Source: Gemmobacter lutimaris (GTDB lineage Bacteria > Pseudomonadota > Alphaproteobacteria > Rhodobacterales > Rhodobacteraceae). Taken from it: DNA of 64,000 bases. Positions 1 through 64,000 of this stretch are shown here, piece after piece. The notes under the pieces are model-generated. The model saw only the letters and a list, made by a program, of their open reading frames with translations. It ran no database searches and had not been told where the DNA came from. The stretch spans positions 62,001 through 126,000 of the forward strand of contig NZ_QXXQ01000010.1 in NCBI RefSeq assembly GCF_003570715.1, read 5' to 3'. A program made the position numbers and the translations under genes. The first letter of the stretch is position 1. Every line of letters begins with the position of its first letter.

Positions 1-1200
1 CTCCAGCACCTCGCGGCGGTCATGCGCAAAGCGCGACGAGGAAAACCCGTCGATAGCCAAGGTCGAATGGCTTTGTGTGGCGCGGCTGGCGCGGTGCCAG
101 TCGGTGCCGAAAGGCGCCCCGTTGCCGCAACTCACAATCAGCGGCCGCCGCCCCGAGGTCAGTTCAAACGCCAGCGTCGAGGCATGGGCCGAGGCACCTG
201 CCAGCCCACCCGGCGGCATCGCCGTATCAACAATGACCGAACTGCGCCCTGCCGACATCCGGGTAAACCCCATGGCCAGCCCGCCCGGCGGAACCGGCTT
301 CACCCCCGAACTGGCCAGCGCATGATCCAGCCGCCCTTCCAGCCCGCGCCCGCCCCCGTGAAACCGCGCCAGCCCGCCATCGGCGTGGCGCAGCGCGCGC
401 AGGGTCGGCGCAATCCGTTCGATCGCCGCCAGATGCGACGGCGGCACCAGCCGCCCGGCATCGGTCAGCGCCTGCGCGGCCCAGGTCAGCAGTGTGAAAA
501 CCTCAAGCAATTCCTCGGGGTTGCGGGTCGGGATACCACCTTCCTCATCCACCTCACGCTCGCATTCCCGCGCCAGCGCGGCAGCGGCGGGATCGACATG
601 CGCTTCCATCCCGATCAGGGCAAGGCCCGCGTAAATCAACCCGGTCAACGCCTCGAAGCGCGGCAGGCCGGGCGAGGCCGCCTGCCAACGCCGCGACAGG
701 AACACCGTCTGATGCGACAGGGCGCGGTAATAGGCCAGAGAATGATCGCGGTCTTGCCCGCCCAGCAACAGGATGGCGTGGTTGATCCAGCGGATCAGCC
801 GCCGCCCGGTCAGATCGGGCGACCAGCCTGGCCCGTCGCCGCGCCCATAACGGTTGATCCAGCCAAAGGTCCAGTCCTGCGCGCGCTTGCGCGCGGTGGG
901 GTCCCCCACCGCCGCCAGATCGTCCAGCCAGCCGAAGCCCTGAAGCTCCGCGCCAAAAGCCACAGAAGGGCGCGCGATGTCCCAGATTTCAACGCCCGGC
1001 GCCTCGATCAGATGACCCGCGAACAGGAAATTCCCGGCGACAAGCTGCTTGCCGCGCGCGTAAAGACCTATAGTGCGGGGTTCGGGTTGCGAGACGAAAC
1101 CGGCGGCAGGCTTGGCGCGCGTGGCTTTGCGGGCGGCAAGGCGGTTCATCGCCTGCACCCAAGCCTCTGCCCACCATGCGCTGCGCGCAACCGCTCTCAT
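1..1200 (-). CDS. Heparinase II/III family protein (3' end outside window)
   Basis: 400 codons are present, from an ATG at 1200 down to the window edge with no stop, so the C-terminus is missing. The reading frame has an all-helical N-terminal part (rich in Trp, Arg and Leu, residues about 90-290) typical of the alginate-lyase-like toroid, followed by the start of the beta-rich heparinase II/III domain (GGLARFHGGG, about residue 300, then HASTLAFELTSGRRP). These proteins are polysaccharide-lyase-like; in Rhodobacteraceae a copy commonly sits beside rsmB, and its substrate is not established. Confidence in the family is good, in the function low. It is transcribed away from gph, which starts 165 bp away. 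Confidence 0.75.
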   Translation of the reverse strand, partial: MRAVARSAWWAEAWVQAMNRLAARKATRAKPAAGFVSQPEPRTIGLYARGKQLVAGNFLFAGHLIEAPGVEIWDIARPSVAFGAELQGFGWLDDLAAVGDPTARKRAQDWTFGWINRYGRGDGPGWSPDLTGRRLIRWINHAILLLGGQDRDHSLAYYRALSHQTVFLSRRWQAASPGLPRFEALTGLIYAGLALIGMEAHVDPAAAALARECEREVDEEGGIPTRNPEELLEVFTLLTWAAQALTDAGRLVPPSHLAAIERIAPTLRALRHADGGLARFHGGGRGLEGRLDHALASSGVKPVPPGGLAMGFTRMSAGRSSVIVDTAMPPGGLAGASAHASTLAFELTSGRRPLIVSCGNGAPFGTDWHRASRATQSHSTLAIDGFSSSRFAHDRREVLE

Positions 1201-1365
1201 GCCCCGCTCACTGATCCACAAATGCCTGTCTGGCCCGTTGCCGGGTCTTGCGCCGCACCATAGCCGCGCGGGCGCCCCCTGTCACCGCAAAACCCCGTGT
1301 GAGCCGGTCCGGGGGCTGGACCCCGGCGCCGGGGCAGGCCATTCTCCGCCCGCAAAGGAGCCCGC

Positions 1366-2034
1366 ATGACCCATTCCGTTATCTTCGATCTGGATGGCAC
1401 GCTGATTGACAGCGCGCCCGATATCCATGCCAGCGCCAATACCGTTTTCACCGCCTTGGGCCAGCCACCCTTCACCCGCGCCGAGGTGCAGGGCTTTGTC
1501 GGACGCGGCGCGCCGAACCTTGTGGCACGGCTGTGCGAATCGCGGGGCCTGCCGCATGAGGGGCCGGAGTTCGACCGCGTTCTGGCCCGGTTTCTGGAAG
1601 TCTATGAAGGGGCGCAGGCGCTGACCGTGCTGTATCCCGGCACCCGCGCGGCGCTGGAGGCGTTGCAGGCAGCGGGCTGCAAGCTGGGGCTTTGCACCAA
1701 CAAACCGCTGGCGCCGACACTTGCGGTTCTGCGCCATTTCGGCTTGGAAAACCTGTTCGCGGCGGTAATCGGCGGCGACAGTCTGCCGGTGAAGAAGCCC
1801 GACCCTGCGCCGCTGCTGGAAACGCTGACACGCATGGGCGGCGGCCCGGCGATTTTCGTGGGCGACAGCGAGGTCGATGCGGAAACCGCGCAGAACGCGG
1901 GCCTGCCCTTCCTGTTGTTCACCGAAGGTTATCGCAAAACCCCGGTCGAGGCGCTGCCACATGACGCGGCTTTCGCCCATCACGATGCGCTGCCGGGGCT
2001 GGTCGCCGCGTTCAGCGCGCCAGCCGTGCCATGA
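1366..2034 (+). CDS. gph: Phosphoglycolate phosphatase, HAD superfamily
   Basis: 222 aa. HAD motif I is DLDGTLIDS near the N-terminus with the nucleophile and acid/base Asp pair, the cap domain follows, motif III is KKPDPAPLL (about 145), and motif IV is FVGDSEVDAETA (about 163) with the Mg-binding acids. The product would hydrolyse 2-phosphoglycolate formed by RuBisCO oxygenation or DNA repair, in the cytoplasm. An AAAGGAG ribosome site lies just upstream of the ATG. The last 23 bp overlap the 3' end of convergent rsmB. Related HAD phosphatases on other sugar phosphates cannot be excluded, but length and motifs fit Gph. Confidence 0.85.
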   Translation: MTHSVIFDLDGTLIDSAPDIHASANTVFTALGQPPFTRAEVQGFVGRGAPNLVARLCESRGLPHEGPEFDRVLARFLEVYEGAQALTVLYPGTRAALEALQAAGCKLGLCTNKPLAPTLAVLRHFGLENLFAAVIGGDSLPVKKPDPAPLLETLTRMGGGPAIFVGDSEVDAETAQNAGLPFLLFTEGYRKTPVEALPHDAAFAHHDALPGLVAAFSAPAVP

Positions 2035-3250
2035 AGAACCCGTCCATCCCGCCACGGTCGGCCCAGTAATCGGGCCGCAGGCGCAAACCGCCCGCAGGCG
2101 CGCGCCATGCCGGGTCGGCGCCGGGCGGCAACGTATCGTCAACGCGCAGGCCGGGGTGACGCGCCAGCGCGGCGGCAAGCTGCGCCTCGCCTTCTTCCGG
2201 CAGAAGCGAGCAGGTGCAGAACACCAGCCGCCCGCCCGGCTTCAGCCAGCCCAGCGCCCGGTCAATCAGCGCGGCTTGCAGGGTAACCAATGCTTCCAGT
2301 TCCGTCCCGTCCTTCACGAAGGGCAGATCGGGATGGCGGCGGATGGTGCCAGTGGCGGAACAGGGCGCATCCAGCAGGATGGCATCGAACGGGGCCTCGG
2401 GCTGCCAGTCCAGCGCATCGGCCACCACCACCTCGGCAACAAGGCCGGTGCGGGCGAGGTTGTCACGCAGCCGCGTCATGCGCGACTCGTTCACATCCAG
2501 CGCCGTGACCTGCGCCCCGGCGGCAGCCAGTTGCAAGGTCTTGCCACCCGGCGCGGCACAAAGGTCCAGCACCCGCTCGCCTGCCTGCGGCGCCAGCAGC
2601 GGCACCGCCAGCGCAGCGGCGGCGTCCTGCACCCACCAGTCGCCGGTCGCATAGCCCGGCAGCGCGGAAACCTGCACACCGGGGGCAAGCCGCAGGCTGC
2701 CCGTGGGCAAGGCCTCGGCGCCTTCGATCCCCACATCCCGCCCCGGACGCAGGGTCAGATCGACTGGCGCGGGGGCGGCCTGCACAGCCTCCATCAAGGT
2801 GACAGCGGGCTTGCCCCATGCATCCACCAGCGGCTTGCGCAGCCAGAACGGCAGGCGCTGCGGCGGTTGCTTGCCGAAGCTGGGGTTTTCCGCCACGCGC
2901 CGCAAAACAGCATTTACCAGCCCAGACAAAGCCCCATGGCGGCGATGATGGAGGACAATGTTCACCGCCTCGTTCACCACACCATGCGCGGCCTCGCCCA
3001 GCACCAGTTCTACCGTGGCGAGGCGCAGGGTGTTCAGCACCGTCAGCGGCGGGGCCTTGCGGAGAAAGGGTTTCAGAAGGCGGTCGGTCGGTTCGACATG
3101 GCGCAGCACCTGCGCCGTCAGCCGCTGCGCCCGCGCGCGATCAGCGGGGGAAAGGCCGGTCAATGCGGCTTCGCACTGGCTGAGCAGCAGGCCCTCGCCC
3201 AGCACACCGTCCAGCATTGCCACCGCCGCCGCCCGCGCTGTTCTCGCCAT
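2012..3250 (-). CDS. rsmB: 16S rRNA m5C967 methyltransferase, RsmB/NOP family
   Basis: 412 aa. The N-terminal ~130 residues form a NusB-like RNA-binding domain, followed by a Rossmann methyltransferase with the SAM motif LDLCAAPGGKT (about 240). The two catalytic cysteines of the family are visible in DAPCSATGTIRRHPD and FCTCSLLPEEGE. The enzyme uses SAM to methylate C967 of 16S rRNA. It lies between the heparinase/gph pair and a divergently transcribed SDHAF4-like gene, 73 bp from its start. The 3' end overlaps gph tail to tail. Confidence 0.92.
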   Translation of the reverse strand: MARTARAAAVAMLDGVLGEGLLLSQCEAALTGLSPADRARAQRLTAQVLRHVEPTDRLLKPFLRKAPPLTVLNTLRLATVELVLGEAAHGVVNEAVNIVLHHRRHGALSGLVNAVLRRVAENPSFGKQPPQRLPFWLRKPLVDAWGKPAVTLMEAVQAAPAPVDLTLRPGRDVGIEGAEALPTGSLRLAPGVQVSALPGYATGDWWVQDAAAALAVPLLAPQAGERVLDLCAAPGGKTLQLAAAGAQVTALDVNESRMTRLRDNLARTGLVAEVVVADALDWQPEAPFDAILLDAPCSATGTIRRHPDLPFVKDGTELEALVTLQAALIDRALGWLKPGGRLVFCTCSLLPEEGEAQLAAALARHPGLRVDDTLPPGADPAWRAPAGGLRLRPDYWADRGGMDGFFMARLAR

Positions 3251-3323
3251 GACCCGCCCTGCTCTTGTTCATCCGACAGTCGCCCGTATATCATGACATG
3301 GAAGCCTGCAAGGAACCCGACCG

Positions 3324-3500
3324 ATGAATGAGGACAAACCTGACCTTCCGCCCGAAGCACTGCGCGCCTTGGCCGAGGCCGAGGAACGTCGTCGCGCCGC
3401 GAAGGATCAGACCCTGCCGCCCGAACTGGGCGGGCGCGACGGGCCGGAGCCGGTGCGCTTTGGCGATTGGGAAAAGAAGGGCATCGCAGTCGATTTCTGA
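3324..3500 (+). CDS. DUF1674 / SDHAF4-like succinate dehydrogenase assembly factor
   Basis: A small ORF of 58 aa beginning MNEDKPDLPPEA and ending RFGDWEKKGIAVDF. That C-terminal signature (R-[YF]-G-D-W-E-x-x-G-x-x-x-D-F) is the conserved block of the DUF1674/SDHAF4 family, whose mitochondrial members bind the flavinated SDH subunit during assembly. The middle is charged and probably disordered. It is divergent from rsmB across a 73-bp spacer that must hold both promoters. The family call is firm; the role in a bacterium is inferred from the eukaryotic homologue. Confidence 0.85.
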   Translation: MNEDKPDLPPEALRALAEAEERRRAAKDQTLPPELGGRDGPEPVRFGDWEKKGIAVDF

Positions 3501-3589
3501 CGCGACCCCTGTCCCGACAGGCCGCATGGGCGGCAGCGTCGGAATTTGAGTATTTTTGCAAGAAGCAATGGGCAGCGGTGTGCCGGGCC

Positions 3590-4399
3590 TCAGAGGCCGA
3601 GCACATCCATCATGTCATAGGCACCGGGGCCCTTGTCCTGCCCCCAGAGTGCGGCCTTCAGTGCGCCACGGGCAAAGATGGCGCGGTCGGTGGCGATGTG
3701 GCGGAGCACGATGCGCTCGCCCGCCCCCGCGAACAGCACGTCATGTTCGCCCACGATGTCGCCGCCGCGAATGGCGCTGAAGCCGATGGCGCCGGGACGC
3801 CGGGCGCCGGTGATGCCGTCACGGCCCGAGTCGCGCATGGTGTCCAGATCGACGCCGCGCCCTTCGGCGGCGGCCTGACCCAGCATCAGCGCGGTGCCCG
3901 AGGGGGCATCGACCTTCTTGTTGTGATGCGCCTCGATCACCTCGATATCCCAGTCGGCATCCAGCGCGGCGGCAACCTTGCGGGTCAGGGTGACCAGCAG
4001 GTTGACACCGAGGCTCATGTTCCCCGCACGCACGATCACCGCATGGCGGGCGGCGGCGTCGATCTTTGCCAGATGTTCCGGCTCTAGCCCGGTAGTGCCG
4101 ATGACATGGACCAGACGCGCCTGCGCCGCGAGGGCGGCAAATTCCACCGTGGCGGCGGGGGTGGTGAAGTCGATCACCGCGCGGGCCTTGGCGAAAGCCT
4201 CCAGCGGGTCGTCGGTGACTTTCACGCCGACCGGCGCGCCGCCCAGACATTCGCCGACATCACGGCCGATCCAGTCATGTCCCGGCCGTTGGATGGCGGC
4301 GGCAAGACGGGCCTTGTCGCTGGCCAGAACCGTACCGATCAGCATGCGGCCCATGCGGCCCGAAGCCCCGGCAATGACGATACCCGGCAATGCGTCCAT
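3590..4399 (-). CDS. dapB: 4-hydroxy-tetrahydrodipicolinate reductase
   Basis: 269 aa, the usual DapB length. The N-terminal NAD(P)-binding loop is GASGRMGRM (residues about 11-19); the substrate and catalytic segment is [19 protein letters not shown] (about 150-170), with the His-His and Lys residues conserved in DapB. It reduces hydroxytetrahydrodipicolinate in the diaminopimelate/lysine pathway. A strong AGGAGGG ribosome site precedes the ATG at 4399. It is divergent from rbfA across 88 bp. Confidence 0.95.
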
Positions 4400-4487
4400 C
4401 TTGCGCCCTCCTGTCTGGTCGCCTTCCCATAGCGTGAAAGCGCGGAGACGGCCAAGCCCTGTTGCGGCGGCGACGGGGAAGGCTTAG

Positions 4488-4925
4488 ATGGAAGTCATGT
4501 CGAAAAACCGCTTCTCCTCGGGCGATGGCCCCTCGCAACGGCAGCTTCGCGTCGGCGAACTGATCCGGCGCACGCTTTCCGATGTGCTGAACCGGGCCGA
4601 GATCCACGATCCCGATCTGAACCGCATGTCCATCACCGTGGGTGAGGTGCGCTGTTCCCCCGATCTGAAGGTGGCGACGGCCTATGTCATGCCGCTGATG
4701 GGATCGGTCCCGGTGGAGGATGCGATTGCCGCGCTGGCGCGCAACAAGGCCGAATTGCGCCACCGTATCGGCGGGGCGCTGACTCTGAAATACACGCCCG
4801 ACCTGCGCTTCCGCCCTGATGCGACTTTCGACCAACTGGACGAGACGCGGCGCCTGTTCGCCGATGAAAAGGTGCGCCGCGATCTGGATACGCCGGATGA
4901 GGGCGACGACGACGACGATGCTTAA
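4488..4925 (+). CDS. rbfA: 30S ribosome-binding factor RbfA
   Basis: 145 aa KH-fold protein; recognisable features are [17 protein letters not shown] at the N-terminus, the Asp-rich [18 protein letters not shown] block, and [14 protein letters not shown]. The last residues form an acidic run of Asp. It assists late maturation of the 16S rRNA 5' end. Two in-frame ATGs exist, at 4488 and 4497; a GGGGAAGG site about 6 nt before 4488 favours that one, while homology would also tolerate 4497. It overlaps the next gene by 8 bp and is probably cotranscribed with it and truB. Confidence 0.93.
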
Positions 4926-5646
4926 GCTGTTGGCGGCGCTGTGTCTGCTGGCCGCCCCGGCGCTGGCAGAACCGTGCCGACAGGCAAGTTTCGAGGGCAT
5001 CCCCTTCACCCTTTGCGAAGTGCAGACTGGCGCGGATCTGCGGCTGTTTCACAGCGATGATGCAGGCGATCTGCTGGGGTCGTTCGGCGCTGTGGATACG
5101 GCGCTGGCGCCCGAGGGCAAGGCGCTGGTCTTTGCGATGAACGCGGGGATGTATCATCCCGACCGCAGGCCTGTGGGGCTTTACATCGAGAAAGGGCAGC
5201 AGCGGCACGGGATCGTGCTGCCGGCCTCTCGCGGGAATTTCGGGATGCTGCCGAACGGGGTGTTCTGCATCGGAAAGGCACGATTCGCGGTGATCGAATC
5301 ACGACGCTTTGCCAAGGCGCCGCGCAACTGCCGCTATGCCACACAATCCGGGCCGATGCTGGTGATCGGCGGCAAGCTGCATCCGAAGTTCATTCCGGGC
5401 AGCGACAGCACCTATATCCGCAACGGCGTGGGGGTCAGTGCCGATGGCAAGCGCGCGATCTTTGCCATCTCGGATGCTGCGGTGAATTTTGAAACCTTCG
5501 CGCGGCTGTTCCGTGATCAACTCGGCCTGCCCGATGCGCTGTATTTCGACGGCAAAGTCTCGCGGCTTTATGCGCCGGGGCTGGGACGGGCGGATATTGG
5601 CTTTCCCATGGGGCCCATCGTCGGGCTGGTGGCGCCGCTGCCTTGA
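4918..5646 (+). CDS. Exported phosphodiester glycosidase family (NAGPA/DUF2233) protein
   Basis: 242 aa. It starts at the ATG that overlaps the rbfA stop, giving a clean signal peptide ([17 protein letters not shown], cleaved before EPCRQ). The mature part has family blocks: [11 protein letters not shown] (about 75), [12 protein letters not shown] (about 142), [10 protein letters not shown], and [16 protein letters not shown] near the C-terminus. Homologues include the uncovering enzyme of lysosomal enzyme sorting and bacterial YigE-like proteins; the bacterial substrate is unknown. A periplasmic location is inferred from the signal peptide. Confidence 0.8.
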
Positions 5647-5701
5647 CGGCCTGCCCCCGGGGCGGATAGCAGGCGGGTTCTCTGAAAGAAGCGGGGCGGA
5701 T

Positions 5702-6607
5702 ATGGCGCGCAGCAAGAAAGGCCGGGCAGTTTCCGGCTGGGTCGTGATCGACAAGCCGGCAGGCATCACCTCGACCTCGGTCGTGAACAAGGTGAAATGG
5801 GCGTTTCAGGCGCAGAAGGCCGGTCATGCCGGAACGCTTGATCCGGCGGCGACCGGGGTGCTGGCGGTGGCCTTGGGTGAGGCGACCAAGACTGTGCCCT
5901 ATATCACCGATGCGCTGAAAGCTTATCGCTTCATGGTGCGGCTGGGGGTGACCACCACCACCGACGATGCCGAGGGCGAAACGCTGGCCACCTTCGACGC
6001 GCGCCCCGAAGATGCGGCGATTGCCGCCGCGCTGGCGCCGTTCCGGGGCGAGATCATGCAGATTCCGCCGCAGTTTTCCGCCGTGAAGGTGGAGGGCGAG
6101 CGCGCCTATGACCTCGCCCGCGACGGCGTGGCGATGGATCTGGCCGCCCGCCCGCTGTGGGTGGAAAGCCTTGAGATGATCGCCCGCCCCGATGCCGACC
6201 ATGTGGAACTGGAAATGGTCTGCGGCAAAGGCGGTTATGTGCGGTCGATCGCGCGCGATCTGGGGGCGGCACTGGCCTGCGGCGGCCATGTCGAATGGCT
6301 GCGCCGGGTCTGGTCCGGCCCGTTCGAGGCCGACAAGGGCGTGAGCCTTGACGAGATCGAGCGTTTGGCCCGCACCGACGACATTGACACGCTGCTGTTG
6401 CCGCTGGAGCTGGGGCTGGCCGATCTGCCGGAACTGCCCGCCACGCCGGAAGGCGCGGCGCGGCTGAAGAATGGCAATCCCGGCATGGTCATCGCCTCTG
6501 GCGTGGACTACGGCGAAACCGCCTGGGCCTCGTATCAGGGGAAGCCGGTTGCGGTGGGCAGCTATCAGTCGGGCGAACTGCACCCGAGCCGCGTGTTCAA
6601 CTTGTAA
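5702..6607 (+). CDS. truB: tRNA pseudouridine-55 synthase
   Basis: 301 aa from the ATG at 5702. The N-terminal [13 protein letters not shown] and the catalytic loop [22 protein letters not shown], with the nucleophile Asp, are diagnostic for TruB; the Tyr/Arg/Leu blocks ([20 protein letters not shown] and [12 protein letters not shown]) follow. It isomerises U55 in the T-loop of tRNAs. The rbfA-truB-rpsO neighbourhood is a common translation cluster, here interrupted by three genes (DUF2233, DUF1643 and the RTX gene). Confidence 0.95.
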
Positions 6608-6611
6608 GCCG

Positions 6612-7142
6612 ATGCTGCTGATCCGTCGCCATGCCGAGGCGGGCGTGCAATCACGCGCCGTCTATTCGCGCTGTAGCCGCTATCGCTATTACCTCAGCCG
6701 GCGTTGGGGGGAGGGGAAGCTGATGCTGTTTGTCATGCTCAACCCCTCCACCGCGACGGAACGCAAGAATGACCAGACGCTTGCGCGTTGCGAGAAACGC
6801 GCGCGCATGGCTGGGGCGGGCGGCTTTGCGGTGGTGAACCTGTTCGCCCTACGCAGCAAGGAACCCACCGATCTGAAACGCGCCGACGATCCGGTCGGCC
6901 CGCTGAACGACCGGCTGTTGCGCTGGGCGGCGCGGGTCTCGGGGCCGGTGGTTTGCGGCTGGGGCAACCATGGCGGGCTGATGGGACGCGATGCGGCGGT
7001 GCTGGACCTGCTGCGCGTCAACGGGGCAGAGGTCACGCATCTGGGCCTGACCTTCGCCGGGCAGCCGCGCCATCCGCTTTATGTGCCGCTGGCACAGACC
7101 GTGCAGGCGTGGGAAATCACGCCGCCCGCGGAACAAGCCTGA
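6612..7142 (+). CDS. DUF1643 domain protein
   Basis: 176 aa from the ATG 4 nt after the truB stop, so probably translated in the same operon. It shows the DUF1643 core: RYRYYLSRRWGEGKLMLFVMLNPSTAT, NDQTLARCEKRA, GGFAVVNLFALRSKEPTDLK, GPVVCGWGNHG and a C-terminal GQPRHPLYV. No biochemical role is established for the family. The last 26 bp overlap the 3' end of the convergent RTX gene. Confidence 0.8.
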   Translation: MLLIRRHAEAGVQSRAVYSRCSRYRYYLSRRWGEGKLMLFVMLNPSTATERKNDQTLARCEKRARMAGAGGFAVVNLFALRSKEPTDLKRADDPVGPLNDRLLRWAARVSGPVVCGWGNHGGLMGRDAAVLDLLRVNGAEVTHLGLTFAGQPRHPLYVPLAQTVQAWEITPPAEQA

Positions 7143-8130
7143 TCTGAGACACATCCAAGCCCTCGCCATGCGCCACGACGGCCAGCGGCTTGCCATCCAG
7201 ATGCAACGCCACATCGCCGGTATTGGCGTCCGTATGCAGTTCCAGTACCGGGTCGGGATGCGCCTCGGGGTCGTATTGCACCTCCAGCACATCTTCGCGG
7301 GCGTTAAAATCCATGATCCGCGCGCCATCCCCCTCCTCCAGCCAGTCGCCCAGACGGAAGGTATCGGCCCCGCTGCCGCCGGTCAGGTAATCCTCGGCCC
7401 CCGCGATCATGGTATCGTCTCCCTGACCGCCGTTCAGGAAATCGGCATCGCCATCCTGCGGTGCCTGCGGATCGTGGCCAATCAGCAGATCGTTGCCCAC
7501 ATCGCCATCCAGCGTATCGGCACCATAGCCGCCGAACAGCGTGTCGTCGCCATAACCACCGTTCAGCCAGTCGTCGCCCAGATCGTCTTGCAGCAGGTCA
7601 TTGCCGCTGCCACCCAGGAGCGAGTCGGCGCCGCGCCCGCCGTCAAGCGTATCGGCCCCGCCATGACCTGCCAGAAGATCATTGCCGCCTCCGCCAGACA
7701 GCGCATCCTCCCCCGCTTCGCCGCGCAGCAGATCGTCGTCCAGACCGCCTGACAGAACATCATCGCCGCGCCCGCCATACAGGTAATCCTGTCCCGCGCC
7801 GCCACCCAGCGTATCGGCCCCGCCCCGCGACACGATCTGATCCATGCCGCCACGGCCACGGATCAGATCATCCTCGGCCCCGCCCGTCAGCTTGTCATTG
7901 CCGGGGCTGCCCAGAACCGGCGGATGATCATCTTCCGGTGCCGGAGCCTCGACCGCCGGGGGCGGGTCCAGCAGGTCGCCATGCGCGAAAGAATCGGCGC
8001 TGCTGTCTTCTTCGGGCGGCGAATCTTCTCCGGCGCCGGGGGTATCGTCATCCGGTCCCGGCCGCGCGACGAAAGCATCCAGCATCAGCCCCGCGCTCAA
8101 CGCGCCCAGCAAACCGATCAGCCCCAACAT
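7117..8130 (-). CDS. Membrane-anchored RTX (hemolysin-type) calcium-binding repeat protein
   Basis: 337 aa from the ATG at 8130; an upstream GTG at 8145 is also open, but a purine-rich GGGGGAAAAGG stretch just before the ATG favours 8130. Residues 1-20 are a hydrophobic helix (LGLIGLLGALSAGLMLDAFV), residues 25-75 are an acidic, Pro-rich linker, and then about 15 glycine/aspartate nonapeptides (GGxGxDxLx type, e.g. GGRGDDVLSGG) form a calcium beta-roll up to about 250, with a beta-rich tail. There is no protease, lipase or other catalytic domain. RTX proteins usually leave by type I secretion with a C-terminal signal; the N-terminal helix here suggests anchoring instead. Function unknown. Confidence 0.78.
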   Translation of the reverse strand: MLGLIGLLGALSAGLMLDAFVARPGPDDDTPGAGEDSPPEEDSSADSFAHGDLLDPPPAVEAPAPEDDHPPVLGSPGNDKLTGGAEDDLIRGRGGMDQIVSRGGADTLGGGAGQDYLYGGRGDDVLSGGLDDDLLRGEAGEDALSGGGGNDLLAGHGGADTLDGGRGADSLLGGSGNDLLQDDLGDDWLNGGYGDDTLFGGYGADTLDGDVGNDLLIGHDPQAPQDGDADFLNGGQGDDTMIAGAEDYLTGGSGADTFRLGDWLEEGDGARIMDFNAREDVLEVQYDPEAHPDPVLELHTDANTGDVALHLDGKPLAVVAHGEGLDVSQIRLVPRAA

Positions 8131-8430
8131 GGCCTTTTCCCCCACTTACCCCGAAACTTCGACCCGGCGTTAACCAATATTTCGCGCAAGCCCTTGTCAT
8201 CACAGAATATTCAACCCGCCGATCATGGCACAATCCGGGCAAGCGCGCCACGAGGCCGCGATGGTTTATTGCAATTTGGTTAAAGTCGGAAGAAATCCCC
8301 GCAGCGAATCCATCTTCCCTCGCGGCCGGTTTTCCCCTATACGCGCGCATCCGCTGCAAGGCGGAACCAAGGGCCCTGCTGGACGACATCCCGGCTTGTG
8401 CCGTCACACCAACCTGTAAAGGAGATCCCG
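8131..8430. other. Intergenic region before rpsO
   Basis: 300 bp without a gene, between the divergent RTX and rpsO starts. It is AT-richer in its first half than its surroundings. A TATACG hexamer at 8338-8343 is a possible -10 for rpsO, but its -35 match is poor. An AAAGGAG ribosome site lies at 8418-8424. No RNA gene was recognised. Confidence 0.4.
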
Positions 8431-8700
8431 ATGTCGATCACCGTGGAAGAAAAAGCCCGTCTGATCAAGGAGTACGCAACCAAGGAAGGCGACACCGGTT
8501 CGCCCGAAGTTCAGGTTGCGATCCTGTCGTCGCGCATCGCGACGCTGACCGAGCACTTCAAGACCCACAAGAAGGACAACCACTCGCGTCGTGGCCTTCT
8601 GATGCTCGTGGCCCAGCGCCGCAAGCTGCTGGACTACCTGAAGGGCAAGGATGAAGGCCGTTACCAGTCGCTGATCGCGCGTCTGGGCCTGCGTCGCTGA
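8431..8700 (+). CDS. rpsO: 30S ribosomal protein S15
   Basis: 89 aa, standard S15 length, starting [16 protein letters not shown] at the ATG 6 nt after an AAAGGAG site. The conserved S15 blocks are present: [33 protein letters not shown], and [23 protein letters not shown] at the C-terminus. It is a primary 16S rRNA binder in the 30S platform. Codon choice is strongly biased to C/G-ending preferred codons, consistent with high expression. A hairpin follows 22 bp after the stop. Confidence 0.97.
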
Positions 8701-8722
8701 GCTTTCGCACAGCTTAACGGAG

Positions 8723-8750
8723 CGCCCGTGGCCTATGGCTGCGGGCGTTT
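8723..8750 (+). terminator. Probable rho-independent terminator of rpsO
   Basis: CGCCCG at 8723-8728 pairs with CGGGCG at 8742-8747, extended inward through wobble and GCC/GGC pairs to a 3-nt loop (TAT); a short T-run follows. Position just after rpsO supports termination. Confidence 0.6.
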
Positions 8751-8771
8751 CGCGTTTCACGGGGTTCGCAA

Positions 8772-9914
8772 TCACGGAGCCAGAAGCGCGGCCCGGTCCA
8801 GCCGCAGATCCGATTGCAGCCAGCGCGCCTCGATCGCCTTCAGCCGCGCGCCAAGATCCGCCCCCTGATACTGCGGCATCAGATCGGCGGGACGCACCGG
8901 CAGGATGGCCGCCGCGCCACGCGCGACCTCGGCCTGCCAACCGGGCAAGGGCGGTTGGCCCAGCAGCGCGGCACGGGCCAGAATGGCGTCGTCGGCCAGT
9001 GCTTTCAGCCGATAGCCCAGAACCGCAGGACTGCCCCCCTCGCGCACCGCAGACAGCAACAGCGCCAGATCGCGGCTTTCCGCCCGCGACAGGCGCCAGC
9101 GGTCATCGACCGCATCGCCGCCCAGCACCGCCAGCCGCCGCATCCAGCGTGGCGGTATCCCGGCCTCCAGATGCACCAGCGGCGCCAGCGCCATCGGGTC
9201 GGCACCGGGCAGAACCCGCTGCAAGATCCCGGTCTGCGCCATGGCCGCGACCGAGGGCGCGGGGTCGGGCGCGGCCAGCAGCTTGCGCATCTCGGCCCCG
9301 ACCCGTTCTGCCGAAAGCGTCTCCAGCCCCTCGGCCAGCACGGCGCAGGCGGCCAGACCATCCGCGTCGATCCCCTGTGCGGGGTCGCCATACCAGGCAT
9401 GGAACCGGAAGAAGCGAAGAATGCGCAGGTAATCCTCGCGGATGCGTTGCTCCGGCTCGCCCACGAAACGCAGTCGCCGTGCCAGCAAGTCGGGCAAGCC
9501 ACCCAGCGGATCTATCACCTGACCGTCAGGCGCCGCATAAAGCGCATTCATGGTGAAATCGCGCCGCGCGGCATCCTCGGCCACATCGGAAGAAAAGGCG
9601 ACCGTGGCGCGGCGGCCATCGGTTTCCACGTCACGACGGAAGGTCGTCACCTCATGCGGCACGCCCTTGGCAACCACCGTGACAGTGCCATGGTCGATCC
9701 CGGTCGGCACCACCCGGAACCCCGCCGCCGTGCACACGCGGGCCACGGTTTCTGGCCGCGCATCGGTGGCGATGTCGATGTCATTTACCGCCGCCCCCAG
9801 CAGCGCATTGCGCACGCAACCGCCGACAAACAGCGCCTGTGCGCCTGCCCCGGTCAGCGCCGCGCAAACTGCTTGCGTTTCGGCTGCGTCGATCCAGAGA
9901 CCGGAAACCCTCAT
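8772..9914 (-). CDS. cca: CCA tRNA nucleotidyltransferase / poly(A) polymerase family
   Basis: 380 aa. The start is taken at the ATG at 9914, which overlaps the upstream NUDIX stop as ATGA; the frame is open further upstream but without homology. The nucleotidyltransferase motif is LFVGGCVRNALLGAAVNDIDIATDARP-like, with catalytic DxD (residues about 25-45), then RRDFTMNALYA and the RNA-binding helical domain (EDYLRILRFFRFHAWYG). It adds or repairs the 3' CCA of tRNAs. Last gene of an hslO-NUDIX-cca operon. Alphaproteobacterial members are often annotated simply as CCA enzymes; poly(A) activity cannot be excluded. Confidence 0.9.
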   Translation of the reverse strand: MRVSGLWIDAAETQAVCAALTGAGAQALFVGGCVRNALLGAAVNDIDIATDARPETVARVCTAAGFRVVPTGIDHGTVTVVAKGVPHEVTTFRRDVETDGRRATVAFSSDVAEDAARRDFTMNALYAAPDGQVIDPLGGLPDLLARRLRFVGEPEQRIREDYLRILRFFRFHAWYGDPAQGIDADGLAACAVLAEGLETLSAERVGAEMRKLLAAPDPAPSVAAMAQTGILQRVLPGADPMALAPLVHLEAGIPPRWMRRLAVLGGDAVDDRWRLSRAESRDLALLLSAVREGGSPAVLGYRLKALADDAILARAALLGQPPLPGWQAEVARGAAAILPVRPADLMPQYQGADLGARLKAIEARWLQSDLRLDRAALLAP

Positions 9915-10498
9915 ACCAGCCTCTCGGCCAGACCACGCAGCATCCGCGCCGTGGCGCCCCAGATGTAATAGGGGCCATAGGGGACGGCGTAATAGCGCCG
10001 CCAGTCGCCACGCCACATCCGGCGCTCCACCCGGAAATTCCCCGGATCGGCCAGATGCGCCAATGGCACGCGGAACACCTCTTCCACCTCACCAGCCTCG
10101 GGGCGCGGGATGAAAGGGGCGGTGACATGGGCAAGGATCGGCACCACGGTGTAGCCCGTCACCGTTTCATGGGCAGGCAAAGACCCCAGCACGCGCACCA
10201 GCGCGGGGTCCAGCCCCACCTCCTCGCGCGCCTCACGCAGCGCCGCCGCCTCGGCCGAGGCATCGCCCGCGTCGATCTTCCCCCCGGGGAAGGCGATCTG
10301 GCCGGGATGATGCTTCAGTCCCGACGCTCGTTTGGTCAGAAGGACCGACGGCCCGCCCGCCCCGTCGCACACGGCGATCAGCACGGCAGCGGGCCGCAGC
10401 TTGCGTCCGGGCGGCAGCACGGTGCCCGGATTCAGATCGAAATCCGAGCTTTCCCCCGTGCGCCGCGCCAGCGCCGCCAGCAGCGCCTCAGGCCCCAT
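9911..10498 (-). CDS. NUDIX hydrolase, CoA pyrophosphatase-like
   Basis: 195 aa. The NUDIX box GGKIDAGDASAEAAALREAREEVGL-type (G-x5-E-x7-REVxEExG pattern, about 72-95) is complete, preceded by LTKRASGLKHHPGQIAFPGG, the UPF0035 signature of CoA/acyl-CoA pyrophosphatases (NudL). It would hydrolyse the pyrophosphate of CoA derivatives. The 5' end overlaps hslO by 11 bp and the 3' end overlaps cca by 4 bp, so the three are translationally coupled. Confidence 0.87.
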   Translation of the reverse strand: MGPEALLAALARRTGESSDFDLNPGTVLPPGRKLRPAAVLIAVCDGAGGPSVLLTKRASGLKHHPGQIAFPGGKIDAGDASAEAAALREAREEVGLDPALVRVLGSLPAHETVTGYTVVPILAHVTAPFIPRPEAGEVEEVFRVPLAHLADPGNFRVERRMWRGDWRRYYAVPYGPYYIWGATARMLRGLAERLV

Positions 10499-11489
10499 CC
10501 GGGGCCGCCTTCGGCGCGTCGAAGCCCAGCGTCAGCGGGTCAAACTCGTAATGCGCGCCGCAAAACTGGCAATCCGCCGTCACGATGCCTTCCGGCGTCG
10601 TCATGTGCCGCAGATCCTTTTGCGAATAGATCCCCAGCGAGGACCGCACCTTCTCGGCCGAGCAGGAACAGCCGAACCGCACGGGCTGCGCATCGAAAAC
10701 ACGCGGGCCTTCCTCGTGGAACAACCGCACCAGCAGTTCGGTGGGCGAGACGGCAGGGCCGATCAGCTCCATCTCCTCCACCGTTTCCAGCAGGCGATTG
10801 GCGCGGGTCCAGTTCTCACCGTCCTCACCGTCAACAATGTCATTGGCGGTCAGCAGACCGCCCTCGCCCGAACCGCCCTGATCCGCCGCGAAGGGCGAGG
10901 CTTTGGGCATATGCTGGATCATAACACCGCCCGCGCGCCAATGCGGCGCGCTACCCGGCATCTGCACCTGACCGTAAGTCAGTGCGAACCGCGTCGGCAG
11001 CTGTTCGGACTGCGCGAAATAGGTCTGCGCACAATCGGCCAGCGAATTGCCGGTCAGCGGCGTGATGCCCTGATAGGGGGTCATCCCCTGCCCCTGGTCG
11101 ATCACGATGACGAAATAGCCCTCTCCCAGCAGATCGAAGGGGCGTTCGACCTCGGGCAGGTGATCGGGGTCGAAATCGGCATAGGCGCGCAGCCGCGCGG
11201 GTTCGCCCCCCTCGGTCGGGCCGTAGTAATCGGTTGCGACCATCTTCACCGCGCCGGTGCCGCGGATTTGCAGCGACAGCCGCCAGCGCAGCTTGATCGT
11301 CTGCCCGATCAGCGCGGTCAGCAGCGTCGCTTCGCTGACCAGCGCTTCGATCTGCGGCGGGTAGGCATGTTGCTTCAGAACCTGATCCAGAACACCATCC
11401 AGCCGCGCGATGCGGCCGCGGATGTCCGACAGGTCGAGTTGAAAGGGCAGGACGGTATCGTCCCAGGCGATCTGTGATCCGATGGTCAT
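10488..11489 (-). CDS. hslO: Redox-regulated Hsp33 chaperonin
   Basis: 333 aa from the ATG at 11489 (MTIGSQIAWDDTVLPFQLD). The N-terminal Hsp33 substrate-binding core includes LIGQTIKLRWRLSLQIRG and the C-terminal zinc switch has CSC (about 268) and CQFC (about 302), the four redox-active cysteines. Oxidation releases zinc and activates the holdase during hypochlorite/peroxide plus heat stress; cytoplasmic. First gene of the operon with the NUDIX and cca genes. Confidence 0.94.
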   Translation of the reverse strand: MTIGSQIAWDDTVLPFQLDLSDIRGRIARLDGVLDQVLKQHAYPPQIEALVSEATLLTALIGQTIKLRWRLSLQIRGTGAVKMVATDYYGPTEGGEPARLRAYADFDPDHLPEVERPFDLLGEGYFVIVIDQGQGMTPYQGITPLTGNSLADCAQTYFAQSEQLPTRFALTYGQVQMPGSAPHWRAGGVMIQHMPKASPFAADQGGSGEGGLLTANDIVDGEDGENWTRANRLLETVEEMELIGPAVSPTELLVRLFHEEGPRVFDAQPVRFGCSCSAEKVRSSLGIYSQKDLRHMTTPEGIVTADCQFCGAHYEFDPLTLGFDAPKAAPDGA

Positions 11490-11560
11490 GGGGGTTTCCT
11501 GAAGGCGCCAGTCTTGGCATACCGCGATCATATAGGCGCGGCAAGCACAGGACCAAAGGC

Positions 11561-12013
11561 ATGATCAGGCGGTATGGCGAAGCGGTGAAGGCAGGTCAAC
11601 ACTATCGGCGGCGCCCGGGCGTCTATGCCGTGCTGCTGGAGGGCGACCAGATCCTGACCACCTTTCAGGAAAAACCGAAGCCCGAGTTCCAGTTGCCCGG
11701 TGGCGGCATCGACCCCGGCGAACAGCCCATCGCGGCCCTGCACCGCGAGGTGATGGAGGAAACCGGGTGGAGCATCCGCGTCACCCGCCGCCTTGGCGCG
11801 TTCCGGCGGTTCTGCTACATGCCGGATTACGACCTCTGGGCCGAAAAGCTCTGCACCATCTATCTGGCCCGGCCCGTGCGCTCCATTTGCCCGCCGACAG
11901 AGGCAGGGCACAGCGCGGCCTGGCTACCGGCGGTTGAGGCGCTGGATCTGCTGGGCAATGCTGGGGACCGGGCGTTTCTTGCGCGCGCCATTCAATCGAC
12001 ATTCCCCCGGTAA
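11561..12013 (+). CDS. NUDIX hydrolase
   Basis: 150 aa from the ATG at 11561 (MIRRYGEAVKAGQHYRRRPG), 71 bp from the divergent hslO start. A full NUDIX box GGGIDPGEQPIAALHREVMEETGW-type lies at about 48-70, preceded by PEFQLPGG. It belongs to the small ADP-ribose/NTP pyrophosphatase-like group; the substrate is not identifiable from sequence. The last 22 bp overlap the 3' end of the convergent REC-SpoIIE phosphatase gene. Confidence 0.85.
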   Translation: MIRRYGEAVKAGQHYRRRPGVYAVLLEGDQILTTFQEKPKPEFQLPGGGIDPGEQPIAALHREVMEETGWSIRVTRRLGAFRRFCYMPDYDLWAEKLCTIYLARPVRSICPPTEAGHSAAWLPAVEALDLLGNAGDRAFLARAIQSTFPR

Positions 12014-13263
12014 TCGAACAATACCCCAGACACATAATCGGGGAAATCGCCGCCCCCGGCATGGGCGTTGAGGTTCCAGACCAGCGCCTCCAGCAGCGCA
12101 GGGCTGTCCAGCGCCGCATTGGCCTGCAAGATGCGGGTCAAGCCGTCATCGCCCAGCTCCTCGCCCTCGGGTGTGGGGCATTCGGTAACGCCATCCGAAA
12201 CCAGAAACAGCCGGTCGCCCGGCGCAAGCTGCGCCTCGATCCGCTGAAACGCCACATTGGGTAAAAGCCCGATGGGCAGCCCCCCGGCGCCCAGTCGTTC
12301 AATCGGGCCGCCCGCGCGCAGGATAAGCGGATGGGGGTGCCCGGCCTGCACAAGCTGCACCCGGCCGCTGACCAGATCAACCTCGGCATAGGCCATTGTA
12401 AAATACTGATCGACCTGAATTTCCTCCAGCATCATCCGGTTGAAGCGCGCCGCGACCATTTCCGGCGGCCAGGCATCACGCTGCCCGTCCAGCCCGCCGG
12501 TCAGCGCGATATTCTGATCGGGTGACGCCCCCGACAGCACCCCCGCCAGCCGCGCGGTCATCAATGCCGAGGCCACACCATGCCCCGACACATCGACCGA
12601 ATACAGCGCCACGCGACGGGCACTGATTTCAAAGAACCCCGCCAGATCGCCCCCGACATGGCCGGAAGGTTTCATCAGGATCGCCGCCGCCCCCCGCCCG
12701 AAATCGTGGTGCCGGTCGCGCACCAGCGTCTGTTGCAGTCTGCGTGCCTCGATCAGGTCACGGTCGAGCGAATCATACAGCTTCTGCAATTCATCCAGCG
12801 TCGAACGGATCAGCCGGTTCTTTTCCACCAGTTCGGCCTGCATGCCCAGAATGCGCTGCCCCGCCCGCAGCCGCGCATGCAATTCATCCGCACTGACCGG
12901 CTTGGTCAGAAAGTCATCGGCCCCGCCGTCCAGCCCGTCCGCCACCTCGCCCTTTTCGGACTTCGAGGTCAGCATGATGAAATAGCCATAGCTTTCATGC
13001 GGCAAGGCCCTGAAAGCCTTGCAGAATTCCAACCCCGACATGCCCGGCATCACCCAGTCGGACAAGACGATATCGAACGGAGCCTCCCGCGCAAGGCGCA
13101 GTGCCTCCTCCCCCGTCGCGGCCTCTGTCACCAGATAGCCCCAGCGTTGCAGCGACATCGCCAGGATGCGTCGCTGCGCCCGGCTGTCATCAACCACAAG
13201 CACCCGTCCGCGCGCCGCAGCGCCGGGCCTGTCACTAATAAATACCGGGCTGTTCTGGCTCAC
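11992..13263 (-). CDS. Response regulator with PP2C (SpoIIE/RsbU) phosphatase output
   Basis: 423 aa from the GTG at 13263, chosen because a GGAGA site lies 7 nt upstream; a GTG at 13302 is also in frame but has little ribosome-site support. The REC domain has VLVVDDSRAQ, the phospho-acceptor Asp in IVLSDWVMPGMSG and the switch Lys in FLTKPVSADEL. A coiled linker (about 140-180) leads to a SpoIIE domain with metal-binding VDVSGHGVASALMT and FLVSDGVTEC. Such proteins dephosphorylate anti-anti-sigma proteins in partner-switching stress circuits. A divergent Hpt gene lies 178 bp away and is a likely phosphotransfer partner. No anti-sigma partner is in view. Confidence 0.88.
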   Translation of the reverse strand: MSQNSPVFISDRPGAAARGRVLVVDDSRAQRRILAMSLQRWGYLVTEAATGEEALRLAREAPFDIVLSDWVMPGMSGLEFCKAFRALPHESYGYFIMLTSKSEKGEVADGLDGGADDFLTKPVSADELHARLRAGQRILGMQAELVEKNRLIRSTLDELQKLYDSLDRDLIEARRLQQTLVRDRHHDFGRGAAAILMKPSGHVGGDLAGFFEISARRVALYSVDVSGHGVASALMTARLAGVLSGASPDQNIALTGGLDGQRDAWPPEMVAARFNRMMLEEIQVDQYFTMAYAEVDLVSGRVQLVQAGHPHPLILRAGGPIERLGAGGLPIGLLPNVAFQRIEAQLAPGDRLFLVSDGVTECPTPEGEELGDDGLTRILQANAALDSPALLEALVWNLNAHAGGGDFPDYVSGVLFDYRGNVD

Positions 13264-13441
13264 GCCGCTGTCTCCGCACGAATATAGCAGCAGATTCGGC
13301 ACCCTGTCTTAAGATGATGTGAAACATAAAATGCACGAGAACTCGCAGGTTTTCCTAACCGCTTGTTAAGCGCCAGCCATGATCCTGCTTCTGTGTGGGA
13401 CGTGGAGCCGACGGCCAATCCGGCCGCAGACGGGGTGTGAT

Positions 13442-13771
13442 ATGATTGACTGGAGCAGGGTTGCAGAACTGCAATCCGAAGTGGGTGAGGACGGCTTTGC
13501 CGAAGTGGCGGCGCTGTTTCTGGAAGAAACCGACGAGGTGGTCACGCGGCTGCGGACGGGCGCGGTTACGCATTTGCCGCGCGACCTGCATTTCCTGAAA
13601 GGCAGCGCACTGAACCTCGGGTTCCGCGATCTGGCCCTGCGGTGTCAGGAAGGCGAAAGGATGTGCAACGCCGGGGCAGGCGCGGCTGTAGACATAGCGG
13701 CACTGATCCGGCTTTACACCGAATCCAAGGCGGCTTTCACAAACGGATTGCAGCGGAATTCCGCAGCCTGA
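13442..13771 (+). CDS. Histidine phosphotransfer (Hpt) domain protein
   Basis: 109 aa from the ATG at 13442 (MIDWSRVAELQSEVGEDGF). A stand-alone Hpt four-helix bundle with the phospho-His motif HFLKGSALNLGF at about residues 47-58 (H-x-x-K-G). It would relay phosphate between a histidine kinase and REC domains. It is divergent from the REC-SpoIIE gene, with a 178-bp spacer for the two promoters, suggesting a two-gene signalling unit. It ends 4 bp before the convergent ilvA stop. Confidence 0.87.
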   Translation: MIDWSRVAELQSEVGEDGFAEVAALFLEETDEVVTRLRTGAVTHLPRDLHFLKGSALNLGFRDLALRCQEGERMCNAGAGAAVDIAALIRLYTESKAAFTNGLQRNSAA

Positions 13772-13775
13772 AACC

Positions 13776-15023
13776 TCAGACCAGAAATTCGGCCAGCGCG
13801 TCGTCGCCGGTAATGTCGCGGTAGGAAAACCCCGCGGCATCAATGCGCGCCGCCAGCGCGTCAAAATTCTCCGCGCTGCTGGTTTCGATCCCGATCAGCA
13901 CCGATCCGAAGTTGCGTGCCGATTTCTTCAGATATTCAAACCGCGTGATGTCATCATCCGGGCCCAGCATCATCAGGAATTCGCGCAGGGCTCCGGGTCG
14001 TTGCGGCATGCGCAGGATGAAGTATTTCTTCTTGCCCGCATAGCGCTGCGCACGCTCCTTCACCTCTGGCAGACGCTCGAAATCAAAGTTGCCTCCAGAT
14101 GTCACGCAAACCACCGTCTTGCCGCGAATCTCCTCTGCCAACACTGGCAGCACATCCACCGACAAGGCACCGGCGGGTTCCAGCACAATGCCCTCAACGT
14201 TCAGCATCTCCAGCATGGTGATGCAGATGCGATCCTCTGGCGCCAGCAGCACCTGTGCCGGATCGACCCATTTCAGGCAGTCGTAGGTATGCGCCCCCAA
14301 CCGCGCCACCGCGGCCCCGTCCACAAAGCTGTTGACGCGCGGCAAGGTGACCGGCCCACCTGCCTCCAGTGCCGCGCTGAGGCTGGCACCGCCGAGCGGC
14401 TCCACAAAGCGGAAGGCAACGCCCGGCGCGGCATCGCGCAGATAGGTGGTCACGCCCGAGGCCAGACCGCCCCCGCCGACCGGCAGGATCACCAGATCGG
14501 GCGCAGCACCAAGCTGGTCCAGCAATTCCACCCCCACGCTCGCCTGCCCCTCAATCACATCGGGGTCGTCGAAGGGCGACAGGAAATGCGCGCCTTCCTC
14601 GGCGCAATACTTTTGCGAGGCGGCAAGCGTCTGGTCGAAATAGTCGCCAGTCAGCACAATGCGCACCGCATCGCCGCCGAAGGTGCGGGTCTTGTCGATC
14701 TTCTGTTGTGGCGTGGTCACCGGCATGAAGATCGTGCCGCGCACGCCAAAATGGCGGCAGGCATAGGCCATGCCCTGCGCATGGTTCCCGGCGCTGGCAC
14801 AGACGAAATGCCCCTGATCCGGGTTTGTCGCCCGCACTTTGCGCATGGCATTGAACGCCCCGCGCAGCTTGTAGCTGCGCACCGGCGTCAGATCCTCGCG
14901 CTTGAGGTAGATTTCCGCCCCATAGCGATTTGACAGGTGGTCATTGCGCTGCAACGGCGTGGCCGGAAACAGGTCACGCAGGGCTTCGGTGGTCAGGCGG
15001 GCTCGGCTGGTGAAATCACTCAT
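13776..15023 (-). CDS. ilvA: Threonine ammonia-lyase (threonine deaminase)
   Basis: 415 aa. The PLP-Lys segment is LTPVRSYKLRGAFNAM (about 46-61), the phosphate-binding loop is VGGGGLASG (about 183-191), and a C-terminal ACT-like region includes FILRMPQRPGALREFLMML (about 328-346). It converts threonine to 2-oxobutyrate, the first step to isoleucine. The single ACT-like domain and ~410 aa length match the shorter IlvA subfamily common in alphaproteobacteria. Confidence 0.93.
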   Translation of the reverse strand: MSDFTSRARLTTEALRDLFPATPLQRNDHLSNRYGAEIYLKREDLTPVRSYKLRGAFNAMRKVRATNPDQGHFVCASAGNHAQGMAYACRHFGVRGTIFMPVTTPQQKIDKTRTFGGDAVRIVLTGDYFDQTLAASQKYCAEEGAHFLSPFDDPDVIEGQASVGVELLDQLGAAPDLVILPVGGGGLASGVTTYLRDAAPGVAFRFVEPLGGASLSAALEAGGPVTLPRVNSFVDGAAVARLGAHTYDCLKWVDPAQVLLAPEDRICITMLEMLNVEGIVLEPAGALSVDVLPVLAEEIRGKTVVCVTSGGNFDFERLPEVKERAQRYAGKKKYFILRMPQRPGALREFLMMLGPDDDITRFEYLKKSARNFGSVLIGIETSSAENFDALAARIDAAGFSYRDITGDDALAEFLV

Positions 15024-15059
15024 GCGCCGATTAGACCCGTCCCGCCGGGATTGGCAAGC

Positions 15060-15785
15060 TCAGACCAGCGGGCGCTTTTCGATGTAATGGCCGTAAAGCG
15101 TGGTCAGGATCGACACGCCGACCATCATCTGCACCCAGCCGGAGGTCAGCGTCCACAGCAGCGCAGGGATGGAATCCGGCCGGAACAGCGATTCCGGCAC
15201 GCCCAGCAGGATGCTGAAGACAGCCAGCAGCAGCGCCAGCCCGAAAAAGACCCCGGTTTCCCCATAGGTTGCCTTCCAGCCTTCGTTAAAACCGATGCTT
15301 TCCCCCATGGCAATGGCCGGGAGCGGGATGCTGAGCCGCAGCATCACCATGAAAACGGGAACCATGAGCAGCAGCGAACCGATCATCGCGCCCAACAGGG
15401 GGCCAGCCAGCATCAGCCCAAGCGGCATGATGGCCATGCCCAGAACCGCGGCAACCGCTGCGATGACCAACCCGATCAGCAGGGATCGACCCAGATAACG
15501 GAGAGCCTCCGGGCCATGAAACGGCGGCAGCAGGCTGGTGCCGCCCTCACCCCGCAGCACGAAACGGTGCCAGGCAACGGCGATCCACAGCGAAAACACC
15601 AGCGCCACAGCGACGACCAGCAGCATTTTCGCGGGGTTGATCTGCATGACATCGCCCGAGGTCACCCCCATCGCCACGACAATCATCATCTGCACAATGT
15701 AAAGCAGGCCCGATATGCGCAGCGCGTCGGTCAGGTTGCCGAACACCTGCCGCACCGAATGGGTGAAAATCTGCCACGCCTTCAT
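15060..15785 (-). CDS. Polytopic membrane protein of unknown function
   Basis: 241 aa from the ATG at 15785, which has GAGGA 5 nt upstream; in-frame ATG/GTG codons at 15800 and 15806 lack such a site. About six hydrophobic segments are visible (e.g. [67 protein letters not shown], and a C-terminal [19 protein letters not shown]). Topology resembles YIP1/DUF4013-type proteins of alphaproteobacteria, but I cannot assign a function. It lies between ilvA and the divergent argG. Confidence 0.65.
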
Positions 15786-15912
15786 CTTGGTCCTCGCCAT
15801 TTGCACGCGGCGATTGAGTCAGCTTGCCCCGCCAGAGTCAAGCGGCCCAGCCCGCGCTTGCCCTTGCGGTCATTTGCCTTTAATCGCTGGCCAAACCCCG
15901 AGGGAGCGTTCC

Positions 15913-17139
15913 ATGTCCAAGCCCAAGAAAGTCGTGCTGGCCTATTCCGGCGGCCTCGACACCTCGATCATCCTGAAATGGCTGCAAACCGAATACGGCT
16001 GCGAGGTCATCACTTTCACCGCCGATCTGGGTCAGGGCGAAGAACTTGAACCCGCCCGCGCCAAGGCGGAACTGCTGGGCATCAAGCCCGAGAACATCCA
16101 TATCGTCGATGTGCGCGAGGAATTCGTGCGCGATTTCGTCTTCCCGATGTTCCGCGCCAATGCGGTTTACGAAGGGCTCTATCTGCTGGGCACCTCGATC
16201 GCGCGGCCGCTGATTTCCAAGCATCTGGTGGAAATCGCCCATGCCCATGGCGCCGATGCCGTGGCCCATGGCGCCACCGGCAAGGGCAACGATCAGGTCC
16301 GGTTCGAACTGTCGGCTTATGCGCTCGACCCGTCGATCAAGGTCATCGCGCCTTGGCGGGAATGGGATCTGACCAGCCGCACCAAGCTGATCGAATTTGC
16401 CGAGGCGAACCAGATTCCGATCGCCAAGGACAAGCGCGGCGAAGCGCCGTTCAGCGTGGATGCGAACCTGCTGCACACCTCCTCCGAGGGCAAGGCACTG
16501 GAAAACCCGGCCGACGAGGCGCCCGATTACGTCTATCAGCGCACCGTTGCACCCGAGGATGCCCCGAACGAGCCCGAATATATCGAAGTCACCTTCGAGA
16601 AGGGCGATGCGGTCGCGATCAACGGCGAGGCGCTGTCGCCCGCCACCATCCTGACCCGCCTGAACGAACTGGGTGGCAAGCATGGCATCGGCCGACTGGA
16701 TTTCGTGGAAAACCGCTTCGTTGGCATGAAGTCGCGCGGCATCTATGAAACCCCCGGCGGCACCGTGCTGCTGGAGGCGCATCGCGGGATCGAGCAGATC
16801 ACGCTCGACGCCGGTGCGGGCCACCTGAAGGATTCGATCATGCCGCGCTATGCGGAGCTGATCTACAACGGCTTCTGGTTCTCGCCCGAGCGTGAAATGC
16901 TGCAAGCCCTGATCGACAAGTCGCAGGAACACGTCACCGGCACGGTGCGGCTGAAGCTCTACAAAGGGTCGGCAACCTGCGTCGGCCGCTGGTCGGAACA
17001 TTCGCTTTATTCCGAAAAGCATGTGACATTCGAGGAAGACGCCGGCGCCTACGATCAGAAAGACGCGGCGGGCTTCATCCGGCTGAACGCCTTGCGGCTG
17101 AAACTGATCGCCACGCGCAACGCCCGCGTCGCCAAGTAA
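15913..17139 (+). CDS. argG: Argininosuccinate synthase
   Basis: 408 aa, starting at the ATG at 15913 after an AGGGAG site. The PP-loop AYSGGLDTS (residues about 10-18) binds ATP, and the conserved [13 protein letters not shown] and [11 protein letters not shown] blocks are present. It condenses citrulline and aspartate to argininosuccinate in arginine biosynthesis. It is monocistronic, with a strong terminator 19 bp after the stop. Confidence 0.97.
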
Positions 17140-17157
17140 ACGCCGTTTCACGGCAAG

Positions 17158-17185
17158 GCCCGCCCTTTCCGGGGCGGGCTTTTTT
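17158..17185 (+). terminator. Rho-independent terminator of argG
   Basis: GCCCGCCC (17158-17165) pairs perfectly with GGGCGGGC (17172-17179) around a 6-nt loop and is followed by six T residues (17180-17185). Confidence 0.92.
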
Positions 17186-17195
17186 CGGACTTGCG

Positions 17196-17219
17196 ATTAA
17201 ATCAATCGTTTGATTAAAT
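17196..17219. promoter_or_regulatory. Palindromic operator candidate for the adjacent TetR regulator
   Basis: AATCAA (17200-17205) and TTGATT (17210-17215) form an inverted repeat around TCGT; symmetry extends partly to 17196-17219. It lies in an AT-rich patch between the argG terminator and the tetR start at 17226, where a repressor would control its own operon. Binding is inferred from position. Confidence 0.6.
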
Positions 17220-17225
17220 TATCGC

Positions 17226-17864
17226 ATGACACAGGATGATCCCCCCACCGGCACCCGTGCCGATCTGATCGCCGCCGGGCTGCACCTGTTCGGCAAGCAG
17301 GGCTTTGCCGCCACACCAACACGGGCGCTGGCGGCGCTGGCCAAAACCAATGTCGCCTCGATCGCCTATCACTTCGGCAGCAAGGAAGGCCTGCGCCTTG
17401 CCTGCGGGGCCGAGGTCGCGCGGCGCATCGGGCAGGTCACCGGACCACCTGCAACGCAACTCCCAGCCACACAAGGCGAAGCGCTGGACCGGCTGGAGGC
17501 GATGCTGCGCGCCATGGTGGTTTTCCTGACCCAGGGCCCGCAGGCGCAGGACACCGTGGCTTTCATCCTGCGCGAACTTTCCGAAGGCGGCCCGACCTTC
17601 GATCTGGTTTATGACGCATTTTTCCTGCCCAAGCACCGCGAGCTTTGCGCCCTGACCGGCATGGCCACCGGCCAACCCGCAGAGGCCGACGAAACCCGGC
17701 TTTTGGTATTCTCGCTGCTGGGACAGGCGGTCTATTTCCGCATCGGTCAACCAGTCATCTGCCGCCGCATGGGCTGGACCGGCTATTCCGCCGCCGAAAC
17801 CAAGGCCATCGCCGACCGTCTGGCCGCCAATCTGCGCGCCATCCTTCACAGGAGCCTGCCATGA
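17226..17864 (+). CDS. TetR-family regulator, CecR-like
   Basis: 212 aa. The N-terminal helix-turn-helix is ADLIAAGLHLFGKQGFAATPTRALAALA..ASIAYHFGSKEGL (about 12-58); the C-terminal half fits the DUF1956 ligand-binding domain found in E. coli CecR/YbiH, which controls ybhG-ybhFSR efflux genes. The downstream gene set (HlyD-like, ATPase, permease) mirrors that arrangement. Its stop overlaps the next start (ATGA), so it is the first gene of an autoregulated operon. The ligand is not predictable. Confidence 0.86.
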   Translation: MTQDDPPTGTRADLIAAGLHLFGKQGFAATPTRALAALAKTNVASIAYHFGSKEGLRLACGAEVARRIGQVTGPPATQLPATQGEALDRLEAMLRAMVVFLTQGPQAQDTVAFILRELSEGGPTFDLVYDAFFLPKHRELCALTGMATGQPAEADETRLLVFSLLGQAVYFRIGQPVICRRMGWTGYSAAETKAIADRLAANLRAILHRSLP

Positions 17865-18805
17865 GCCTGATCTGCGCCGTTCCGCTGCTGTCCGCCCTGT
17901 TTTCGGCCTGCGATACGCCACCACCCTTTGCGACGGGCTATGTCGAGGGGGATTTCGTGCTGATCGCACCGATTGCCGTGGCGCAGGTGTCGGCTGTCAC
18001 CGTGACGCGGGGCGATCATGTGGAAGCGGGGGCGCCGCTGGTGGCGATGGAAAAGCGCGATGCCGAAATCGCGCTGGCCGAAGCGCGCGCGGCAGAAGCG
18101 CGGGCCGCAAGCCAGTTGGCCAACCTTCAGGAAGGCCGCCGACCTGAGGAAATCCGTGTGCTGGAGGCGACGCTGACCTCGGCCCGCGCACAATCGAATG
18201 AGGCGGCGAAAGAGGTTGCGCGCCAGCAAAGCCTGAACGCCCGCAACGTCAGCCCCGAGGCGCAACTGGATCAGGCCCGCACTGCCGCCGAGGTTGCCGC
18301 CGCCCGCGTGGCCGAGGCAGAGGCCAATCTGGCCGTTGCCCGCCTGCCCGCCCGTGCGCAAGAGATCGAGGCCGCCCGCGCCGGGTTGGCGCAGGCACAG
18401 GCGGCACGCGAGGCGGCGGAATGGCAGGTGTCGCAACGCGCCCTTGCTGCCCCCGCGCCCGGCACGATCTACGATGTCGTGCGTGAACCCGGCGAGATTG
18501 CCGGACCGTCAGCCCCGGTCCTGTCCTTCCTGCCCGACGGCGCAGTTAAGCTGCGGCTTTACGTCCCCGAACCAGCGGTGGCCCATATCCGCCCCGGCAC
18601 GCGGCTGGTGGTCAATTGCGATGGCTGCACCGGGCAAGGCGCGACCGTCAGCTATGTGTCGGATGCGCCGGAATTCACGCCCCCGGTGATTTATTCGCTG
18701 CAAAACCGGCAGAAACTGGTGTTTCTGGTCGAGGCCCGCCCAGATCCCGGATCGGATCGGCTGAAGCCCGGCCAGATCGTCGATGTGGACCTGTCGGCGC
18801 CATGA
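17861..18805 (+). CDS. HlyD/YbhG-type membrane-fusion lipoprotein of ABC exporter
   Basis: 314 aa from the ATG overlapping the tetR stop. The N-terminus (MSLICAVPLLSALFSACDT) ends in a near-consensus lipobox (FSAC), suggesting a lipoprotein. Then come a half biotinyl/lipoyl domain, a long Ala/Glu/Arg-rich coiled-coil hairpin (about 65-190) and the second lipoyl half (APAPGTIYDVVREPGEI), followed by a beta-barrel domain. It links the inner-membrane ABC pump to an outer-membrane channel, which is not encoded here. Overlap of 4 bp with the ATPase gene. Confidence 0.85.
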   Translation: MSLICAVPLLSALFSACDTPPPFATGYVEGDFVLIAPIAVAQVSAVTVTRGDHVEAGAPLVAMEKRDAEIALAEARAAEARAASQLANLQEGRRPEEIRVLEATLTSARAQSNEAAKEVARQQSLNARNVSPEAQLDQARTAAEVAAARVAEAEANLAVARLPARAQEIEAARAGLAQAQAAREAAEWQVSQRALAAPAPGTIYDVVREPGEIAGPSAPVLSFLPDGAVKLRLYVPEPAVAHIRPGTRLVVNCDGCTGQGATVSYVSDAPEFTPPVIYSLQNRQKLVFLVEARPDPGSDRLKPGQIVDVDLSAP

Positions 18806-19701
18806 ACGCGATCGAGGTCACCGGACTGACGAAAGCCTTCCATGGTCGCAAGGTGGTGGATGACGTCTCGCTCAGCGTCGCGCGGGGCGAGATCGCGGGG
18901 TTTCTGGGGCCGAACGGGTCCGGCAAGACCACCTGCATCCGCATGATGTGCGGGCTGCTGACGCCCGATGCGGGCAACGGGCAAGTGCTGGGCCATGACA
19001 TCCGCCGCGAAGCCCGCGCCATCAAGCGGCAGGTCGGCTACATGACGCAGAAGTTTTCCTATTACGAGGATCTGACCATCGAGGAAAACCTTGCCTTCGT
19101 CGCCGGGCTTTACGCGCTACCGGCGCAGGCGGTGCGCGACACGCTGGCGGGGCTGGGCCTGACTTCGCGCCGCAGTCAGCTTGCAGGCAGCCTTTCGGGT
19201 GGCTGGAAGCAACGGCTCGCACTCGCGGCCTGCATCATGCACAAACCAAAGCTCCTGCTGCTGGACGAACCCACCGCCGGGGTGGACCCCAAGGCGCGGC
19301 GCGAGTTCTGGGATGAAATTCACGGTCTTGCCGCCGACGGGCTGACGGTTCTGGTATCCACGCATTACATGGACGAGGCAGAACGCTGCCATCGCATCAA
19401 CTATATCGCTTACGGCCGGTTGATTGCCCGCGGCACGGTGCCCGAGGTCATCGCCTCGGCCGGGTTGACCACCTTTCTGGTCACCGCCGACCGTCCGGGC
19501 GAGGTGGCGGCACGGCTGCGGGCCGCGCCGGGGGTGGAACAGGTTGCCCCGTTCGGCACCACTCTGCACGTCACCGGCACTGACCGCGCCGCGCTGGAAC
19601 GCGCGCTGACCGAGGCCGGTGCAAGCTTCCAGCCCGGCGAAACCAGCCTTGAGGACGTCTTCATCCGCCTGATGGGCCAGAGCAGGGACAACATGGCATG
19701 A
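18802..19701 (+). CDS. ABC exporter ATP-binding protein (YbhF-like, single domain)
   Basis: 299 aa. Walker A is GPNGSGKTT (about 37-45), signature LSGGWKQRL (about 130), Walker B LLLLDEPTAGVD, and the switch His is in STHYMDEAE. The C-terminal extension ends in TSLEDVFIRLMG, as in drug-exporter ATPases of the ABC-2 type. It couples ATP hydrolysis to the permease encoded next, with 4-bp overlaps on both sides. E. coli YbhF has two ATPase domains; this one has a single domain. Confidence 0.9.
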   Translation: MNAIEVTGLTKAFHGRKVVDDVSLSVARGEIAGFLGPNGSGKTTCIRMMCGLLTPDAGNGQVLGHDIRREARAIKRQVGYMTQKFSYYEDLTIEENLAFVAGLYALPAQAVRDTLAGLGLTSRRSQLAGSLSGGWKQRLALAACIMHKPKLLLLDEPTAGVDPKARREFWDEIHGLAADGLTVLVSTHYMDEAERCHRINYIAYGRLIARGTVPEVIASAGLTTFLVTADRPGEVAARLRAAPGVEQVAPFGTTLHVTGTDRAALERALTEAGASFQPGETSLEDVFIRLMGQSRDNMA

Positions 19702-20816
19702 CCGGCATTTCCCTTCGCCGCCTCGGCGCCCTGCTGCGCAAAGAGCTGATCCAGATGCGGCGCGACCGGATCACCTTCGCCATGATGCTGCTGGTGCCGC
19801 TGATGCAGCTTGTGCTGTTCGGCTATGCCATCAACAGCGACCCCAAACACCTGCCTGCCGCGCTGGTGGCACCGACGCAGGATCGGTTCAGCCGCGCCAT
19901 GGTTTCGGCGCTGGAGTTGACGGGATATTACGATTTCACCCATGTCGGCATTTCCGCGACAGAGGCAGAGGCGCTGATTACCCGCGGAGCTGTGGCTTTC
20001 GTCGTCACCCTGCCTTCGGATTTCGGACGGCGGGTCGAACGTGGCGACGCGCCGCAAATCCTGATCGAGGCGGATGCGACTGATCCTTCCGTCGCTTCGG
20101 GGGCCATTTCCACCCTTGGCACTGTCGCGGCAGAGGCCCTGCAACGCGAAACAGGGGCCAGCCCGACGCAGCCGCCTGTCGGGATCGTCGTTCACAAGCG
20201 CTATAACCCCGAGGGGATCACGCAATACAACATCGTGCCGGGGCTTCTGGGCGTAATCCTTCAGATGATCCTCGTGATGATGACGTCCATGGCACTGACC
20301 CGCGAGATCGAGCGCGGCACGATGGAGAACCTGCTGGCCCTGCCCGCCACGCCGGTCGAGATCATGCTCGGCAAGGTGGTGCCCTATATGGGCGTCGGCG
20401 CGGTGCAGGTGGCGGTGGTTCTGCTGGCGGCACGGCTGTTGTTCGGCGTGCCTTTCGTCGGCAGTTTCAGCGTGCTGGCCGCGGGCATCTTCACCTTCGT
20501 GCTGGCGCTGGTGATCCTTGGCTACCTGATTTCCACCCTCGCGCGCACGCAGATGCAGGCAATGCAGCTCACGTTCTTCTTCTTCCTGCCGTCCTTGATG
20601 CTGTCGGGCTTCATGTTCCCGTTCCGCGGCATGCCCGGCTGGGCGCAGACGCTGGGCGAGGTCTTCCCGCTGACGCATTTCCTGCGGCTGATCCGGGCAG
20701 TGATGTTGAAAGGGGCGAGCCAGCCCGACATTGCACAGCCGATGGCGGCGTTGCTGGCCTTCGTGCTGGTCTATGGCCTGCTGGCGCTGGCGCGCTTCCG
20801 CCGCACACTGGATTGA
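19698..20816 (+). CDS. ABC-2 type exporter permease (YbhS/YhhJ-like)
   Basis: 372 aa. One N-terminal transmembrane helix (FAMMLLVPLMQLVLFGYAI), a large periplasmic domain (about 45-175), then about five helices including ILQMILVMMTSMAL, the EREIERGTMENLLALP-type ABC-2 motif, and the conserved FFLPSLMLSGFMFPFRGMP segment. It forms the export channel with the preceding ATPase. Only one permease is present, so a homodimer is implied. A bidirectional terminator follows directly. Confidence 0.88.
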   Translation: MTGISLRRLGALLRKELIQMRRDRITFAMMLLVPLMQLVLFGYAINSDPKHLPAALVAPTQDRFSRAMVSALELTGYYDFTHVGISATEAEALITRGAVAFVVTLPSDFGRRVERGDAPQILIEADATDPSVASGAISTLGTVAAEALQRETGASPTQPPVGIVVHKRYNPEGITQYNIVPGLLGVILQMILVMMTSMALTREIERGTMENLLALPATPVEIMLGKVVPYMGVGAVQVAVVLLAARLLFGVPFVGSFSVLAAGIFTFVLALVILGYLISTLARTQMQAMQLTFFFFLPSLMLSGFMFPFRGMPGWAQTLGEVFPLTHFLRLIRAVMLKGASQPDIAQPMAALLAFVLVYGLLALARFRRTLD

Positions 20817-20820
20817 AAAG

Positions 20821-20842
20821 GGGCGCGGGTTTCCCCGCGCCC
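20821..20842. terminator. Bidirectional terminator between ABC exporter and TRAP operon
   Basis: GGGCGCGGG (20821-20829) pairs with CCCGCGCCC (20834-20842) around a 4-nt loop. On the minus strand it is followed by CTTTTC, on the plus strand by a weaker T-rich stretch; the two operons converge here. Confidence 0.75.
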
Positions 20843-20850
20843 TGTCACTC

Positions 20851-20886
20851 TTTACCGAAACTTCTGGCTTTACCGAAACTTCTGGC
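20851..20886. repeat. Exact 18-bp tandem duplication
   Basis: TTTACCGAAACTTCTGGC occurs at 20851-20868 and again, head to tail, at 20869-20886. It lies immediately downstream of the TRAP permease stop codon (20889-20891). Confidence 0.95.
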
Positions 20887-20888
20887 CA

Positions 20889-22955
20889 TCAGGCAGCCAC
20901 CCCGCCGCGCCCCATCAATTGCCTCAGCGCCACGGGCAGGATCAGGATGAGGCCGATGATCGTAGGCGTCATCGACGGCGCCACCAGCAGCAGCGCGGCC
21001 ACGGTCAGCGCCAGCCGCTCCCACCCTTTCAGGGGGGCGAACAGCCAGCCGGTGACAGCCGCTGCCAGCACATAGATGCCCATCACCGCGCCGAAGAACG
21101 CGAGGAAGAAGGCGCCCCAGGTAAAGCCCTCGGTCACCAAGAGAAGCGCAGGTTGGAAGGCAAAGACGAAGGGCACCAGCACTTTGCCCATGCCCAGCCG
21201 GAACGCCGTGTTCCCCGCCTTGAAGGCGTTCGCCCCGGCGATCCCCGCCGCCGCATAGGCGGCCATGGCCACAGGGGGCGTGATGTCGGCCAGCACCCCG
21301 TAGTAGAACACGAAGAAATGGGCGACGATCTGTTCCATCCCCAGCATGCCGAGGATGGGCGCCGCCACCGCCACCATGATGATGTAATTGGCGGTCGTCG
21401 GGATGCCGCAGCCCATCAGGATGCAAACCACCGCCGTCAGCAGCAGGGTGAACAGCAGGGTCAGCGTCGGCACCGTCATGATCTCGAACGGCAGCACCGA
21501 CAGCCAGCCCGAGACCGAGGCCGCCCAGCCCGCCGCAACGCCCGTCACCATATAGGCGATCTTGAAGCCGACGCCGGTCAGGGTGACGACGCCGATCACC
21601 ACACCCACCAACGCAGCGGCGGCGGTCACCGACAGCGATTGGCGCGCGCCAAGGCAGAAACCCTCCCAAACGCCATGGGCGGTACCACGGATGGCCTGCG
21701 TCACGCCGCCCTTCATGAACTCCTGAATCGCCAGAACCACGATACAGGCGGTGATCGACCAGAAGGCGGCAGCGAAGGGCGTGCGGCCCGACAGCAGCAC
21801 CGCCACCAGCAGGATCAGCGGGAAGACCGACAGCCAGCCAGCCTTCAGCACCTTCCACGCATTTGGCAGCTCTTCGGCCGACAGGCCGCGCAGGCCCAGA
21901 CGCCGCGCTTCAAGATGCACCTGCACCAGCACGCCGAAGAAGTGCATGAAGGCCGGGACCAGAGCGGCGGTCAGGATGGTGGTCAGCGGCACGCCCAGAT
22001 ATTCGATCATCAGGAAGGCCACGGCCCCCATGACTGGCGGTGTGATCTGCCCGCCGGTGGAGGATGCCGCCTCGACGGCCGCCGCGAAATGGCGGGGATA
22101 GCCGATGCGGATCATCGCCGGGATGGTCAGTGATCCGGTCGTCACCGTATTGGCGATGGAGGAACCCGAGATCGACCCCAGCAGCGCCGACGACAGCACC
22201 GAAACCTTGGCAGGCCCCCCCGCATAACGCCCGGCCAGCGCCGAAGCCACGTCGATGAACAACTGCCCCAGCCCGATCCGCGTCGCCATCACGCCGAACA
22301 GCACGAAGTGGAACACATAGGTGGCGATTACCCCCAGCGCGGTGCCGTAAATGCCCTGCGAGGTCAGATAAAGGTGGTTGACGATGTTCGACCAGCTTGC
22401 CCCCGGATGGACAAGGATACCCGGCATAGACTGCCCGAAATAGGCGTAGCCGATGAACAGGATCGCAATGACCGGCAGCGGCCAGCCCATCGACCGCCGC
22501 ACAGCCTCCAGCAGAACGACGATGAGGACGGTCCCCATCGCCACGTCGATGGGCAGCGGATTGCCGACGCGGAACGCGAGTTCCGAATAGATCCATGGCA
22601 CATAAAGCGCCGCCACGGTCCCGGCGATGGCCAGAAGCCAGTCAATCAGCGGCAGGCCCCAAGGGGCAAGAATGCCCGGCTCGGTGCGCTTGGCACCAAA
22701 GGCCGAAAAGCTCAGGAACACCAGCGCCAGCGTGACGCCCATATGCAGCCCGCGATGCACCGTCGCCTGCGGGATGCCGAACCCGGCGGTATAATAATGA
22801 TAACATGACAGCAGGAACAGAATGGCCGCAGTCAGGATAGCCAGCGGCCGCGCAACCTCGCGGAACCGCATTTCCGGGTCGAACTTTTCTTCCAGCGCCT
22901 GAAGCTCGCCCGCGGTCAGATGCCGCGGAACCTCGTCTTCCTCTACCTTCGCCAT
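20889..22955 (-). CDS. TRAP transporter fused permease (4TM + 12TM)
   Basis: 688 aa. The N-terminal ~200 residues hold DctQ-like helices (ILTAAILFLLSCYHYYTAGF and others) and the rest is a DctM-type domain with the conserved GSISGSSIANTVTTGSLTIPAMIR segment (about 265-285) and VEAASSTGGQITPPVMGAVAF. Such fused permeases work with TAXI-family binding proteins, and a TAXI gene lies 94 bp upstream in the same orientation. It is a sodium- or proton-driven importer of an unknown organic acid. Shadow frames on both strands are long because of the GC content. Confidence 0.92.
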   Translation of the reverse strand: MAKVEEDEVPRHLTAGELQALEEKFDPEMRFREVARPLAILTAAILFLLSCYHYYTAGFGIPQATVHRGLHMGVTLALVFLSFSAFGAKRTEPGILAPWGLPLIDWLLAIAGTVAALYVPWIYSELAFRVGNPLPIDVAMGTVLIVVLLEAVRRSMGWPLPVIAILFIGYAYFGQSMPGILVHPGASWSNIVNHLYLTSQGIYGTALGVIATYVFHFVLFGVMATRIGLGQLFIDVASALAGRYAGGPAKVSVLSSALLGSISGSSIANTVTTGSLTIPAMIRIGYPRHFAAAVEAASSTGGQITPPVMGAVAFLMIEYLGVPLTTILTAALVPAFMHFFGVLVQVHLEARRLGLRGLSAEELPNAWKVLKAGWLSVFPLILLVAVLLSGRTPFAAAFWSITACIVVLAIQEFMKGGVTQAIRGTAHGVWEGFCLGARQSLSVTAAAALVGVVIGVVTLTGVGFKIAYMVTGVAAGWAASVSGWLSVLPFEIMTVPTLTLLFTLLLTAVVCILMGCGIPTTANYIIMVAVAAPILGMLGMEQIVAHFFVFYYGVLADITPPVAMAAYAAAGIAGANAFKAGNTAFRLGMGKVLVPFVFAFQPALLLVTEGFTWGAFFLAFFGAVMGIYVLAAAVTGWLFAPLKGWERLALTVAALLLVAPSMTPTIIGLILILPVALRQLMGRGGVAA

Positions 22956-22996
22956 AGGTCACTTGCCCCCTGTTCTGACTGTTACAAAGCGCGAGA

Positions 22997-23020
22997 GGGC
23001 CGCGCATCGCGGCGCGGCCC
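22997..23020 (-). other. Intercistronic hairpin between TAXI and TRAP permease genes
   Basis: GGGCCGCGC (22997-23005) and GCGCGGCCC (23012-23020) form a perfect 9-bp stem with a 6-nt loop. No T-run follows on the minus strand, so it more likely stabilises the upstream mRNA or attenuates than fully terminates. Confidence 0.6.
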
Positions 23021-23049
23021 CTTCTTCTGGCCGGTCTTGTGCCGGTCCT

Positions 23050-24054
23050 TTACTTCAGCAGACCCGCTTCCTTGTAGAAGCGCTCGGCGCCCGGATGCAG
23101 CGGAATACCAACGCCGTTCAGCGCGGTGTCGGCGGTGATCATCTTGCCCTTGGCATGGCCCGAATCCAGCAGCTTGCGGGTATTGTCGTTCCACAGCGCC
23201 TTGGTGATCTGGTAAACCAGTTCTTCGGGCTGGTCGGCGCTGGTGATCCATTGCGCACCAACCGAAAGGGTCTTCACATCGTCGGCATTGCCTTCATAGG
23301 TGCCACCCGGAATGGTGTCAGCCGCGAAGAACCCATATTTTTCGCAGATCGCGGGTGCCTCGTCACAGGTGATCGGGACGATCTTCACGGCGTGCTGGCT
23401 GGCCAGTTCGGCAATCGCACCGGCAGGATAGCCGCCCACGAAGAAGAAGGCATCCATCGCGCCGTCGCGCATCCGGTCGGCGGCCTGATCGGGCTTCAGG
23501 AACTCGGCCTTCACATCGCCTTCCGACAGGCCATAGCCTTCAAGGATGATCCGCGCATCGACCAGCGTGCCCGAGCCCGGTTCGTCCAGCGACACGGTTT
23601 TGCCCTTCAGATCGGCCACGCCATTGATACCCGATTCCGCGCTGGCAACCAGATGGATGCTTTCCGGGTAAAGGTTGGCGATGGCGCGCAGTTTTTCGAC
23701 TGCGGGCTTGCCTTCCCAGATGCCGGTGCCGGTATAGGCCCAGGTTGCCACGTCGGATTGCGAGAAGCCCGATTCCAGCGTGCCACCCGCGATGGCGTTG
23801 ATATTGGCGACCGATCCGTTGGCCGACAGCGCCGAGGCGATCAGGCCCGGAACACCACAGGAGCCGCCCTCTTCACAGGGGCGCGAGCCCGGCGGGTTCG
23901 AGATCGCATTGGCCAGCAAGCCGCCGATCGGATAGTAGGTGCCAGCGGTGCCGCCGGTGCCGATGCGGAAAAACGCCATGTCCTGCGCCTGCGCGGCGCC
24001 CGCCAGAAGGCCCGCCGTCAGCGCGAGACCCGCGAAGAATTTCTGATGAATCAT
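23050..24054 (-). CDS. TAXI-family TRAP solute-binding protein
   Basis: 334 aa. The start is set at the ATG at 24054, with an AAGGGGAG site about 10 nt upstream; the ATG at 24063 directly abuts that site and is unlikely. The signal peptide (MIHQKFFAGLALTAGLLAGAAQA) is followed by the TAXI signature FFRIGTGGTAGTYYPIGG. It binds substrate in the periplasm for the fused permease downstream. Its ligand cannot be read from sequence; glutamate/aspartate and other acids are known for the family. Confidence 0.9.
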   Translation of the reverse strand: MIHQKFFAGLALTAGLLAGAAQAQDMAFFRIGTGGTAGTYYPIGGLLANAISNPPGSRPCEEGGSCGVPGLIASALSANGSVANINAIAGGTLESGFSQSDVATWAYTGTGIWEGKPAVEKLRAIANLYPESIHLVASAESGINGVADLKGKTVSLDEPGSGTLVDARIILEGYGLSEGDVKAEFLKPDQAADRMRDGAMDAFFFVGGYPAGAIAELASQHAVKIVPITCDEAPAICEKYGFFAADTIPGGTYEGNADDVKTLSVGAQWITSADQPEELVYQITKALWNDNTRKLLDSGHAKGKMITADTALNGVGIPLHPGAERFYKEAGLLK

Positions 24055-24274
24055 ACCCAACATCTCCCCTTGGCAAAGAGGGCGCCGTTCATCACGCGCC
24101 CTTGATCGCCCCAGTAAGACCGACCAAATGGTCAAATGCAACCGCTTTGGGACCGGCGCTTTGACAGTTTCGCAGGCGAAATGCCGGAACCACCCCGAAA
24201 CTGGCGCCGGTTTCCGACATGCCGATGCCGGTTGCGGGCTGGTTTTTCCACATTGTTCGGGCTAGGCAAAGGTG

Positions 24275-24396
24275 TTCTCAGGGCGGGGTGCAATTCCCCA
24301 CCGGCGGTATAGCCCGCGAGCGCCTTCGGCAACGAAGGGTCAGCAGATCCGGTGTAATTCCGGGGCCGACGGTATAGTCCGGATGGAAGAGAATCG
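24275..24396 (+). promoter_or_regulatory. FMN riboswitch (RFN element)
   Basis: The conserved RFN segments are visible in order: TTCTCAGGGCGGGG (from 24275), AATTCCCCACCGGCGGTATAGCCC, GTCAGCAGATCCGG, AATTCCGGGGCCGACGGTATAGTC, and GGATGGAAGAGAAT (to about 24393). It lies 80 bp upstream of ribH, whose product acts in riboflavin synthesis. No T-tailed terminator is evident between aptamer and gene, so control is probably at translation. Confidence 0.95.
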
Positions 24397-24474
24397 CGCA
24401 CGGCCTGCATCCCGCGGGCCGGGTGTGACTCGTGCTCTGGGACCTGACGCAATTGAACGGAAGGTTCCGAAAAC

Positions 24475-24927
24475 ATGACGACCAAGACCCCCCGCATCGC
24501 CTTTATCCGCGCGCGCTGGCACGATGACATCGTGGACCGCGCGCATGAGGGCTTTCTGACCGAGGCCACCCGGCTGATCCCCGGTGCCGAGGTGGAAACC
24601 TTTGACGTGCCCGGCGCATTCGAGATGCCGCTTGCCGCGAAGAAACTGGCGCAGACCGGGCGTTTCGACGCTGTGGTCGCCGCCGCCTTCGTGGTGGATG
24701 GCGGTATCTATCGCCACGATTTCGTCGCCGGTGCCGTGGTGACCGGACTGATGAACGTGGGCCTTGAAACCGGCGTGCCTTGCCTGTCGGTCTCGCTGAC
24801 GCCGCACAATTACCAGCCGGTCGATGTGCTGACCGATTTCTACCGCGACCATTTCGTCAAGAAGGGCGCCGAGGCCGCCAGCGCGGTGCGGCAGCTTCTG
24901 GACCTTGAGACGCGGCTGGCGGGCTGA
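24475..24927 (+). CDS. ribH: 6,7-dimethyl-8-ribityllumazine synthase, type II (RibH2-like)
   Basis: 150 aa. Family blocks are RARWHDDIVDRAHEGF, FDVPGAFEMPLAAKKLA (about 42-58), AAAFVVDGGIYRHDFVAGAV with the catalytic His, and TPHNYQPVDVLTDFYRDHFVKKG. These variants match the type II enzyme of Rhizobiales/Brucella (RibH2), a decamer, rather than the icosahedral RibH1 type. It condenses the pyrimidine intermediate with dihydroxybutanone phosphate. It is alone behind the FMN riboswitch, apart from other rib genes in this window. Confidence 0.92.
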   Translation: MTTKTPRIAFIRARWHDDIVDRAHEGFLTEATRLIPGAEVETFDVPGAFEMPLAAKKLAQTGRFDAVVAAAFVVDGGIYRHDFVAGAVVTGLMNVGLETGVPCLSVSLTPHNYQPVDVLTDFYRDHFVKKGAEAASAVRQLLDLETRLAG

Positions 24928-24929
24928 GC

Positions 24930-26561
24930 CTACAGCCGCGAATAGTGGCGCCCGGTCAGCCGGGCGACCACCTGCGCCAGTTCGGTATCGCGTCGCGGGG
25001 CGTCCCAGCCCAGGATTTCAGCCACAAACCCGGCGATCCGCTCCAGATCGCGCGCGCTCAGCTGGCCGGTGACCGCCAGCGCCGTGCGACGCATCACCAG
25101 ATCCTCCAGACATTGCACCTGTTCGTGCCGGGTCAGCCAACCCAATTCTTCCAGCGTGTAATCAGGCGCATCCTGCAGCGGGGTGGGTGAAGCGCCTTCT
25201 GCCGCCAGAACGGCGCGTGCCGTGGTGCCATAACGCGCCAGCAGCGTGGCGGCACGTCCGGGCGCCCCGCCCGCCTGTGCCGCCCAAGCCGCCGGGTCAG
25301 CCGGATAATCCCGCCCGCCTCCGATGGGCAGATCGCGCGTGCTGACCTGCCGCGCCCGACCAAGGCGCGACAGAACCGTATCCGCCACCTCCTCGGCAAA
25401 GCCCCGGAAGGTTGTCCACTTGCCGCCGACCAGCGAGATCACCGGCCAGTCGCGCGCGCCCGCCGCCTCGATCACCGGGGCGGAATGGTCGCGGCTGATC
25501 AGCCCCGCCGCCGTCCCGTCCGAGGCCGGCAGCGGCCGGATGCCGGAATAGGCATAGACGATCTGGCTGCGGTCGAAATGCAGCCCCGGCAGCAGGCTGC
25601 GCAGGCTTTGCAGGAAATAGTCGATCTCCGGCTCCTCGCAGCGCACGGTATCGGGGTCGTCGGCGCGGGTGTCGGTCGATCCGACCAGCGCACGGCCCAG
25701 ATAATCGAACACCAGACAGATGCGCCCGTCATCGGCCTCGAAATAGATCATCCGCCCCTTCAGCGCCGCCAGAAGCGCCGGGTGATCCAGCAGGATATGC
25801 GAACCCTTGGTGCCGCCGATCAGCCGGGTTTGCAGCCCCAGCGTAGCGTTCACGCTGTCGATCCACGGCCCGGCTGCATTGACCACCACGCGCGGGCGCA
25901 GCGCCAGTTCGGCGCCATCGACGGTGCGCAGCCGCACCGTGGCGCCCTCCGCCCCCAGCAGCGCGCAATGGTTGAAGGCGCGCGAGGCCGAGCTGGCTCG
26001 CAACCCGTCCTGCACCAGTTCCAGCACCAGCCGTTCGGGATGCGCCACCGTCGCGTCAAAGTAGCGCCCCGCCGCCACGATACGCGGCGTCAGCGGCGGA
26101 ATCTCGGCCAACGCCTTCGCCCGGCCCCACAGCGCATGGCGCGGCATGACCTGCGCCCGCGCGCCATAGAAATCATAAAGCGCGAGGCCGATCTTCATCA
26201 GCACCGCCCCGCGTGCCCGTGGCGCGGTGGTCGATCCCATCAGCGTGCGCAGCGCCGCGCCGATGCCCTTGAGCCACGAAAAGATCGGGATCACGGTCGG
26301 CAGTGGATGCACGCAATGCGGGGCGTTGCGCAAGAGAAGGTTCCGTTCCAGCGTCGATTGCGCGACAAGGCGAAACTCGCCGGTTTCCAGATACTTGATG
26401 CCGCCATGGATCAACCGCGAGGGCGCGGCCGAGGTGCCCGAGCCGTAATCGCCCTTGTCGGCGATCACGCAGGTCAGCCCCTGTTCGCACAGGTCACGGA
26501 ATAACCCGGCCCCGTTGATCCCGGCGCCGAGGATCAGCACGTCGATGGGGGTTGCAGTCAT
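24930..26561 (-). CDS. FAD-dependent polyol-/glycerol-3-phosphate dehydrogenase (GlpD-like)
   Basis: 543 aa from the ATG at 26561. The FAD-binding loop DVLILGAGINGAG opens the protein; GSGTSAAPSRLIHGGIKYLE and GGTKGSHILLDHP are DAO/GlpD-family blocks, and the C-terminal DAO_C helical domain follows. It lies 1 bp behind an FGGY kinase in the ABC-transporter operon, so it likely oxidises the phosphate ester made by that kinase and passes electrons to quinone. It differs clearly from the second homologue, EryB at 34491. Glycerol 3-phosphate is the alternative substrate. Confidence 0.85.
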   Translation of the reverse strand: MTATPIDVLILGAGINGAGLFRDLCEQGLTCVIADKGDYGSGTSAAPSRLIHGGIKYLETGEFRLVAQSTLERNLLLRNAPHCVHPLPTVIPIFSWLKGIGAALRTLMGSTTAPRARGAVLMKIGLALYDFYGARAQVMPRHALWGRAKALAEIPPLTPRIVAAGRYFDATVAHPERLVLELVQDGLRASSASRAFNHCALLGAEGATVRLRTVDGAELALRPRVVVNAAGPWIDSVNATLGLQTRLIGGTKGSHILLDHPALLAALKGRMIYFEADDGRICLVFDYLGRALVGSTDTRADDPDTVRCEEPEIDYFLQSLRSLLPGLHFDRSQIVYAYSGIRPLPASDGTAAGLISRDHSAPVIEAAGARDWPVISLVGGKWTTFRGFAEEVADTVLSRLGRARQVSTRDLPIGGGRDYPADPAAWAAQAGGAPGRAATLLARYGTTARAVLAAEGASPTPLQDAPDYTLEELGWLTRHEQVQCLEDLVMRRTALAVTGQLSARDLERIAGFVAEILGWDAPRRDTELAQVVARLTGRHYSRL

Positions 26562-26562
26562 C

Positions 26563-28077
26563 TCAGGCGGTCTCCTCGGAGGCCAGGGCCTCCAGCGCAG
26601 GCCAGATCGGGGCAAGCCGCGCAGCAATCTCGGTATGCAGCGCATAGCGGTGGGCCATCTCGGCCGCGCGGGCGGGCTGCGGGTCAAAGGTGGCGCCTTC
26701 CGGGGCGGGCGGGCCGTGGTGCGGGCTGATGTAAAGCCCCACCCCCGCACCGGCACAAAGCGCGGCGCCCCAGGCGGCGGCCTCGCCGGTGCCGGGCACG
26801 GTGACCGGCAGGTTCAGCACATCGGCAAAGAGTTGCGCGATGGCGGGATTGCGGGAAATGCCGCCTGTCAACCGCACCTCGCGCGGGGCAAAACCTTCGC
26901 GCAGCGCATCGACATGCAGGCGATGGTTGAAGGCGATACCTTCGACCACGGCGCGCAGCATGTCGCCCCGGTCATGCCAACCGCGCAGACCGAGGAAACC
27001 CGCGCTGGCCCCCGCCCCATGGGGCGAGCCGAACAGGTAGGGGTGGAACATCAGCGTCGATTGCCGGGCCAGCGCGGCTTGCAGCTCGGCCGCCGCCTGC
27101 GGATGGATCGAGTCACCGGCAGCCTCGGCCGCCTGCCGCTCGGCCCCGAAGGTGCGATCCAGCAGCCAGTCGTAATTGGTGGCCGAGGCGGGCGAGATCG
27201 CCATCGCGTTCCACTCGCCCGGCGCGATGCCGTTACGGCAGAACCAGCGCGCATCGCAAAGCGGTTGCCGCGTCACGGTTTCGTTGATCGAATAGGTGCC
27301 GGCGACGATGGCCACGATCCCCTCGCCATAGCCACTGATGCCAAGACCCGAGGCCGTCACATCATGCAGCCCCGCCACCACCGGCGTGCCGATGCGCAGC
27401 CCCGTCAAAGCCGCGGCGGCTTCGGTTACATGGCCCACCACCTGATCGGGGCGGTCGATCTGCGGTAGGTTGAGGCCGCCCAACCCGAAAATCGCGGAGA
27501 TGTCCGCCGCATGGCCCTGTGTCGTGACATCGGTGAAAGAGGTGCTGGCCTCGGTCAGATCGGTGCCGATGCTGCCGGTCAGGCAGTAACGAATCCAGTC
27601 CTTGCAGGCCAGAACATGCCCGATCCGGGCAAAGCGTTCGGGCTGATGCCGCGCGATCCACGCCAGCAGCGCCGAAGGGGCAGAGGCATGCGGTTCCTGC
27701 CCCGTGCGCGCCAGCGCCCTTGCAGCGGTGCCATCGGCCTGCCAGCCGGCGACCACCCCCGCCGCGCGACTGTCGAGCGACAGGATACCCGCGCCCAGCG
27801 GTTGCGCCGCCTGATCCAGCAGATAAACCCCGTCGCCATGCGCCGTCGCCGCCACCGCCGCGATGTCGCCCGGTGCGCGGCCAGATCGCGCCAGCGCCTC
27901 GGCCACCGCCGCGGCGGTCGCGCGCCAGAGACCGGCCATGTCGCGTTCCACATGCCGGGGCTGCGGTATCTGTTGTGGCACGCGGCGTAGCGCGGCGGCA
28001 ATCTCGCGTCCGTCCTCGTCAAAGATCACCGCCTTGCTGACGGTCAACCCGTTGTCGATACCCAGCAGGCAAGCCAT
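26563..28077 (-). CDS. FGGY-family carbohydrate kinase (polyol or L-xylulose kinase-like)
   Basis: 504 aa. The actin-like ATPase fold has an N-terminal GIDNGLTVSKAVIFD loop, GDGVYLLDQAAQPLGAGILSLDSRA, the LACKDWIRYCLTG block (about 180) typical of the L-xylulokinase/YgcE branch, and a C-terminal VRLTGGISRNPAIAQLFADVL motif. It is transcribed between the sugar-binding protein gene and the GlpD-like dehydrogenase gene, so kinase and dehydrogenase form a second catabolic pair beside EryA/EryB. The substrate (another tetritol, a pentitol or a ketose) is not determined by sequence. Confidence 0.85.
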   Translation of the reverse strand: MACLLGIDNGLTVSKAVIFDEDGREIAAALRRVPQQIPQPRHVERDMAGLWRATAAAVAEALARSGRAPGDIAAVAATAHGDGVYLLDQAAQPLGAGILSLDSRAAGVVAGWQADGTAARALARTGQEPHASAPSALLAWIARHQPERFARIGHVLACKDWIRYCLTGSIGTDLTEASTSFTDVTTQGHAADISAIFGLGGLNLPQIDRPDQVVGHVTEAAAALTGLRIGTPVVAGLHDVTASGLGISGYGEGIVAIVAGTYSINETVTRQPLCDARWFCRNGIAPGEWNAMAISPASATNYDWLLDRTFGAERQAAEAAGDSIHPQAAAELQAALARQSTLMFHPYLFGSPHGAGASAGFLGLRGWHDRGDMLRAVVEGIAFNHRLHVDALREGFAPREVRLTGGISRNPAIAQLFADVLNLPVTVPGTGEAAAWGAALCAGAGVGLYISPHHGPPAPEGATFDPQPARAAEMAHRYALHTEIAARLAPIWPALEALASEETA

Positions 28078-28100
28078 GGCAGATCCCTTTCGGAAAGATC

Positions 28101-28162
28101 GGGGCCGGATGCAGATGCACCCGGCCCCGCCTGAACGTCGGGGCGCACGGCAGCGCCCCGAC
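28101..28162 (-). other. Tandem hairpins between binding-protein and kinase genes
   Basis: Two stems: GGGGCCGG (28101-28108) with CCGGCCCC (28121-28128), and a perfect 10-bp stem of GTCGGGGCGC (28137-28146) with GCGCCCCGAC (28153-28162). The position directly after the binding-protein gene fits 3'-end stabilisation or partial termination that raises binding-protein yield. Confidence 0.7.
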
Positions 28163-28168
28163 CATCAA

Positions 28169-29116
28169 TCACTCGGACAGGGTGAAGGCCGCAGTGTATT
28201 TGTCCACGTTGTCCTTGGTGATCAGCAGGCAGTCGAAAAGCTGCTTTTCGGTCGCCGCGCCGGTGGAGCCGGTCTTGATCACGTTGTCGGCCTGACGCAC
28301 GGCTTCGGCCGAGAACACGGCGACGGGTTGCAGGACGGTATATTGCATCTCGCCCGCCTTCACCGCCGCGACCGCATCGGGCGAACCGTCAAAGCCGCCG
28401 ACCTTCACCTGATCCAGCTTGCCCGCCTCTTTCAGCGCAGCAATCGCACCCAGCGCCATCTCGTCATTGCCCGAAATCACACCGATGATGTCGGGGTTGG
28501 CTTGCAGCAGCGACTGCATCTTCTGATACCCTTGGGTGCGGTCCCAGTTCGCCACTTCCTTGCCGACCTTTTCCAGATCCGGGTATTGGGTGATGACGGT
28601 CTCATAGCCGTTGGAACGGGTCGCGGCATTGTTGTCCGACGGATTGCCGAACAGCTCGACATATTTGCCGGCGTCGCCCACATCGGCCACCCACTGTTCC
28701 GCCCCCAGCGCGGCGCCTTGCGCGTTGTTCGACACGAGCTGCGCCTTGGCGAGGCCTTCCTGGTTGATCTCGGCATTCACGAGGATCACCGGGATGCCCG
28801 CATCCACGGCCTTCTTCACGGCCCCGATGGAGCCATCGGCATTTGCCGGGTCAAGGATGATGGCGGCCGACTTGTTGGTGATCGCGGTGTCGATCAGCGT
28901 GCTTTCGGTGTTCGTGTCGCCCTTGTGGGCCGAAACATTGGCCGTGTAGCCCATGCTTTCGGCGGTGGCCTTGGCCACTTCGCCCTCGGTGAACCAGTAG
29001 GGGTTCGCCGGGTCGGTGACGATGATCGAGATCAGACCCTCGGCTGCAGCGGCATAGCTCATCAGCGGGGTCACGGCCACGGCGGCCATCAGGGCGCGGC
29101 GGGTCAGTTTCAGCAT
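28169..29116 (-). CDS. eryG: Sugar/polyol ABC transporter substrate-binding protein (EryG-like)
   Basis: 315 aa, starting at the ATG at 29116 behind GGGAGAGAG. The N-terminus has a signal peptide with twin Arg (KLTRRALMAAVAVTPLMSYAAA). The mature part is a ribose-binding-type protein: IIVTDPANPYWFTEGEVAKAT, IILDPANADGSIGAVKKAVDAGIPVILVN, and GNDEMALGAIAALKEAG. It captures the polyol in the periplasm for EryF/EryE. The gene name rests on the ery locus context, as in Rhizobium leguminosarum eryEFG. Confidence 0.85.
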   Translation of the reverse strand: MLKLTRRALMAAVAVTPLMSYAAAAEGLISIIVTDPANPYWFTEGEVAKATAESMGYTANVSAHKGDTNTESTLIDTAITNKSAAIILDPANADGSIGAVKKAVDAGIPVILVNAEINQEGLAKAQLVSNNAQGAALGAEQWVADVGDAGKYVELFGNPSDNNAATRSNGYETVITQYPDLEKVGKEVANWDRTQGYQKMQSLLQANPDIIGVISGNDEMALGAIAALKEAGKLDQVKVGGFDGSPDAVAAVKAGEMQYTVLQPVAVFSAEAVRQADNVIKTGSTGAATEKQLFDCLLITKDNVDKYTAAFTLSE

Positions 29117-29168
29117 GGTTCTCTCTCCCTTGGTTTGGTCGTTTGCCGTCTTGGCAAGGCTTTCCGCG

Positions 29169-29190
29169 CGGGCCGGTTGGGTCCGGCCCG
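29169..29190 (-). other. Intercistronic hairpin between permease and binding-protein genes
   Basis: CGGGCCGG (29169-29176) pairs with CCGGCCCG (29183-29190) around a 6-nt loop, in the 94-bp spacer ahead of the binding-protein gene. No T-run is seen. Confidence 0.55.
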
Positions 29191-29210
29191 GTCGGGAAGG
29201 TCGGTCCGGC

Positions 29211-30251
29211 TCAGCCCTTGCGGGCCCCTTTGCCGTATTGGATGGAGTTCATCAGCACCGCGAGCACGATCACCGCGCCGGTGAACACGGTCTGCCAGTA
29301 GGACGAGACCCCGATGATCACGAGCCCGTCGGACAGGAAGCCGATGACGAAGGCGCCCAGCATGGTGCCGCGCACCGTGCCGCGCCCGCCGGTCAGCGCG
29401 GCGCCGCCGATGACCACCGCCGCGATGGCGGTCAGTTCATAGGTGGTGCCCGCGGTCGGCCCGGCCGAGGTGAGCTGCGACGACAGCACCAGCCCCGCCA
29501 CCGCCGCCAGCATGCCCGACAGGGTGTAGACGGTGATCTTCACCCGCTTGACCGGCACGCCCGACAGATCGGCCGCACGTTCATTGCCGCCCGAGGCGTA
29601 GAGCCAGCGCCCGAAAGCCGACCGGCTGAGCATCAGCCCCGCCAGAACCGCAATTCCCGCCAGCACCAGAACCGAGATCGGAATGCCCGCCAGCCGGTTG
29701 AAGCCCAGCCAGTCGAAGCCGGTGTTGCCCAGTTCCGGGCGCCCCGAAAGATTGTTGTAGGTCAGGCCGTTGGTCATCAGCAGGGCGATGCCGCGCGCCA
29801 CATACATCACCCCCAGCGTGGCGACAAAGGCGGGCACCTTGAACCAGGCAATCAGCACGCCGTTCACCGCGCCCACCGCCGCGCCCAGCGCGCAGGTCAG
29901 CACCACGACCGCCCAGACCGGCGGGTAGAGGATGACGCCCAGCGCCTGCATCTCCACCCCCTGCATCAGCGCCCCGGCGATCACGCCGGAAAGCGCCAGC
30001 ACCGAACCGACCGACAGGTCGATCCCGCCGTTCAGGATCACCAGCAGCATGCCCACGGCCAAGATGCCGTAAATCGCCACATGGCTGGCCATGATGAGGA
30101 AGTTCGACACCGTGAAATAGTTCGGCGACAGAAAGGAAAACACGGCGACGATCAGGATCAGCGCAAAGAAGGCGCGACCTTCCAGCAGCAGCCGGCCAAG
30201 GCTGAAGGCGGGTTTCGCGGCGGCCGTGCGGGCGAGTGTGGTATCCGACAT
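29211..30251 (-). CDS. eryF: Sugar/polyol ABC transporter permease (EryF-like)
   Basis: 346 aa. A ribose-type (RbsC) permease with about ten hydrophobic segments, including ALILIVAVFSFLSPNYFT, ILNGGIDLSVGSVLALSGVIAG (the characteristic GxxDLSVG block, about 73-95), and the coupling-helix region NERAADLSGVPVKRVKI. It forms the inner-membrane channel for the binding protein and the double-domain ATPase. Same orientation, 37 bp after the ATPase gene. Confidence 0.9.
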   Translation of the reverse strand: MSDTTLARTAAAKPAFSLGRLLLEGRAFFALILIVAVFSFLSPNYFTVSNFLIMASHVAIYGILAVGMLLVILNGGIDLSVGSVLALSGVIAGALMQGVEMQALGVILYPPVWAVVVLTCALGAAVGAVNGVLIAWFKVPAFVATLGVMYVARGIALLMTNGLTYNNLSGRPELGNTGFDWLGFNRLAGIPISVLVLAGIAVLAGLMLSRSAFGRWLYASGGNERAADLSGVPVKRVKITVYTLSGMLAAVAGLVLSSQLTSAGPTAGTTYELTAIAAVVIGGAALTGGRGTVRGTMLGAFVIGFLSDGLVIIGVSSYWQTVFTGAVIVLAVLMNSIQYGKGARKG

Positions 30252-30288
30252 GGGATGGCTCCGTTACTTGGTCGCTGAGGATCGGCCG

Positions 30289-31830
30289 TCAGGCCGCCAC
30301 GGACTCGCCCGAGGCGGCCATGATCTTTTCCTTGCTGACGTTGGAATCGAATTCGGCCGAGATGCGGCCCTTGTGCATGACGATGATCCGATGCGCGATC
30401 GACAGGCATTCACCGACTTCCGAGGTCGAATAGATCACGGCAAGGCCGCGCTTCGCCTCTTCGGCCAGCAGCTTGAACACCTCGGCCTTGGCGCCGATGT
30501 CGATGCCGCGCGAGGGTTCGTCCAGCATGATGACGCGGGGTTTCGTGGCCAGCATCTTGCCGATGACGACCTTCTGCTGGTTTCCGCCAGAGAGTGAACC
30601 GATGGCGGCGGCCGGGCCGGAAGTCTTGACCGTCACCTCTCGGATAGAGGCGTCGATCAGCGCGCGTTCGGCCTTCTTCTGGGTGAACAGCCCTTTGGTA
30701 AAGCTGGCGATGGAGGCAAGCGACAGGTTTTCCCCCACGCTCATGGTCTGCACCAGCCCGTCGCGCTGCCGATCCTCGGGCACCAGCGCAAGACCGCGCG
30801 CAATGCGTTCGGCGATGGACAGATGCGAGATTTCGCGCCCCTCCAGCACCACTTCGCCGCTGCTGGCGCGCAGACGGCCCGCCACAGTTTCCAGAAGCTC
30901 CGTCCGCCCGGCGCCCATCAGCCCGTAGATGCAGACCACCTCGCCCGCGCGCAGATCCAGCGACAGCCGGTCCACCACGTTGAAGGCGCCGCCCTTGGGA
31001 TCGGCCACCGTCAGGTCACGCACCGACAAGGCCACTTCGCCAAAGACATGCCCCTCGGGCGGGCTGCCCAGATCGTAATTGTCGCCCACCATATTGCGGA
31101 CGATCCACTCAAGGTCGATCTCGGCGCGCGGCGCATAGGCGGTCATGGTGCCGTCGCGCAGCACCACGGCATGATCGGTGATCTGCAACGCCTCTTCCAG
31201 ATGGTGCGAAATATAGACGATGCTGACGCCCTTGGCCGTCAGGTCGCGGATGACCTTGAACAGCACCTCGACCTCGGAGGCCGAAAGCGCGCTGGTCGGT
31301 TCGTCCATGATCAGGATGCGGCTGTCCACCGACAGGGCGCGGGCGATTTCCACGATCTGCTGCTGGCCAAGGCGCAACTCCTCCACCGGGGTCAGCGGGT
31401 CGATGTCTTCCTCAAGCTCTGCCATCAGGCGGCGGGCCTGACGTTCTTCCTCGGCGAAATCGACGCCGGTCGGGCCCATGATCTCGCGCCCCATGAAGAT
31501 ATTGTCGCGCACGCTCAGGTTCGGGGCGAGGCTGAGTTCCTGGTGGATGATGGAAATGCCGCGATCCCGCGCCTCGGTCGAATTGTTGAAGGCAACCGGC
31601 TTGCCATCCAGAATGATCTCGCCGCTGGTCGGCTGGATCACCCCCGACAGGATCTTCATCAGCGTCGATTTGCCCGCGCCATTCTCACCGAAAAGCGTGG
31701 TCACCTGCCCGCGATGGATGTCGAAGTTCACGCCCTTCAGAGCGTGCACATTGCCGTAGGATTTCGCCACGTTGCGGGCCGCCAGAACGACCTCGGCCAG
31801 ATCCGGCTTCTGCTGCGGAACATCGGTCAT
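30289..31830 (-). CDS. eryE: Sugar/polyol ABC transporter ATP-binding protein, two ABC domains (EryE-like)
   Basis: 513 aa RbsA-type protein. Domain 1 has Walker A GENGAGKST (about 52), signature LRLGQQQIVEIARAL and Walker B ILIMDEPTSAL. Domain 2 has the degenerate Walker A GLMGAGRTE (about 300), SGGNQQKVVIGKML and VIMLDEPSRGID. One competent and one degenerate site is normal for this family. The start overlaps the end of the DUF2291 gene by 4 bp. Confidence 0.92.
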   Translation of the reverse strand: MTDVPQQKPDLAEVVLAARNVAKSYGNVHALKGVNFDIHRGQVTTLFGENGAGKSTLMKILSGVIQPTSGEIILDGKPVAFNNSTEARDRGISIIHQELSLAPNLSVRDNIFMGREIMGPTGVDFAEEERQARRLMAELEEDIDPLTPVEELRLGQQQIVEIARALSVDSRILIMDEPTSALSASEVEVLFKVIRDLTAKGVSIVYISHHLEEALQITDHAVVLRDGTMTAYAPRAEIDLEWIVRNMVGDNYDLGSPPEGHVFGEVALSVRDLTVADPKGGAFNVVDRLSLDLRAGEVVCIYGLMGAGRTELLETVAGRLRASSGEVVLEGREISHLSIAERIARGLALVPEDRQRDGLVQTMSVGENLSLASIASFTKGLFTQKKAERALIDASIREVTVKTSGPAAAIGSLSGGNQQKVVIGKMLATKPRVIMLDEPSRGIDIGAKAEVFKLLAEEAKRGLAVIYSTSEVGECLSIAHRIIVMHKGRISAEFDSNVSKEKIMAASGESVAA

Positions 31831-32483
31831 TTCACGGTGATCCTAACAGGAGTGATCATCCAGTTTTTCGGATTCACCAGCCGGAACGCGCCGATGACCT
31901 CGACCGTCCTGCCTTGCAACGATGCGGTATCCAGCCCGTCCAGCACCGCCTTCTTCATGGCGCGGTTTATGCCCGAACCAGCGTCCTGATATTCGATCTG
32001 GTTCTTGAAATTCCCGAAAGCGATGTCTCCCGGCGCATCGCGCAGATCGGTGCCATTGATCGCCGGGCCGGTTTGCAGCCGGACCTTGATTTCCGCTGGC
32101 ATACCCTCGACTGCAAGCTGGTAGACGCCTGACTTGCCTTCGCCCACCACACCCGAAAGCTTCACCGGAATGATGGCCCCTGTCGAAGACACGGTGCCGT
32201 ATTTCTGACCCGCCGCCGCCTTGTCTGCCAGCGCCTCGGGCGCCACCAGAAGCGCATCGACCGCACGCTCCTCGATATTGGCCTGAATGCGGGGGAATTC
32301 CGCCTCGCCAAAGCTGTCGGGCGAAAATGCCTGCTGGCGGACATCCAGATCAGACCCCAGATGCACCACCTTGGTATCCAGCGCCATGGCAGCCAGAAGC
32401 GCGACGCCCAGCCCGACAGCAATCATCAGACCACGGCGTGAAGGGGCGGGCGCCTTGGGGGCGGGGGTGTTTACGGTGCTCAT
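31827..32483 (-). CDS. DUF2291 protein, accessory to the polyol ABC transporter
   Basis: 218 aa from the ATG at 32483, preceded by AGGGAGAG. A Pro/Ala-rich N-terminus (about 1-15) leads to one transmembrane helix (GLMIAVGLGVALLAAMAL), then a soluble, probably periplasmic domain (AEFPRIQANIEERAVDA, and a C-terminal EVIGAFRLVNPKNWMITPVRI). DUF2291 genes are recurrent first genes of polyol ABC operons, but their role is unknown. Overlap with eryE (ATGA) shows translational coupling. Confidence 0.8.
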   Translation of the reverse strand: MSTVNTPAPKAPAPSRRGLMIAVGLGVALLAAMALDTKVVHLGSDLDVRQQAFSPDSFGEAEFPRIQANIEERAVDALLVAPEALADKAAAGQKYGTVSSTGAIIPVKLSGVVGEGKSGVYQLAVEGMPAEIKVRLQTGPAINGTDLRDAPGDIAFGNFKNQIEYQDAGSGINRAMKKAVLDGLDTASLQGRTVEVIGAFRLVNPKNWMITPVRITVK

Positions 32484-32890
32484 CAGCGGCTCTCCCTGAT
32501 CGAGGTGCGGCAAGCGGAATGCAGGTGGCCCGAGCCACCGAATCGCGCGGCAACTGCGCACCCGGCCGATACATACAGCCCGGCGCCAACCGTGCGGCGG
32601 CCTGCCTGATATGACATGATTTCTTTCATTTTCAACGGCATGCACCCCTCCCCGGCACCTGTCGTTCTGGCTGTCTCCCCCCGGATGCGCCGCATCCTTC
32701 GGCAATGCGAAACCCGGCCAGCCCATTCTTGACAGTTCCAACCCTAACTGAAATAAATTTCTCTGTCCGCAAAAAAATACACATTCACTGCAAACCTGTG
32801 CTATGAAACGGATGACCGGCGCCGGAGGGGGCGCAAGGGAAACGACCGTGCGGCGTTCTGGTGCTGCGTGGAAGCTGGGAGACAAGGGGT
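32484..32890. promoter_or_regulatory. Divergent promoter region of the transporter and eryABC operons
   Basis: 407 bp without a gene. The part from about 32725 to 32800 is AT-rich. A TTGACA box at 32729-32734 lies about 18 bp from ATAAAT (32753-32758) and could serve eryA on the plus strand. The AGGGAGAG site for the DUF2291 gene lies at the other end. This is where EryD would be expected to bind, but I could not define one convincing operator. Confidence 0.5.
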
Positions 32891-34489
32891 ATGGCATCAG
32901 AAGACTCCGGGGCATCGTCAGGGTCCGGGCGCGATCTGCTGATCGGCATTGATGCGGGCACGTCGGTCATCAAGGCCGTGGCCTTCGATCTGACCGGACG
33001 GCAGATCGATTCGGCGGCCGTTCCGAATCGCTATGCCAACGGCGCGGGCGGGGCGGTGACGCAATCGCTGGCCAATACCTGGGCTGATTGCACCGCCGCG
33101 CTGCGCGGTCTGGGCGCGAAGGTCGAAGGGCTGGCCTTCCGCACCGCTGCGCTGGCCGTCACCGGGCAGGGCGATGGCACATGGCTTGTCGGGGCGCACA
33201 ACCTGCCAGCAGGCGATGCCTGGCTCTGGCTGGATGCCCGCGCGGCACCAACTGTTGCGCGACTGGCCGCCACCCCGGCGAACCGCGCAAGATTCGAGGC
33301 GACGGGCACCGGGCTGAACACCTGCCAGCAGGGCAGCCAGCTTGCCCATATGCAGACGCATCATCCCGAGCTTCTGGCACAGGCCGAGGTCGCGCTGCAT
33401 TGCAAGGACTGGCTTTATCTCAACCTGACCGGGGTGCGCGCCACCGATCCGTCGGAGGCCAGCTTCACCTTCGGCAATTTCCGCAACCGCGCCTATGACG
33501 ATGCGGTGATTGACGCGCTGGGCCTGACCGCGCAACGCCACCTGCTGCCCGAAATCATTGACGGCACGCAGGTCACCCATCTGTTGACACCTGAGGCCGC
33601 CGCGCAGACCGGGCTTCTGGCCGGCACGCCGGTCAGCCTTGGCTATGTGGACATGGTGATGACAGCACTGGGCGCCGGCGTCGTGGGCGGGGCGGGCGAT
33701 GTAGCCTGTTCCACCGTCGGCTCCACCGGCGTGCACATGCGCGCGGTTGCGGCAGGCAATGTGCATCTGAACGCCGAGGGCACCGGCTATGTGATCTGTC
33801 TGCCGGTGCCCGGTCTGGTCACGCAGGTGCAGACCAACATGGCCGCCACGCTGAACATCGACTGGGCGCTGGGTCTTGCCGCCGATGTGTTGCGTGACTT
33901 CGGCCACGACACCGCCCCGCGCGATCTGGTCGCCCGGATCGACGGTTGGCTGGCGCAAAGCGCGCCGGGGCAGATCGTCTATATGCCCTATATCTCGGCC
34001 GCGGGCGAACGCGGTCCCTTCGTCAACGCCGATGCCCGTGCGGGCTTCACCGGCCTGTCTCTGAACCACCGTTACCCCGACATCCTGCGCGCCGTGGCCG
34101 AGGGGCTGGGCCATGCCATGCGCGACTGTTACGCCGCAATGGGCAGCCTGCCCGGTGAGTTGCGCCTGACCGGCGGCGCCGCGCGCTCGCACGGGCTGCG
34201 TGGCATCCTCTCCGCTGCCATCGACGCGCCGGTGCGCGTGTCGGCCCGCGAAGAGGCCGGGGCGGCGGGCGCTGCCATGATGGCCGCCGTCGCCATCGGC
34301 GCCTACCCGGACATGCACGCCTGCATCGCCGACTGGGTCACACCGCTTCTGGGCGCGCCCGAGACCCCCGACCCCGGGCTGGTCGCCGCCTATGGCCGCA
34401 TCTTTCCCGCTTTTGCCGCCGCGCGGCGTGGCCTTGTCCCCGCCTGGGACGCGCTGGCCGCCGCCCGGTCGTTCCATGAAGGAGACTGA
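32891..34489 (+). CDS. eryA: Erythritol kinase
   Basis: 532 aa from the ATG at 32891. FGGY kinase with GIDAGTSVIKAVAFD at about residue 18, the substrate-region GQGDGTWLVG, ALHCKDWLYLNLTG (about 170) and the C-terminal LRLTGGAARSHGLRGILSAAI. It phosphorylates erythritol to L-erythritol 4-phosphate. Identification rests on family plus an exact eryA-eryB-eryC-(adh)-eryD order. Followed by eryB after 1 bp. Confidence 0.88.
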   Translation: MASEDSGASSGSGRDLLIGIDAGTSVIKAVAFDLTGRQIDSAAVPNRYANGAGGAVTQSLANTWADCTAALRGLGAKVEGLAFRTAALAVTGQGDGTWLVGAHNLPAGDAWLWLDARAAPTVARLAATPANRARFEATGTGLNTCQQGSQLAHMQTHHPELLAQAEVALHCKDWLYLNLTGVRATDPSEASFTFGNFRNRAYDDAVIDALGLTAQRHLLPEIIDGTQVTHLLTPEAAAQTGLLAGTPVSLGYVDMVMTALGAGVVGGAGDVACSTVGSTGVHMRAVAAGNVHLNAEGTGYVICLPVPGLVTQVQTNMAATLNIDWALGLAADVLRDFGHDTAPRDLVARIDGWLAQSAPGQIVYMPYISAAGERGPFVNADARAGFTGLSLNHRYPDILRAVAEGLGHAMRDCYAAMGSLPGELRLTGGAARSHGLRGILSAAIDAPVRVSAREEAGAAGAAMMAAVAIGAYPDMHACIADWVTPLLGAPETPDPGLVAAYGRIFPAFAAARRGLVPAWDALAAARSFHEGD

Positions 34490-34490
34490 C

Positions 34491-36002
34491 ATGACCACCG
34501 AACCCGGAATGATCGACCTGTTCGTCATCGGCGGCGGGATCAACGGCGCCGGTATCGCGCGCGATGCCGCCGGGCGTGGCCTGTCGGTCGTGCTGTGCGA
34601 AAAGGACGATCTGGCCGAGGGCACCTCGTCCCGTTCCGGCAAGCTGGTGCATGGCGGCTTGCGCTATCTGGAATATTACGAATTCCGGCTGGTGCGCGAG
34701 GCACTGATCGAACGTGAGGTGCTGCTGAACGCAGCCCCGCACATCATCTGGCCCATGCGCTTTGTCCTGCCGCACAGCCCCGAAGATCGGCCCGCATGGC
34801 TGGTGCGGCTGGGCCTCTTTCTTTACGACCACCTTGGCGGCCGCAAGAAACTGCCCGGCACCCGCACGCTGGACCTGCGCCGCGACCCCGAGGGCACGCC
34901 GATCCTCGACCAGTTCACCCGCGGTTTCGAATATTCCGATTGCTGGGTGGATGACGCGCGGCTTGTGGTACTGAATGCGCTTGGCGCGGCGGAAAAGGGG
35001 GCCGAGGTGCTGACCCGCTCACCTGCCATTTCGGCCCGGCGCGAAAACGGCGGCTGGACCATCATCACCCGCGACAGCGCCACCGGCGAAACCCGGACCT
35101 TCCGCGCGAAATGTCTTGTGAACTGCGCCGGTCCCTGGGTCAGTGAAGTGATCAACAATGTCGCCGGGTCAAATTCGGCGCGCAATGTCCGGCTGGTGAA
35201 GGGTAGCCATATCATCGTGCCAAAATGGTGGGCCGGATCGAACGCCTATCTGGTGCAGAACCACGACAAGCGCGTCATCTTCATCAACCCCTACGAGGGC
35301 GACAAGGCGCTGATCGGCACCACCGACATTGCCTATGAGGGCCGGGCCGAGGATGTGGCGGCAGACGAATCCGAAATCGACTATCTGCTGGCCGCCGTGA
35401 ACCGCTATTTCAAGGAAAAGCTGCGCCGTTCCGACGTGTTGCACAGCTTTTCCGGCGTGCGGCCGCTGTTCGACGATGGCAAGGGCAACCCCTCGGCCGT
35501 GACGCGGGATTATGTCTTTGATCTGGACGAAACCGGCGGCGCGCCACTTCTGAACGTCTTCGGTGGCAAGATCACCACTTTCCGCGAACTGGCGGAGCGT
35601 GGGTTGCACCGGCTGCGCCATATCTTCCCGAAAATGGGTGATGACTGGACGCAGCATGCCCCCTTGCCCGGCGGCGAGATGCCCGGCGCGGATTACGAGA
35701 CCTTCGCCAACGGCCTGCGCGACAGCTACCCTTGGATGCCGCGCAATCTGGTGCAGCATTACGGTCGGCTTTACGGCGCGCGGACCCATGATGTGGTGGG
35801 CGCGGCGACTGGACTGGCCGGGCTGGGCCGTCATTTCGGCGGCAACCTTTACGAGGCCGAAGTGCGTTACCTGACCACCAAGGAATGGGCCCGCACGGCC
35901 GAGGACATCCTTTATCGCCGCACCAAGCATTACCTGCACCTGACCGCCGACCAGCGCGCCGCCTTTGCCGACTGGTTCGACGCCGCCCGCCTTGCCGCCT
36001 GA
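34491..36002 (+). CDS. eryB: L-erythritol 4-phosphate dehydrogenase
   Basis: 503 aa from the ATG directly after the eryA stop. GlpD-superfamily: FAD loop DLFVIGGGINGAGIARDAAG, then GTSSRSGKLVHGGLRYLEYYEFRLVREAL, KGSHIIVPKWW, and FGGKITTFRELAERGL, with a DAO_C helical domain at the C-terminus. In Brucella EryB oxidises L-erythritol 4-phosphate to L-3-tetrulose 4-phosphate. It should be membrane-associated and pass electrons to quinone. The GlpD-like protein at 24930 is a divergent homologue. Confidence 0.9.
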   Translation: MTTEPGMIDLFVIGGGINGAGIARDAAGRGLSVVLCEKDDLAEGTSSRSGKLVHGGLRYLEYYEFRLVREALIEREVLLNAAPHIIWPMRFVLPHSPEDRPAWLVRLGLFLYDHLGGRKKLPGTRTLDLRRDPEGTPILDQFTRGFEYSDCWVDDARLVVLNALGAAEKGAEVLTRSPAISARRENGGWTIITRDSATGETRTFRAKCLVNCAGPWVSEVINNVAGSNSARNVRLVKGSHIIVPKWWAGSNAYLVQNHDKRVIFINPYEGDKALIGTTDIAYEGRAEDVAADESEIDYLLAAVNRYFKEKLRRSDVLHSFSGVRPLFDDGKGNPSAVTRDYVFDLDETGGAPLLNVFGGKITTFRELAERGLHRLRHIFPKMGDDWTQHAPLPGGEMPGADYETFANGLRDSYPWMPRNLVQHYGRLYGARTHDVVGAATGLAGLGRHFGGNLYEAEVRYLTTKEWARTAEDILYRRTKHYLHLTADQRAAFADWFDAARLAA

Positions 36003-36009
36003 GGTTCCC

Positions 36010-36942
36010 ATGGCCCTGACGCTTTCGCTCAATACCAATCCGCTGGTAAACCGCTTCGCCGATCCCGATGACCTGATCGACACCGTGGCGCGCGACCTGC
36101 GCATCCGCGACCTGCAACTGACGCATGAGTTCATCAACCCGAGCTGGCCCGCCCCGGTGATCCGCCGCCTGACCCGGCAGATGGGCGCCGCGCTGGCGCG
36201 CACCGGGGTGCGGGTGACCAGCGGCATGACCGGGCCTTATGGGCGGCTCAACCATTTCGGCCATCCCGACCGCGACGTGCGGCGCTATTATATGGACTGG
36301 TTCAAGACCTTCGCCGACATCACCGCCGATTTGGGCGGCACTTCGGTCGGCACACAATTCGCCATCTTCACCTATCAGGATTACGACGATCCGGCGCGGC
36401 GCGAGGCGCTGATCCAGACCGCGATCGACTGCTGGGCCGAGGTGGCGGAACACGCCAAATCCGCCGGGCTGCGCTATGTGTTCTGGGAACCGATGAGCGT
36501 GGGCCGCGAATTTGGCGAAACCATCGCCGCCGCGCTGGCGCTGCAAGACCGGCTGACGGCGGCGCATATGGCCGTGCCGATGTGGATGATGGCCGACATT
36601 GACCATGGCGATGTGACCAGCCCCAACCCCGCCGATACCGACCCTTACGCCTGGGCGCGGGCGGTGCCGAAGGTCAGCCCGATCATCCATATCAAGCAGT
36701 CGATGATGGACAAATCGGGCCACCGCCCCTTTACGGCCGCCTTCAACGCCAAAGGCTCGATCCAGCCCGAACCGCTGCTGGCCGCCTTTGCCGAAGGCGG
36801 CGCGATGGATAACGAGATCTGCCTTGAACTCAGCTTCAAGGAACGCGAGCCGAATGACCGGCAGGTGATCGCGCAGATCGCCGAAAGCGTGGCTTTCTGG
36901 GCGCCGCATATCGACAGCGGCGCGCAAAACCTGAATATCTGA
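36010..36942 (+). CDS. eryC: Tetrulose 4-phosphate racemase, xylose-isomerase-like TIM barrel
   Basis: 310 aa from the ATG at 36010 (MALTLSLNTNPLVNRFADP). AP-endonuclease-2/xylose-isomerase-like barrel with acidic and His metal-ligand candidates in LQLTHEFINPSW, YVFWEPMSVGREFGET, MMADIDHGD and IIHIKQSMMD. Brucella EryC, once called a dehydrogenase, was shown to convert L-3-tetrulose 4-phosphate to the D isomer. The N-terminal start and length fit EryC. 7 bp after eryB. Confidence 0.9.
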   Translation: MALTLSLNTNPLVNRFADPDDLIDTVARDLRIRDLQLTHEFINPSWPAPVIRRLTRQMGAALARTGVRVTSGMTGPYGRLNHFGHPDRDVRRYYMDWFKTFADITADLGGTSVGTQFAIFTYQDYDDPARREALIQTAIDCWAEVAEHAKSAGLRYVFWEPMSVGREFGETIAAALALQDRLTAAHMAVPMWMMADIDHGDVTSPNPADTDPYAWARAVPKVSPIIHIKQSMMDKSGHRPFTAAFNAKGSIQPEPLLAAFAEGGAMDNEICLELSFKEREPNDRQVIAQIAESVAFWAPHIDSGAQNLNI

Positions 36943-36967
36943 GGTCGCATAACCCCGGAGCCCGCCG

Positions 36968-38110
36968 ATGACCCAAGCCTTCGCCTTCGCCACCGCAACC
37001 GAAATCCTGTTCGGACGCGGAAAGCTGGTCGAGGCACCGGGCCGCATCGCGGCCTTGGGGCGGCGTGTCCTGCTGGTTGGCGGGGCGACACCTGCCCGTG
37101 CGGCGCCACTGGCCTCCGCGCTGGCAGCAGCAGGTTGCACGGTCACGCATATCGCCGTGCCGCGTGAACCCGATGTGCCGCTGATCGAGGCCGGGGTGGC
37201 ACTGGCCCGCACCACGGGCGCCGAAGTCGTCGTGGCCCTCGGCGGCGGGGCGGTGATCGACGCGGGCAAGGCCATCGCCGCCATGGTGCCCGCCCCGCGC
37301 CCGATGCTGGACCATCTGGAGGTCGTGGGCCTTGGCCTGCCGCTGGATGTGCCCCCCCTGCCCTTCGTTGCCATCCCCACCACGGCCGGCACCGGGGCCG
37401 AGGTCACGCGCAACGCTGTGATCGGCGTGCCGGATCACGCCCGCAAGGTCAGCCTGCGCGACGCGCGGATGCTGCCGCGTCTGGCGCTGGTCGATCCGGC
37501 GCTGACCGATGGCTGCCCGCGCGCCATAACGCTCGCCTCGGGGCTGGATGCGATCACGCAGGTAATCGAGCCTTTCACCAGCACCCGCGCCAACCCGCTG
37601 ACCGATGCGCTTTGCGCCGATGCCATCCCGCGCGGTCTGGCGGCGCTGCAACGGCTGATGCAGGGCGAGGACGCACCGGCGCGCGACGAAATGGCTTGGG
37701 TAAGCCTGTGCGGCGGCCTCGCGCTGGCCAATGCCGGGCTGGGCGCCGTGCACGGGCTGGCCGGCCCGCTTGGCGGGCTGACCGGCGCCGCGCATGGCGC
37801 GATCTGCGGCGCGCTTCTGCCGCATGTGCTGCGCGCCAATCGCCGTGCGGTGACCGATCCGGCGCGGCTGGACCGGGTGGCAGGCTGGCTTGCCGCAGCC
37901 TTCGACACGGCGCCCGACATGGACAGTGCCGCACAGGCTCTGTCTGTATGGTCGCAAAGCGCCGGTCTGCCCGGCCTGGCCGCGCAAGGCATCGGTCCAA
38001 AGGCCCGCGCCGCAGCGGCACAGGCCGCCGCCACTTCGTCCTCGATGAAGGCCAATCCGGCGGCTCTGTCGGAAGCCGATCTTGTCGCCGTCCAAGACGC
38101 CGCCGCCTGA
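36968..38110 (+). CDS. Iron-containing (group III) alcohol dehydrogenase family protein
   Basis: 380 aa. Nucleotide-binding GGGAVIDAGKAIAAM (about 93-107) and TTAGTGAEVTRNAVI are typical. The metal site reads GLDAITQVIEPF, so the His of the usual D-x3-H is Gln; the two later His are kept (AVHGLAGPLGG and AAHGAICGALLPH). A subset of the family carries this Gln, so metal use may differ. It sits between eryC and eryD with short gaps (25 and 10 bp) and may oxidise or reduce a polyol or aldehyde side product. Substrate unknown. Confidence 0.85.
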   Translation: MTQAFAFATATEILFGRGKLVEAPGRIAALGRRVLLVGGATPARAAPLASALAAAGCTVTHIAVPREPDVPLIEAGVALARTTGAEVVVALGGGAVIDAGKAIAAMVPAPRPMLDHLEVVGLGLPLDVPPLPFVAIPTTAGTGAEVTRNAVIGVPDHARKVSLRDARMLPRLALVDPALTDGCPRAITLASGLDAITQVIEPFTSTRANPLTDALCADAIPRGLAALQRLMQGEDAPARDEMAWVSLCGGLALANAGLGAVHGLAGPLGGLTGAAHGAICGALLPHVLRANRRAVTDPARLDRVAGWLAAAFDTAPDMDSAAQALSVWSQSAGLPGLAAQGIGPKARAAAAQAAATSSSMKANPAALSEADLVAVQDAAA

Positions 38111-38120
38111 AAGGAAGCCC

Positions 38121-39080
38121 ATGGCCCGCCGCAGCCCGCTTGACCCCGAGGAAAGCCTCGCCATCCGCGCGGCCTGGCTGCATTACGCGGGCGGGCTGAC
38201 ACAGGCCGCCGTGGCGAAACGGCTGGGCCTGCCCTCGGTGAAAACCCACCGGCTGATCGCGCGGGCGGTGGCGGACGGTGCGGTCAAGGTGTCCATCGAC
38301 GGCGCGATTGTCGAATGCGTGGAACTGGAGCAACAGTTGGCCACCCGCTACGGGCTGGAAAGCTGCGAGGTTGCCCCCGATCTGGGGGAAGAAGGGCTGC
38401 CGCTGCGCGCGCTGGGCCTGGCGGGCGCGGGCTTCCTGCGGCGGGTCATTGAAAGCGGTGAACATGCGGTGATCGGCCTTGGCCATGGCCGAACGCTCGC
38501 CGCCGCCGTTCAGCAACTGCCGCGCTTTGACGCCGGGGGCACGCGCTTCGTCTCGCTTCTGGGCGGGTTGACGCGGAACTACGCCGCCAACCCGCATGAC
38601 GTGATGCACCGCATGGCCGAAAAGACCGGCGCGCAATCCTATGTCATGCCGGTGCCCTTCTTCGCCAATTCGGCCGAGGACCGGGCGATCCTGCTGGCAC
38701 AACCCGGCGTGCGCGAGGTGTTCGACATGTCAAACGGCGCCGGGCTGAAGGTGGTGGGCATCGGCACCGCCGACGCCGATGCACAGCTTGTTGCCTCGGG
38801 CATGATCGAGCCGCGCGAGATCGCCGAGATCAATGCGGCGGGCGGCGCGGGCGAGATGCTGGGCCATTTCTTCGACGCCACCGGGCATGTGCTGGAAACC
38901 ACGCTGACGGCACGGACCTTGGCCGTGGATCTGGACGGGCCAGAGGGCAGCCATGTCGTCGCCATCGCAGGCGGTCCGGGCAAGGTGGCGGCTGTGCGGG
39001 CGGTATTGAACAGCGGGCGGTTGCGGGGCCTCATCACCGACGAGGCCACCGCCATGGCATTGATGGCGGACGCGGGCTAG
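38121..39080 (+). CDS. eryD: Sugar-binding transcriptional regulator EryD (SorC/DeoR-type)
   Basis: 319 aa from the ATG at 38121. An N-terminal helix-turn-helix ([25 protein letters not shown], about 28-52) is followed by the SorC sugar-phosphate-binding domain with [27 protein letters not shown] and [15 protein letters not shown]. EryD represses ery genes until erythritol or its phosphate is present. Last gene of the eryABC-adh-eryD operon; its TAG stop shares a CTAG with the convergent tkt stop. Confidence 0.9.
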
Positions 39081-41095
39081 CCCCGCGCCAAAAGCTTCGC
39101 CCGCGCCATGATCGCCTCTTTGGTGATGCCAAACTCCTGATACAGCCGCTCTGCCGGGGCAGAGGCGCCGAAGCCGGGCATACCGATCACGTCATCCTCC
39201 GATGCGACATAGCGGGTCCAGCCGAACTTGCCCGCAGCCTCGACCGCGATGCGGGGGGCATCGCCCATCACAATGGCACGGTATTCGGCGCTCTGCGCCT
39301 CGAACAGTTCCCACGACGGCATCGAGACGACAGCGACCGCCATGCCTTCGCCATGCAGCGCCTCGGCCGCCTCGACCGCCAACGCGACCTCGGTGCCGGT
39401 GGCGATCAGCGTCACATCCCGCCCTTCGCCGAACTGGCGGATCACATAGGCGCCCTTCGCGGTCAGGTTTTCGGCTCCCGCCTCCAGACGCAGTTGCGGC
39501 ACGTCCTGACGCGACAGCGCCATCAGCGAGGGCACATGGCGGTTGCGAATGGCGATATCCCAGGCTTCCAGCGTTTCCACCACATCGGCGGGGCGGAACA
39601 CCGTCAGCCCCGGAATGGCGCGCAACGAGGCCATGTGTTCGATCGGCTGGTGGGTCGGACCGTCCTCGCCCAGACCGATGCTGTCATGCGTCATCACATA
39701 GACGACCCCCAGCCCCATCAGCGCCGAAAGCCGGATCGCATTGCGGCAATAGTCGGAAAACACAAGGAACGTGCCACCATAAGGGAGGAACCCGCCATGC
39801 AGGGCGAAGCCGTTCATCGCCGCAGCCATCCCGAATTCGCGCACGCCATAGCCGATGTAACGGCCCGGCGCCTCGCGCGTATACTGGCTGTCCACCGCCG
39901 GAACGCGCGTGAGGTTCGACCCGGTCAGATCAGCCGAGCCGCCGATCATTTCAGGCAGCGCCGGGGTCAGTGCCTCCAGCGCCATCTGGCTGGCCTTGCG
40001 GGTGGCGGCTTTCTTCGGCTGGGCAAAAAGTGTCGCACGCGCTTTGGCCAGTGCCGCCTCATAACCGGCAGGCAGATCGCACGACAGGCGGCGCAGAAAT
40101 TCGGTGCGTTCCGACTCGGGGCGGGCGGCAAGGCGTGCCTCCCATGCCGCACGGTCCGCAGCCCCGCGCACCCCGATGGCCCGCCATTCGGCGCCCAATT
40201 CGGCGGGAATTTCAAACGGCGCAGCAGTCCAGCCCAGCGCCGCCTTGGTCGCCTCTGCCTCCGCCGTGCCCAGCGGGGCGCCATGCACCGCATAGGTGCC
40301 TGCCTTGCCGGGCGAACCGAAGCCGATCACGGTTTTCAGGGCGATCAGCGAGGGCTTCGCGGTTTCCGCCTTGGCCGCCGCGATGGCTGCATCCAGCGCC
40401 TGCCCGTCATGGCCATCGCAGCTTTGCACATGCCATCCACAGGCCCGCAGACGCGCAGGCACATCCTCGGAGAAACTGACTGACGTTGGCCCATCAATGG
40501 TGATGGCATTGTCATCGTAAAGCACGATCAGCTTGCCCAGCCCTAGATGTCCGGCAAGGCTGATCGCTTCTTGCCCGATGCCCTCTTGCAGGCAGCCATC
40601 GCCCAGAAACACATAGGTATGGTGGTCCACCAGATCGGCGCCGAACTCGGCCGCCAGCCGCTGTTCCGCCAGCGCCATGCCAACGGCGGTGGCTATGCCC
40701 TGCCCCAGCGGCCCGGTCGTGACCTCGATCCCTTGCGCATGGCCATATTCCGGGTGGCCCGCCGTAATCGCGCCCCATTGCCGGAAATTGCGGATCTGAT
40801 CCAGCGTCATATCCTCATAGCCGGTCAGATGCAGCAGCCCGTAAAGCAGCATCGAGGCATGGCCGTTCGACAGCACGAAACGATCGCGATCCGGCCATCC
40901 GGGATTCTTCGCGTCAAATTTCAGGTGCTTGCGGAACAGCACGGCAGCCGCATCCGCCATCCCCATCGGTGCGCCGGGATGACCGGATTTCGCCGCCTCC
41001 ACCGCGTCGATGGCCAGCGCGCGCAGGCAGTTGGCAAGCGCAAAGTTCTGCGGGTCAAGCGCGGCCTTGGCCGCGATGGCGTTGTCCATCGGCAT
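39077..41095 (-). CDS. tkt: Transketolase
   Basis: 672 aa from the ATG at 41095, which has AGGAGGA 7 nt upstream. The thiamine-diphosphate motif is [28 protein letters not shown] (about 155-190); [20 protein letters not shown] and [19 protein letters not shown] are transketolase signatures. It moves two-carbon units between erythrose 4-phosphate, fructose 6-phosphate and pentose phosphates, so it can drain the end product of the erythritol pathway. Transcribed divergently from deoR. Confidence 0.95.
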
Positions 41096-41132
41096 GGGCG
41101 TCCTCCTGTTTGCGCTAACGTAACTTCCGCTC

Positions 41133-41193
41133 TGTGATTTCACAACAAAAATCACATCATAAATCACAAAATAACAATAATCATGTTGTGATA
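41133..41193. promoter_or_regulatory. Operator cluster between tkt and deoR
   Basis: An AT-rich stretch holds a perfect palindrome TGTGATTTCACA (41133-41144), then two direct AAATCACA-type copies (around 41150-41168), and a GTTGTGAT in the opposite sense near 41185-41192. All share a TCACA/TGTGA core. The site faces both tkt and the deoR-eryHI-fbp-fba operon. Binding by the adjacent DeoR protein is inferred from position and repetition. Confidence 0.6.
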
Positions 41194-41236
41194 TGCCGCG
41201 CCCATGTTAGAAAGCCATCAGCAGCAGGAGGGAATC

Positions 41237-42001
41237 GTGAAGCGCGAGGAACGCAGACAGGCGATCATGGATCTGCTGGTCGAGGCGCGCGCCGTCGATC
41301 TGGATGACCTGGCCGACCGCTTTGCCGTGTCGAAAATGACCATTCACCGCGATCTGGACGATCTGGAACAGGCGGGCCTGCTGCGCAAGGTGCGCGGCGG
41401 CGCCACCATCGAGGCGGGAACCCAGTTCGAAAGCGATTTCCGCATCCGCGAATTGCAGGACGGCGCCGCCAAGGCCCGCATGGCCCGCGCAGCACTGGAG
41501 CTGATCGAACCGGGCATGACAGTGATGATCAACGATGGCTCCATGGCCGCACTGCTGGGTGCCTCGCTGGTGGAAAAGCGGCCGCTGACCGTCATTACCA
41601 ACAACGCCGCCATCATCGACCGGCTGCGCAATGAAGCCGGGATCACCCTCATCGCGCTGGGCGGCGTGTTCAGCGCCAAGTTCAACGGCTTTTTCGGCGT
41701 GGTGACCGAGGGCGCGCTGGCGCGGCTGCGCGCCGACATCGCCTTCATCTCCTCCCCTGCCGTCTCGGGCCTGCAAGCCTTTCACATGGATGACGCCGTG
41801 GTGCGCGCTAAGCGCGCCATGATGGCGGCTTCGGCCCGCTGCTGCCTGCTGGTAAACCACACCCGTTTCGGCCGCTCGGCGCTGCATGTGCTGGCCGACC
41901 TGACGGAATTCGACACCATCATCACCGACGATGCCCCCGCGCCCGAGGATCGCGCCGCGCTGGACCGCGCGGGGATCGCCCTGACCATCGCCAAGGATTG
42001 A
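41237..42001 (+). CDS. DeoR-family regulator of the eryHI operon
   Basis: 254 aa from the GTG at 41237, selected because AGGAGGG lies 4 nt upstream; an ATG at 41204 is in frame but without such a site. N-terminal DeoR helix-turn-helix (VDLDDLADRFAVSKMTIHRDLDDLEQAGLLRKVRGGA), then a phosphosugar-sensing domain with MINDGSMAALLGA and VITNNAAIIDRL. Rhizobial ery loci have a DeoR gene in the same place before tpiB-rpiB. Candidate ligand: a tetrose or sugar phosphate. Confidence 0.88.
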   Translation: MKREERRQAIMDLLVEARAVDLDDLADRFAVSKMTIHRDLDDLEQAGLLRKVRGGATIEAGTQFESDFRIRELQDGAAKARMARAALELIEPGMTVMINDGSMAALLGASLVEKRPLTVITNNAAIIDRLRNEAGITLIALGGVFSAKFNGFFGVVTEGALARLRADIAFISSPAVSGLQAFHMDDAVVRAKRAMMAASARCCLLVNHTRFGRSALHVLADLTEFDTIITDDAPAPEDRAALDRAGIALTIAKD

Positions 42002-42004
42002 CAC

Positions 42005-42769
42005 ATGGAACCGCAAGTCTGGATCGGCACAAGCTGGAAGATGAACAAGCTGCTGACCGATGGCCGCGCCTTCGCCGAAGGGCTGCGCGCTGCCGACGCC
42101 GCACGCGACCCGCGCATCCAGCGCTTTGTCATACCGCCCTTCACCCTTGTGCGCGAAGTCAAGGCGGCGCTGGCCGATACCAGCGTCAAGGTCGGTGCGC
42201 AGAACATGCATTGGGCCGATGACGGTGCCTGGACCGGCGAGGTTTCGCCCCTGATGCTGAAGGATTGCGGGCTGGACATCGTGGAACTGGGCCACAGCGA
42301 ACGGCGCGAACATTTCGGCGAGACCGACAAGACCGTCGGCCTCAAGACCGAGGCGGCGGTGCGTCACGGGCTGATCCCGCTGATCTGCATCGGCGAAACG
42401 CTGGCTGAGCGCGAATCAGGTCGCGCGCAAGAGGTGCTGGAGACGCAGGTGCGTGGCGCCCTGGGCAAGCTTTCGGGGGCGCAGAAACAGGCGCAGATCC
42501 TGCTGGCGTATGAACCCGTCTGGGCCATCGGGGTGAACGGCATCCCCGCGACCTCCGATTACGCCGATGCGCGTCAGGCCGAGATCATCGCGGTGGCCGA
42601 AGACGTGCTCGGCCGCCGCATCCCCTGCCTCTACGGCGGCTCGGTCAATCCGGGCAACTGCGAGGAACTCATTTCCTGCCCGCATATCGACGGGCTGTTC
42701 ATCGGGCGCTCGGCGTGGAATGTCGAAGGTTACCTCGACATTCTGGCCCGCTGCGCCGCCAAACTGTGA
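42005..42769 (+). CDS. eryH: EryH: triosephosphate-isomerase-like tetrulose 4-phosphate isomerase
   Basis: 254 aa. TIM-fold with the catalytic Lys in GTSWKMNK, His in VELGHSERR and Glu in AYEPVWAIG, and phosphate-loop YGGSVNPGN. The SWKMNK start (rather than NWKMN) and the ery context mark it as TpiA2/EryH, shown in Brucella to turn D-3-tetrulose 4-phosphate into an intermediate towards erythrose 4-phosphate. It follows deoR after 3 bp. Ordinary triosephosphate isomerase activity is the alternative. Confidence 0.87.
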
Positions 42770-42780
42770 AGGATCACGAC

Positions 42781-43242
42781 ATGAAACTGGCAATTGCAGG
42801 CGACAGCGCGGGTGAAGGTCTGGCCAAGGTTCTGGCCGACTACCTGAAAGGCAAGCACGATGTGGCCGAGATCAGCCGCACCGATGCCGGCCCCGATACC
42901 TTCTACGCCAACCTCTCGGACCGCGTGGCGAGCGCGGTTCTGGCCGGCACCTATGACCGGGCGATCCTTGTCTGTGGCACCGGCATCGGCGTCTGCATCG
43001 CGGCGAACAAGGTGCCGGGCATCCGCGCCGCGCTGACGCATGACACCTATTCCGCCGAACGCGCCGCGCTGTCGAATAATGCGCAGATCATCACTATGGG
43101 CGCCCGCGTCATCGGAACGGAGCTTGCGAAGGCTATTGCGGATGCATGGTTGGCCGAAACGATGAATTTTGACGCGAATGGCCGGTCCGCCAGCAATGTT
43201 TGCGCCATTGATGAGGTGGACGCGAAGTACAACAAGCGGTAA
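42781..43242 (+). CDS. eryI: EryI: RpiB-like D-erythrose 4-phosphate isomerase
   Basis: 153 aa from the ATG at 42781. RpiB/LacAB-fold with the active-site Cys in [23 protein letters not shown] (about 60-80) and a His in [23 protein letters not shown]. In Brucella the homologue makes D-erythrose 4-phosphate, the last isomerisation of erythritol catabolism. 11 bp after eryH. Ribose 5-phosphate isomerase B is the close family relative. Confidence 0.87.
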
Positions 43243-43305
43243 TCGCTTGATGAGAGAGCTTGACGGGGTGCGTTGGCCCGCACCCCTGCAAATCCGAAAG
43301 GGGCA

Positions 43306-44298
43306 ATGATGCTTCGCCTGCCCAATGACGGCGCTGCCACCGGCACGCCGCTGGACGAATACCTGCGCGCGCGCGGCGGGGCGGCGGCTATCGTCGCGGC
43401 ACTCGCCCATGCCTTGCCACCGCTGGCCGACCGGCTGGCCGCCGGGCGCCTGCATGGCGACCCCGAGACCATCGTCGGCACCAACGATTCCGGCGACAAG
43501 CAGAAGGCGCTGGACGTTGCCGCGCATGATCACATGCTGGCGGCCCTTGCCGCCGCCGGTGTGCGCAAGGTGCTGTCGGAAGAAGCCGAGGCGGTGATCG
43601 ACCTTGCGCCCGAGGGCACCTTCGACGTGGCCATCGACCCGATCGACGGCTCCGGCTCTATCGGAATCGGCGCGCCGCTGGGGATGCTGTTTTCCATCCT
43701 GCCCGCCGCGCCCGAGGGCTTTCTGCGGACCGGCCGCGCCATCGTGGCGGCGGGCTATGCCTCTTTCGGGCATAGCTGCGACTTCGGCTTCTCGTTGGGC
43801 GAAGGCGTGATCATCGCCACCTTCGACCGCGAGCTGAACGGCTTTCGCATTGCCCGCGAGGGCGTGACGCTGAAGCCGGAAACGAAAAGCATCGCCTATA
43901 ACGCCTCGAACGAACGGCACTGGCCCGAGGGGCTGCAAGCCTGGGCGCGCGACCTGCGCGCCGGCAAGGAAGGCCCGCGCGGCAAGGATTTCAACATGCG
44001 CTGGCTGGCGGCGGCGGTGGGCGAACTACACCGCATCCTGCTGCAGGGCGGCGTGTTCCTCTATCCCGCCGACCGCCGCAAGGGATATGAAAACGGCCGC
44101 CTGCGGCTGGTCTATGAAGCCGCGCCCATCGCTTTCCTGATGGAACAGGCCGGCGGCAAGGCCACCGATGGCGCGATGCCGATCCTCGACCGGCAGCCGC
44201 AAGCCTTGCACGAAAATACCGCTTTGATCTTCGGCGCCGCGGAAGAGGTCGATACAATCGGCACCTACCTCGGCGCCCCCAACCCCCGACAAGGATGA
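43306..44298 (+). CDS. fbp: Class I fructose-1,6-bisphosphatase (possible sedoheptulose bisphosphatase)
   Basis: 330 aa from the ATG at 43306 behind GAAAGGGG. The metal and phosphate site [12 protein letters not shown] (about 116-127) and [32 protein letters not shown] (about 250-285) identify the class I FBPase family, not GlpX. In Calvin-cycle operons such enzymes also cleave sedoheptulose 1,7-bisphosphate. Here it lies between eryI (64 bp) and fba (4 bp) and would act on aldolase products. Confidence 0.9.
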
Positions 44299-44302
44299 TT
44301 CC

Positions 44303-45337
44303 ATGGCCCGGATCACGCTTCGCCAACTGCTCGACCACGCCGCCGAAAACGGCTACGGCGTTCCCGCCTTCAACATCTCGAACATGGAACAGGGGCTGGC
44401 CATCATGGCCGCCGCGAAGGCGACCAATTCGCCGGTCATCATTCAGGCGAGCCGCGGCGCCCGCTCTTACGCCGGTGACCGCGTTCTGGCCCGCCTGATC
44501 GACGGCCTGACCGAAACCTACCCGAACATCCCGGTCTGCATGCACCTTGACCACGGCAACAACCTTGCCACCTGCGCGACCGCCATCCAGAACGGCTTCA
44601 CCTCGGTGATGATGGACGGGTCGCTGAAAGAGGACGGCAAGACCCCTGCCGACTACGCCTATAACCGCAACATCACCAAGGCGGTGGTCGATATGGCCCA
44701 TGCCTGCGGCGTGTCGGTCGAGGGCGAGCTGGGCGTTCTGGGCAGCCTTGAAACCGGGATGGGCGATCAGGAAGACGGCCATGGCGCGACCGAGAAGCTG
44801 AGCCATGATCAGCTTCTGACCGACCCGGCCGAAGCCGAGAAATTCGTGGCCGAAACCGGCGTCGATGCGCTGGCCATCGCCATGGGCACCTCGCATGGCG
44901 CTTACAAGTTCACCCGCAAACCCGACGGCGACATCCTTGCGATGCACGTCATCGAGGAAATTCACCGCCGCCTGCCGAACACCCATCTGGTGATGCACGG
45001 CTCGTCCTCGGTGCCCGAGGATCTGCAAAAGATCATCAATGCCTATGGCGGCGACATCAAGCCGACATGGGGCGTGCCGGTCGAGGAAATCCAGCGCGGC
45101 ATCAAATCGGGCGTGCGCAAGATCAACATCGACACCGACAACCGCCTTGCCGCGACCGCCGCGATCCGCAAATCTTTTGCGGAAGATCCGGCCGAGTTCG
45201 ACCCGCGCAAATATCTGAAGGCGGCGATGGGCATGATGACCGAGGTCTGCAAGCAGCGGTTCGAGGCTTTCGGCACCGCTGGCAACGCCGACAAGATCCG
45301 CGTCATGCCGGTCGAAGTCATGGCGAAACGCTACTGA
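44303..45337 (+). CDS. fba: Class II fructose-bisphosphate aldolase, Calvin-cycle subtype
   Basis: 344 aa. Zn-dependent aldolase with [10 protein letters not shown] (zinc His, about 80-89), [15 protein letters not shown], the SHGAYKF zinc-ligand block and [12 protein letters not shown]; this is the CbbA-type. It interconverts fructose 1,6-bisphosphate with triose phosphates and, in this subtype, often sedoheptulose bisphosphate with erythrose 4-phosphate and DHAP. Last gene of the deoR operon; the 3' 7 bp overlap the convergent ligase gene. Confidence 0.94.
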
Positions 45338-46947
45338 TCCGACCGGGCGCGCAGGCCCTGCTTGCGCGCCCGCAGGTCATGACTGCGGGGCGCCGCCAAG
45401 GGCGCCTCGGCCAGCGCGCCCAGATCGGCGCGCCGCAGCTTCTGGGTCGAGGTCGTGGGCAGGCTGTCCACGAACACGACCACCCCCGGCACCTTGAAAT
45501 AGCTGAGCTGCGTCGCGCACCGGTCGAACACAGCCTGCGCCAGCGCCGCCTCGTCCTGCCCGGTCTTGGGCACGATGACGGCCAGAACCTCCTCGCCGCG
45601 CAGCGGCTCGGGCATGGCGACCACGGCAACCTGTGCGACACCGGCGCAAGAGGCCACCGCGCCCTCAACCTCGATGGCCGCAATATTCTCGCCCGAGCGG
45701 CGGATGATGTTCTTCTTGCGGTCGTTGAAGTAAAGCCGCCCCCCGGCGTCGCGGATCACCACATCTCCGGTATGGAACCAGCCGCCCGCCCATGCCTCCG
45801 CCGTGGCCTCGGCGTTCTTCAGATAGCCCGAGAACAGCCCCCGGCGCGGATCGTCCCCCGCCGCCCGCACCCAAAGCTCGCCCGGCGTTCCGTCGGGCAC
45901 ATCGGCGCCCATGTCATCGACCACGCGCGCCTCCATCGCCGGGCCGGGGCGCGCAGGGTTGCCGATGCAACGGCTGCCCAGAACGCGCGGCTCCTCCCAT
46001 GCGCACAGCACGCAGGCACCGCCGGTTTCCGTCATTGCCCAGCCTTCCAGCAGCGGCACACCATAGCGCGCTTCGAACACCGCATGGTGATCGGGATGCA
46101 CACCGCCACCCAGACCAAACCGCATCCCATGCGCGCGATCCTCGGGGCCTTCCGGCAGTTCCAGCAGGATGGCGGGCATGACGCCAAGATAGTGGAAGCA
46201 GGTCGCCCCCGTCTCTGCCGCCTCGTACCACCAGTTGCGGGGATGAAAGCGATCCACGATCACCTGCGCCCCGCCGGTGGTCAGCATCCCCATGAAGGAA
46301 TGGCCCGAGGCATTGACGTGAAACGCCGGCAGCGGCGTCATCAACCGCTCGGCCCAAGGACGCAGCGAGATCGCGCCGCCCTGCGCGGCATACCATCGTC
46401 CCCAGTTCAGGAAGTAAAGGTTCGACAGGATGCAGCCCTTGGGCTTGCCCGTCGTGCCAGAGGTATAGACCAGCGCCGCCTCGGCTTCCTCGCCCGTCTG
46501 GCCGCCGGGGGCAGCCGGGGCCGGGGGCGGCACCTCGCCGGGCCCGATCACCGGCAGGCCCAGCGGCGCGGCGGCGGTGCGGACATGACCCGCCCGCGCT
46601 TCCAGCGCAATCGCCAGAACCGCACCACTATGGCCCAGCACATAGCCGAACTCCTCGGCGCTGCCATCGGGGTTCAGCGGCACCGCGCTGATGCCAAGGC
46701 TGTTCAGCGCCAGCCAGTGCAGGAAATGCTCGGGCCGGTTTTCCAGCAGCAGCGCCACCCGATGTCCCGGCCCATAGCCCGCCGCCGCGAAGGCAGAGGC
46801 CAGCCGCGCCACTTCGGCCTGAACCTCGCCATAGCTCCAGCACGCTTTCGCGCCCCACAGCGCCTGAACCGAGGCAGGCAGCAGGAACAGCGGTGCATCG
46901 GGGCGTTCGGCGGCCTTTTCAGCCAGCAGCGCGGCAATCGTCGTCAT
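45331..46947 (-). CDS. AMP-dependent acyl-CoA ligase (class I adenylate-forming)
   Basis: 538 aa. The ATP/AMP loop is [12 protein letters not shown] (about 160-171), then GWAMTETGG (about 300), the hinge Asp in WFHTGDVVI, and [19 protein letters not shown]; the C-terminal Lys region is [11 protein letters not shown]. It activates a carboxylic acid to its CoA thioester. Its start overlaps the end of the LLM monooxygenase gene by 4 bp, so oxidation and activation are coupled. Similar to, but distinct from, the ligase at 52594. The substrate is unknown. Confidence 0.88.
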
Positions 46948-48035
46948 GTGCGCAGACCCGCCTTTTGCAGAAGCGGCAGAACCCTGTCGCAGAAATAGGG
47001 CAGTTCATACAGGTAGTTGGCGAAGGACAGCGCAATCCCGGCATAGCCCTGTTCGGAAATCGCCTTCATTTCCTCGACGATCTTTTCCGGCGTGCCGACC
47101 AGCGGATAGCTGCCCGCCCCACCGGCAAAACGCTTGCGATAGCGGTCATAGGCATCGGCGTCGTGGGAATGCGAGAATTCCTTCTTGCCGGCCATATGCT
47201 GATCGACGGCCTCCTTATCCGCCAGTGTCACGGCATAGCGTTCGTAATACTCTTCCGCTTCGGCCTGCGTTTCGCGGCAGACCACATGACAGACGGTATA
47301 ACAGCCAACATCACGGCCTACCTTTTCGGCGCGGCCGCGAATATCCGCGACATGCTTGCCTGCCTCGGCAATCTCGGTGAATGTTGTGAACAGATATTCA
47401 CAATGCGCCGCCGCGAAGTCGCGGCCGGGGCCACCGAAAGCCGCGTTCATCGTCACCGGACGCGGAGATTGCAGGCTAGCGGGGCGACTGACCGCCTGTT
47501 TCAGCTGGTAGAAATCACCGTTGAAATCAATCGGCCCCTCGGCGGCATAGACCTGCTCGATTATCTGCAGCCATTCCGAGGCCTGATCATAGCCCTTTTC
47601 CACCAGCGGGATGTTGAACATCCCGAATTCCTTCGGGTTCCAGCCGCAGACGATGTTCAGCCCGGCCCGCCCGCCCGAGATATGGTCTACCGTCGCCAGC
47701 GCCTTGGCGGCGTAAAGCGGATGCACGATCGGCACATGCACCGTCATGAACAGCCCGATCCGCTGCGTCGCCGCCGCAAGCCCCGCCGCCCAGGTGAAGG
47801 TCTCATACGACCATTCGCGCACCTTGTTCTTGCCGCCGAACCCGGCCCAGCGGGCGATAGGCAGGAAGAAATCAATCCCCGCGCGGTCAGCGATCTGCGC
47901 AGCCGACAGGTTGTCATTCCACAGCGCGCGCCAGCGTTCGGGCACATCGGTTATCGCCAGCCCGCCGTCGGCATTGGCCGCAAAGATACCGAGCTTCAGC
48001 TTGTTGGGGCCTTTCAAGGGATGCAGTCGCGTCAT
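46944..48035 (-). CDS. LLM-class flavin-dependent monooxygenase (RutA-like)
   Basis: 363 aa from the ATG at 48035. Bacterial luciferase-like barrel with LGIFAANADGGLAIT, RAGIDFFLPIARWAGFGGK, HPLYAAKALATVDHISGGRAGLNIVCGWNPKEF and a C-terminal GTPEKIVEEM. Layout and key blocks resemble RutA (pyrimidine ring opening) and dimethylsulfone monooxygenase. It uses FMNH2 and O2, so a flavin reductase must come from elsewhere. The substrate may be a heterocyclic or amide compound; this is inference. Confidence 0.85.
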   Translation of the reverse strand: MTRLHPLKGPNKLKLGIFAANADGGLAITDVPERWRALWNDNLSAAQIADRAGIDFFLPIARWAGFGGKNKVREWSYETFTWAAGLAAATQRIGLFMTVHVPIVHPLYAAKALATVDHISGGRAGLNIVCGWNPKEFGMFNIPLVEKGYDQASEWLQIIEQVYAAEGPIDFNGDFYQLKQAVSRPASLQSPRPVTMNAAFGGPGRDFAAAHCEYLFTTFTEIAEAGKHVADIRGRAEKVGRDVGCYTVCHVVCRETQAEAEEYYERYAVTLADKEAVDQHMAGKKEFSHSHDADAYDRYRKRFAGGAGSYPLVGTPEKIVEEMKAISEQGYAGIALSFANYLYELPYFCDRVLPLLQKAGLRT

Positions 48036-48117
48036 CGGAGCCTCGTTAAAAAGGCGGCTGACCATAGGTCAGTCGGTCAGGGGGAATGGAGGCGCGCGTC
48101 GGGATCAGACTAGAGAC

Positions 48118-48154
48118 TGTGGTCAATATTTCAAGTATGAAATACATGACCACA
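48118..48154. promoter_or_regulatory. Two-tier inverted repeat upstream of the monooxygenase gene
   Basis: TGTGGTCA (48118-48125) and TGACCACA (48147-48154) flank an inner inverted repeat TATTTCA (48127-48133)/TGAAATA (48138-48144). The arms nearly share a centre and read as an operator or a strong hairpin, 9 bp after the racemase-fold gene stop and 83 bp before the monooxygenase start. No T-run supports a terminator. Confidence 0.65.
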
Positions 48155-48162
48155 GCGGTTTA

Positions 48163-48951
48163 TCAGCCGCGCCGGAAGCCCTGCGCCGCAAGCTGGCGGA
48201 AATCGCCCATCGCCTGTTCCGGCGCGCGGCAGCAATGCGGTCCTCGGTTCGGCTCCAGCCCGTTCAGCCGGTGTAGCCGCACCTGCATTTCCGCCTGCAT
48301 CAGCGCGACGGCAGCGCAGTTCACCACCGGCGCGGCGCCGACTTTCAGCCCGTATTCACCGCCGATCAGCAGCCCCGGCAACACGCCCGCCGGCACGATG
48401 ACATCGGCGCCACCTTCCACCATCGGTTCGGCCACCTTGCGGAAGCCGTCGATCATCCGCGCCTTCGCCACCTCGTCGCCCGCGAAGGCGGCCGAGAAAT
48501 CCGACGGCAGAATGTTCAACCCGGCGATATGGCTGATCCGGTGGCCAAGGCCGTAAAGATCGGCCTGTTCGCGGTGCATGTTGCGGTAAACGTCGTCCAG
48601 CGAGACCAGCGCGATCATCCGCCCCAGCTGCGCCGCCAGATGCAGCGTCGCCTCGCCGGTGCCGATGACCGGGATGCCCACCGCCGATTTCAGCTCGTAA
48701 AGGCCGGGGTCCTGAAAATGCCCCATGACGATGGCGTCATAGCCGTCGGCCTCGGCCTGAATGCCCTGATCCACCGCCTGCACGGCGCAGCGGAACTCTG
48801 ACAGTCGACCGAAGCCGCGGTCGGGGGGCGAGATGCCATGCACCTCGACCGTGGTGCCGGGGCTGGCGATCTCGTTCAGATAGGACGAGAGCTTCGCCAG
48901 ATAGGCCGCGCTGGCCGTGGCGTCGATGAAACTTTGCCAGTAGATGCGCAT
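48163..48951 (-). CDS. Asp/Glu racemase-superfamily protein (hydantoin racemase-like)
   Basis: 262 aa. Two-domain racemase fold: N-terminal RIYWQSFIDATASAAYLAKLSSYLN, GHFQDPGLYELKSAVGIPVIGTGEATLHLA and GADVIVPAGVLPGLLIGGEYGLKVG. In hydantoin racemases the first catalytic Cys precedes FGDPGL and the second follows the VIVLG segment; here they are His and Gly. So racemase activity in the usual way is unlikely. Starts 1 bp after the cyclase gene stop, so translated with it. Role unknown. Confidence 0.8.
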   Translation of the reverse strand: MRIYWQSFIDATASAAYLAKLSSYLNEIASPGTTVEVHGISPPDRGFGRLSEFRCAVQAVDQGIQAEADGYDAIVMGHFQDPGLYELKSAVGIPVIGTGEATLHLAAQLGRMIALVSLDDVYRNMHREQADLYGLGHRISHIAGLNILPSDFSAAFAGDEVAKARMIDGFRKVAEPMVEGGADVIVPAGVLPGLLIGGEYGLKVGAAPVVNCAAVALMQAEMQVRLHRLNGLEPNRGPHCCRAPEQAMGDFRQLAAQGFRRG

Positions 48952-49731
48952 TCATCCCTCCTTCGGGATCAGGGCCAGCACCCGCAGCGGGCTGCCCGAA
49001 CCTTCATGAACCTTCAGCGGCGCGGCGAGGATCACCGCCCCGGTCGGCGGCAGGCGGTCCAGCGCGGCAAGGCATTGCAGCCCGTAGCGCCCCGCGCCAT
49101 GCAGATAGTGATGCGCGGGATAGGGCGGCGTCAGATGCCCGCCCTGCCCGGCATCGGTGCCGATGGTTTCGGTGCCGAAGCCAAGGATGCCGCGCTCCTC
49201 GACCAGCCAGCGCATCACCGCGGCATCGGGGCCGGGGGTATGGGCGCCATCGTCGCGCAGGTTGGCATAAGCCGCGCCCTGCCGTTTCGACCAGTCGCTC
49301 CGCATCAGCACCCAGGCGCGCGCCGGGATGCGACCGTGTTTCGCCTCCCATGCCTCGACATGGGCGATGGTCAGCAGGAAATCCGGGTCGGCGCTTTCCA
49401 CCGAGCAGTCGATCACACAGGCCGGGGCAATCATATCCGCCACCGGCAGGGTATCGACCGTGTTCAGCGGCAGGTCGCGGCCGGTGAACCAATGCACAGG
49501 CGCATCAAAATGTGTGCCGGTATGTTCGCCGAAGCTGAGATTGTTCCAATACCACGCCGGGCCATTGGCATCGTAACGCGAGATGCGTTCGATCCGCACC
49601 GGGGCCGAGGCGCCAAATTCCGGCGGCAGCACGATGGTGGGGCTGTCCTCGCGCAGGGTCTGCGTCAGGTCCACCACCTCCACCACGCCGGAACCGAGCG
49701 CCGAGACAAGCAAGGTCAACGGATTGGTCAT
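48952..49731 (-). CDS. Cyclase-family (KynB/isatin-hydrolase-like) metal hydrolase
   Basis: 259 aa from the ATG at 49731. The family metal-binding motif H-x-G-T-H-x-D-x-P-x-H is present as EHTGTHFDAPVHW (about 75-87), followed by ACVIDCSVES and a C-terminal AALDRLPPTGAVILAAPLKVHEGSGSP. Members hydrolyse amides such as N-formylkynurenine or isatin. It ends next to the racemase-fold gene and begins 11 bp after the DUF35-SDR gene. Confidence 0.85.
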   Translation of the reverse strand: MTNPLTLLVSALGSGVVEVVDLTQTLREDSPTIVLPPEFGASAPVRIERISRYDANGPAWYWNNLSFGEHTGTHFDAPVHWFTGRDLPLNTVDTLPVADMIAPACVIDCSVESADPDFLLTIAHVEAWEAKHGRIPARAWVLMRSDWSKRQGAAYANLRDDGAHTPGPDAAVMRWLVEERGILGFGTETIGTDAGQGGHLTPPYPAHHYLHGAGRYGLQCLAALDRLPPTGAVILAAPLKVHEGSGSPLRVLALIPKEG

Positions 49732-49741
49732 GCGATGCTCC

Positions 49742-50977
49742 TCATCCCTGCCGCATTTCGCGTTCGACCGCCTTGGGGTTGGCAGCCAGCCGGGCCTGAA
49801 TGTCCTTGGCGACATCGCCCACGAACATTTCCTCCAGCCCGCGTTTCAGCCCGGATACGGCGGCAGAGGCAACAGCCGCGCCGCCGACCTTCGGCTGCGG
49901 CCAGGTCTGGAACCAGTCACTGTCTGTCGGGCCACAAAACAGGTTCAGAAGCTTCACTCCGCCCTGTGCCAGATCAGCCCGCAGGCTGTGCGACCAGGCC
50001 AGCGCCGCCGCCTGCGCCGCCGACCAGCCGGCCAGCGCCGGCGAAGGCGCCAGCGCATGCACCGACAGCAGGTTGACCCAGGCCGCCGCCCCGGTCGGCC
50101 CGTCGGCGCCGCGCCCGATCATCGCGGGGGCCAGCGCCTGTGCCAGCCGCATCGGGTCAAAGACCACCGCCTCCATCGCGTCGCGCGTGGCGGTCAGGCT
50201 GCCCCCCAGCGCGCCACCGGGGCGCATATGATCGGCGGTATTGATCACGATCTCGGTCTTGCCGCCGTAGTCGCGCACATGATCGGCGACAGACCGTTCC
50301 GAGCCCAGATCCAGCGGCACCACGCTCACGCCCGGCAGGGCGGTCAGCTTCTCCGCCGCAAAGGGCTTCCACGCCTCGGGCAGGCCCAGCCGCACCTCGC
50401 GCGCGCCCGCCGCCACCAGCGCCTTTGCCAGCGCCGGAGCGGCGAAGCTGCGCGCATCGGTGATCAGCACCCGGCGATGCAGGGGATCGGCGGTCATTTC
50501 CCGCCATTGCGGATCGGTCATCGGATCGGCCCCCTTCTGTTCCGGCCCCGCATAAAGCACCGCCTGCCCGGCACGGTCCAGCATCAGCGCCAGCCGCACC
50601 CGCGACCCGGCAATGCCTTCGGGATGCAGATGCACCAGCGCAGTCGGCCCGGCATCCATTTTCACCAGCCCCACCCGCCAGGGCGCGCGCTCGCGGAAGT
50701 AATTGTCGGCGGGCACCTCGGCGGTGGTCTGTGACAGGACGGTGGCACCCGCCGGTGCCTCTACCATCTCGATCCGCGCCGACAGGCAGTCGGGACAGGC
50801 CTCGCGCACCGGGAAGTGGAAGGTGCCACAAGCGGCACAGCGCGGCAGGGCAAAGCGCCCCTCGGCGGCGGCAGCGGTCAGGTGATGCGCCGCACGGCTG
50901 CGCTGGCCCGGCGGCAACAGCGGCAGCCGCGTGCGTTTCAGCGGATCTTTGCGACGCGGTGGTTGAAGCGGAGCCAT
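49742..50977 (-). CDS. DUF35 OB-fold/zinc-ribbon protein fused to a short-chain dehydrogenase-like domain
   Basis: 411 aa from the ATG at 50977 (TGATG overlap with the thiolase-like gene). Residues about 25-150 form a DUF35 unit: zinc-ribbon Cys in PRCAACGTFHFPVREACPDC, then an OB fold (PWRVGLVKMDAGPTALVHLHP). From about 165 to the end is a Rossmann/SDR-like domain (RVLITDARSFAAPALAKALVAAGA, NTADHMRPGGALG, VNLLSVHALAPSPALAGWSAAQAAAL); the normal catalytic Tyr-x3-Lys is not obvious (SVHALAPSPALAGWSAAQAA has Trp and no Lys). DUF35 proteins pair with thiolase-like proteins, and one is encoded immediately upstream. Confidence 0.82.
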   Translation of the reverse strand: MAPLQPPRRKDPLKRTRLPLLPPGQRSRAAHHLTAAAAEGRFALPRCAACGTFHFPVREACPDCLSARIEMVEAPAGATVLSQTTAEVPADNYFRERAPWRVGLVKMDAGPTALVHLHPEGIAGSRVRLALMLDRAGQAVLYAGPEQKGADPMTDPQWREMTADPLHRRVLITDARSFAAPALAKALVAAGAREVRLGLPEAWKPFAAEKLTALPGVSVVPLDLGSERSVADHVRDYGGKTEIVINTADHMRPGGALGGSLTATRDAMEAVVFDPMRLAQALAPAMIGRGADGPTGAAAWVNLLSVHALAPSPALAGWSAAQAAALAWSHSLRADLAQGGVKLLNLFCGPTDSDWFQTWPQPKVGGAAVASAAVSGLKRGLEEMFVGDVAKDIQARLAANPKAVEREMRQG

Positions 50978-52146
50978 CACGCGCCCTCCCCGCCAAGGAT
51001 CACTGCGCCCGAGCCAAGCCCCCGGTCGAAGTTGATCATGCCAAAGCCCGAGGCCAGACCGCGTTTCGCACCCGAAACCTGCGTCGGCCCGGCTTGTCCG
51101 GTGACCTGCCGTAGCACCTCGACAATGCCCATGTGCCCGCCACCGCAACCCGCCTGCCCGGCCGACAACTGCCCGCCACAGGTGTTATGCGGAAAATCCC
51201 CGGCGATGGTGAAATCATGCGCCTGCACGAAATCGGACGCCTCGCCCTTCTTGCAAAAGCCCAGATCCTCGAACTGCATCATGCAGACGAAGGGGTAATC
51301 GTCATAGGTGTTCACGACGTCGATCCCCGTTGGCGTGGTGCCCGCCATGGCGTAAAGCTCTGGCATGTCCTTCGCCCAGCCGCCGCGCATCTGCACCGGG
51401 TCTTCGGCAAAGGCATTGTGCCGTTCAATACTGCCCAGAAGATGCGCATAGGGCAGGCCCTGCGCCTTCGCGGTTGCCTCGCGCATCACCAGAAACGCCT
51501 CGGCCCCCGCGCAGGGCATCACGCAATCGAACAGGTGGATCGGCGGCGCGATAGCGCGGGCCTCCAGATATTGCGCCAGGGTCAGCGGTTTCTTCATCAG
51601 CGCATTGGGGTTCTTCAACGCATTGTCCCGCATGGCGACGCAGAGCTTGCCGAAATCCTCGCGCGTTGCGCCGGTCTGGGCCATGTAGTTCTGGCAGATC
51701 AGCGCGAAAGACACATTCGGCCCGCCCGCCCCATAGGGATAGACGGCATCCTGCGAGAAGCGGCTGAAATTCTCCAGCCCGTAGCGGAAAGTATGCACGC
51801 CGTTGGTTTCGGCGGCGACGCAGGCCACCACATCGGCATCGCCCATCTGCACCGCCCGCGCAGCGCGGCGGAGGCTGACAACCCCCGCCACCCCGCCCAG
51901 CGGCACGAAATCCAGAAAGCGCGGCGACAGGCCGAAATGCTGGGTCAGGCCGATGGCACTGTCCGGCGCGGCGGAAAAGCTGGCGAAGGAAAAGCCGTCG
52001 AAGTCCCGATGGCTCATCCCCGCGCCCGCAGCCAGCGCAGCCAGCGCCCGCCCGGCCCACCAGGCGGTGCTTTCGACCGAATAGCGCTGATAGGGCACCG
52101 TCACCGGCACCGTCAGCACGACATCCTCATACCCGCGCCGCGCCAT
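50977..52146 (-). CDS. Thiolase-like (SCP2/lipid-transfer type) acyl-CoA enzyme lacking the N-terminal catalytic Cys
   Basis: 389 aa. The region where thiolases have the acyl-accepting Cys (N-x-C-x-x-G) reads PLGGVAGVVSLRRAARAV, so Cys is replaced by Gly. The C-terminal loop reads NTCGGQLSAGQAGCGGGHMGIVE, with GHMG for GHPxG. Such proteins, when partnered with a DUF35 protein, act as acyl-CoA retro-aldolases (Ltp2-ChsH2 in steroid degradation) or acyltransferases. Joined to DUF35-SDR by a 1-nt overlap. Confidence 0.85.
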   Translation of the reverse strand: MARRGYEDVVLTVPVTVPYQRYSVESTAWWAGRALAALAAGAGMSHRDFDGFSFASFSAAPDSAIGLTQHFGLSPRFLDFVPLGGVAGVVSLRRAARAVQMGDADVVACVAAETNGVHTFRYGLENFSRFSQDAVYPYGAGGPNVSFALICQNYMAQTGATREDFGKLCVAMRDNALKNPNALMKKPLTLAQYLEARAIAPPIHLFDCVMPCAGAEAFLVMREATAKAQGLPYAHLLGSIERHNAFAEDPVQMRGGWAKDMPELYAMAGTTPTGIDVVNTYDDYPFVCMMQFEDLGFCKKGEASDFVQAHDFTIAGDFPHNTCGGQLSAGQAGCGGGHMGIVEVLRQVTGQAGPTQVSGAKRGLASGFGMINFDRGLGSGAVILGGEGA

Positions 52147-52150
52147 CCGG

Positions 52151-52576
52151 TCAGACCAGCGTCAGCGTCACGTCGATATTGCCGCGCGTCGCATTGGAAT
52201 AGGGGCACCGCTGATGCGCGCCCTCCACGATTTCCTGCGCCAGCGCCGGCTCGACACCCGGCAGGTGGATGATCAGTTCCACCGTCAGGCCATAGCCGGT
52301 GGGCACCGGCCCCATTCCGACCTTGGCAGTCACCTTCAGGTCATCCGGCAGGCTGACTTTCTTCTGCCGCCCCACCAGCTTCAGCGCGCCGATGAAACAG
52401 GCCGAATAGCCCGCCGCGAACAGCTCTTCGGGGTTGGTGCCTTCGCCGCCCGGACCGCCCAGTTCCTTCGGGATGGTCAGCGCCAGCGGGAAGCTGCCGT
52501 CAGGGCGGCTGGACGTGCCCTGACGTCCGGCGGTCGAGGTCATTTCAGCCGTATAGAGGATTTTCTCGGGGGTCAT
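52151..52576 (-). CDS. ohr: Ohr-type organic hydroperoxide reductase
   Basis: 141 aa from the ATG at 52576, which has AAAGGA upstream; the ATG at 52597 is weaker. OsmC/Ohr fold with both redox Cys in AAGYSACFIGAL (about 57) and RCPYSNATRGNI (about 122). It reduces fatty-acid and aromatic hydroperoxides using dihydrolipoamide. Embedded between thiolase-like and ligase genes, it may protect against peroxides from the flavin monooxygenase chemistry. That link is inference. Confidence 0.92.
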   Translation of the reverse strand: MTPEKILYTAEMTSTAGRQGTSSRPDGSFPLALTIPKELGGPGGEGTNPEELFAAGYSACFIGALKLVGRQKKVSLPDDLKVTAKVGMGPVPTGYGLTVELIIHLPGVEPALAQEIVEGAHQRCPYSNATRGNIDVTLTLV

Positions 52577-52593
52577 TCGCGTGTCCTTTCCTG

Positions 52594-54201
52594 TCATGCC
52601 TTCTTGCGCAGCGCGGTCTTTTCCGACCTCAGATCGAAGGCGCGGCCCGATGCCACCGCCTCGGCCGCATCAGATTTCAGCACGCCGCGCAAAAGCTTGT
52701 TGGTCGAGCTGACCGGCAGAGCCTTGGTATAGGCAAGCCAGCCGGGCAGCTTGTGGTAACTCAGCTTCGCCGCCAGACGTTCCAGCAGCGCATTTGCAGC
52801 GGCAGCGTCGGCGGCAGCTTCCGTCACCACGAAAGCAAACACCTCTTCGCCGCGCGTGTCATCGGTAACCGGCGTGACGGCAGCGGTTTTCACCGCCGGA
52901 TCGGCGATCAGTGCCATCTCCACCTCCAGCGCCGAGATATTCTCACCCGACCGCCGCACGATGCTTTTCTTGCGATCGACGAAATAGAACCGGCCTTCGG
53001 CATCGACGCTCATCACATCGCCGGTATGGAACCAACCGCCCTCCCAGGCCTCGCCCGTGGCCTTTTCATCGCCCAGATAGCCAGTGAAGAACCCCTTGCG
53101 CGGGTCGTCGCCCTTGGCCCGCACCCACAATTCGCCGGGGGTGCCGGTGGGCACATCGCGGCCCTCGTCATCCACCAGCCGCCAGTCCATGCCACTGCGC
53201 GCGACACCGATGCAGCGCTGGCCGGGCGGGCAATCGACGCCGAAGGTGCAGGTGACGCCGGTGCCGCCTGTTTCGGTCATCGCCCAGCCTTCAAGGATCG
53301 GCAGGCCATAGCGCCGCTCGAATTCAATCTTGTGCGCGGCATCGACGCCGGGACTGAAGGCAAAGCGCGCCTTATGCGCGGTTTCGGCCGGGTGGGGCGG
53401 TAGTTGCAGCAGGATCGCCGGAATGACGCCCAGAGCATGCACGATGGTCGCGCCGCTGTCGGCCACCGTCTGCCACCAGCGCGAGGCGTGGAAGCGGTCA
53501 AGCGCGACGATGCAGCCGCCGACGACCATCATCCCGACCGCCGTGCAGCCCAGCGCATTCATGTGGAAGAACGGCAGCGGCGTCAGCGAAACCTCGCAAT
53601 CCTCCGCCAGCCCGCCCATCCCTTCGGTCGAGACATACCAGTCGGCGACATTCATGAAATAGTAGTTCGACAGGATGCAGGCTTTCGGCATCCCGGTGCT
53701 GCCCGAGGTGAACAGCAGTGCGCATTCGTCGCCCGGCTGGCCTTCGGCGGCGGGGCGGGTTGCCTTCGCAGGCGGGATGGCTGCGCCGGGATGGCTGCGC
53801 GGCATATCCTCGGGGCACCCGGCCAGCACCAGCGCGTCGAATTCGGGTAGCGCCACCATCAGTTCTGCCTGCGATTTCTCCATCTGATAGCGCAGCTCGT
53901 CGGGGCGCATATCGGCATTCACCGGCACGATGGAGGCGCCAAGCGCATTCAGCGCCAGCCAGTGAAACAGGAACTCCGGCCGATTCTGCAAGATCAACGC
54001 GACGCGCGACCCATGGCCGTAACCCGCCGCCGCATAGCCCGCGCGCAGGGCAGCAATCTGCTCCGCCGCCGCGCCGTAAGTATAGCTGAACCCTTCCGGC
54101 GCATACGGCAGGCCCGCGCTGGCCGGGGCCATGACGAAGGGCAGATCTGGGCGGGTTTTCGCCTTGCGGTCGAAGGCATGAAAGGGCGTCGGCAGCAGCA
54201 T
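52594..54201 (-). CDS. AMP-dependent acyl-CoA ligase, paralogue of the one at 45331
   Basis: 535 aa from the ATG at 54201. AMP loop FTSGSTGMPKACILS (about 165), [20 protein letters not shown], and RKKSIVRRSGENISALEVE, with LPVSSTNKLLRG near the C-terminus. It shares extended identity with the 45331 ligase (e.g. GTPELWVRA-type and FHTGDV regions), indicating duplication and divergence. First gene of the minus-strand operon that runs to the racemase-fold gene, divergent from LysR across 96 bp with a 21-bp palindrome. Confidence 0.88.
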   Translation of the reverse strand: MLLPTPFHAFDRKAKTRPDLPFVMAPASAGLPYAPEGFSYTYGAAAEQIAALRAGYAAAGYGHGSRVALILQNRPEFLFHWLALNALGASIVPVNADMRPDELRYQMEKSQAELMVALPEFDALVLAGCPEDMPRSHPGAAIPPAKATRPAAEGQPGDECALLFTSGSTGMPKACILSNYYFMNVADWYVSTEGMGGLAEDCEVSLTPLPFFHMNALGCTAVGMMVVGGCIVALDRFHASRWWQTVADSGATIVHALGVIPAILLQLPPHPAETAHKARFAFSPGVDAAHKIEFERRYGLPILEGWAMTETGGTGVTCTFGVDCPPGQRCIGVARSGMDWRLVDDEGRDVPTGTPGELWVRAKGDDPRKGFFTGYLGDEKATGEAWEGGWFHTGDVMSVDAEGRFYFVDRKKSIVRRSGENISALEVEMALIADPAVKTAAVTPVTDDTRGEEVFAFVVTEAAADAAAANALLERLAAKLSYHKLPGWLAYTKALPVSSTNKLLRGVLKSDAAEAVASGRAFDLRSEKTALRKKA

Positions 54202-54271
54202 GGGCACCTCTGTTCTTTCGATCAGCTTAGGGGCCGTTGTCCCATCGTTCCAATTCAATTGCCTTGTCGGA

Positions 54272-54292
54272 TTGATAGCAGTTTACTATCAA
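54272..54292. promoter_or_regulatory. LysR-type operator palindrome
   Basis: TTGATAG (54272-54278) and CTATCAA (54286-54292) form a perfect 7-bp inverted repeat around 7 bp, with T-N11-A spacing inside. It lies 6 bp before the lysR ATG and between divergent genes, the classical layout for a LysR regulator. Confidence 0.75.
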
Positions 54293-54297
54293 AACTC

Positions 54298-55215
54298 ATG
54301 GAACTGAGACAGCTTCACTATTTCATCGCCATCGCCGAGACCGAACACTTCGGTCGCGCCTCGACCAGTCTGCGTATCGCGCAACCCGCGCTGAGCCGTC
54401 AGATGCAGCTTCTTGAGGCGGAACTGGGCATCGACCTGTTCGAGCGGTTGCCACGCGGGGTGCGGCTGACACCGGCAGGACGGGTGTTTCTGGAACAGAC
54501 GCGCGAGGTGAAGGCACAGCTTGCCCGCGCCGTGGCAGCGGCGCGTTCGGCGGCGGCCGGCACCGGCGGGCGGTTGCGGTTGGGGCTGATCGAGGTGGCG
54601 GCCTGGCAGGGGCTGCTGCCCGAAACCATCCGCCGCTTCCGCGCCGAATTTCCGCAGGTCGAACTCGCGCTCAGCGCCATGTCCTCCCCTGCACAGCTTG
54701 CCGCCATTCAGGGCGGCGCGCTGGATGCGGGGTTCCTGTATAACCCGCCCGACGATCCGGCACTGGGGCAGTTGGCGCTGGGGCATCACCGGATGATCCT
54801 CGCCGTGCCCTCTGGCGCCCCTTTCGCCGCGCGGACTGGGGTGCGGCTGGCCGATCTGGAGGGGCAGGACATGATTGGTTTTCGTCGCGGTGCCAGCCCG
54901 CGCCTGTCGGATGACCTGACCGCCGCCCTGCGCGGCGCCGGTGTCACCCCGCGCCGCATCGCCGAGACGGAAAGCGAGGCCGACATCCTCGCACTCGTGA
55001 ATGCCGGGCTGGGCATGGCCTTCGTGAATGAAAACCAGCGGCACCGCCCCCCGCCCGGTGTGCGCTTCCTGCCGGTCATCGATATGGAGGTGCGGCTGCA
55101 TCTGGCGCTGGTCTGGCATCGCGGCACGCCCTCGCCCGCGCGTGACCGTCTGGCCGAACTCACGCAGGCCATGGCCCGCGAGGGGGCTTGCGGCGCGGGC
55201 GCGGAAATACTTTAA
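54298..55215 (+). CDS. LysR-family transcriptional regulator
   Basis: 305 aa. The N-terminal winged helix is MELRQLHYFIAIAETEHFGRA..LRIAQPALSRQMQLLEAELGIDLFER (about 1-50), then a LysR substrate-binding domain (GRLRLGLIEVAAWQGLLPETIRRF, ILAVPSGAPFA). It resembles CbnR/BenM-type regulators of aromatic degradation. It should respond to a pathway intermediate and control the divergent ligase operon and possibly the aldolase/MDR genes downstream. Confidence 0.88.
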   Translation: MELRQLHYFIAIAETEHFGRASTSLRIAQPALSRQMQLLEAELGIDLFERLPRGVRLTPAGRVFLEQTREVKAQLARAVAAARSAAAGTGGRLRLGLIEVAAWQGLLPETIRRFRAEFPQVELALSAMSSPAQLAAIQGGALDAGFLYNPPDDPALGQLALGHHRMILAVPSGAPFAARTGVRLADLEGQDMIGFRRGASPRLSDDLTAALRGAGVTPRRIAETESEADILALVNAGLGMAFVNENQRHRPPPGVRFLPVIDMEVRLHLALVWHRGTPSPARDRLAELTQAMAREGACGAGAEIL

Positions 55216-55248
55216 TCCTGAAATATCATTCCTGCGCGCGAGGCCCAG

Positions 55249-56007
55249 ATGACCGATTTCCGCAGCCGCTGTATCGCCCCCGAGCCGCTGGCCGGGTTGT
55301 TCTGCGCCATCCCGCATCCGACGGGGGTAGAGATCTGCGCCGCCACCGGCCCGGATTTCCTGTGCCTTGACGGCGAACACGCCCCTATCGACCGCGAACG
55401 GGCCGAGGAAATGATCCGCGCCGCGCAACTGCATCGGGTGCCGGTCATCATGCGGGTGCCGGGGCATCTGCCCGACAGCATCGCGGGTGCGCTGGACAGC
55501 GGCGCCGACGGGGTTCTGGTGCCCCGCGTCTCCACCGCCGACGAGGCGCGCGCCGCAGTCGCCGCCACGCGCTATCCGCCGGTCGGGGTGCGCGGGGTCG
55601 GGCCAGGGCGCGCGGCGGGGTTTGGCTATCGCATCCCCGATTATCTGGCGACGGCGAACAGCCGCATCCTGCTGGCCATTCAGGCCGAAACCCCCGGCGC
55701 GCTTGAAAATATCGAGGAAATCTCGACCGTGGAGGGTGTGGATGTCATCTTCATCGGCCCCGGCGATCTGGGGGTAACGCTGGGCGCGCTGGGGCCGGAG
55801 GGGCGGCCAAAGCTGATGGCAGCCATCACGCGTATCACCAAGGTCTCACGCGCGGCGGGCAAGGCGGTGGGCATGTTCTGCGCCTCGCCTGACGAGGTGC
55901 AGGGCTGGCGCGAACTGGGCATCACCTTCTTCCTGATCGGCAATGATGCGCGCCATCTGGCCGATGCGGCGGGTGCCGCCGTGGCACGCGCGCGGGAGGG
56001 GTTCTGA
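55249..56007 (+). CDS. HpcH/HpaI-type aldolase
   Basis: 252 aa. TIM-barrel class II aldolase with LDGEHAPIDRERAEEMIRAAQ, the metal-site LLAIQAETPGALENIEEI (about 138-155) and VDVIFIGPGDLGVTLG. It cleaves 2-oxo-3-deoxy or 4-hydroxy-2-oxo acids to pyruvate and an aldehyde. Encoded 33 bp after lysR, and overlaps the MDR gene by 1 nt (TGATG), so likely an operon. A CitE-type lyase is the alternative. Confidence 0.88.
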   Translation: MTDFRSRCIAPEPLAGLFCAIPHPTGVEICAATGPDFLCLDGEHAPIDRERAEEMIRAAQLHRVPVIMRVPGHLPDSIAGALDSGADGVLVPRVSTADEARAAVAATRYPPVGVRGVGPGRAAGFGYRIPDYLATANSRILLAIQAETPGALENIEEISTVEGVDVIFIGPGDLGVTLGALGPEGRPKLMAAITRITKVSRAAGKAVGMFCASPDEVQGWRELGITFFLIGNDARHLADAAGAAVARAREGF

Positions 56008-56933
56008 TGCGGGCGATCTTTTATCGCGGCTATGGCGGCCCCGAAGTGCTGGAACATGGCACCCTGCCCGACCCGGAGCCCGGCCCCGGTCAGGTTCTGG
56101 TCGCGCTGGAAGCCGCCAGCGTCGCGCCGCTGGACTGGAAACTGCGCGCCGGGATGCTGGCCGCACATTTCACGCCCGAATTTCCCAAGATCCCCGGTCG
56201 GGATGGCACGGGCCGGGTTCTGGCCTGCGGGCCGGGTGTCACCGGCTTTGCGCCCGGCCAGCGCGTTGCCGTCATGGCGCCGCCCGCCTGTGCGGCGGGT
56301 TGTTATGCCAGTATGATTGCCGCCGATGCAGCCCTGACCGTGCCGCTACCCGATACGGTGGGGATGGAGGAAGGCGCCGCGCTGGTGAATTCCGGCCTTT
56401 CCGCGCTGATCGCCTGCCGCACGGCGGGGGTGACGGCGGGCCAGCGCGTTCTGGTCCATTCCGGCGCGGGCGCGGTGGGTGGGCTGTTGGTGCAGCTTTG
56501 CGCCCATCTGGGAGCCGAGGTCAGCGCCACCTGCCACAGCCGCAACGCCGATTATGTGCGCGGTCTGGGGGCCACGCGGATCATCGCCTATGACCGCGAC
56601 GCGCTGTCCGACTTGCCGTCGCAGGATGTGGTATTCGACCTGATGGGCGGCACCACCCACGCGGCCAGTTACGCGGTTCTGAAACGCGGCGGGCATCTGG
56701 TCTGGCTGACCGCCGCCCCGTTCGAAGATCGCGGCGCAGAATACGGCGTCCGCATCACCCGTGCCATGATCGCCGACGACGCAAGTGTGGTGGCCGAGGT
56801 GTTGCACCTTGCCGCGCAGGACGTGCTGAAAGCGCAGATTGCGGACCGCCTGCCACTGGATCAGGCGGCAGATGCGCAGCGCAGGCTCGCGGCTGGCGAG
56901 GTCAGCCGCGGGCGGCTGATCCTGTTGCCATAA
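56007..56933 (+). CDS. Zinc-independent MDR alcohol dehydrogenase/quinone oxidoreductase
   Basis: 308 aa. GroES-like N-terminus (FYRGYGGPEVLEHGTLPDPEPGPGQVLV), cofactor motif SGAGAVGGLLVQL (about 150-165) and no catalytic or structural zinc Cys sets, as in quinone oxidoreductases. It may reduce an enone or quinone from the aldolase branch. Convergent with the EthD-like gene, 3 bp between stops. Confidence 0.85.
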   Translation: MRAIFYRGYGGPEVLEHGTLPDPEPGPGQVLVALEAASVAPLDWKLRAGMLAAHFTPEFPKIPGRDGTGRVLACGPGVTGFAPGQRVAVMAPPACAAGCYASMIAADAALTVPLPDTVGMEEGAALVNSGLSALIACRTAGVTAGQRVLVHSGAGAVGGLLVQLCAHLGAEVSATCHSRNADYVRGLGATRIIAYDRDALSDLPSQDVVFDLMGGTTHAASYAVLKRGGHLVWLTAAPFEDRGAEYGVRITRAMIADDASVVAEVLHLAAQDVLKAQIADRLPLDQAADAQRRLAAGEVSRGRLILLP

Positions 56934-56936
56934 CGC

Positions 56937-57623
56937 TCAGACCACCTCGGTTGACATCGGGAAGTGATAATTCCCGCCCTCGAAGGGCGGGAAGGTATGG
57001 AAATCCGCCCGCATCTCGTGGCGCACCGGCGAATGCAGCGCGGCAGTCAGCGCGACTGGGCTGTCGAACAGCACACGGTTGCGCTGCATGTGACCGGCAC
57101 GGGCGAAAGGCAGCGCCGAAATCCAGTCGCAGCGCGTCAGGATCTCAATGCCGCGAATACCGGGAAAGCGGCGCATGATCGGCGGATGTCCGGCGATGTA
57201 ATGCGTCATCCAGGCGTTATAGTCCTGCGCCGGGCCGGGATAATGCACGACATAGGAACAGGCTATTTCGCCCGCAGGTGTCTGCATCTGCGCCTCATCC
57301 ACCGGATAGCGGCGCAGCACGAACATCTGCTGATCCGCCTGAGCCCCCGCCAGCTCCGGCAGGAAATCGGGATCGGCCAGCGCCTGCAAGGCGCCGTCAG
57401 CGGCGCAAGCCGCCTCCAGCGCCTCAAGGCTCGGTGCCTCGATCTGCACCCCCAAACCGGGGCCTGCGCCATCGTCGGTGTAAAGATCACTGGCCTTGGC
57501 GGGGGTGTAGAGGATCGACCTCTCCACCCCCGGCAATCCACCCAGCAAGGCGCGCAGCTTGCCGCGCCCCGCCTCGGTCAGGGCGTCACCGCCCTGCCAG
57601 AACATCACCAGTGCGAAGGTCAT
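56937..57623 (-). CDS. EthD-like ferredoxin-fold protein
   Basis: 228 aa from the ATG at 57623, behind GGAGC. Two ferredoxin-like (dimeric alpha-beta barrel) units are suggested: LVMFWQGGDALTEAGRGKLRALLGGLPGVERSILYTP, and later SYVVHYPGPAQDYNAWMTHYIAGHPPIMRRFPGIRGIEIL, with the EthD-type H-P-P-I-M-R-R-F-P-G-I-R-G motif. Family members act in ether and aromatic degradation with no agreed mechanism. Last gene of the TRAP operon, 11 bp after dctM. Confidence 0.75.
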   Translation of the reverse strand: MTFALVMFWQGGDALTEAGRGKLRALLGGLPGVERSILYTPAKASDLYTDDGAGPGLGVQIEAPSLEALEAACAADGALQALADPDFLPELAGAQADQQMFVLRRYPVDEAQMQTPAGEIACSYVVHYPGPAQDYNAWMTHYIAGHPPIMRRFPGIRGIEILTRCDWISALPFARAGHMQRNRVLFDSPVALTAALHSPVRHEMRADFHTFPPFEGGNYHFPMSTEVV

Positions 57624-57634
57624 CGGTCAGCTCC

Positions 57635-58948
57635 TCAGATCAGGCTCGGCAGGAACAGCGCAAGCTGCGGGAAGATCACGATGATCACGATCAACACCAG
57701 CGTCAGCAGCACATAGGGCAGTGCCGACATGGCGATGGTTTTCAGTGATGTTCCCGGTTCCGCGACACCCAGCACGACGAACAGCAACATGCCGAACGGC
57801 GGCGTCGTAAAGCCCACCTCATAGGCCAGCAGCAGGATCAGACCCAGCCAGACCGTATCGAACCCGTATTGGCTGGCGATCGGCATGAACAGCGGCAGCG
57901 TGATCAGCATCATCGAGACCTGATCCATGAACATGCCAAGGATCAGCACCGTCACCACCATCATCAGCACGATGCCATGCGGGCCAAGATCGAAGCCGGT
58001 GATATACTGGATGAACCCGTTCGAGGCGCCGGAAAAGGCGAAGATCTGCGAGAAGGTCATCGAGGCCGAGATGATCAGGAAGGTCATCGCCGTGACCTTC
58101 ATCGCATCGTCCAGCGACTTCCACAGCACCGAGAAGCTGAACTTGCGATAGACCATCAGCAGCAGCACGACGCCCGCGCACCCCAGACCGGCAGATTCCG
58201 TCGGCGTGGCGATGCCAAGGATGATGGTGCCGACCACCATGAACACCAGAAAGCCCATGGGGATGATGTTCACCAGCACGGCCTTCAGCTTTTCGCGGCC
58301 TGTGACCTGCGGCACCGGATATTGCGGCGCGGCCTCGGGGTCGATGCGGGTCTGCACCCAGATCAGGACGGCATACATCGACACCAGCAGCAGCCCCGGC
58401 AGCACCCCGGCAATCAGCAGCGCCCCCACGTCGATCTGCGCCAGCGAACCCAGAAGCACCCCCAGCGCCGAGGGCGGGATGATGACGGCAAGGCTGCCGG
58501 CGCCAAGGATCGGGCCATAGGCCATATGCGGCTTGTACTTCCGCTTCAGCATCTCGGGCGCCATCAGCGACCCCATCATCCCGGCATTGGCAAGGCTTGA
58601 CCCCGACAGCGCGGCGAAGATCGCCCCGGCGCTGAGCACGACGTAAGACAGTCGCCCGCGCAGGTTGCCGATGGCAAGATCAAGTGCGTGGATCACCTTT
58701 TCACCCAGACCGGAACGGAAATACAGGCTGCCCATCACAAGGAACATCGGCAGCGGCGCCAGCGCATAGGTCGCCACCGCATCGTTGAAATTGGCCACCA
58801 TCTGCGTGATGCCGCGTGTGCCGCCGAAGTAAAGCAGCGCGCCAAGGATATTCGTGGCGAAGAAGGCAAAGGCCACCGGCAGGCCCAGCCCCATCAGCGT
58901 GATGATCGACCCGATGAGAACGGCGAAGGGATAAAGCCAATCCATCAC
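57635..58948 (-). CDS. dctM: TRAP transporter large permease (DctM)
   Basis: 437 aa. Twelve-helix DctM protein with PFAVLIGSIITLMGLGLPVAFAFFATNILGALL, the SGSSLANAGMMGSLMAPEMLKR segment (about 115-136) and AVIIPPSALGVLLGSLAQI. It couples ion entry to solute uptake with DctQ and DctP. Start overlaps the dctQ stop (ATGA). Confidence 0.93.
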   Translation of the reverse strand: MMDWLYPFAVLIGSIITLMGLGLPVAFAFFATNILGALLYFGGTRGITQMVANFNDAVATYALAPLPMFLVMGSLYFRSGLGEKVIHALDLAIGNLRGRLSYVVLSAGAIFAALSGSSLANAGMMGSLMAPEMLKRKYKPHMAYGPILGAGSLAVIIPPSALGVLLGSLAQIDVGALLIAGVLPGLLLVSMYAVLIWVQTRIDPEAAPQYPVPQVTGREKLKAVLVNIIPMGFLVFMVVGTIILGIATPTESAGLGCAGVVLLLMVYRKFSFSVLWKSLDDAMKVTAMTFLIISASMTFSQIFAFSGASNGFIQYITGFDLGPHGIVLMMVVTVLILGMFMDQVSMMLITLPLFMPIASQYGFDTVWLGLILLLAYEVGFTTPPFGMLLFVVLGVAEPGTSLKTIAMSALPYVLLTLVLIVIIVIFPQLALFLPSLI

Positions 58949-59457
58949 ATGCCCTCCATCTCGGTCGGGTCGATGTCATACATTGACACCGGCGTAAGCA
59001 GGTAGCGCAGCCATTCCAGCGCGGACAGGCCAAAGCCAAGCATGATCGGCAGGAACACCGCCCATTTCGGCATGTCGAAGGTGCGGGTTTCATAAGTGCC
59101 CTTCGCCAGCGCCACCGACAGCGAACTTGCCGCGATCCAGCCGAGGTAGAGGCACAGCACGATGCAGGCCAGATAGACCAGCTTTTCCAGCGCAGCCCGC
59201 CCGGCAGGCGGCAGAAGGCCACGCAGGAAGACCACGAAGACATGGCCCTTGATGCGCACCAACCAGGGCATCGACAGGAAGGTGATATACAGCAGGCTGT
59301 ATTCCGAGGCCGAAATCGCCCATGTCAGCGCCCGCATCCCGAGGTTCCGGGCCAGCACATCCGACACGACAAACAGGATCAGCATCCCGATCAGCAGTTT
59401 GGCCACAACAGCCAGCAGCCAGGAAACCCGGCCGACAATATCGAAGAAGGTCGTCAT
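58945..59457 (-). CDS. dctQ: TRAP transporter small permease (DctQ)
   Basis: 170 aa from the ATG at 59457, chosen over 59466 because GGAGC lies 5 nt ahead. Four membrane helices, including VVAKLLIGMLILFVVSDVLARNLG and SEYSLLYITFLSMPWLVRIKGHVFV, the last being the DctQ signature. Binds DctM. It lies 141 bp downstream of dctP, past a terminator. Confidence 0.88.
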   Translation of the reverse strand: MTTFFDIVGRVSWLLAVVAKLLIGMLILFVVSDVLARNLGMRALTWAISASEYSLLYITFLSMPWLVRIKGHVFVVFLRGLLPPAGRAALEKLVYLACIVLCLYLGWIAASSLSVALAKGTYETRTFDMPKWAVFLPIMLGFGLSALEWLRYLLTPVSMYDIDPTEMEGM

Positions 59458-59563
59458 CCGCTCCATCCGCAAAGCGGCCCGTCCGGGCCTGCGCCAACCC
59501 GCCTTGTGCGGGCATCCGGGCGCGCAAGGGGGCCGGACCTGCGTCACGCACCCCGTTGCAAGG

Positions 59564-59590
59564 AAAAGGGCCGCACTTCAGGTGCGGCCC
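59564..59590 (-). terminator. Terminator/attenuator between dctP and dctQM
   Basis: GTGCGGCCC (59582-59590) pairs perfectly with GGGCCGCAC (59568-59576) around a 5-nt loop; on the minus strand four T residues follow (59564-59567). It lies 8 bp after the dctP stop and would make dctP more abundant than the permeases. Confidence 0.8.
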
Positions 59591-59598
59591 GGCAGGGT

Positions 59599-60573
59599 TC
59601 AGGGGAACAGCTTGCGCAGCTCTTCCACATGGGTCGGATCGCGGTCCTTCATGCGGTCCCAGCTTGCCTTGGCGGCTTCGGCGAGGAACTTGTCGCGGCC
59701 GGCGCCGGTCATTTCCACGACCTTCATGCCCTCGGCTTCCATCGCGGCGCGCGATTCCTCGTCTTCCTTGGCAATCGCGTCATAGCTTTCGCGTTCATAT
59801 TCGATGGCGACTTCGTTCAGAATCTTCCGGGATTCATCCGACAGCGAGTTCCACTTGTCGAGGTTCATCGAGATCAGCACGTCGAGGTGGAAGAACCCCG
59901 GTTCGACCCGGTAGCGGGTGAACTTGTCCCAGCCGAATGCCTTGTAGCCGATGGAAGGATAGGCGTTTGCGTTGATCACGCCCCGCTCCAGCGAGGTATA
60001 CACATCCCCGGCCGGCTGCACGATCATCTGTGCGCCAAGGCTTTCGAAGAACTGCTTGTAAAGCGGGGAGGCCCGGATCACCAGCTTGCTGAAGTCCAGC
60101 AGGCCATCCTCGGTCAGCTTCGGCTCGTCCACCGTCCACAGCCAGAAACCGGCGCCCGCATCGACATGGGCCAGCAGCTTGGCATTGCCCTTTTCCTGAT
60201 AGATCTTGTCAATCGCATCCCAGCCGCCATTTTCGCGCGCTTCCCAGGGCTTGATGGCCGAGGCAGAGAACACCTCGCCTTCCGGCACGATTTCCAGATA
60301 CAGGCCCGCCGGGGCGTTCATCATGTCGATCAGGCCGCTTTGCTGCGCGGTGCCCAACTGCGGATTAGGCACCACTTCGGGGCCGCCGCGCACGTTGATC
60401 TGCACCACGCCCTTGCCGCGCTCGTTCACACGATCAACGAATTTCAGGAAGCTCTGGGCAAAGCCCACTTGGGTCGGCGTGAAGTGGACCGCTTCGATCA
60501 CGTCTTCCGCTACGGCGGCCGTGCCGAACGAGCCGATAAGGGCCGCTGCGGCGATGGCCTTGAACATTCGCAT
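59599..60573 (-). CDS. dctP: TRAP C4-dicarboxylate-type substrate-binding protein (DctP)
   Basis: 324 aa from the ATG at 60573, preceded by CGGAGG with 6-nt spacing. The signal peptide is MRMFKAIAAAALIGSFGTAAVA. Mature DctP fold with VHFTPTQVGFAQSFLKFVDRVNERGKG, VVPNPQLGTAQQSGLIDMMNAPAG and SLERGVINANAYPSIGYKAFGWDKF. Binds an organic acid in the periplasm; the ligand is not readable, but the neighbouring catabolic genes suggest an aromatic or hydroxy acid. Confidence 0.9.
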   Translation of the reverse strand: MRMFKAIAAAALIGSFGTAAVAEDVIEAVHFTPTQVGFAQSFLKFVDRVNERGKGVVQINVRGGPEVVPNPQLGTAQQSGLIDMMNAPAGLYLEIVPEGEVFSASAIKPWEARENGGWDAIDKIYQEKGNAKLLAHVDAGAGFWLWTVDEPKLTEDGLLDFSKLVIRASPLYKQFFESLGAQMIVQPAGDVYTSLERGVINANAYPSIGYKAFGWDKFTRYRVEPGFFHLDVLISMNLDKWNSLSDESRKILNEVAIEYERESYDAIAKEDEESRAAMEAEGMKVVEMTGAGRDKFLAEAAKASWDRMKDRDPTHVEELRKLFP

Positions 60574-60894
60574 ATCTAACCTCCGTTGGATGTCTTTTCT
60601 GTCTGGATCGCAAGACCGGCAGTGGCTCTGTCGTCCACCTTTTCCGGTCACCGGGGGCGGTGCGGGCTATGCCCGCCGGACCCCGGCCGAAACTCTCATG
60701 AATCGGATTAAAACATGCATATGCAAATAAAACAAGTTCAAACCTGAAATATCCGGAAAGCGAAATCCATCCTCCAAAAAGAATATATCAAGGCATTGAA
60801 AAATATTAAAATTCTAAACCATTCGCCAAACGAATAGGCGGCCTCGCGTCAACGGGGCCGCCCATGGGAAGGTTGCAGACACATGCGCTTTCAA
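60574..60894. promoter_or_regulatory. Intergenic region upstream of dctP and downstream of glcD
   Basis: 321 bp without a gene; about 60700-60835 is very AT-rich. It holds a perfect palindrome TGCATATGCA (60716-60725), a further inverted repeat ATTCG/CGAAT (60821-60835), and a stem GGCGGCC (60837-60843)/GGCCGCC (60856-60862), which lies after the glcD gene and may be its terminator. The palindrome is 143 bp from the dctP start and could be an operator. Confidence 0.55.
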
Positions 60895-62283
60895 TCAGGA
60901 AGAAAGCACCTTGCCAGGATTGAGAATCCCCTTCGGGTCCAGCGCGGCCTTGATCGCCCGCATGGTGGCGATTTCCTCGGGGCTGCGGCTGTAGGCCAGA
61001 TAATCGCGTTTGATCAGGCCGATGCCGTGTTCGGCGGAAATCGTGCCCGCCATCTCGCGCACGATGCCGTAGACCAGCTTCTTCACCTCGGTCTCGGGCT
61101 GGTTCTTCCCGGCTGAGGGGACCGAGACCACCAGATGCAGGTTGCTGTCGCCGATATGGCCATAGCTGAGCGCCAGCGCGCCGGGCCAGCGTGCGGCGAT
61201 GCCGCTTTCGCAGCGGCGCACCGCCTCGTCCATGCGCATCAGCGGGATGCCCACATCAAAGGCGATGATCGGGCCGACCACGCGGGCAAATTCGGCCACG
61301 CTTTCGCGCACCGCCCAAAGCCCGCGCTCCTCGCGGCTGTTGGCGGCGATCACCGCATCCTCAACCGTTCCCGCCTCCAGCGCGGCCTCAAGGCAGGCTT
61401 CCAGCGCCGCGCGGGCGCCGCCTTCGGCAAAGCCGCTCGCCTCGATCACCACATAGACCCCGTGGCGCCCGGTCAGCGGGCTGCCGATGCCGGTGCCTTC
61501 GGACATGTGGTGAAAGAAGCTCGGCCACATCACCTCGAAAGAGGTCAGTTGCGGCCCGAGCGCCGCGCGGGCGCGCGCCAGCATGTCGATCACCGCCGCC
61601 GTATCGGCGAGGCCAAGGAAAGCGGTGGCGGTATGCGGCGGGCGCGGTTGCAAGCGCATCACGGCGCGGGTGACCACGCCCAACAGCCCTTCGGTGCCAA
61701 TGAACATTTGCTTCAGGTCCAGCCCGGCGTTGTTCTTCAGCATCTTGTTCAGCGCGGTGACCACGGTGCCATCGGCCAGAACGACCTCCAGCCCCAGCAC
61801 ATGCTCGCGCGCCATGCCGTAGCGGATCACCTGATTGCCGCCGGCATTGGTGGAAATCACGCCACCCACAGTGCAAGACCCCCGCGCGCCCAGATCGACC
61901 GCCAGCATCAGCCCGGCCTCGACCGCCGCCTGCTGCGCCTTTTCCAGCACCACACCCGCACCGCAGGTCAGCGTGGCCATCTGCGGATCGACCTCCTCGA
62001 TCCGGTTGAGCCGGTCGAGCGACAGCACCACCGCCCCCGCCACCGGCATCGCACCGCCGGAAATACCGCTGCGCCCGCCTTGCGGCACGACGCCCACGCC
62101 ATGTGCGTTGCAGAACCGCAGCGCCGCCGACACACCCCCCGTGTCACGCGGCCGCAACAGCGCCAGCGGCTCCACCGGGGTCAGGCCAGACCAGTCATGG
62201 CGATAGGCTTCGGGCACATCACCCGCACGGGTGACCACCTCGGGACCCAGAAGCTCTTCCAGTCCCGTCACGATATCCTGCAT
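60895..62283 (-). CDS. GlcD-type FAD-linked hydroxyacid oxidase/dehydrogenase
   Basis: 462 aa from the ATG at 62283, with GGAGA upstream. FAD-binding type 4 domain (VVPQGGRSGISGGAMP, GARGSCTVGGVISTNAGGNQVIRYG, about 65-160), then an FAD-oxidase C-terminal domain ending in SAEHGIGLIKRDYL and LDPKGILNPGKVL. Members act on glycolate, D-lactate, D-2-hydroxyglutarate or other 2-hydroxy acids. Next to a TRAP transporter it may oxidise the imported 2-hydroxy acid. Confidence 0.87.
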   Translation of the reverse strand: MQDIVTGLEELLGPEVVTRAGDVPEAYRHDWSGLTPVEPLALLRPRDTGGVSAALRFCNAHGVGVVPQGGRSGISGGAMPVAGAVVLSLDRLNRIEEVDPQMATLTCGAGVVLEKAQQAAVEAGLMLAVDLGARGSCTVGGVISTNAGGNQVIRYGMAREHVLGLEVVLADGTVVTALNKMLKNNAGLDLKQMFIGTEGLLGVVTRAVMRLQPRPPHTATAFLGLADTAAVIDMLARARAALGPQLTSFEVMWPSFFHHMSEGTGIGSPLTGRHGVYVVIEASGFAEGGARAALEACLEAALEAGTVEDAVIAANSREERGLWAVRESVAEFARVVGPIIAFDVGIPLMRMDEAVRRCESGIAARWPGALALSYGHIGDSNLHLVVSVPSAGKNQPETEVKKLVYGIVREMAGTISAEHGIGLIKRDYLAYSRSPEEIATMRAIKAALDPKGILNPGKVLSS

Positions 62284-62346
62284 CGCCAAATCTCCGCTGT
62301 CGCTGATGCTTCAAGGTTAAAACGATAACGCCCGAAGCGGCAAGCC

Positions 62347-62982
62347 TTACCAGCGCAGCAAACGCCAGCCCAGAAGCGCGCCGATGCCACCAGCGGCAAG
62401 GATCGCGGTGCCATACCATGTGACGTAGAACAGCGGATTATCCTCTGTGCAGTGCAGCGCATAGCCAGCCGCCGCCATGCCACCGCAAGCCAAGCCCAGC
62501 ACGGCACCAGACAGCGCGGGCGCAGAGCTGGCCCCGCGCCGCAACATCAGCAGCCCCACCGCCAGCGGCGGCAGCGACATCAGTGTGATCGTCGTCAGGC
62601 ACTTCACCTGGGTAGAGCCACGGATCGCCGCACCCAGCGCCTGCGTCGGCGTCTGCATCCAGAAGCCCAGCCACAGCCCCAGCGCGGCCAGTGCCACCAG
62701 CGCGGCCGGAACCAGACGCCGCCCCACCCGCGCCTCGGGGCGCGCCAGATGCAGCGCCAGCGCGAAACTCGTAGCGCTCAGCACGAAGGGCAGCAGCGAT
62801 TTCGCCGCCGTCACCGGCGCGAGCAGCGCGGCCTCCAGATCAGGCCGCATCCCCATGCTGCCCAGAAACCACCCCAGCGGCAGCGCCAGCGCGACCAGCA
62901 TGGCCAGCGCCATCGCCAGCGCGCGAAGCGGCGGACGCGGCGGCTCTGCCACCAGTCGGGAAATGAGATCTTCGGTTCTCAT
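62347..62982 (-). CDS. nrsF: NrsF/DUF1109-type membrane anti-sigma factor
   Basis: 211 aa with six hydrophobic helices after a short cytoplasmic N-terminus ([18 protein letters not shown]). The conserved Cys of the NrsF family are visible in STQVKCLTTITLMS (about 125) and YALHCTEDNPLFYVTWYG (about 175). NrsF holds SigF inactive and releases it on metal stress; the Cys pair is needed in Caulobacter. Overlap of 4 bp with the sigma gene. Confidence 0.9.
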   Translation of the reverse strand: MRTEDLISRLVAEPPRPPLRALAMALAMLVALALPLGWFLGSMGMRPDLEAALLAPVTAAKSLLPFVLSATSFALALHLARPEARVGRRLVPAALVALAALGLWLGFWMQTPTQALGAAIRGSTQVKCLTTITLMSLPPLAVGLLMLRRGASSAPALSGAVLGLACGGMAAAGYALHCTEDNPLFYVTWYGTAILAAGGIGALLGWRLLRW

Positions 62983-63551
62983 TCGTCACGTCCCCGGCCC
63001 GGTCCGTCGCCACCGTTCCCGGCGCCCAGACGAGCCAATTTCTTCATCGCCCGATGCAGCGCCACGCGCACCGCACCCTCGGTCATCGACAGCCGCGCGC
63101 CCACGGCGCCGGTTTCTTCCCCGTCAATCGCCACCGCCCGCACGATTGCAGCGGAACGGTCGTCGATCCCGGCCAGCAGCCGGTCGGTATCGCGCCGCGC
63201 AAGCGGGTCGGGGCCAGGCTCGCTTTCGAGGAAGTCGGTGAAATCCTCGATGGGCAGATGCACCGAAGCGCCCCGGCGCCGAAAGGCATCCACCACCTTG
63301 TGCCGCGTCACGGCATAGAGCCACGGCTTCAGCGGACTGTCAGGGCGCCAGGTGTGCCGTTTCTCGTGGATCGCAAGTAGCACGTCCTGCACGATATCCT
63401 CGTGCCGGTCCGGCGACAGGGCGCGACCACGCGACCGCACGATCCCGCGCAGGACCGGCGTGATCTCGGTCAGCAGGCGCGCATAGGCACGCCCGTCACC
63501 GCCGATCGCAGCCCGCATCAGCACCGACCATTCGCTTTCGCTGTCTCTCAT
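62979..63551 (-). CDS. sigF: ECF sigma factor, SigF (NrsF-associated) type
   Basis: 190 aa from the ATG at 63551. Region 2 is [46 protein letters not shown] and region 4 is [37 protein letters not shown]-like. An ATG at 63563 is in frame, but the likely -10 of the gene (63564-63567) would put the transcript start after it, so 63551 is preferred. Forms an operon with nrsF and should drive the divergent bufferin gene. Confidence 0.9.
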
Positions 63552-63563
63552 ACTGTCCTGCAT

Positions 63564-63588
63564 TACGCCGCCAGCCTGACCTTGTTAC
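63564..63588 (-). promoter_or_regulatory. ECF-type promoter of sigF-nrsF (autoregulation)
   Basis: On the minus strand GTAACA (63588-63583), 15 bp and CGTA (63567-63564). It resembles the promoter in front of the bufferin gene and the GTAAC/CGAA elements reported for Caulobacter SigF. Confidence 0.55.
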
Positions 63589-63644
63589 AGCCGCTCACGA
63601 CATTTCTGCAATGGATCACGGGTGAACACACAAGCGTGATGTGC

Positions 63645-63670
63645 GTAACGCCCCCGGCCTGTCCGGCGAA
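63645..63670 (+). promoter_or_regulatory. SigF-type ECF promoter of the bufferin gene
   Basis: GTAACG (63645-63650), a 16-bp spacer and CGAA (63667-63670), 55 bp upstream of the ATG. It fits the -35 GTAACC / -10 CGAA consensus recalled for Caulobacter SigF targets. Confidence 0.72.
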
Positions 63671-63725
63671 ATGCACTGCGAGGGCCGGACGCGCCCTTGT
63701 TTCTGATCCAACGGAGGATGACCCG

Positions 63726-64000
63726 ATGACCATGATGACCAAGACCCTGTCGCTGACCGCCACGCTGGCCACCGCGCTGACACTGGCCGCCGCGCAGGCG
63801 CAGGCCGAGGGCGATATGGAGAAATGCTATGGCGTCGCCATGGCGGGCCAGAACGATTGCGCGGCAGGCCCTGGCACCACCTGCGCCGGCACCGCGACGA
63901 AAGACTATCAGGGCAACGCATGGAAATACGTTCCCGCGGGCACCTGCGCCAGCATCGAGACCCCGCATGGCATGGGTTCGCTGGAGCCGGTCAACATGTG
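63726..64000 (+). CDS. bufA1: Bufferin precursor, DUF2282 (BufA1-like), cut by window end
   Basis: 91 codons are seen, ending inside the gene or at its very end. Signal peptide [27 protein letters not shown], then a short mature part with four conserved Cys: EKCYG, NDCAAG, TTCAGT and GTCASIE. These are the core Cys of DUF2282 bufferins, RiPPs whose Cys are converted by an MNIO (DUF692) enzyme, secreted and able to bind copper. A GGAGG site precedes the ATG at 63726. The MNIO and DUF2063 partner genes are expected just beyond the window. Confidence 0.88.

Follow-up and report, generated by a model that had tools for sequence, protein, structure and literature searches.

Why would an erythritol locus carry a transketolase, a class I FBPase and a class II aldolase? 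This question is raised by a region of Gemmobacter lutimaris that extends from position 24,930 to 45,337 of the window, the 64,000-nucleotide stretch of contig NZ_QXXQ01000010.1 that was analysed. Our analysis suggests that the locus probably has a dedicated back-end cassette that would lead from C4 phosphate to hexose phosphate.

Content and layout of the locus

Profile scans found every gene of the original prediction in this region and support its gene list (eryABC, Fe-ADH, eryD, deoR-eryH-eryI, DUF2291-eryEFG, transketolase, FBPase and aldolase) in each item (Table 1). The locus belongs to the type known from Brucella and Rhizobium leguminosarum, composed of DUF2291-eryEFG, eryABCD and deoR-eryH-eryI: Orthologs of eryA, eryB, eryC and eryD are present together, the transporter genes are divergent from eryA, and the product of eryI, behind deoR and eryH, scores above the NF051858 cut-off. 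The window EryC is 67-96% identical to EryC at the ery loci of relatives. Beyond this core, there are a second kinase/FAD-dehydrogenase pair, an Fe-ADH gene, a divergent transketolase gene and, directly behind eryI on the same strand, the genes for the class I FBPase and the class II aldolase. For comparison, we used the 11 genomes in which eryH lies beside eryI, including that of G. lutimaris itself; the eryI matches of G097 and G032, with 48-50% identity to the window EryI and no adjoining eryH, were left out of the counts. The Fe-ADH was found in five of these 11 genomes and also in L007. Relatives carry these genes in a matching neighbourhood, at roughly 55-100% identity, and chance can therefore be excluded as the cause of the arrangement.

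Table 1. Features of the erythritol locus, in window coordinates. Gene starts are longest-ORF calls, trimmed by eye.
Feature	Position	Strand	Evidence
dh2, second GlpD-like FAD polyol-phosphate dehydrogenase, last gene of transporter operon	24930..26561	-	DAO/DAO_C
kin2, second FGGY polyol kinase	26563..28077	-	FGGY_N/C; 31% identical to EryA
eryG-type sugar-binding protein	28169..29116	-	Peripla_BP_4, RbsB-like
eryF-type permease	29211..30251	-	BPD_transp_2, RbsC-like
eryE-type ATPase	30289..31830	-	two ABC domains, RbsA/XylG-like
DUF2291 periplasmic lipoprotein, first gene of transporter operon	31827..32483	-	PF10054 6.2e-39; start trimmed by eye
eryA, erythritol kinase	32891..34489	+	FGGY; 68-79% to ery-locus kinases of L006, L008, L015
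eryB, erythritol-4-phosphate dehydrogenase, GlpD-like	34491..36002	+	PRK13369 871 bits; 82-88% to EryB of L006, L008, L015
eryC, tetrulose-4-phosphate racemase, TIM barrel	36010..36942	+	Pfam AP_endonuc_2 only; 84% to EryC of L006, L008, L015
Fe-type alcohol dehydrogenase, between eryC and eryD	36968..38110	+	PF00465/PF25137
eryD, SorC-family regulator	38121..39080	+	PF04198
tkt, ery-type transketolase, divergent from deoR	39077..41095	-	TIGR00232 824 bits, cut-off 682
tkt/deoR divergent spacer, ATCACA/AACA repeats as candidate DeoR operators	41096..41203	.	ATCACA in 9/10 orthologous spacers
deoR/eryR regulator	41204..42001	+	DeoRC + HTH_DeoR
eryH (TpiA2/LerI-type), tetrulose-phosphate isomerase	42005..42769	+	PRK00042 430 bits; 79-85% to EryH of L006-L008
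eryI (RpiB/DerI), D-erythrulose-4-P isomerase	42781..43242	+	NF051858 246.5 bits, cut-off 240
fbp, class I FBPase of ery clade, candidate SBPase/FBPase	43306..44298	+	NF006780 381 bits, cut-off 358
fba, class II aldolase, candidate DHAP + E4P condensation	44303..45337	+	TIGR01521 605 bits, cut-off 496

The strands divide the locus into four blocks rather than one transcription unit. The idea that the whole route is carried as one unit thus holds for the gene neighbourhood, which encodes uptake, phosphorylation, isomerisation to D-erythrose-4-P (E4P) and entry into central carbon metabolism, but not for transcription. A peak of hexamers is seen at the tkt/deoR spacer; because the hexamers were chosen after these spacers had been viewed, the peak describes the site rather than testing it.

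The second kinase/dehydrogenase pair stands at the end of the transporter operon not only in the window but also in G001, TOH, P. seriniphilus, Shinella and plasmid pRL12 of Rhizobium johnstonii. The kin2 gene adjoins dh2 in G001, G004, G020 and G012 as well as in L210, L211, L212, L213 and L214, and in Paracoccus AK26 the two genes form a unit of their own without the transporter. Dh2 scores 247 bits with PRK12266, which is under the cut-off of 360, and is 64% identical to its ortholog at the pRL12 ery locus, as compared to 30% for the window EryB. It is possible, even if we rate it somewhat below an even chance, that the pair acts on a second polyol, for example threitol, which would enter by the same transporter and join erythritol at the level of tetrulose phosphate. 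The identity of only about 30% to EryA and EryB and the position at the end of the transporter operon speak for this, as does the separate unit of Paracoccus AK26; on the other hand, the two genes could be explained as isozymes or by a glycerol-like route. The proposal of a second substrate adds to the main reading rather than rivalling it.

Descent and linkage of the three central-carbon genes

Comparison with relatives places both the transketolase and the FBPase in clades that are linked to the locus. The ery-linked transketolases form a clade of nine rows (SH-aLRT 100) apart from the CbbT rows and from the other transketolase of the genome, which is encoded at C63 and is 53% identical to the ery-type copy. 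For the FBPase, the ery clade comprises ten rows at 100/100 in one tree and 20 rows (SH-aLRT 100) in another, and it is separate from the CbbF rows. Five of these 20 rows lack ery genes in the stretch read, i. e. those of P. yeei, P. aminovorans and G003 (fbp-fba) and those of Salipiger and Alloyangia (fbp alone). An FBPase of this clade is also found in a threitol-type locus, and G004 and G049 each possess one ery-clade FBPase and a second one outside the clade. The assayed Brucella Fbp lies outside the tree sampling, and the FBPase from the same gene position in Ochrobactrum (L008) falls inside the ery clade. Most of the ery-linked aldolases cluster with that of the window, but the Ochrobactrum aldolase falls outside this group. 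Searches against solved structures returned general family names only.

The three genes might simply be the only copies in the genome. For the transketolase this is rejected by the second copy, and for the class I FBPase, the sole PF00316 match of the genome, it is weakened by a class II FBPase, GlpX, that is encoded elsewhere. For the aldolase, the sole PF01116 match of the genome, it may hold. However, 75 of the 121 sampled genomes are devoid of any PF01116 match, and this class is therefore no fixed housekeeping aldolase of the relatives.

The combination of the three enzymes is also found in the Calvin cycle, from which SBP chemistry is known. A displaced cbbF-cbbT-cbbA remnant left after the loss of RuBisCO and phosphoribulokinase would agree with the cbb operon of P. 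kondratievae (F-P-T-A-L-S-X), which has the same three enzyme types, and with the names cbbT, cbbF and cbbA2 given by the depositor to the genes of S. fredii GR64. Yet, the FBPase and transketolase trees, in which one annotated operon (L225) served as the cbb reference and the other cbb rows were labelled from fbp-fba-tkt linkage, separate the ery copies from the cbb rows. Moreover, neither RuBisCO nor phosphoribulokinase was named among the 30 ORFs scanned at 18,616-54,258, no cbbP or cbbLS was found beside the trio, and a DeoR gene adjoins it. We therefore reject an origin from a cbb operon, which is highly improbable.

Among the 11 genomes of the comparison, the ery-type tkt adjoins deoR/eryH in six, and an ery-clade fbp is at the locus in seven; a would-be eighth, G007, is cut by a contig end. 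The fba gene is at the locus in five, and all three genes are in three of the 11. The gene orders vary while the content stays: tkt|deoR-eryHI-fbp-fba in the window, TOH and Roseibium, deoR-eryHI|tkt-fbp-fba in Roseinatronobacter, tkt-fbp-fba-deoR-eryHI in A. salinitolerans, and tkt-fbp-fba-eryHI as a single run in R. acidisoli and S. fredii GR64. The ery tkt matches of G009 and G049 each have a transaldolase match at a distance of 26-29 bases. In some alphaproteobacteria, tkt-fbp-fba-(deoR)-eryH-eryI forms one gene run without eryABCD nearby. Four one-strand tkt-fbp-fba-eryHI runs had no eryABCD in view, two of them read for 15 kb on each side and two for only 6-7 kb, and in both widely read records oiaX, a gene of the isoapionate route, lies within 10 kb of the run. 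Among 15 plasmid neighbourhoods of fbp, examined from 60 listed among 227 records, nine have eryH and eryI beside fbp, one has an eryI of 58% identity plus deoR and tkt-fbp-fba, four are orphans (two fbp-fba and two fbp alone), and one is a true cbb operon. The cassette is not required by every genome with eryH-eryI, since G002 and G052 have no PF00316 or PF01116 match genome-wide, PF01116 also finds no match in G020, which does have fbp, and the fbp and fba copies of G013 sit away from the ery locus.

A putative route from tetrose to hexose phosphate

What we infer for this organism in terms of activities, induction and flux is a route in which EryEFG would bring in erythritol, EryA, EryB and EryC would make D-3-tetrulose-4-P, and EryH and EryI would convert this to E4P. 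The class II aldolase may then condense E4P with DHAP to sedoheptulose-1,7-bisphosphate (SBP), which the class I FBPase would hydrolyse irreversibly to sedoheptulose-7-P (S7P). From S7P, GAP and E4P, the dedicated transketolase together with the ordinary Rpi, Rpe and Tpi could form fructose-6-P (F6P). By computed stoichiometry, 3 E4P would give 2 F6P and Pi without a transaldolase step; the route need not end at the pentose phosphates, as originally predicted, but may lead on to hexose phosphate. Classical gluconeogenesis from FBP to F6P would also be possible with the same enzymes. The SBP bypass is not obligatory because the genome retains a transaldolase.

This transaldolase would suffice if the aldolase and the FBPase were ordinary gluconeogenic enzymes that lie in the locus by chance and act only on fructose-1,6-bisphosphate during growth on erythritol, with E4P entering via transaldolase. 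Such an explanation, which is also favoured by the single PF01116 match of the genome, by eryHI without fbp and fba in G002 and G052, and by the growth of Fba-less B. suis mutants on erythritol (PMC11005471), seems unlikely to us: So many sampled genomes have no PF01116 match, a GlpX-type FBPase is present elsewhere in the genome, the clade of the window FBPase is for the most part linked to ery genes, and the trio travels with eryH-eryI even without eryABCD.

A parallel to the proposed back end is known from Brucella. In B. abortus, BAB2_0364-0378 likewise cluster fbp, fba, rpiB, tpi, deoR, eryDCBA and rbsACB-deoR, and this locus is induced by erythritol; fbp and fba (BAB2_0364-0365), beside rpiB/eryI and raised by erythritol, were published in 2012 (PMC3522698). 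The aldolase in the ery locus was also pointed out by Geddes in 2013 (PMC3599248). Unlike in the window, fbp-fba is on the opposite strand in B. abortus, the described parts of the locus are without kin2/dh2 and Fe-ADH, and the main text on it has no occurrence of the word transketolase (PMC3522698). It was therefore half right to call the three genes unusual for an ery locus: fbp and fba were already known there, whereas the open-licence literature searched yielded no description of a transketolase gene at such a locus. In 2024, Fba and Fbp/Bbp of Brucella were reported, from genetics and enzymology, to lead from E4P to S7P in place of transaldolase; there, E4P enters the pentose phosphate shunt by way of an aldolase and a class I Fbp that works on SBP (PMC11005471). 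The window similarly links an aldolase and a class I FBPase to E4P-forming genes; it differs in that Bbp also acts in Brucella (PMC11005471), whereas here a transketolase is in the locus and fbp-fba follows eryI on the same strand. The pRL12 locus of R. johnstonii (L210) shares eryABCD, DUF2291-eryEFG, deoR-tpi, DeoR-kin2-dh2 and fba with the window, but has an extra DeoR gene before kin2, and tkt and fbp are absent from the 29.6 kb read, which end inside eryH. Finally, the SBP variant of the EuMP cycle uses LerI and DerI to reach E4P and then leads from E4P to F6P; this cycle was designed and engineered in E. coli (PMC10733421), in contrast to the natural gene set of the window.

A possible portable cassette and its implications

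The eryH, eryI, tkt, fbp and fba genes probably constitute a reusable unit; other alphaproteobacteria carry it without nearby eryABCD and with isoapionate-type genes in the vicinity. With a chance that we judge to be about even, EryH-EryI-Tkt-Fbp-Fba could be a natural, portable and transaldolase-free cassette that takes any tetrulose phosphate to hexose phosphate, serves at least two alphaproteobacterial front ends (erythritol, and isoapionate/apiose via OiaX) and perhaps partly threitol, and has an FBPase and a transketolase from subfamilies of their own that are specialised for the SBP branch.

Our work connects the Brucella route, in which an aldolase and an SBPase stand in for transaldolase, with a genomic signature of non-pathogenic bacteria, in which it can be studied safely, and it suggests that a subfamily for C4 sugars exists among the class I FBPases that are annotated as gluconeogenic. 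A natural C4-to-C6 cassette would be useful for synthetic routes that end at E4P, the EuMP cycle being one example. In annotation work, the FBPases and transketolases of these ery-linked clades may mark tetrulose-phosphate pathways.

Gene content, putative regulation and neighbourhood of the locus

The original prediction described an extended erythritol locus at 24,930-45,337 of the window. This observation was right: a simple codon-position gene call followed by profile scans bore out its gene list.

Features of the window and of related loci
Feature	Location	Coordinates	Strand	Remark
FMN riboswitch and type II lumazine synthase gene	window	24,270-24,927		just outside the erythritol locus; RF00050, NF009084
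DUF2291, ATPase, permease, binding protein, kin2 (FGGY kinase), dh2 (GlpD-like dehydrogenase)	window		minus	
eryA, eryB, eryC, Fe-ADH, eryD	window	Fe-ADH, 36968-38110	plus	
Transketolase (tkt)	window		minus	between eryD and deoR
deoR, eryH, eryI, fbp (class I FBPase), fba (class II aldolase)	window		plus	rightmost block
Transaldolase match	G049, contig C3	32049-32684		only transaldolase found in G049
Transaldolase match	G009, contig C2	56036-56674		
kin2-dh2 unit	L211, plasmid pAK1 of Paracoccus AK26	18464-21626		
tkt-fbp-fba-(deoR)-eryH-eryI	L230, L231, L227, L224			plasmids of rhizobia and Agrobacterium

The genes deoR-eryH-eryI-fbp-fba are separated by only 3, 11, 63 and 4 bases (starts trimmed by eye), and therefore they are likely to form a single transcript. 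Short motifs, seen by eye and counted afterwards, differ between the spacers: of ten tkt/deoR (or tkt/eryH) spacers, nine contain ATCACA and nine TCACAA, and among 17 DUF2291/eryA spacers, 16 contain AAAAAAAT and six TAACTGAA. As a lead, this suggests two regulons, with DeoR putatively controlling tkt and deoR-eryHI-fbp-fba and EryD controlling eryABC-adh-eryD. The Fe-ADH gene is seen in the eryC/eryD interval in 5 of 11 genomes with eryH and eryI (eryHI) and in the Zhengella locus L007; among solved structures, methanol dehydrogenase and lactaldehyde reductase are the nearest to its product in sequence.

The products of the second kinase/dehydrogenase pair, kin2 and dh2, whose genes are spaced by one base, share 31% identity with EryA and 30% with EryB, respectively. 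The pair also ends the transporter operon in pRL12 (the R. johnstonii plasmid erythritol locus) and Shinella, in both cases after a DeoR gene, as well as in Paracoccus sp. TOH and P. seriniphilus, and on pAK1 it stands alone, without transporter or ery genes. This fits a putative route by which a second polyol would join the pathway at tetrulose phosphate; our guess is that this might be threitol.

The neighbouring lumazine synthase RibH2 is above the NF009084 cut-off, and the FMN riboswitch preceding it scores 117 bits. RibH2 exceeds this cut-off in 29 of the 121 genomes. These comprise 9 of the 11 genomes with eryHI and 20 of the remaining 110 (Fisher p 3.4e-5, without correction for phylogeny); in six of these nine eryHI genomes (G000, G001, G004, G009, G049, G052) the gene shares a contig with eryI and lies at most 25 kb from it. 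Six of the 11 loci L006-L016 also have, close to eryHI, lumazine synthase matches of 54-75% identity, not sorted by type. A Brucella RibH2 paper (PMC2828483) describes the gene as an isolated ORF and contains no occurrence of the word "erythritol". One idea is that RibH2 might serve flavin supply for EryB and Dh2, another that a C4-phosphate substrate could provide the link.

Copy number, distribution and phylogeny of the central-carbon genes

The genome that carries the window, 4.66 Mb in 76 contigs with an estimated completeness of 100%, encodes one class II FBPase, GlpX, and on a different contig a single transaldolase, a 231-aa open frame that we take from its length to be of the short TalC-like type. 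The alternative that the locus simply holds the organism's only copies fails for transketolase, as a second one is present elsewhere in the genome; the FBPase is the sole match genome-wide to PF00316 (class I FBPase) but GlpX is present, and the aldolase is the sole match to PF01116 (class II aldolase). PF01116 has matches in 46 and PF00316 in 29 of the 121 genomes (own included), which means that neither gene is a constant housekeeping component across these genomes.

EryI was found in 13 of the 121 genomes (NF051858, E <= 1e-40), nine above cut-off. The matches in G097 and G032 were excluded as other RpiB-type proteins, leaving 11 genomes, own included, in all of which eryH adjoins eryI. An ery-type transketolase adjoins deoR or eryH in six (G000, G001, G007, G009, G049, G052), and the locus contains an ery-clade FBPase in seven (G000, G001, G004, G009, G012, G020, G049; an 87-aa piece at a contig end in G007 is an eighth case) and the aldolase in five (G000, G001, G004, G009, G012). 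All three occur together in G000, G001 and G009. The second kinase is present in 6/11 and its dehydrogenase in 5/11, the stretch of G009 stopping about 0.9 kb beyond kin2, and in G002 (contig end 3 kb off) and G013 eryC-eryH-eryI stands alone at the locus.

All trees were midpoint-rooted. Ten FBPases, nine from the 121 genomes and one from Ochrobactrum, fall into a single clade (100/100); the 21 remaining rows, some CbbF-like and some of other kinds, lie outside it. With plasmid rows the clade has 20 members (SH-aLRT 100): 14 adjoin eryH/eryI, one lies in a threitol-type locus, and for the remaining five the stretch examined contained no ery genes. Both G004 and G049 carry one FBPase of the clade and a second outside it. 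Nine ery-linked transketolases likewise group in a clade of their own (SH-aLRT 100), separate from the cbbT rows and from the window genome's other copy (53% identity to the ery transketolase). The aldolases give a weaker tree, in which a group of seven (97/89) unites six ery-linked rows with one, G003, whose contig has no visible ery genes, and the Ochrobactrum aldolase falls outside. Gene content, clades and recurrent linkage are established.

The cassette on plasmids and with possible other front ends

The window's arrangement of tkt, divergent from deoR-eryH-eryI-fbp-fba, recurs in Paracoccus sp. TOH and Roseibium aggregatum and, minus deoR, in Thalassospira marina. In Roseinatronobacter, tkt-fbp-fba is divergent from deoR-eryHI; in P. 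seriniphilus, eryABCD lies about 160 kb from deoR-eryHI-fbp-fba on the same plasmid, and no tkt adjoins the latter. A single run tkt-fbp-fba-eryH-eryI is found in Rhizobium acidisoli and S. fredii GR64, and tkt-fbp-fba-deoR-eryH-eryI in Agrobacterium salinitolerans; eryABCD is absent from the stretches read around these three runs. R. gallicum has the order tkt-fbp-fba-(deoR)-eryH-eryI with the transketolase split into two pieces. EryI of A. salinitolerans and R. acidisoli is above the NF051858 cut-off. In these two (L230, L231; 15 kb read per side) the oiaX gene for 3-oxo-isoapionate-4-phosphate decarboxylase is located at a distance of 9-10 kb from the run; R. acidisoli additionally carries, close by, a gene for a four-carbon acid sugar kinase. 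OiaX acts in apiose/apionate breakdown, and its product, L-erythrulose-1-phosphate, belongs to the substrate class of EryH, a putative link to the run. In the open-licence literature we found no published account of such a run apart from eryABCD with oiaX in its neighbourhood.

Among the plasmid fbp matches listed, many of H44-H54 come from bean (Phaseolus) isolates. In G032, an ery-clade FBPase lies beside a GolD/DthD-family dehydrogenase, dihydroxyacetone-kinase-family pieces, RpiB and an ABC transporter, a threitol-type set, together with a partial transketolase.

Exits from erythrose 4-phosphate

Two exits from D-erythrose-4-phosphate (E4P) are known: transaldolase, or aldolase plus FBPase. 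By reaction balancing, the route via sedoheptulose-1,7-bisphosphate converts 3 E4P to 2 fructose-6-phosphate (F6P) and Pi, and the transaldolase route converts 3 E4P to F6P and 2 GAP. The window's gene set covers the former except Rpi, Rpe and Tpi. Together, balance and gene set argue for a reading in which an erythritol front end would be joined to a C4-to-C6 back end, for which we infer the corresponding enzyme specificity, induction and flux. Counting against the back-end reading, the profile search found no PF00316 or PF01116 match anywhere in the G002 and G052 genomes and no PF01116 match anywhere in that of G020; genomes with eryHI can therefore dispense with the cassette.

In Brucella, the conversion to E4P through EryA-B-C-H-I is established (described in PMC11005471 and PMC11508834), and Fba together with Fbp and Bbp produces sedoheptulose-7-phosphate from E4P in place of transaldolase (PMC11005471). 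The central-carbon genes, originally regarded as unusual, are partly known: according to PMC3522698, erythritol induces the B. abortus cluster BAB2_0364-0378, of which fbp and fba are part, and also a transaldolase located elsewhere. For a dedicated transketolase in ery loci, we found no published account in the open-licence literature. The same search scope yielded none for the transaldolase match of G009 and G049, which coordinate comparison places on the strand of the ery transketolase match, 26-29 bases away from it. Both exits from E4P have thus been drawn into the locus among the relatives.
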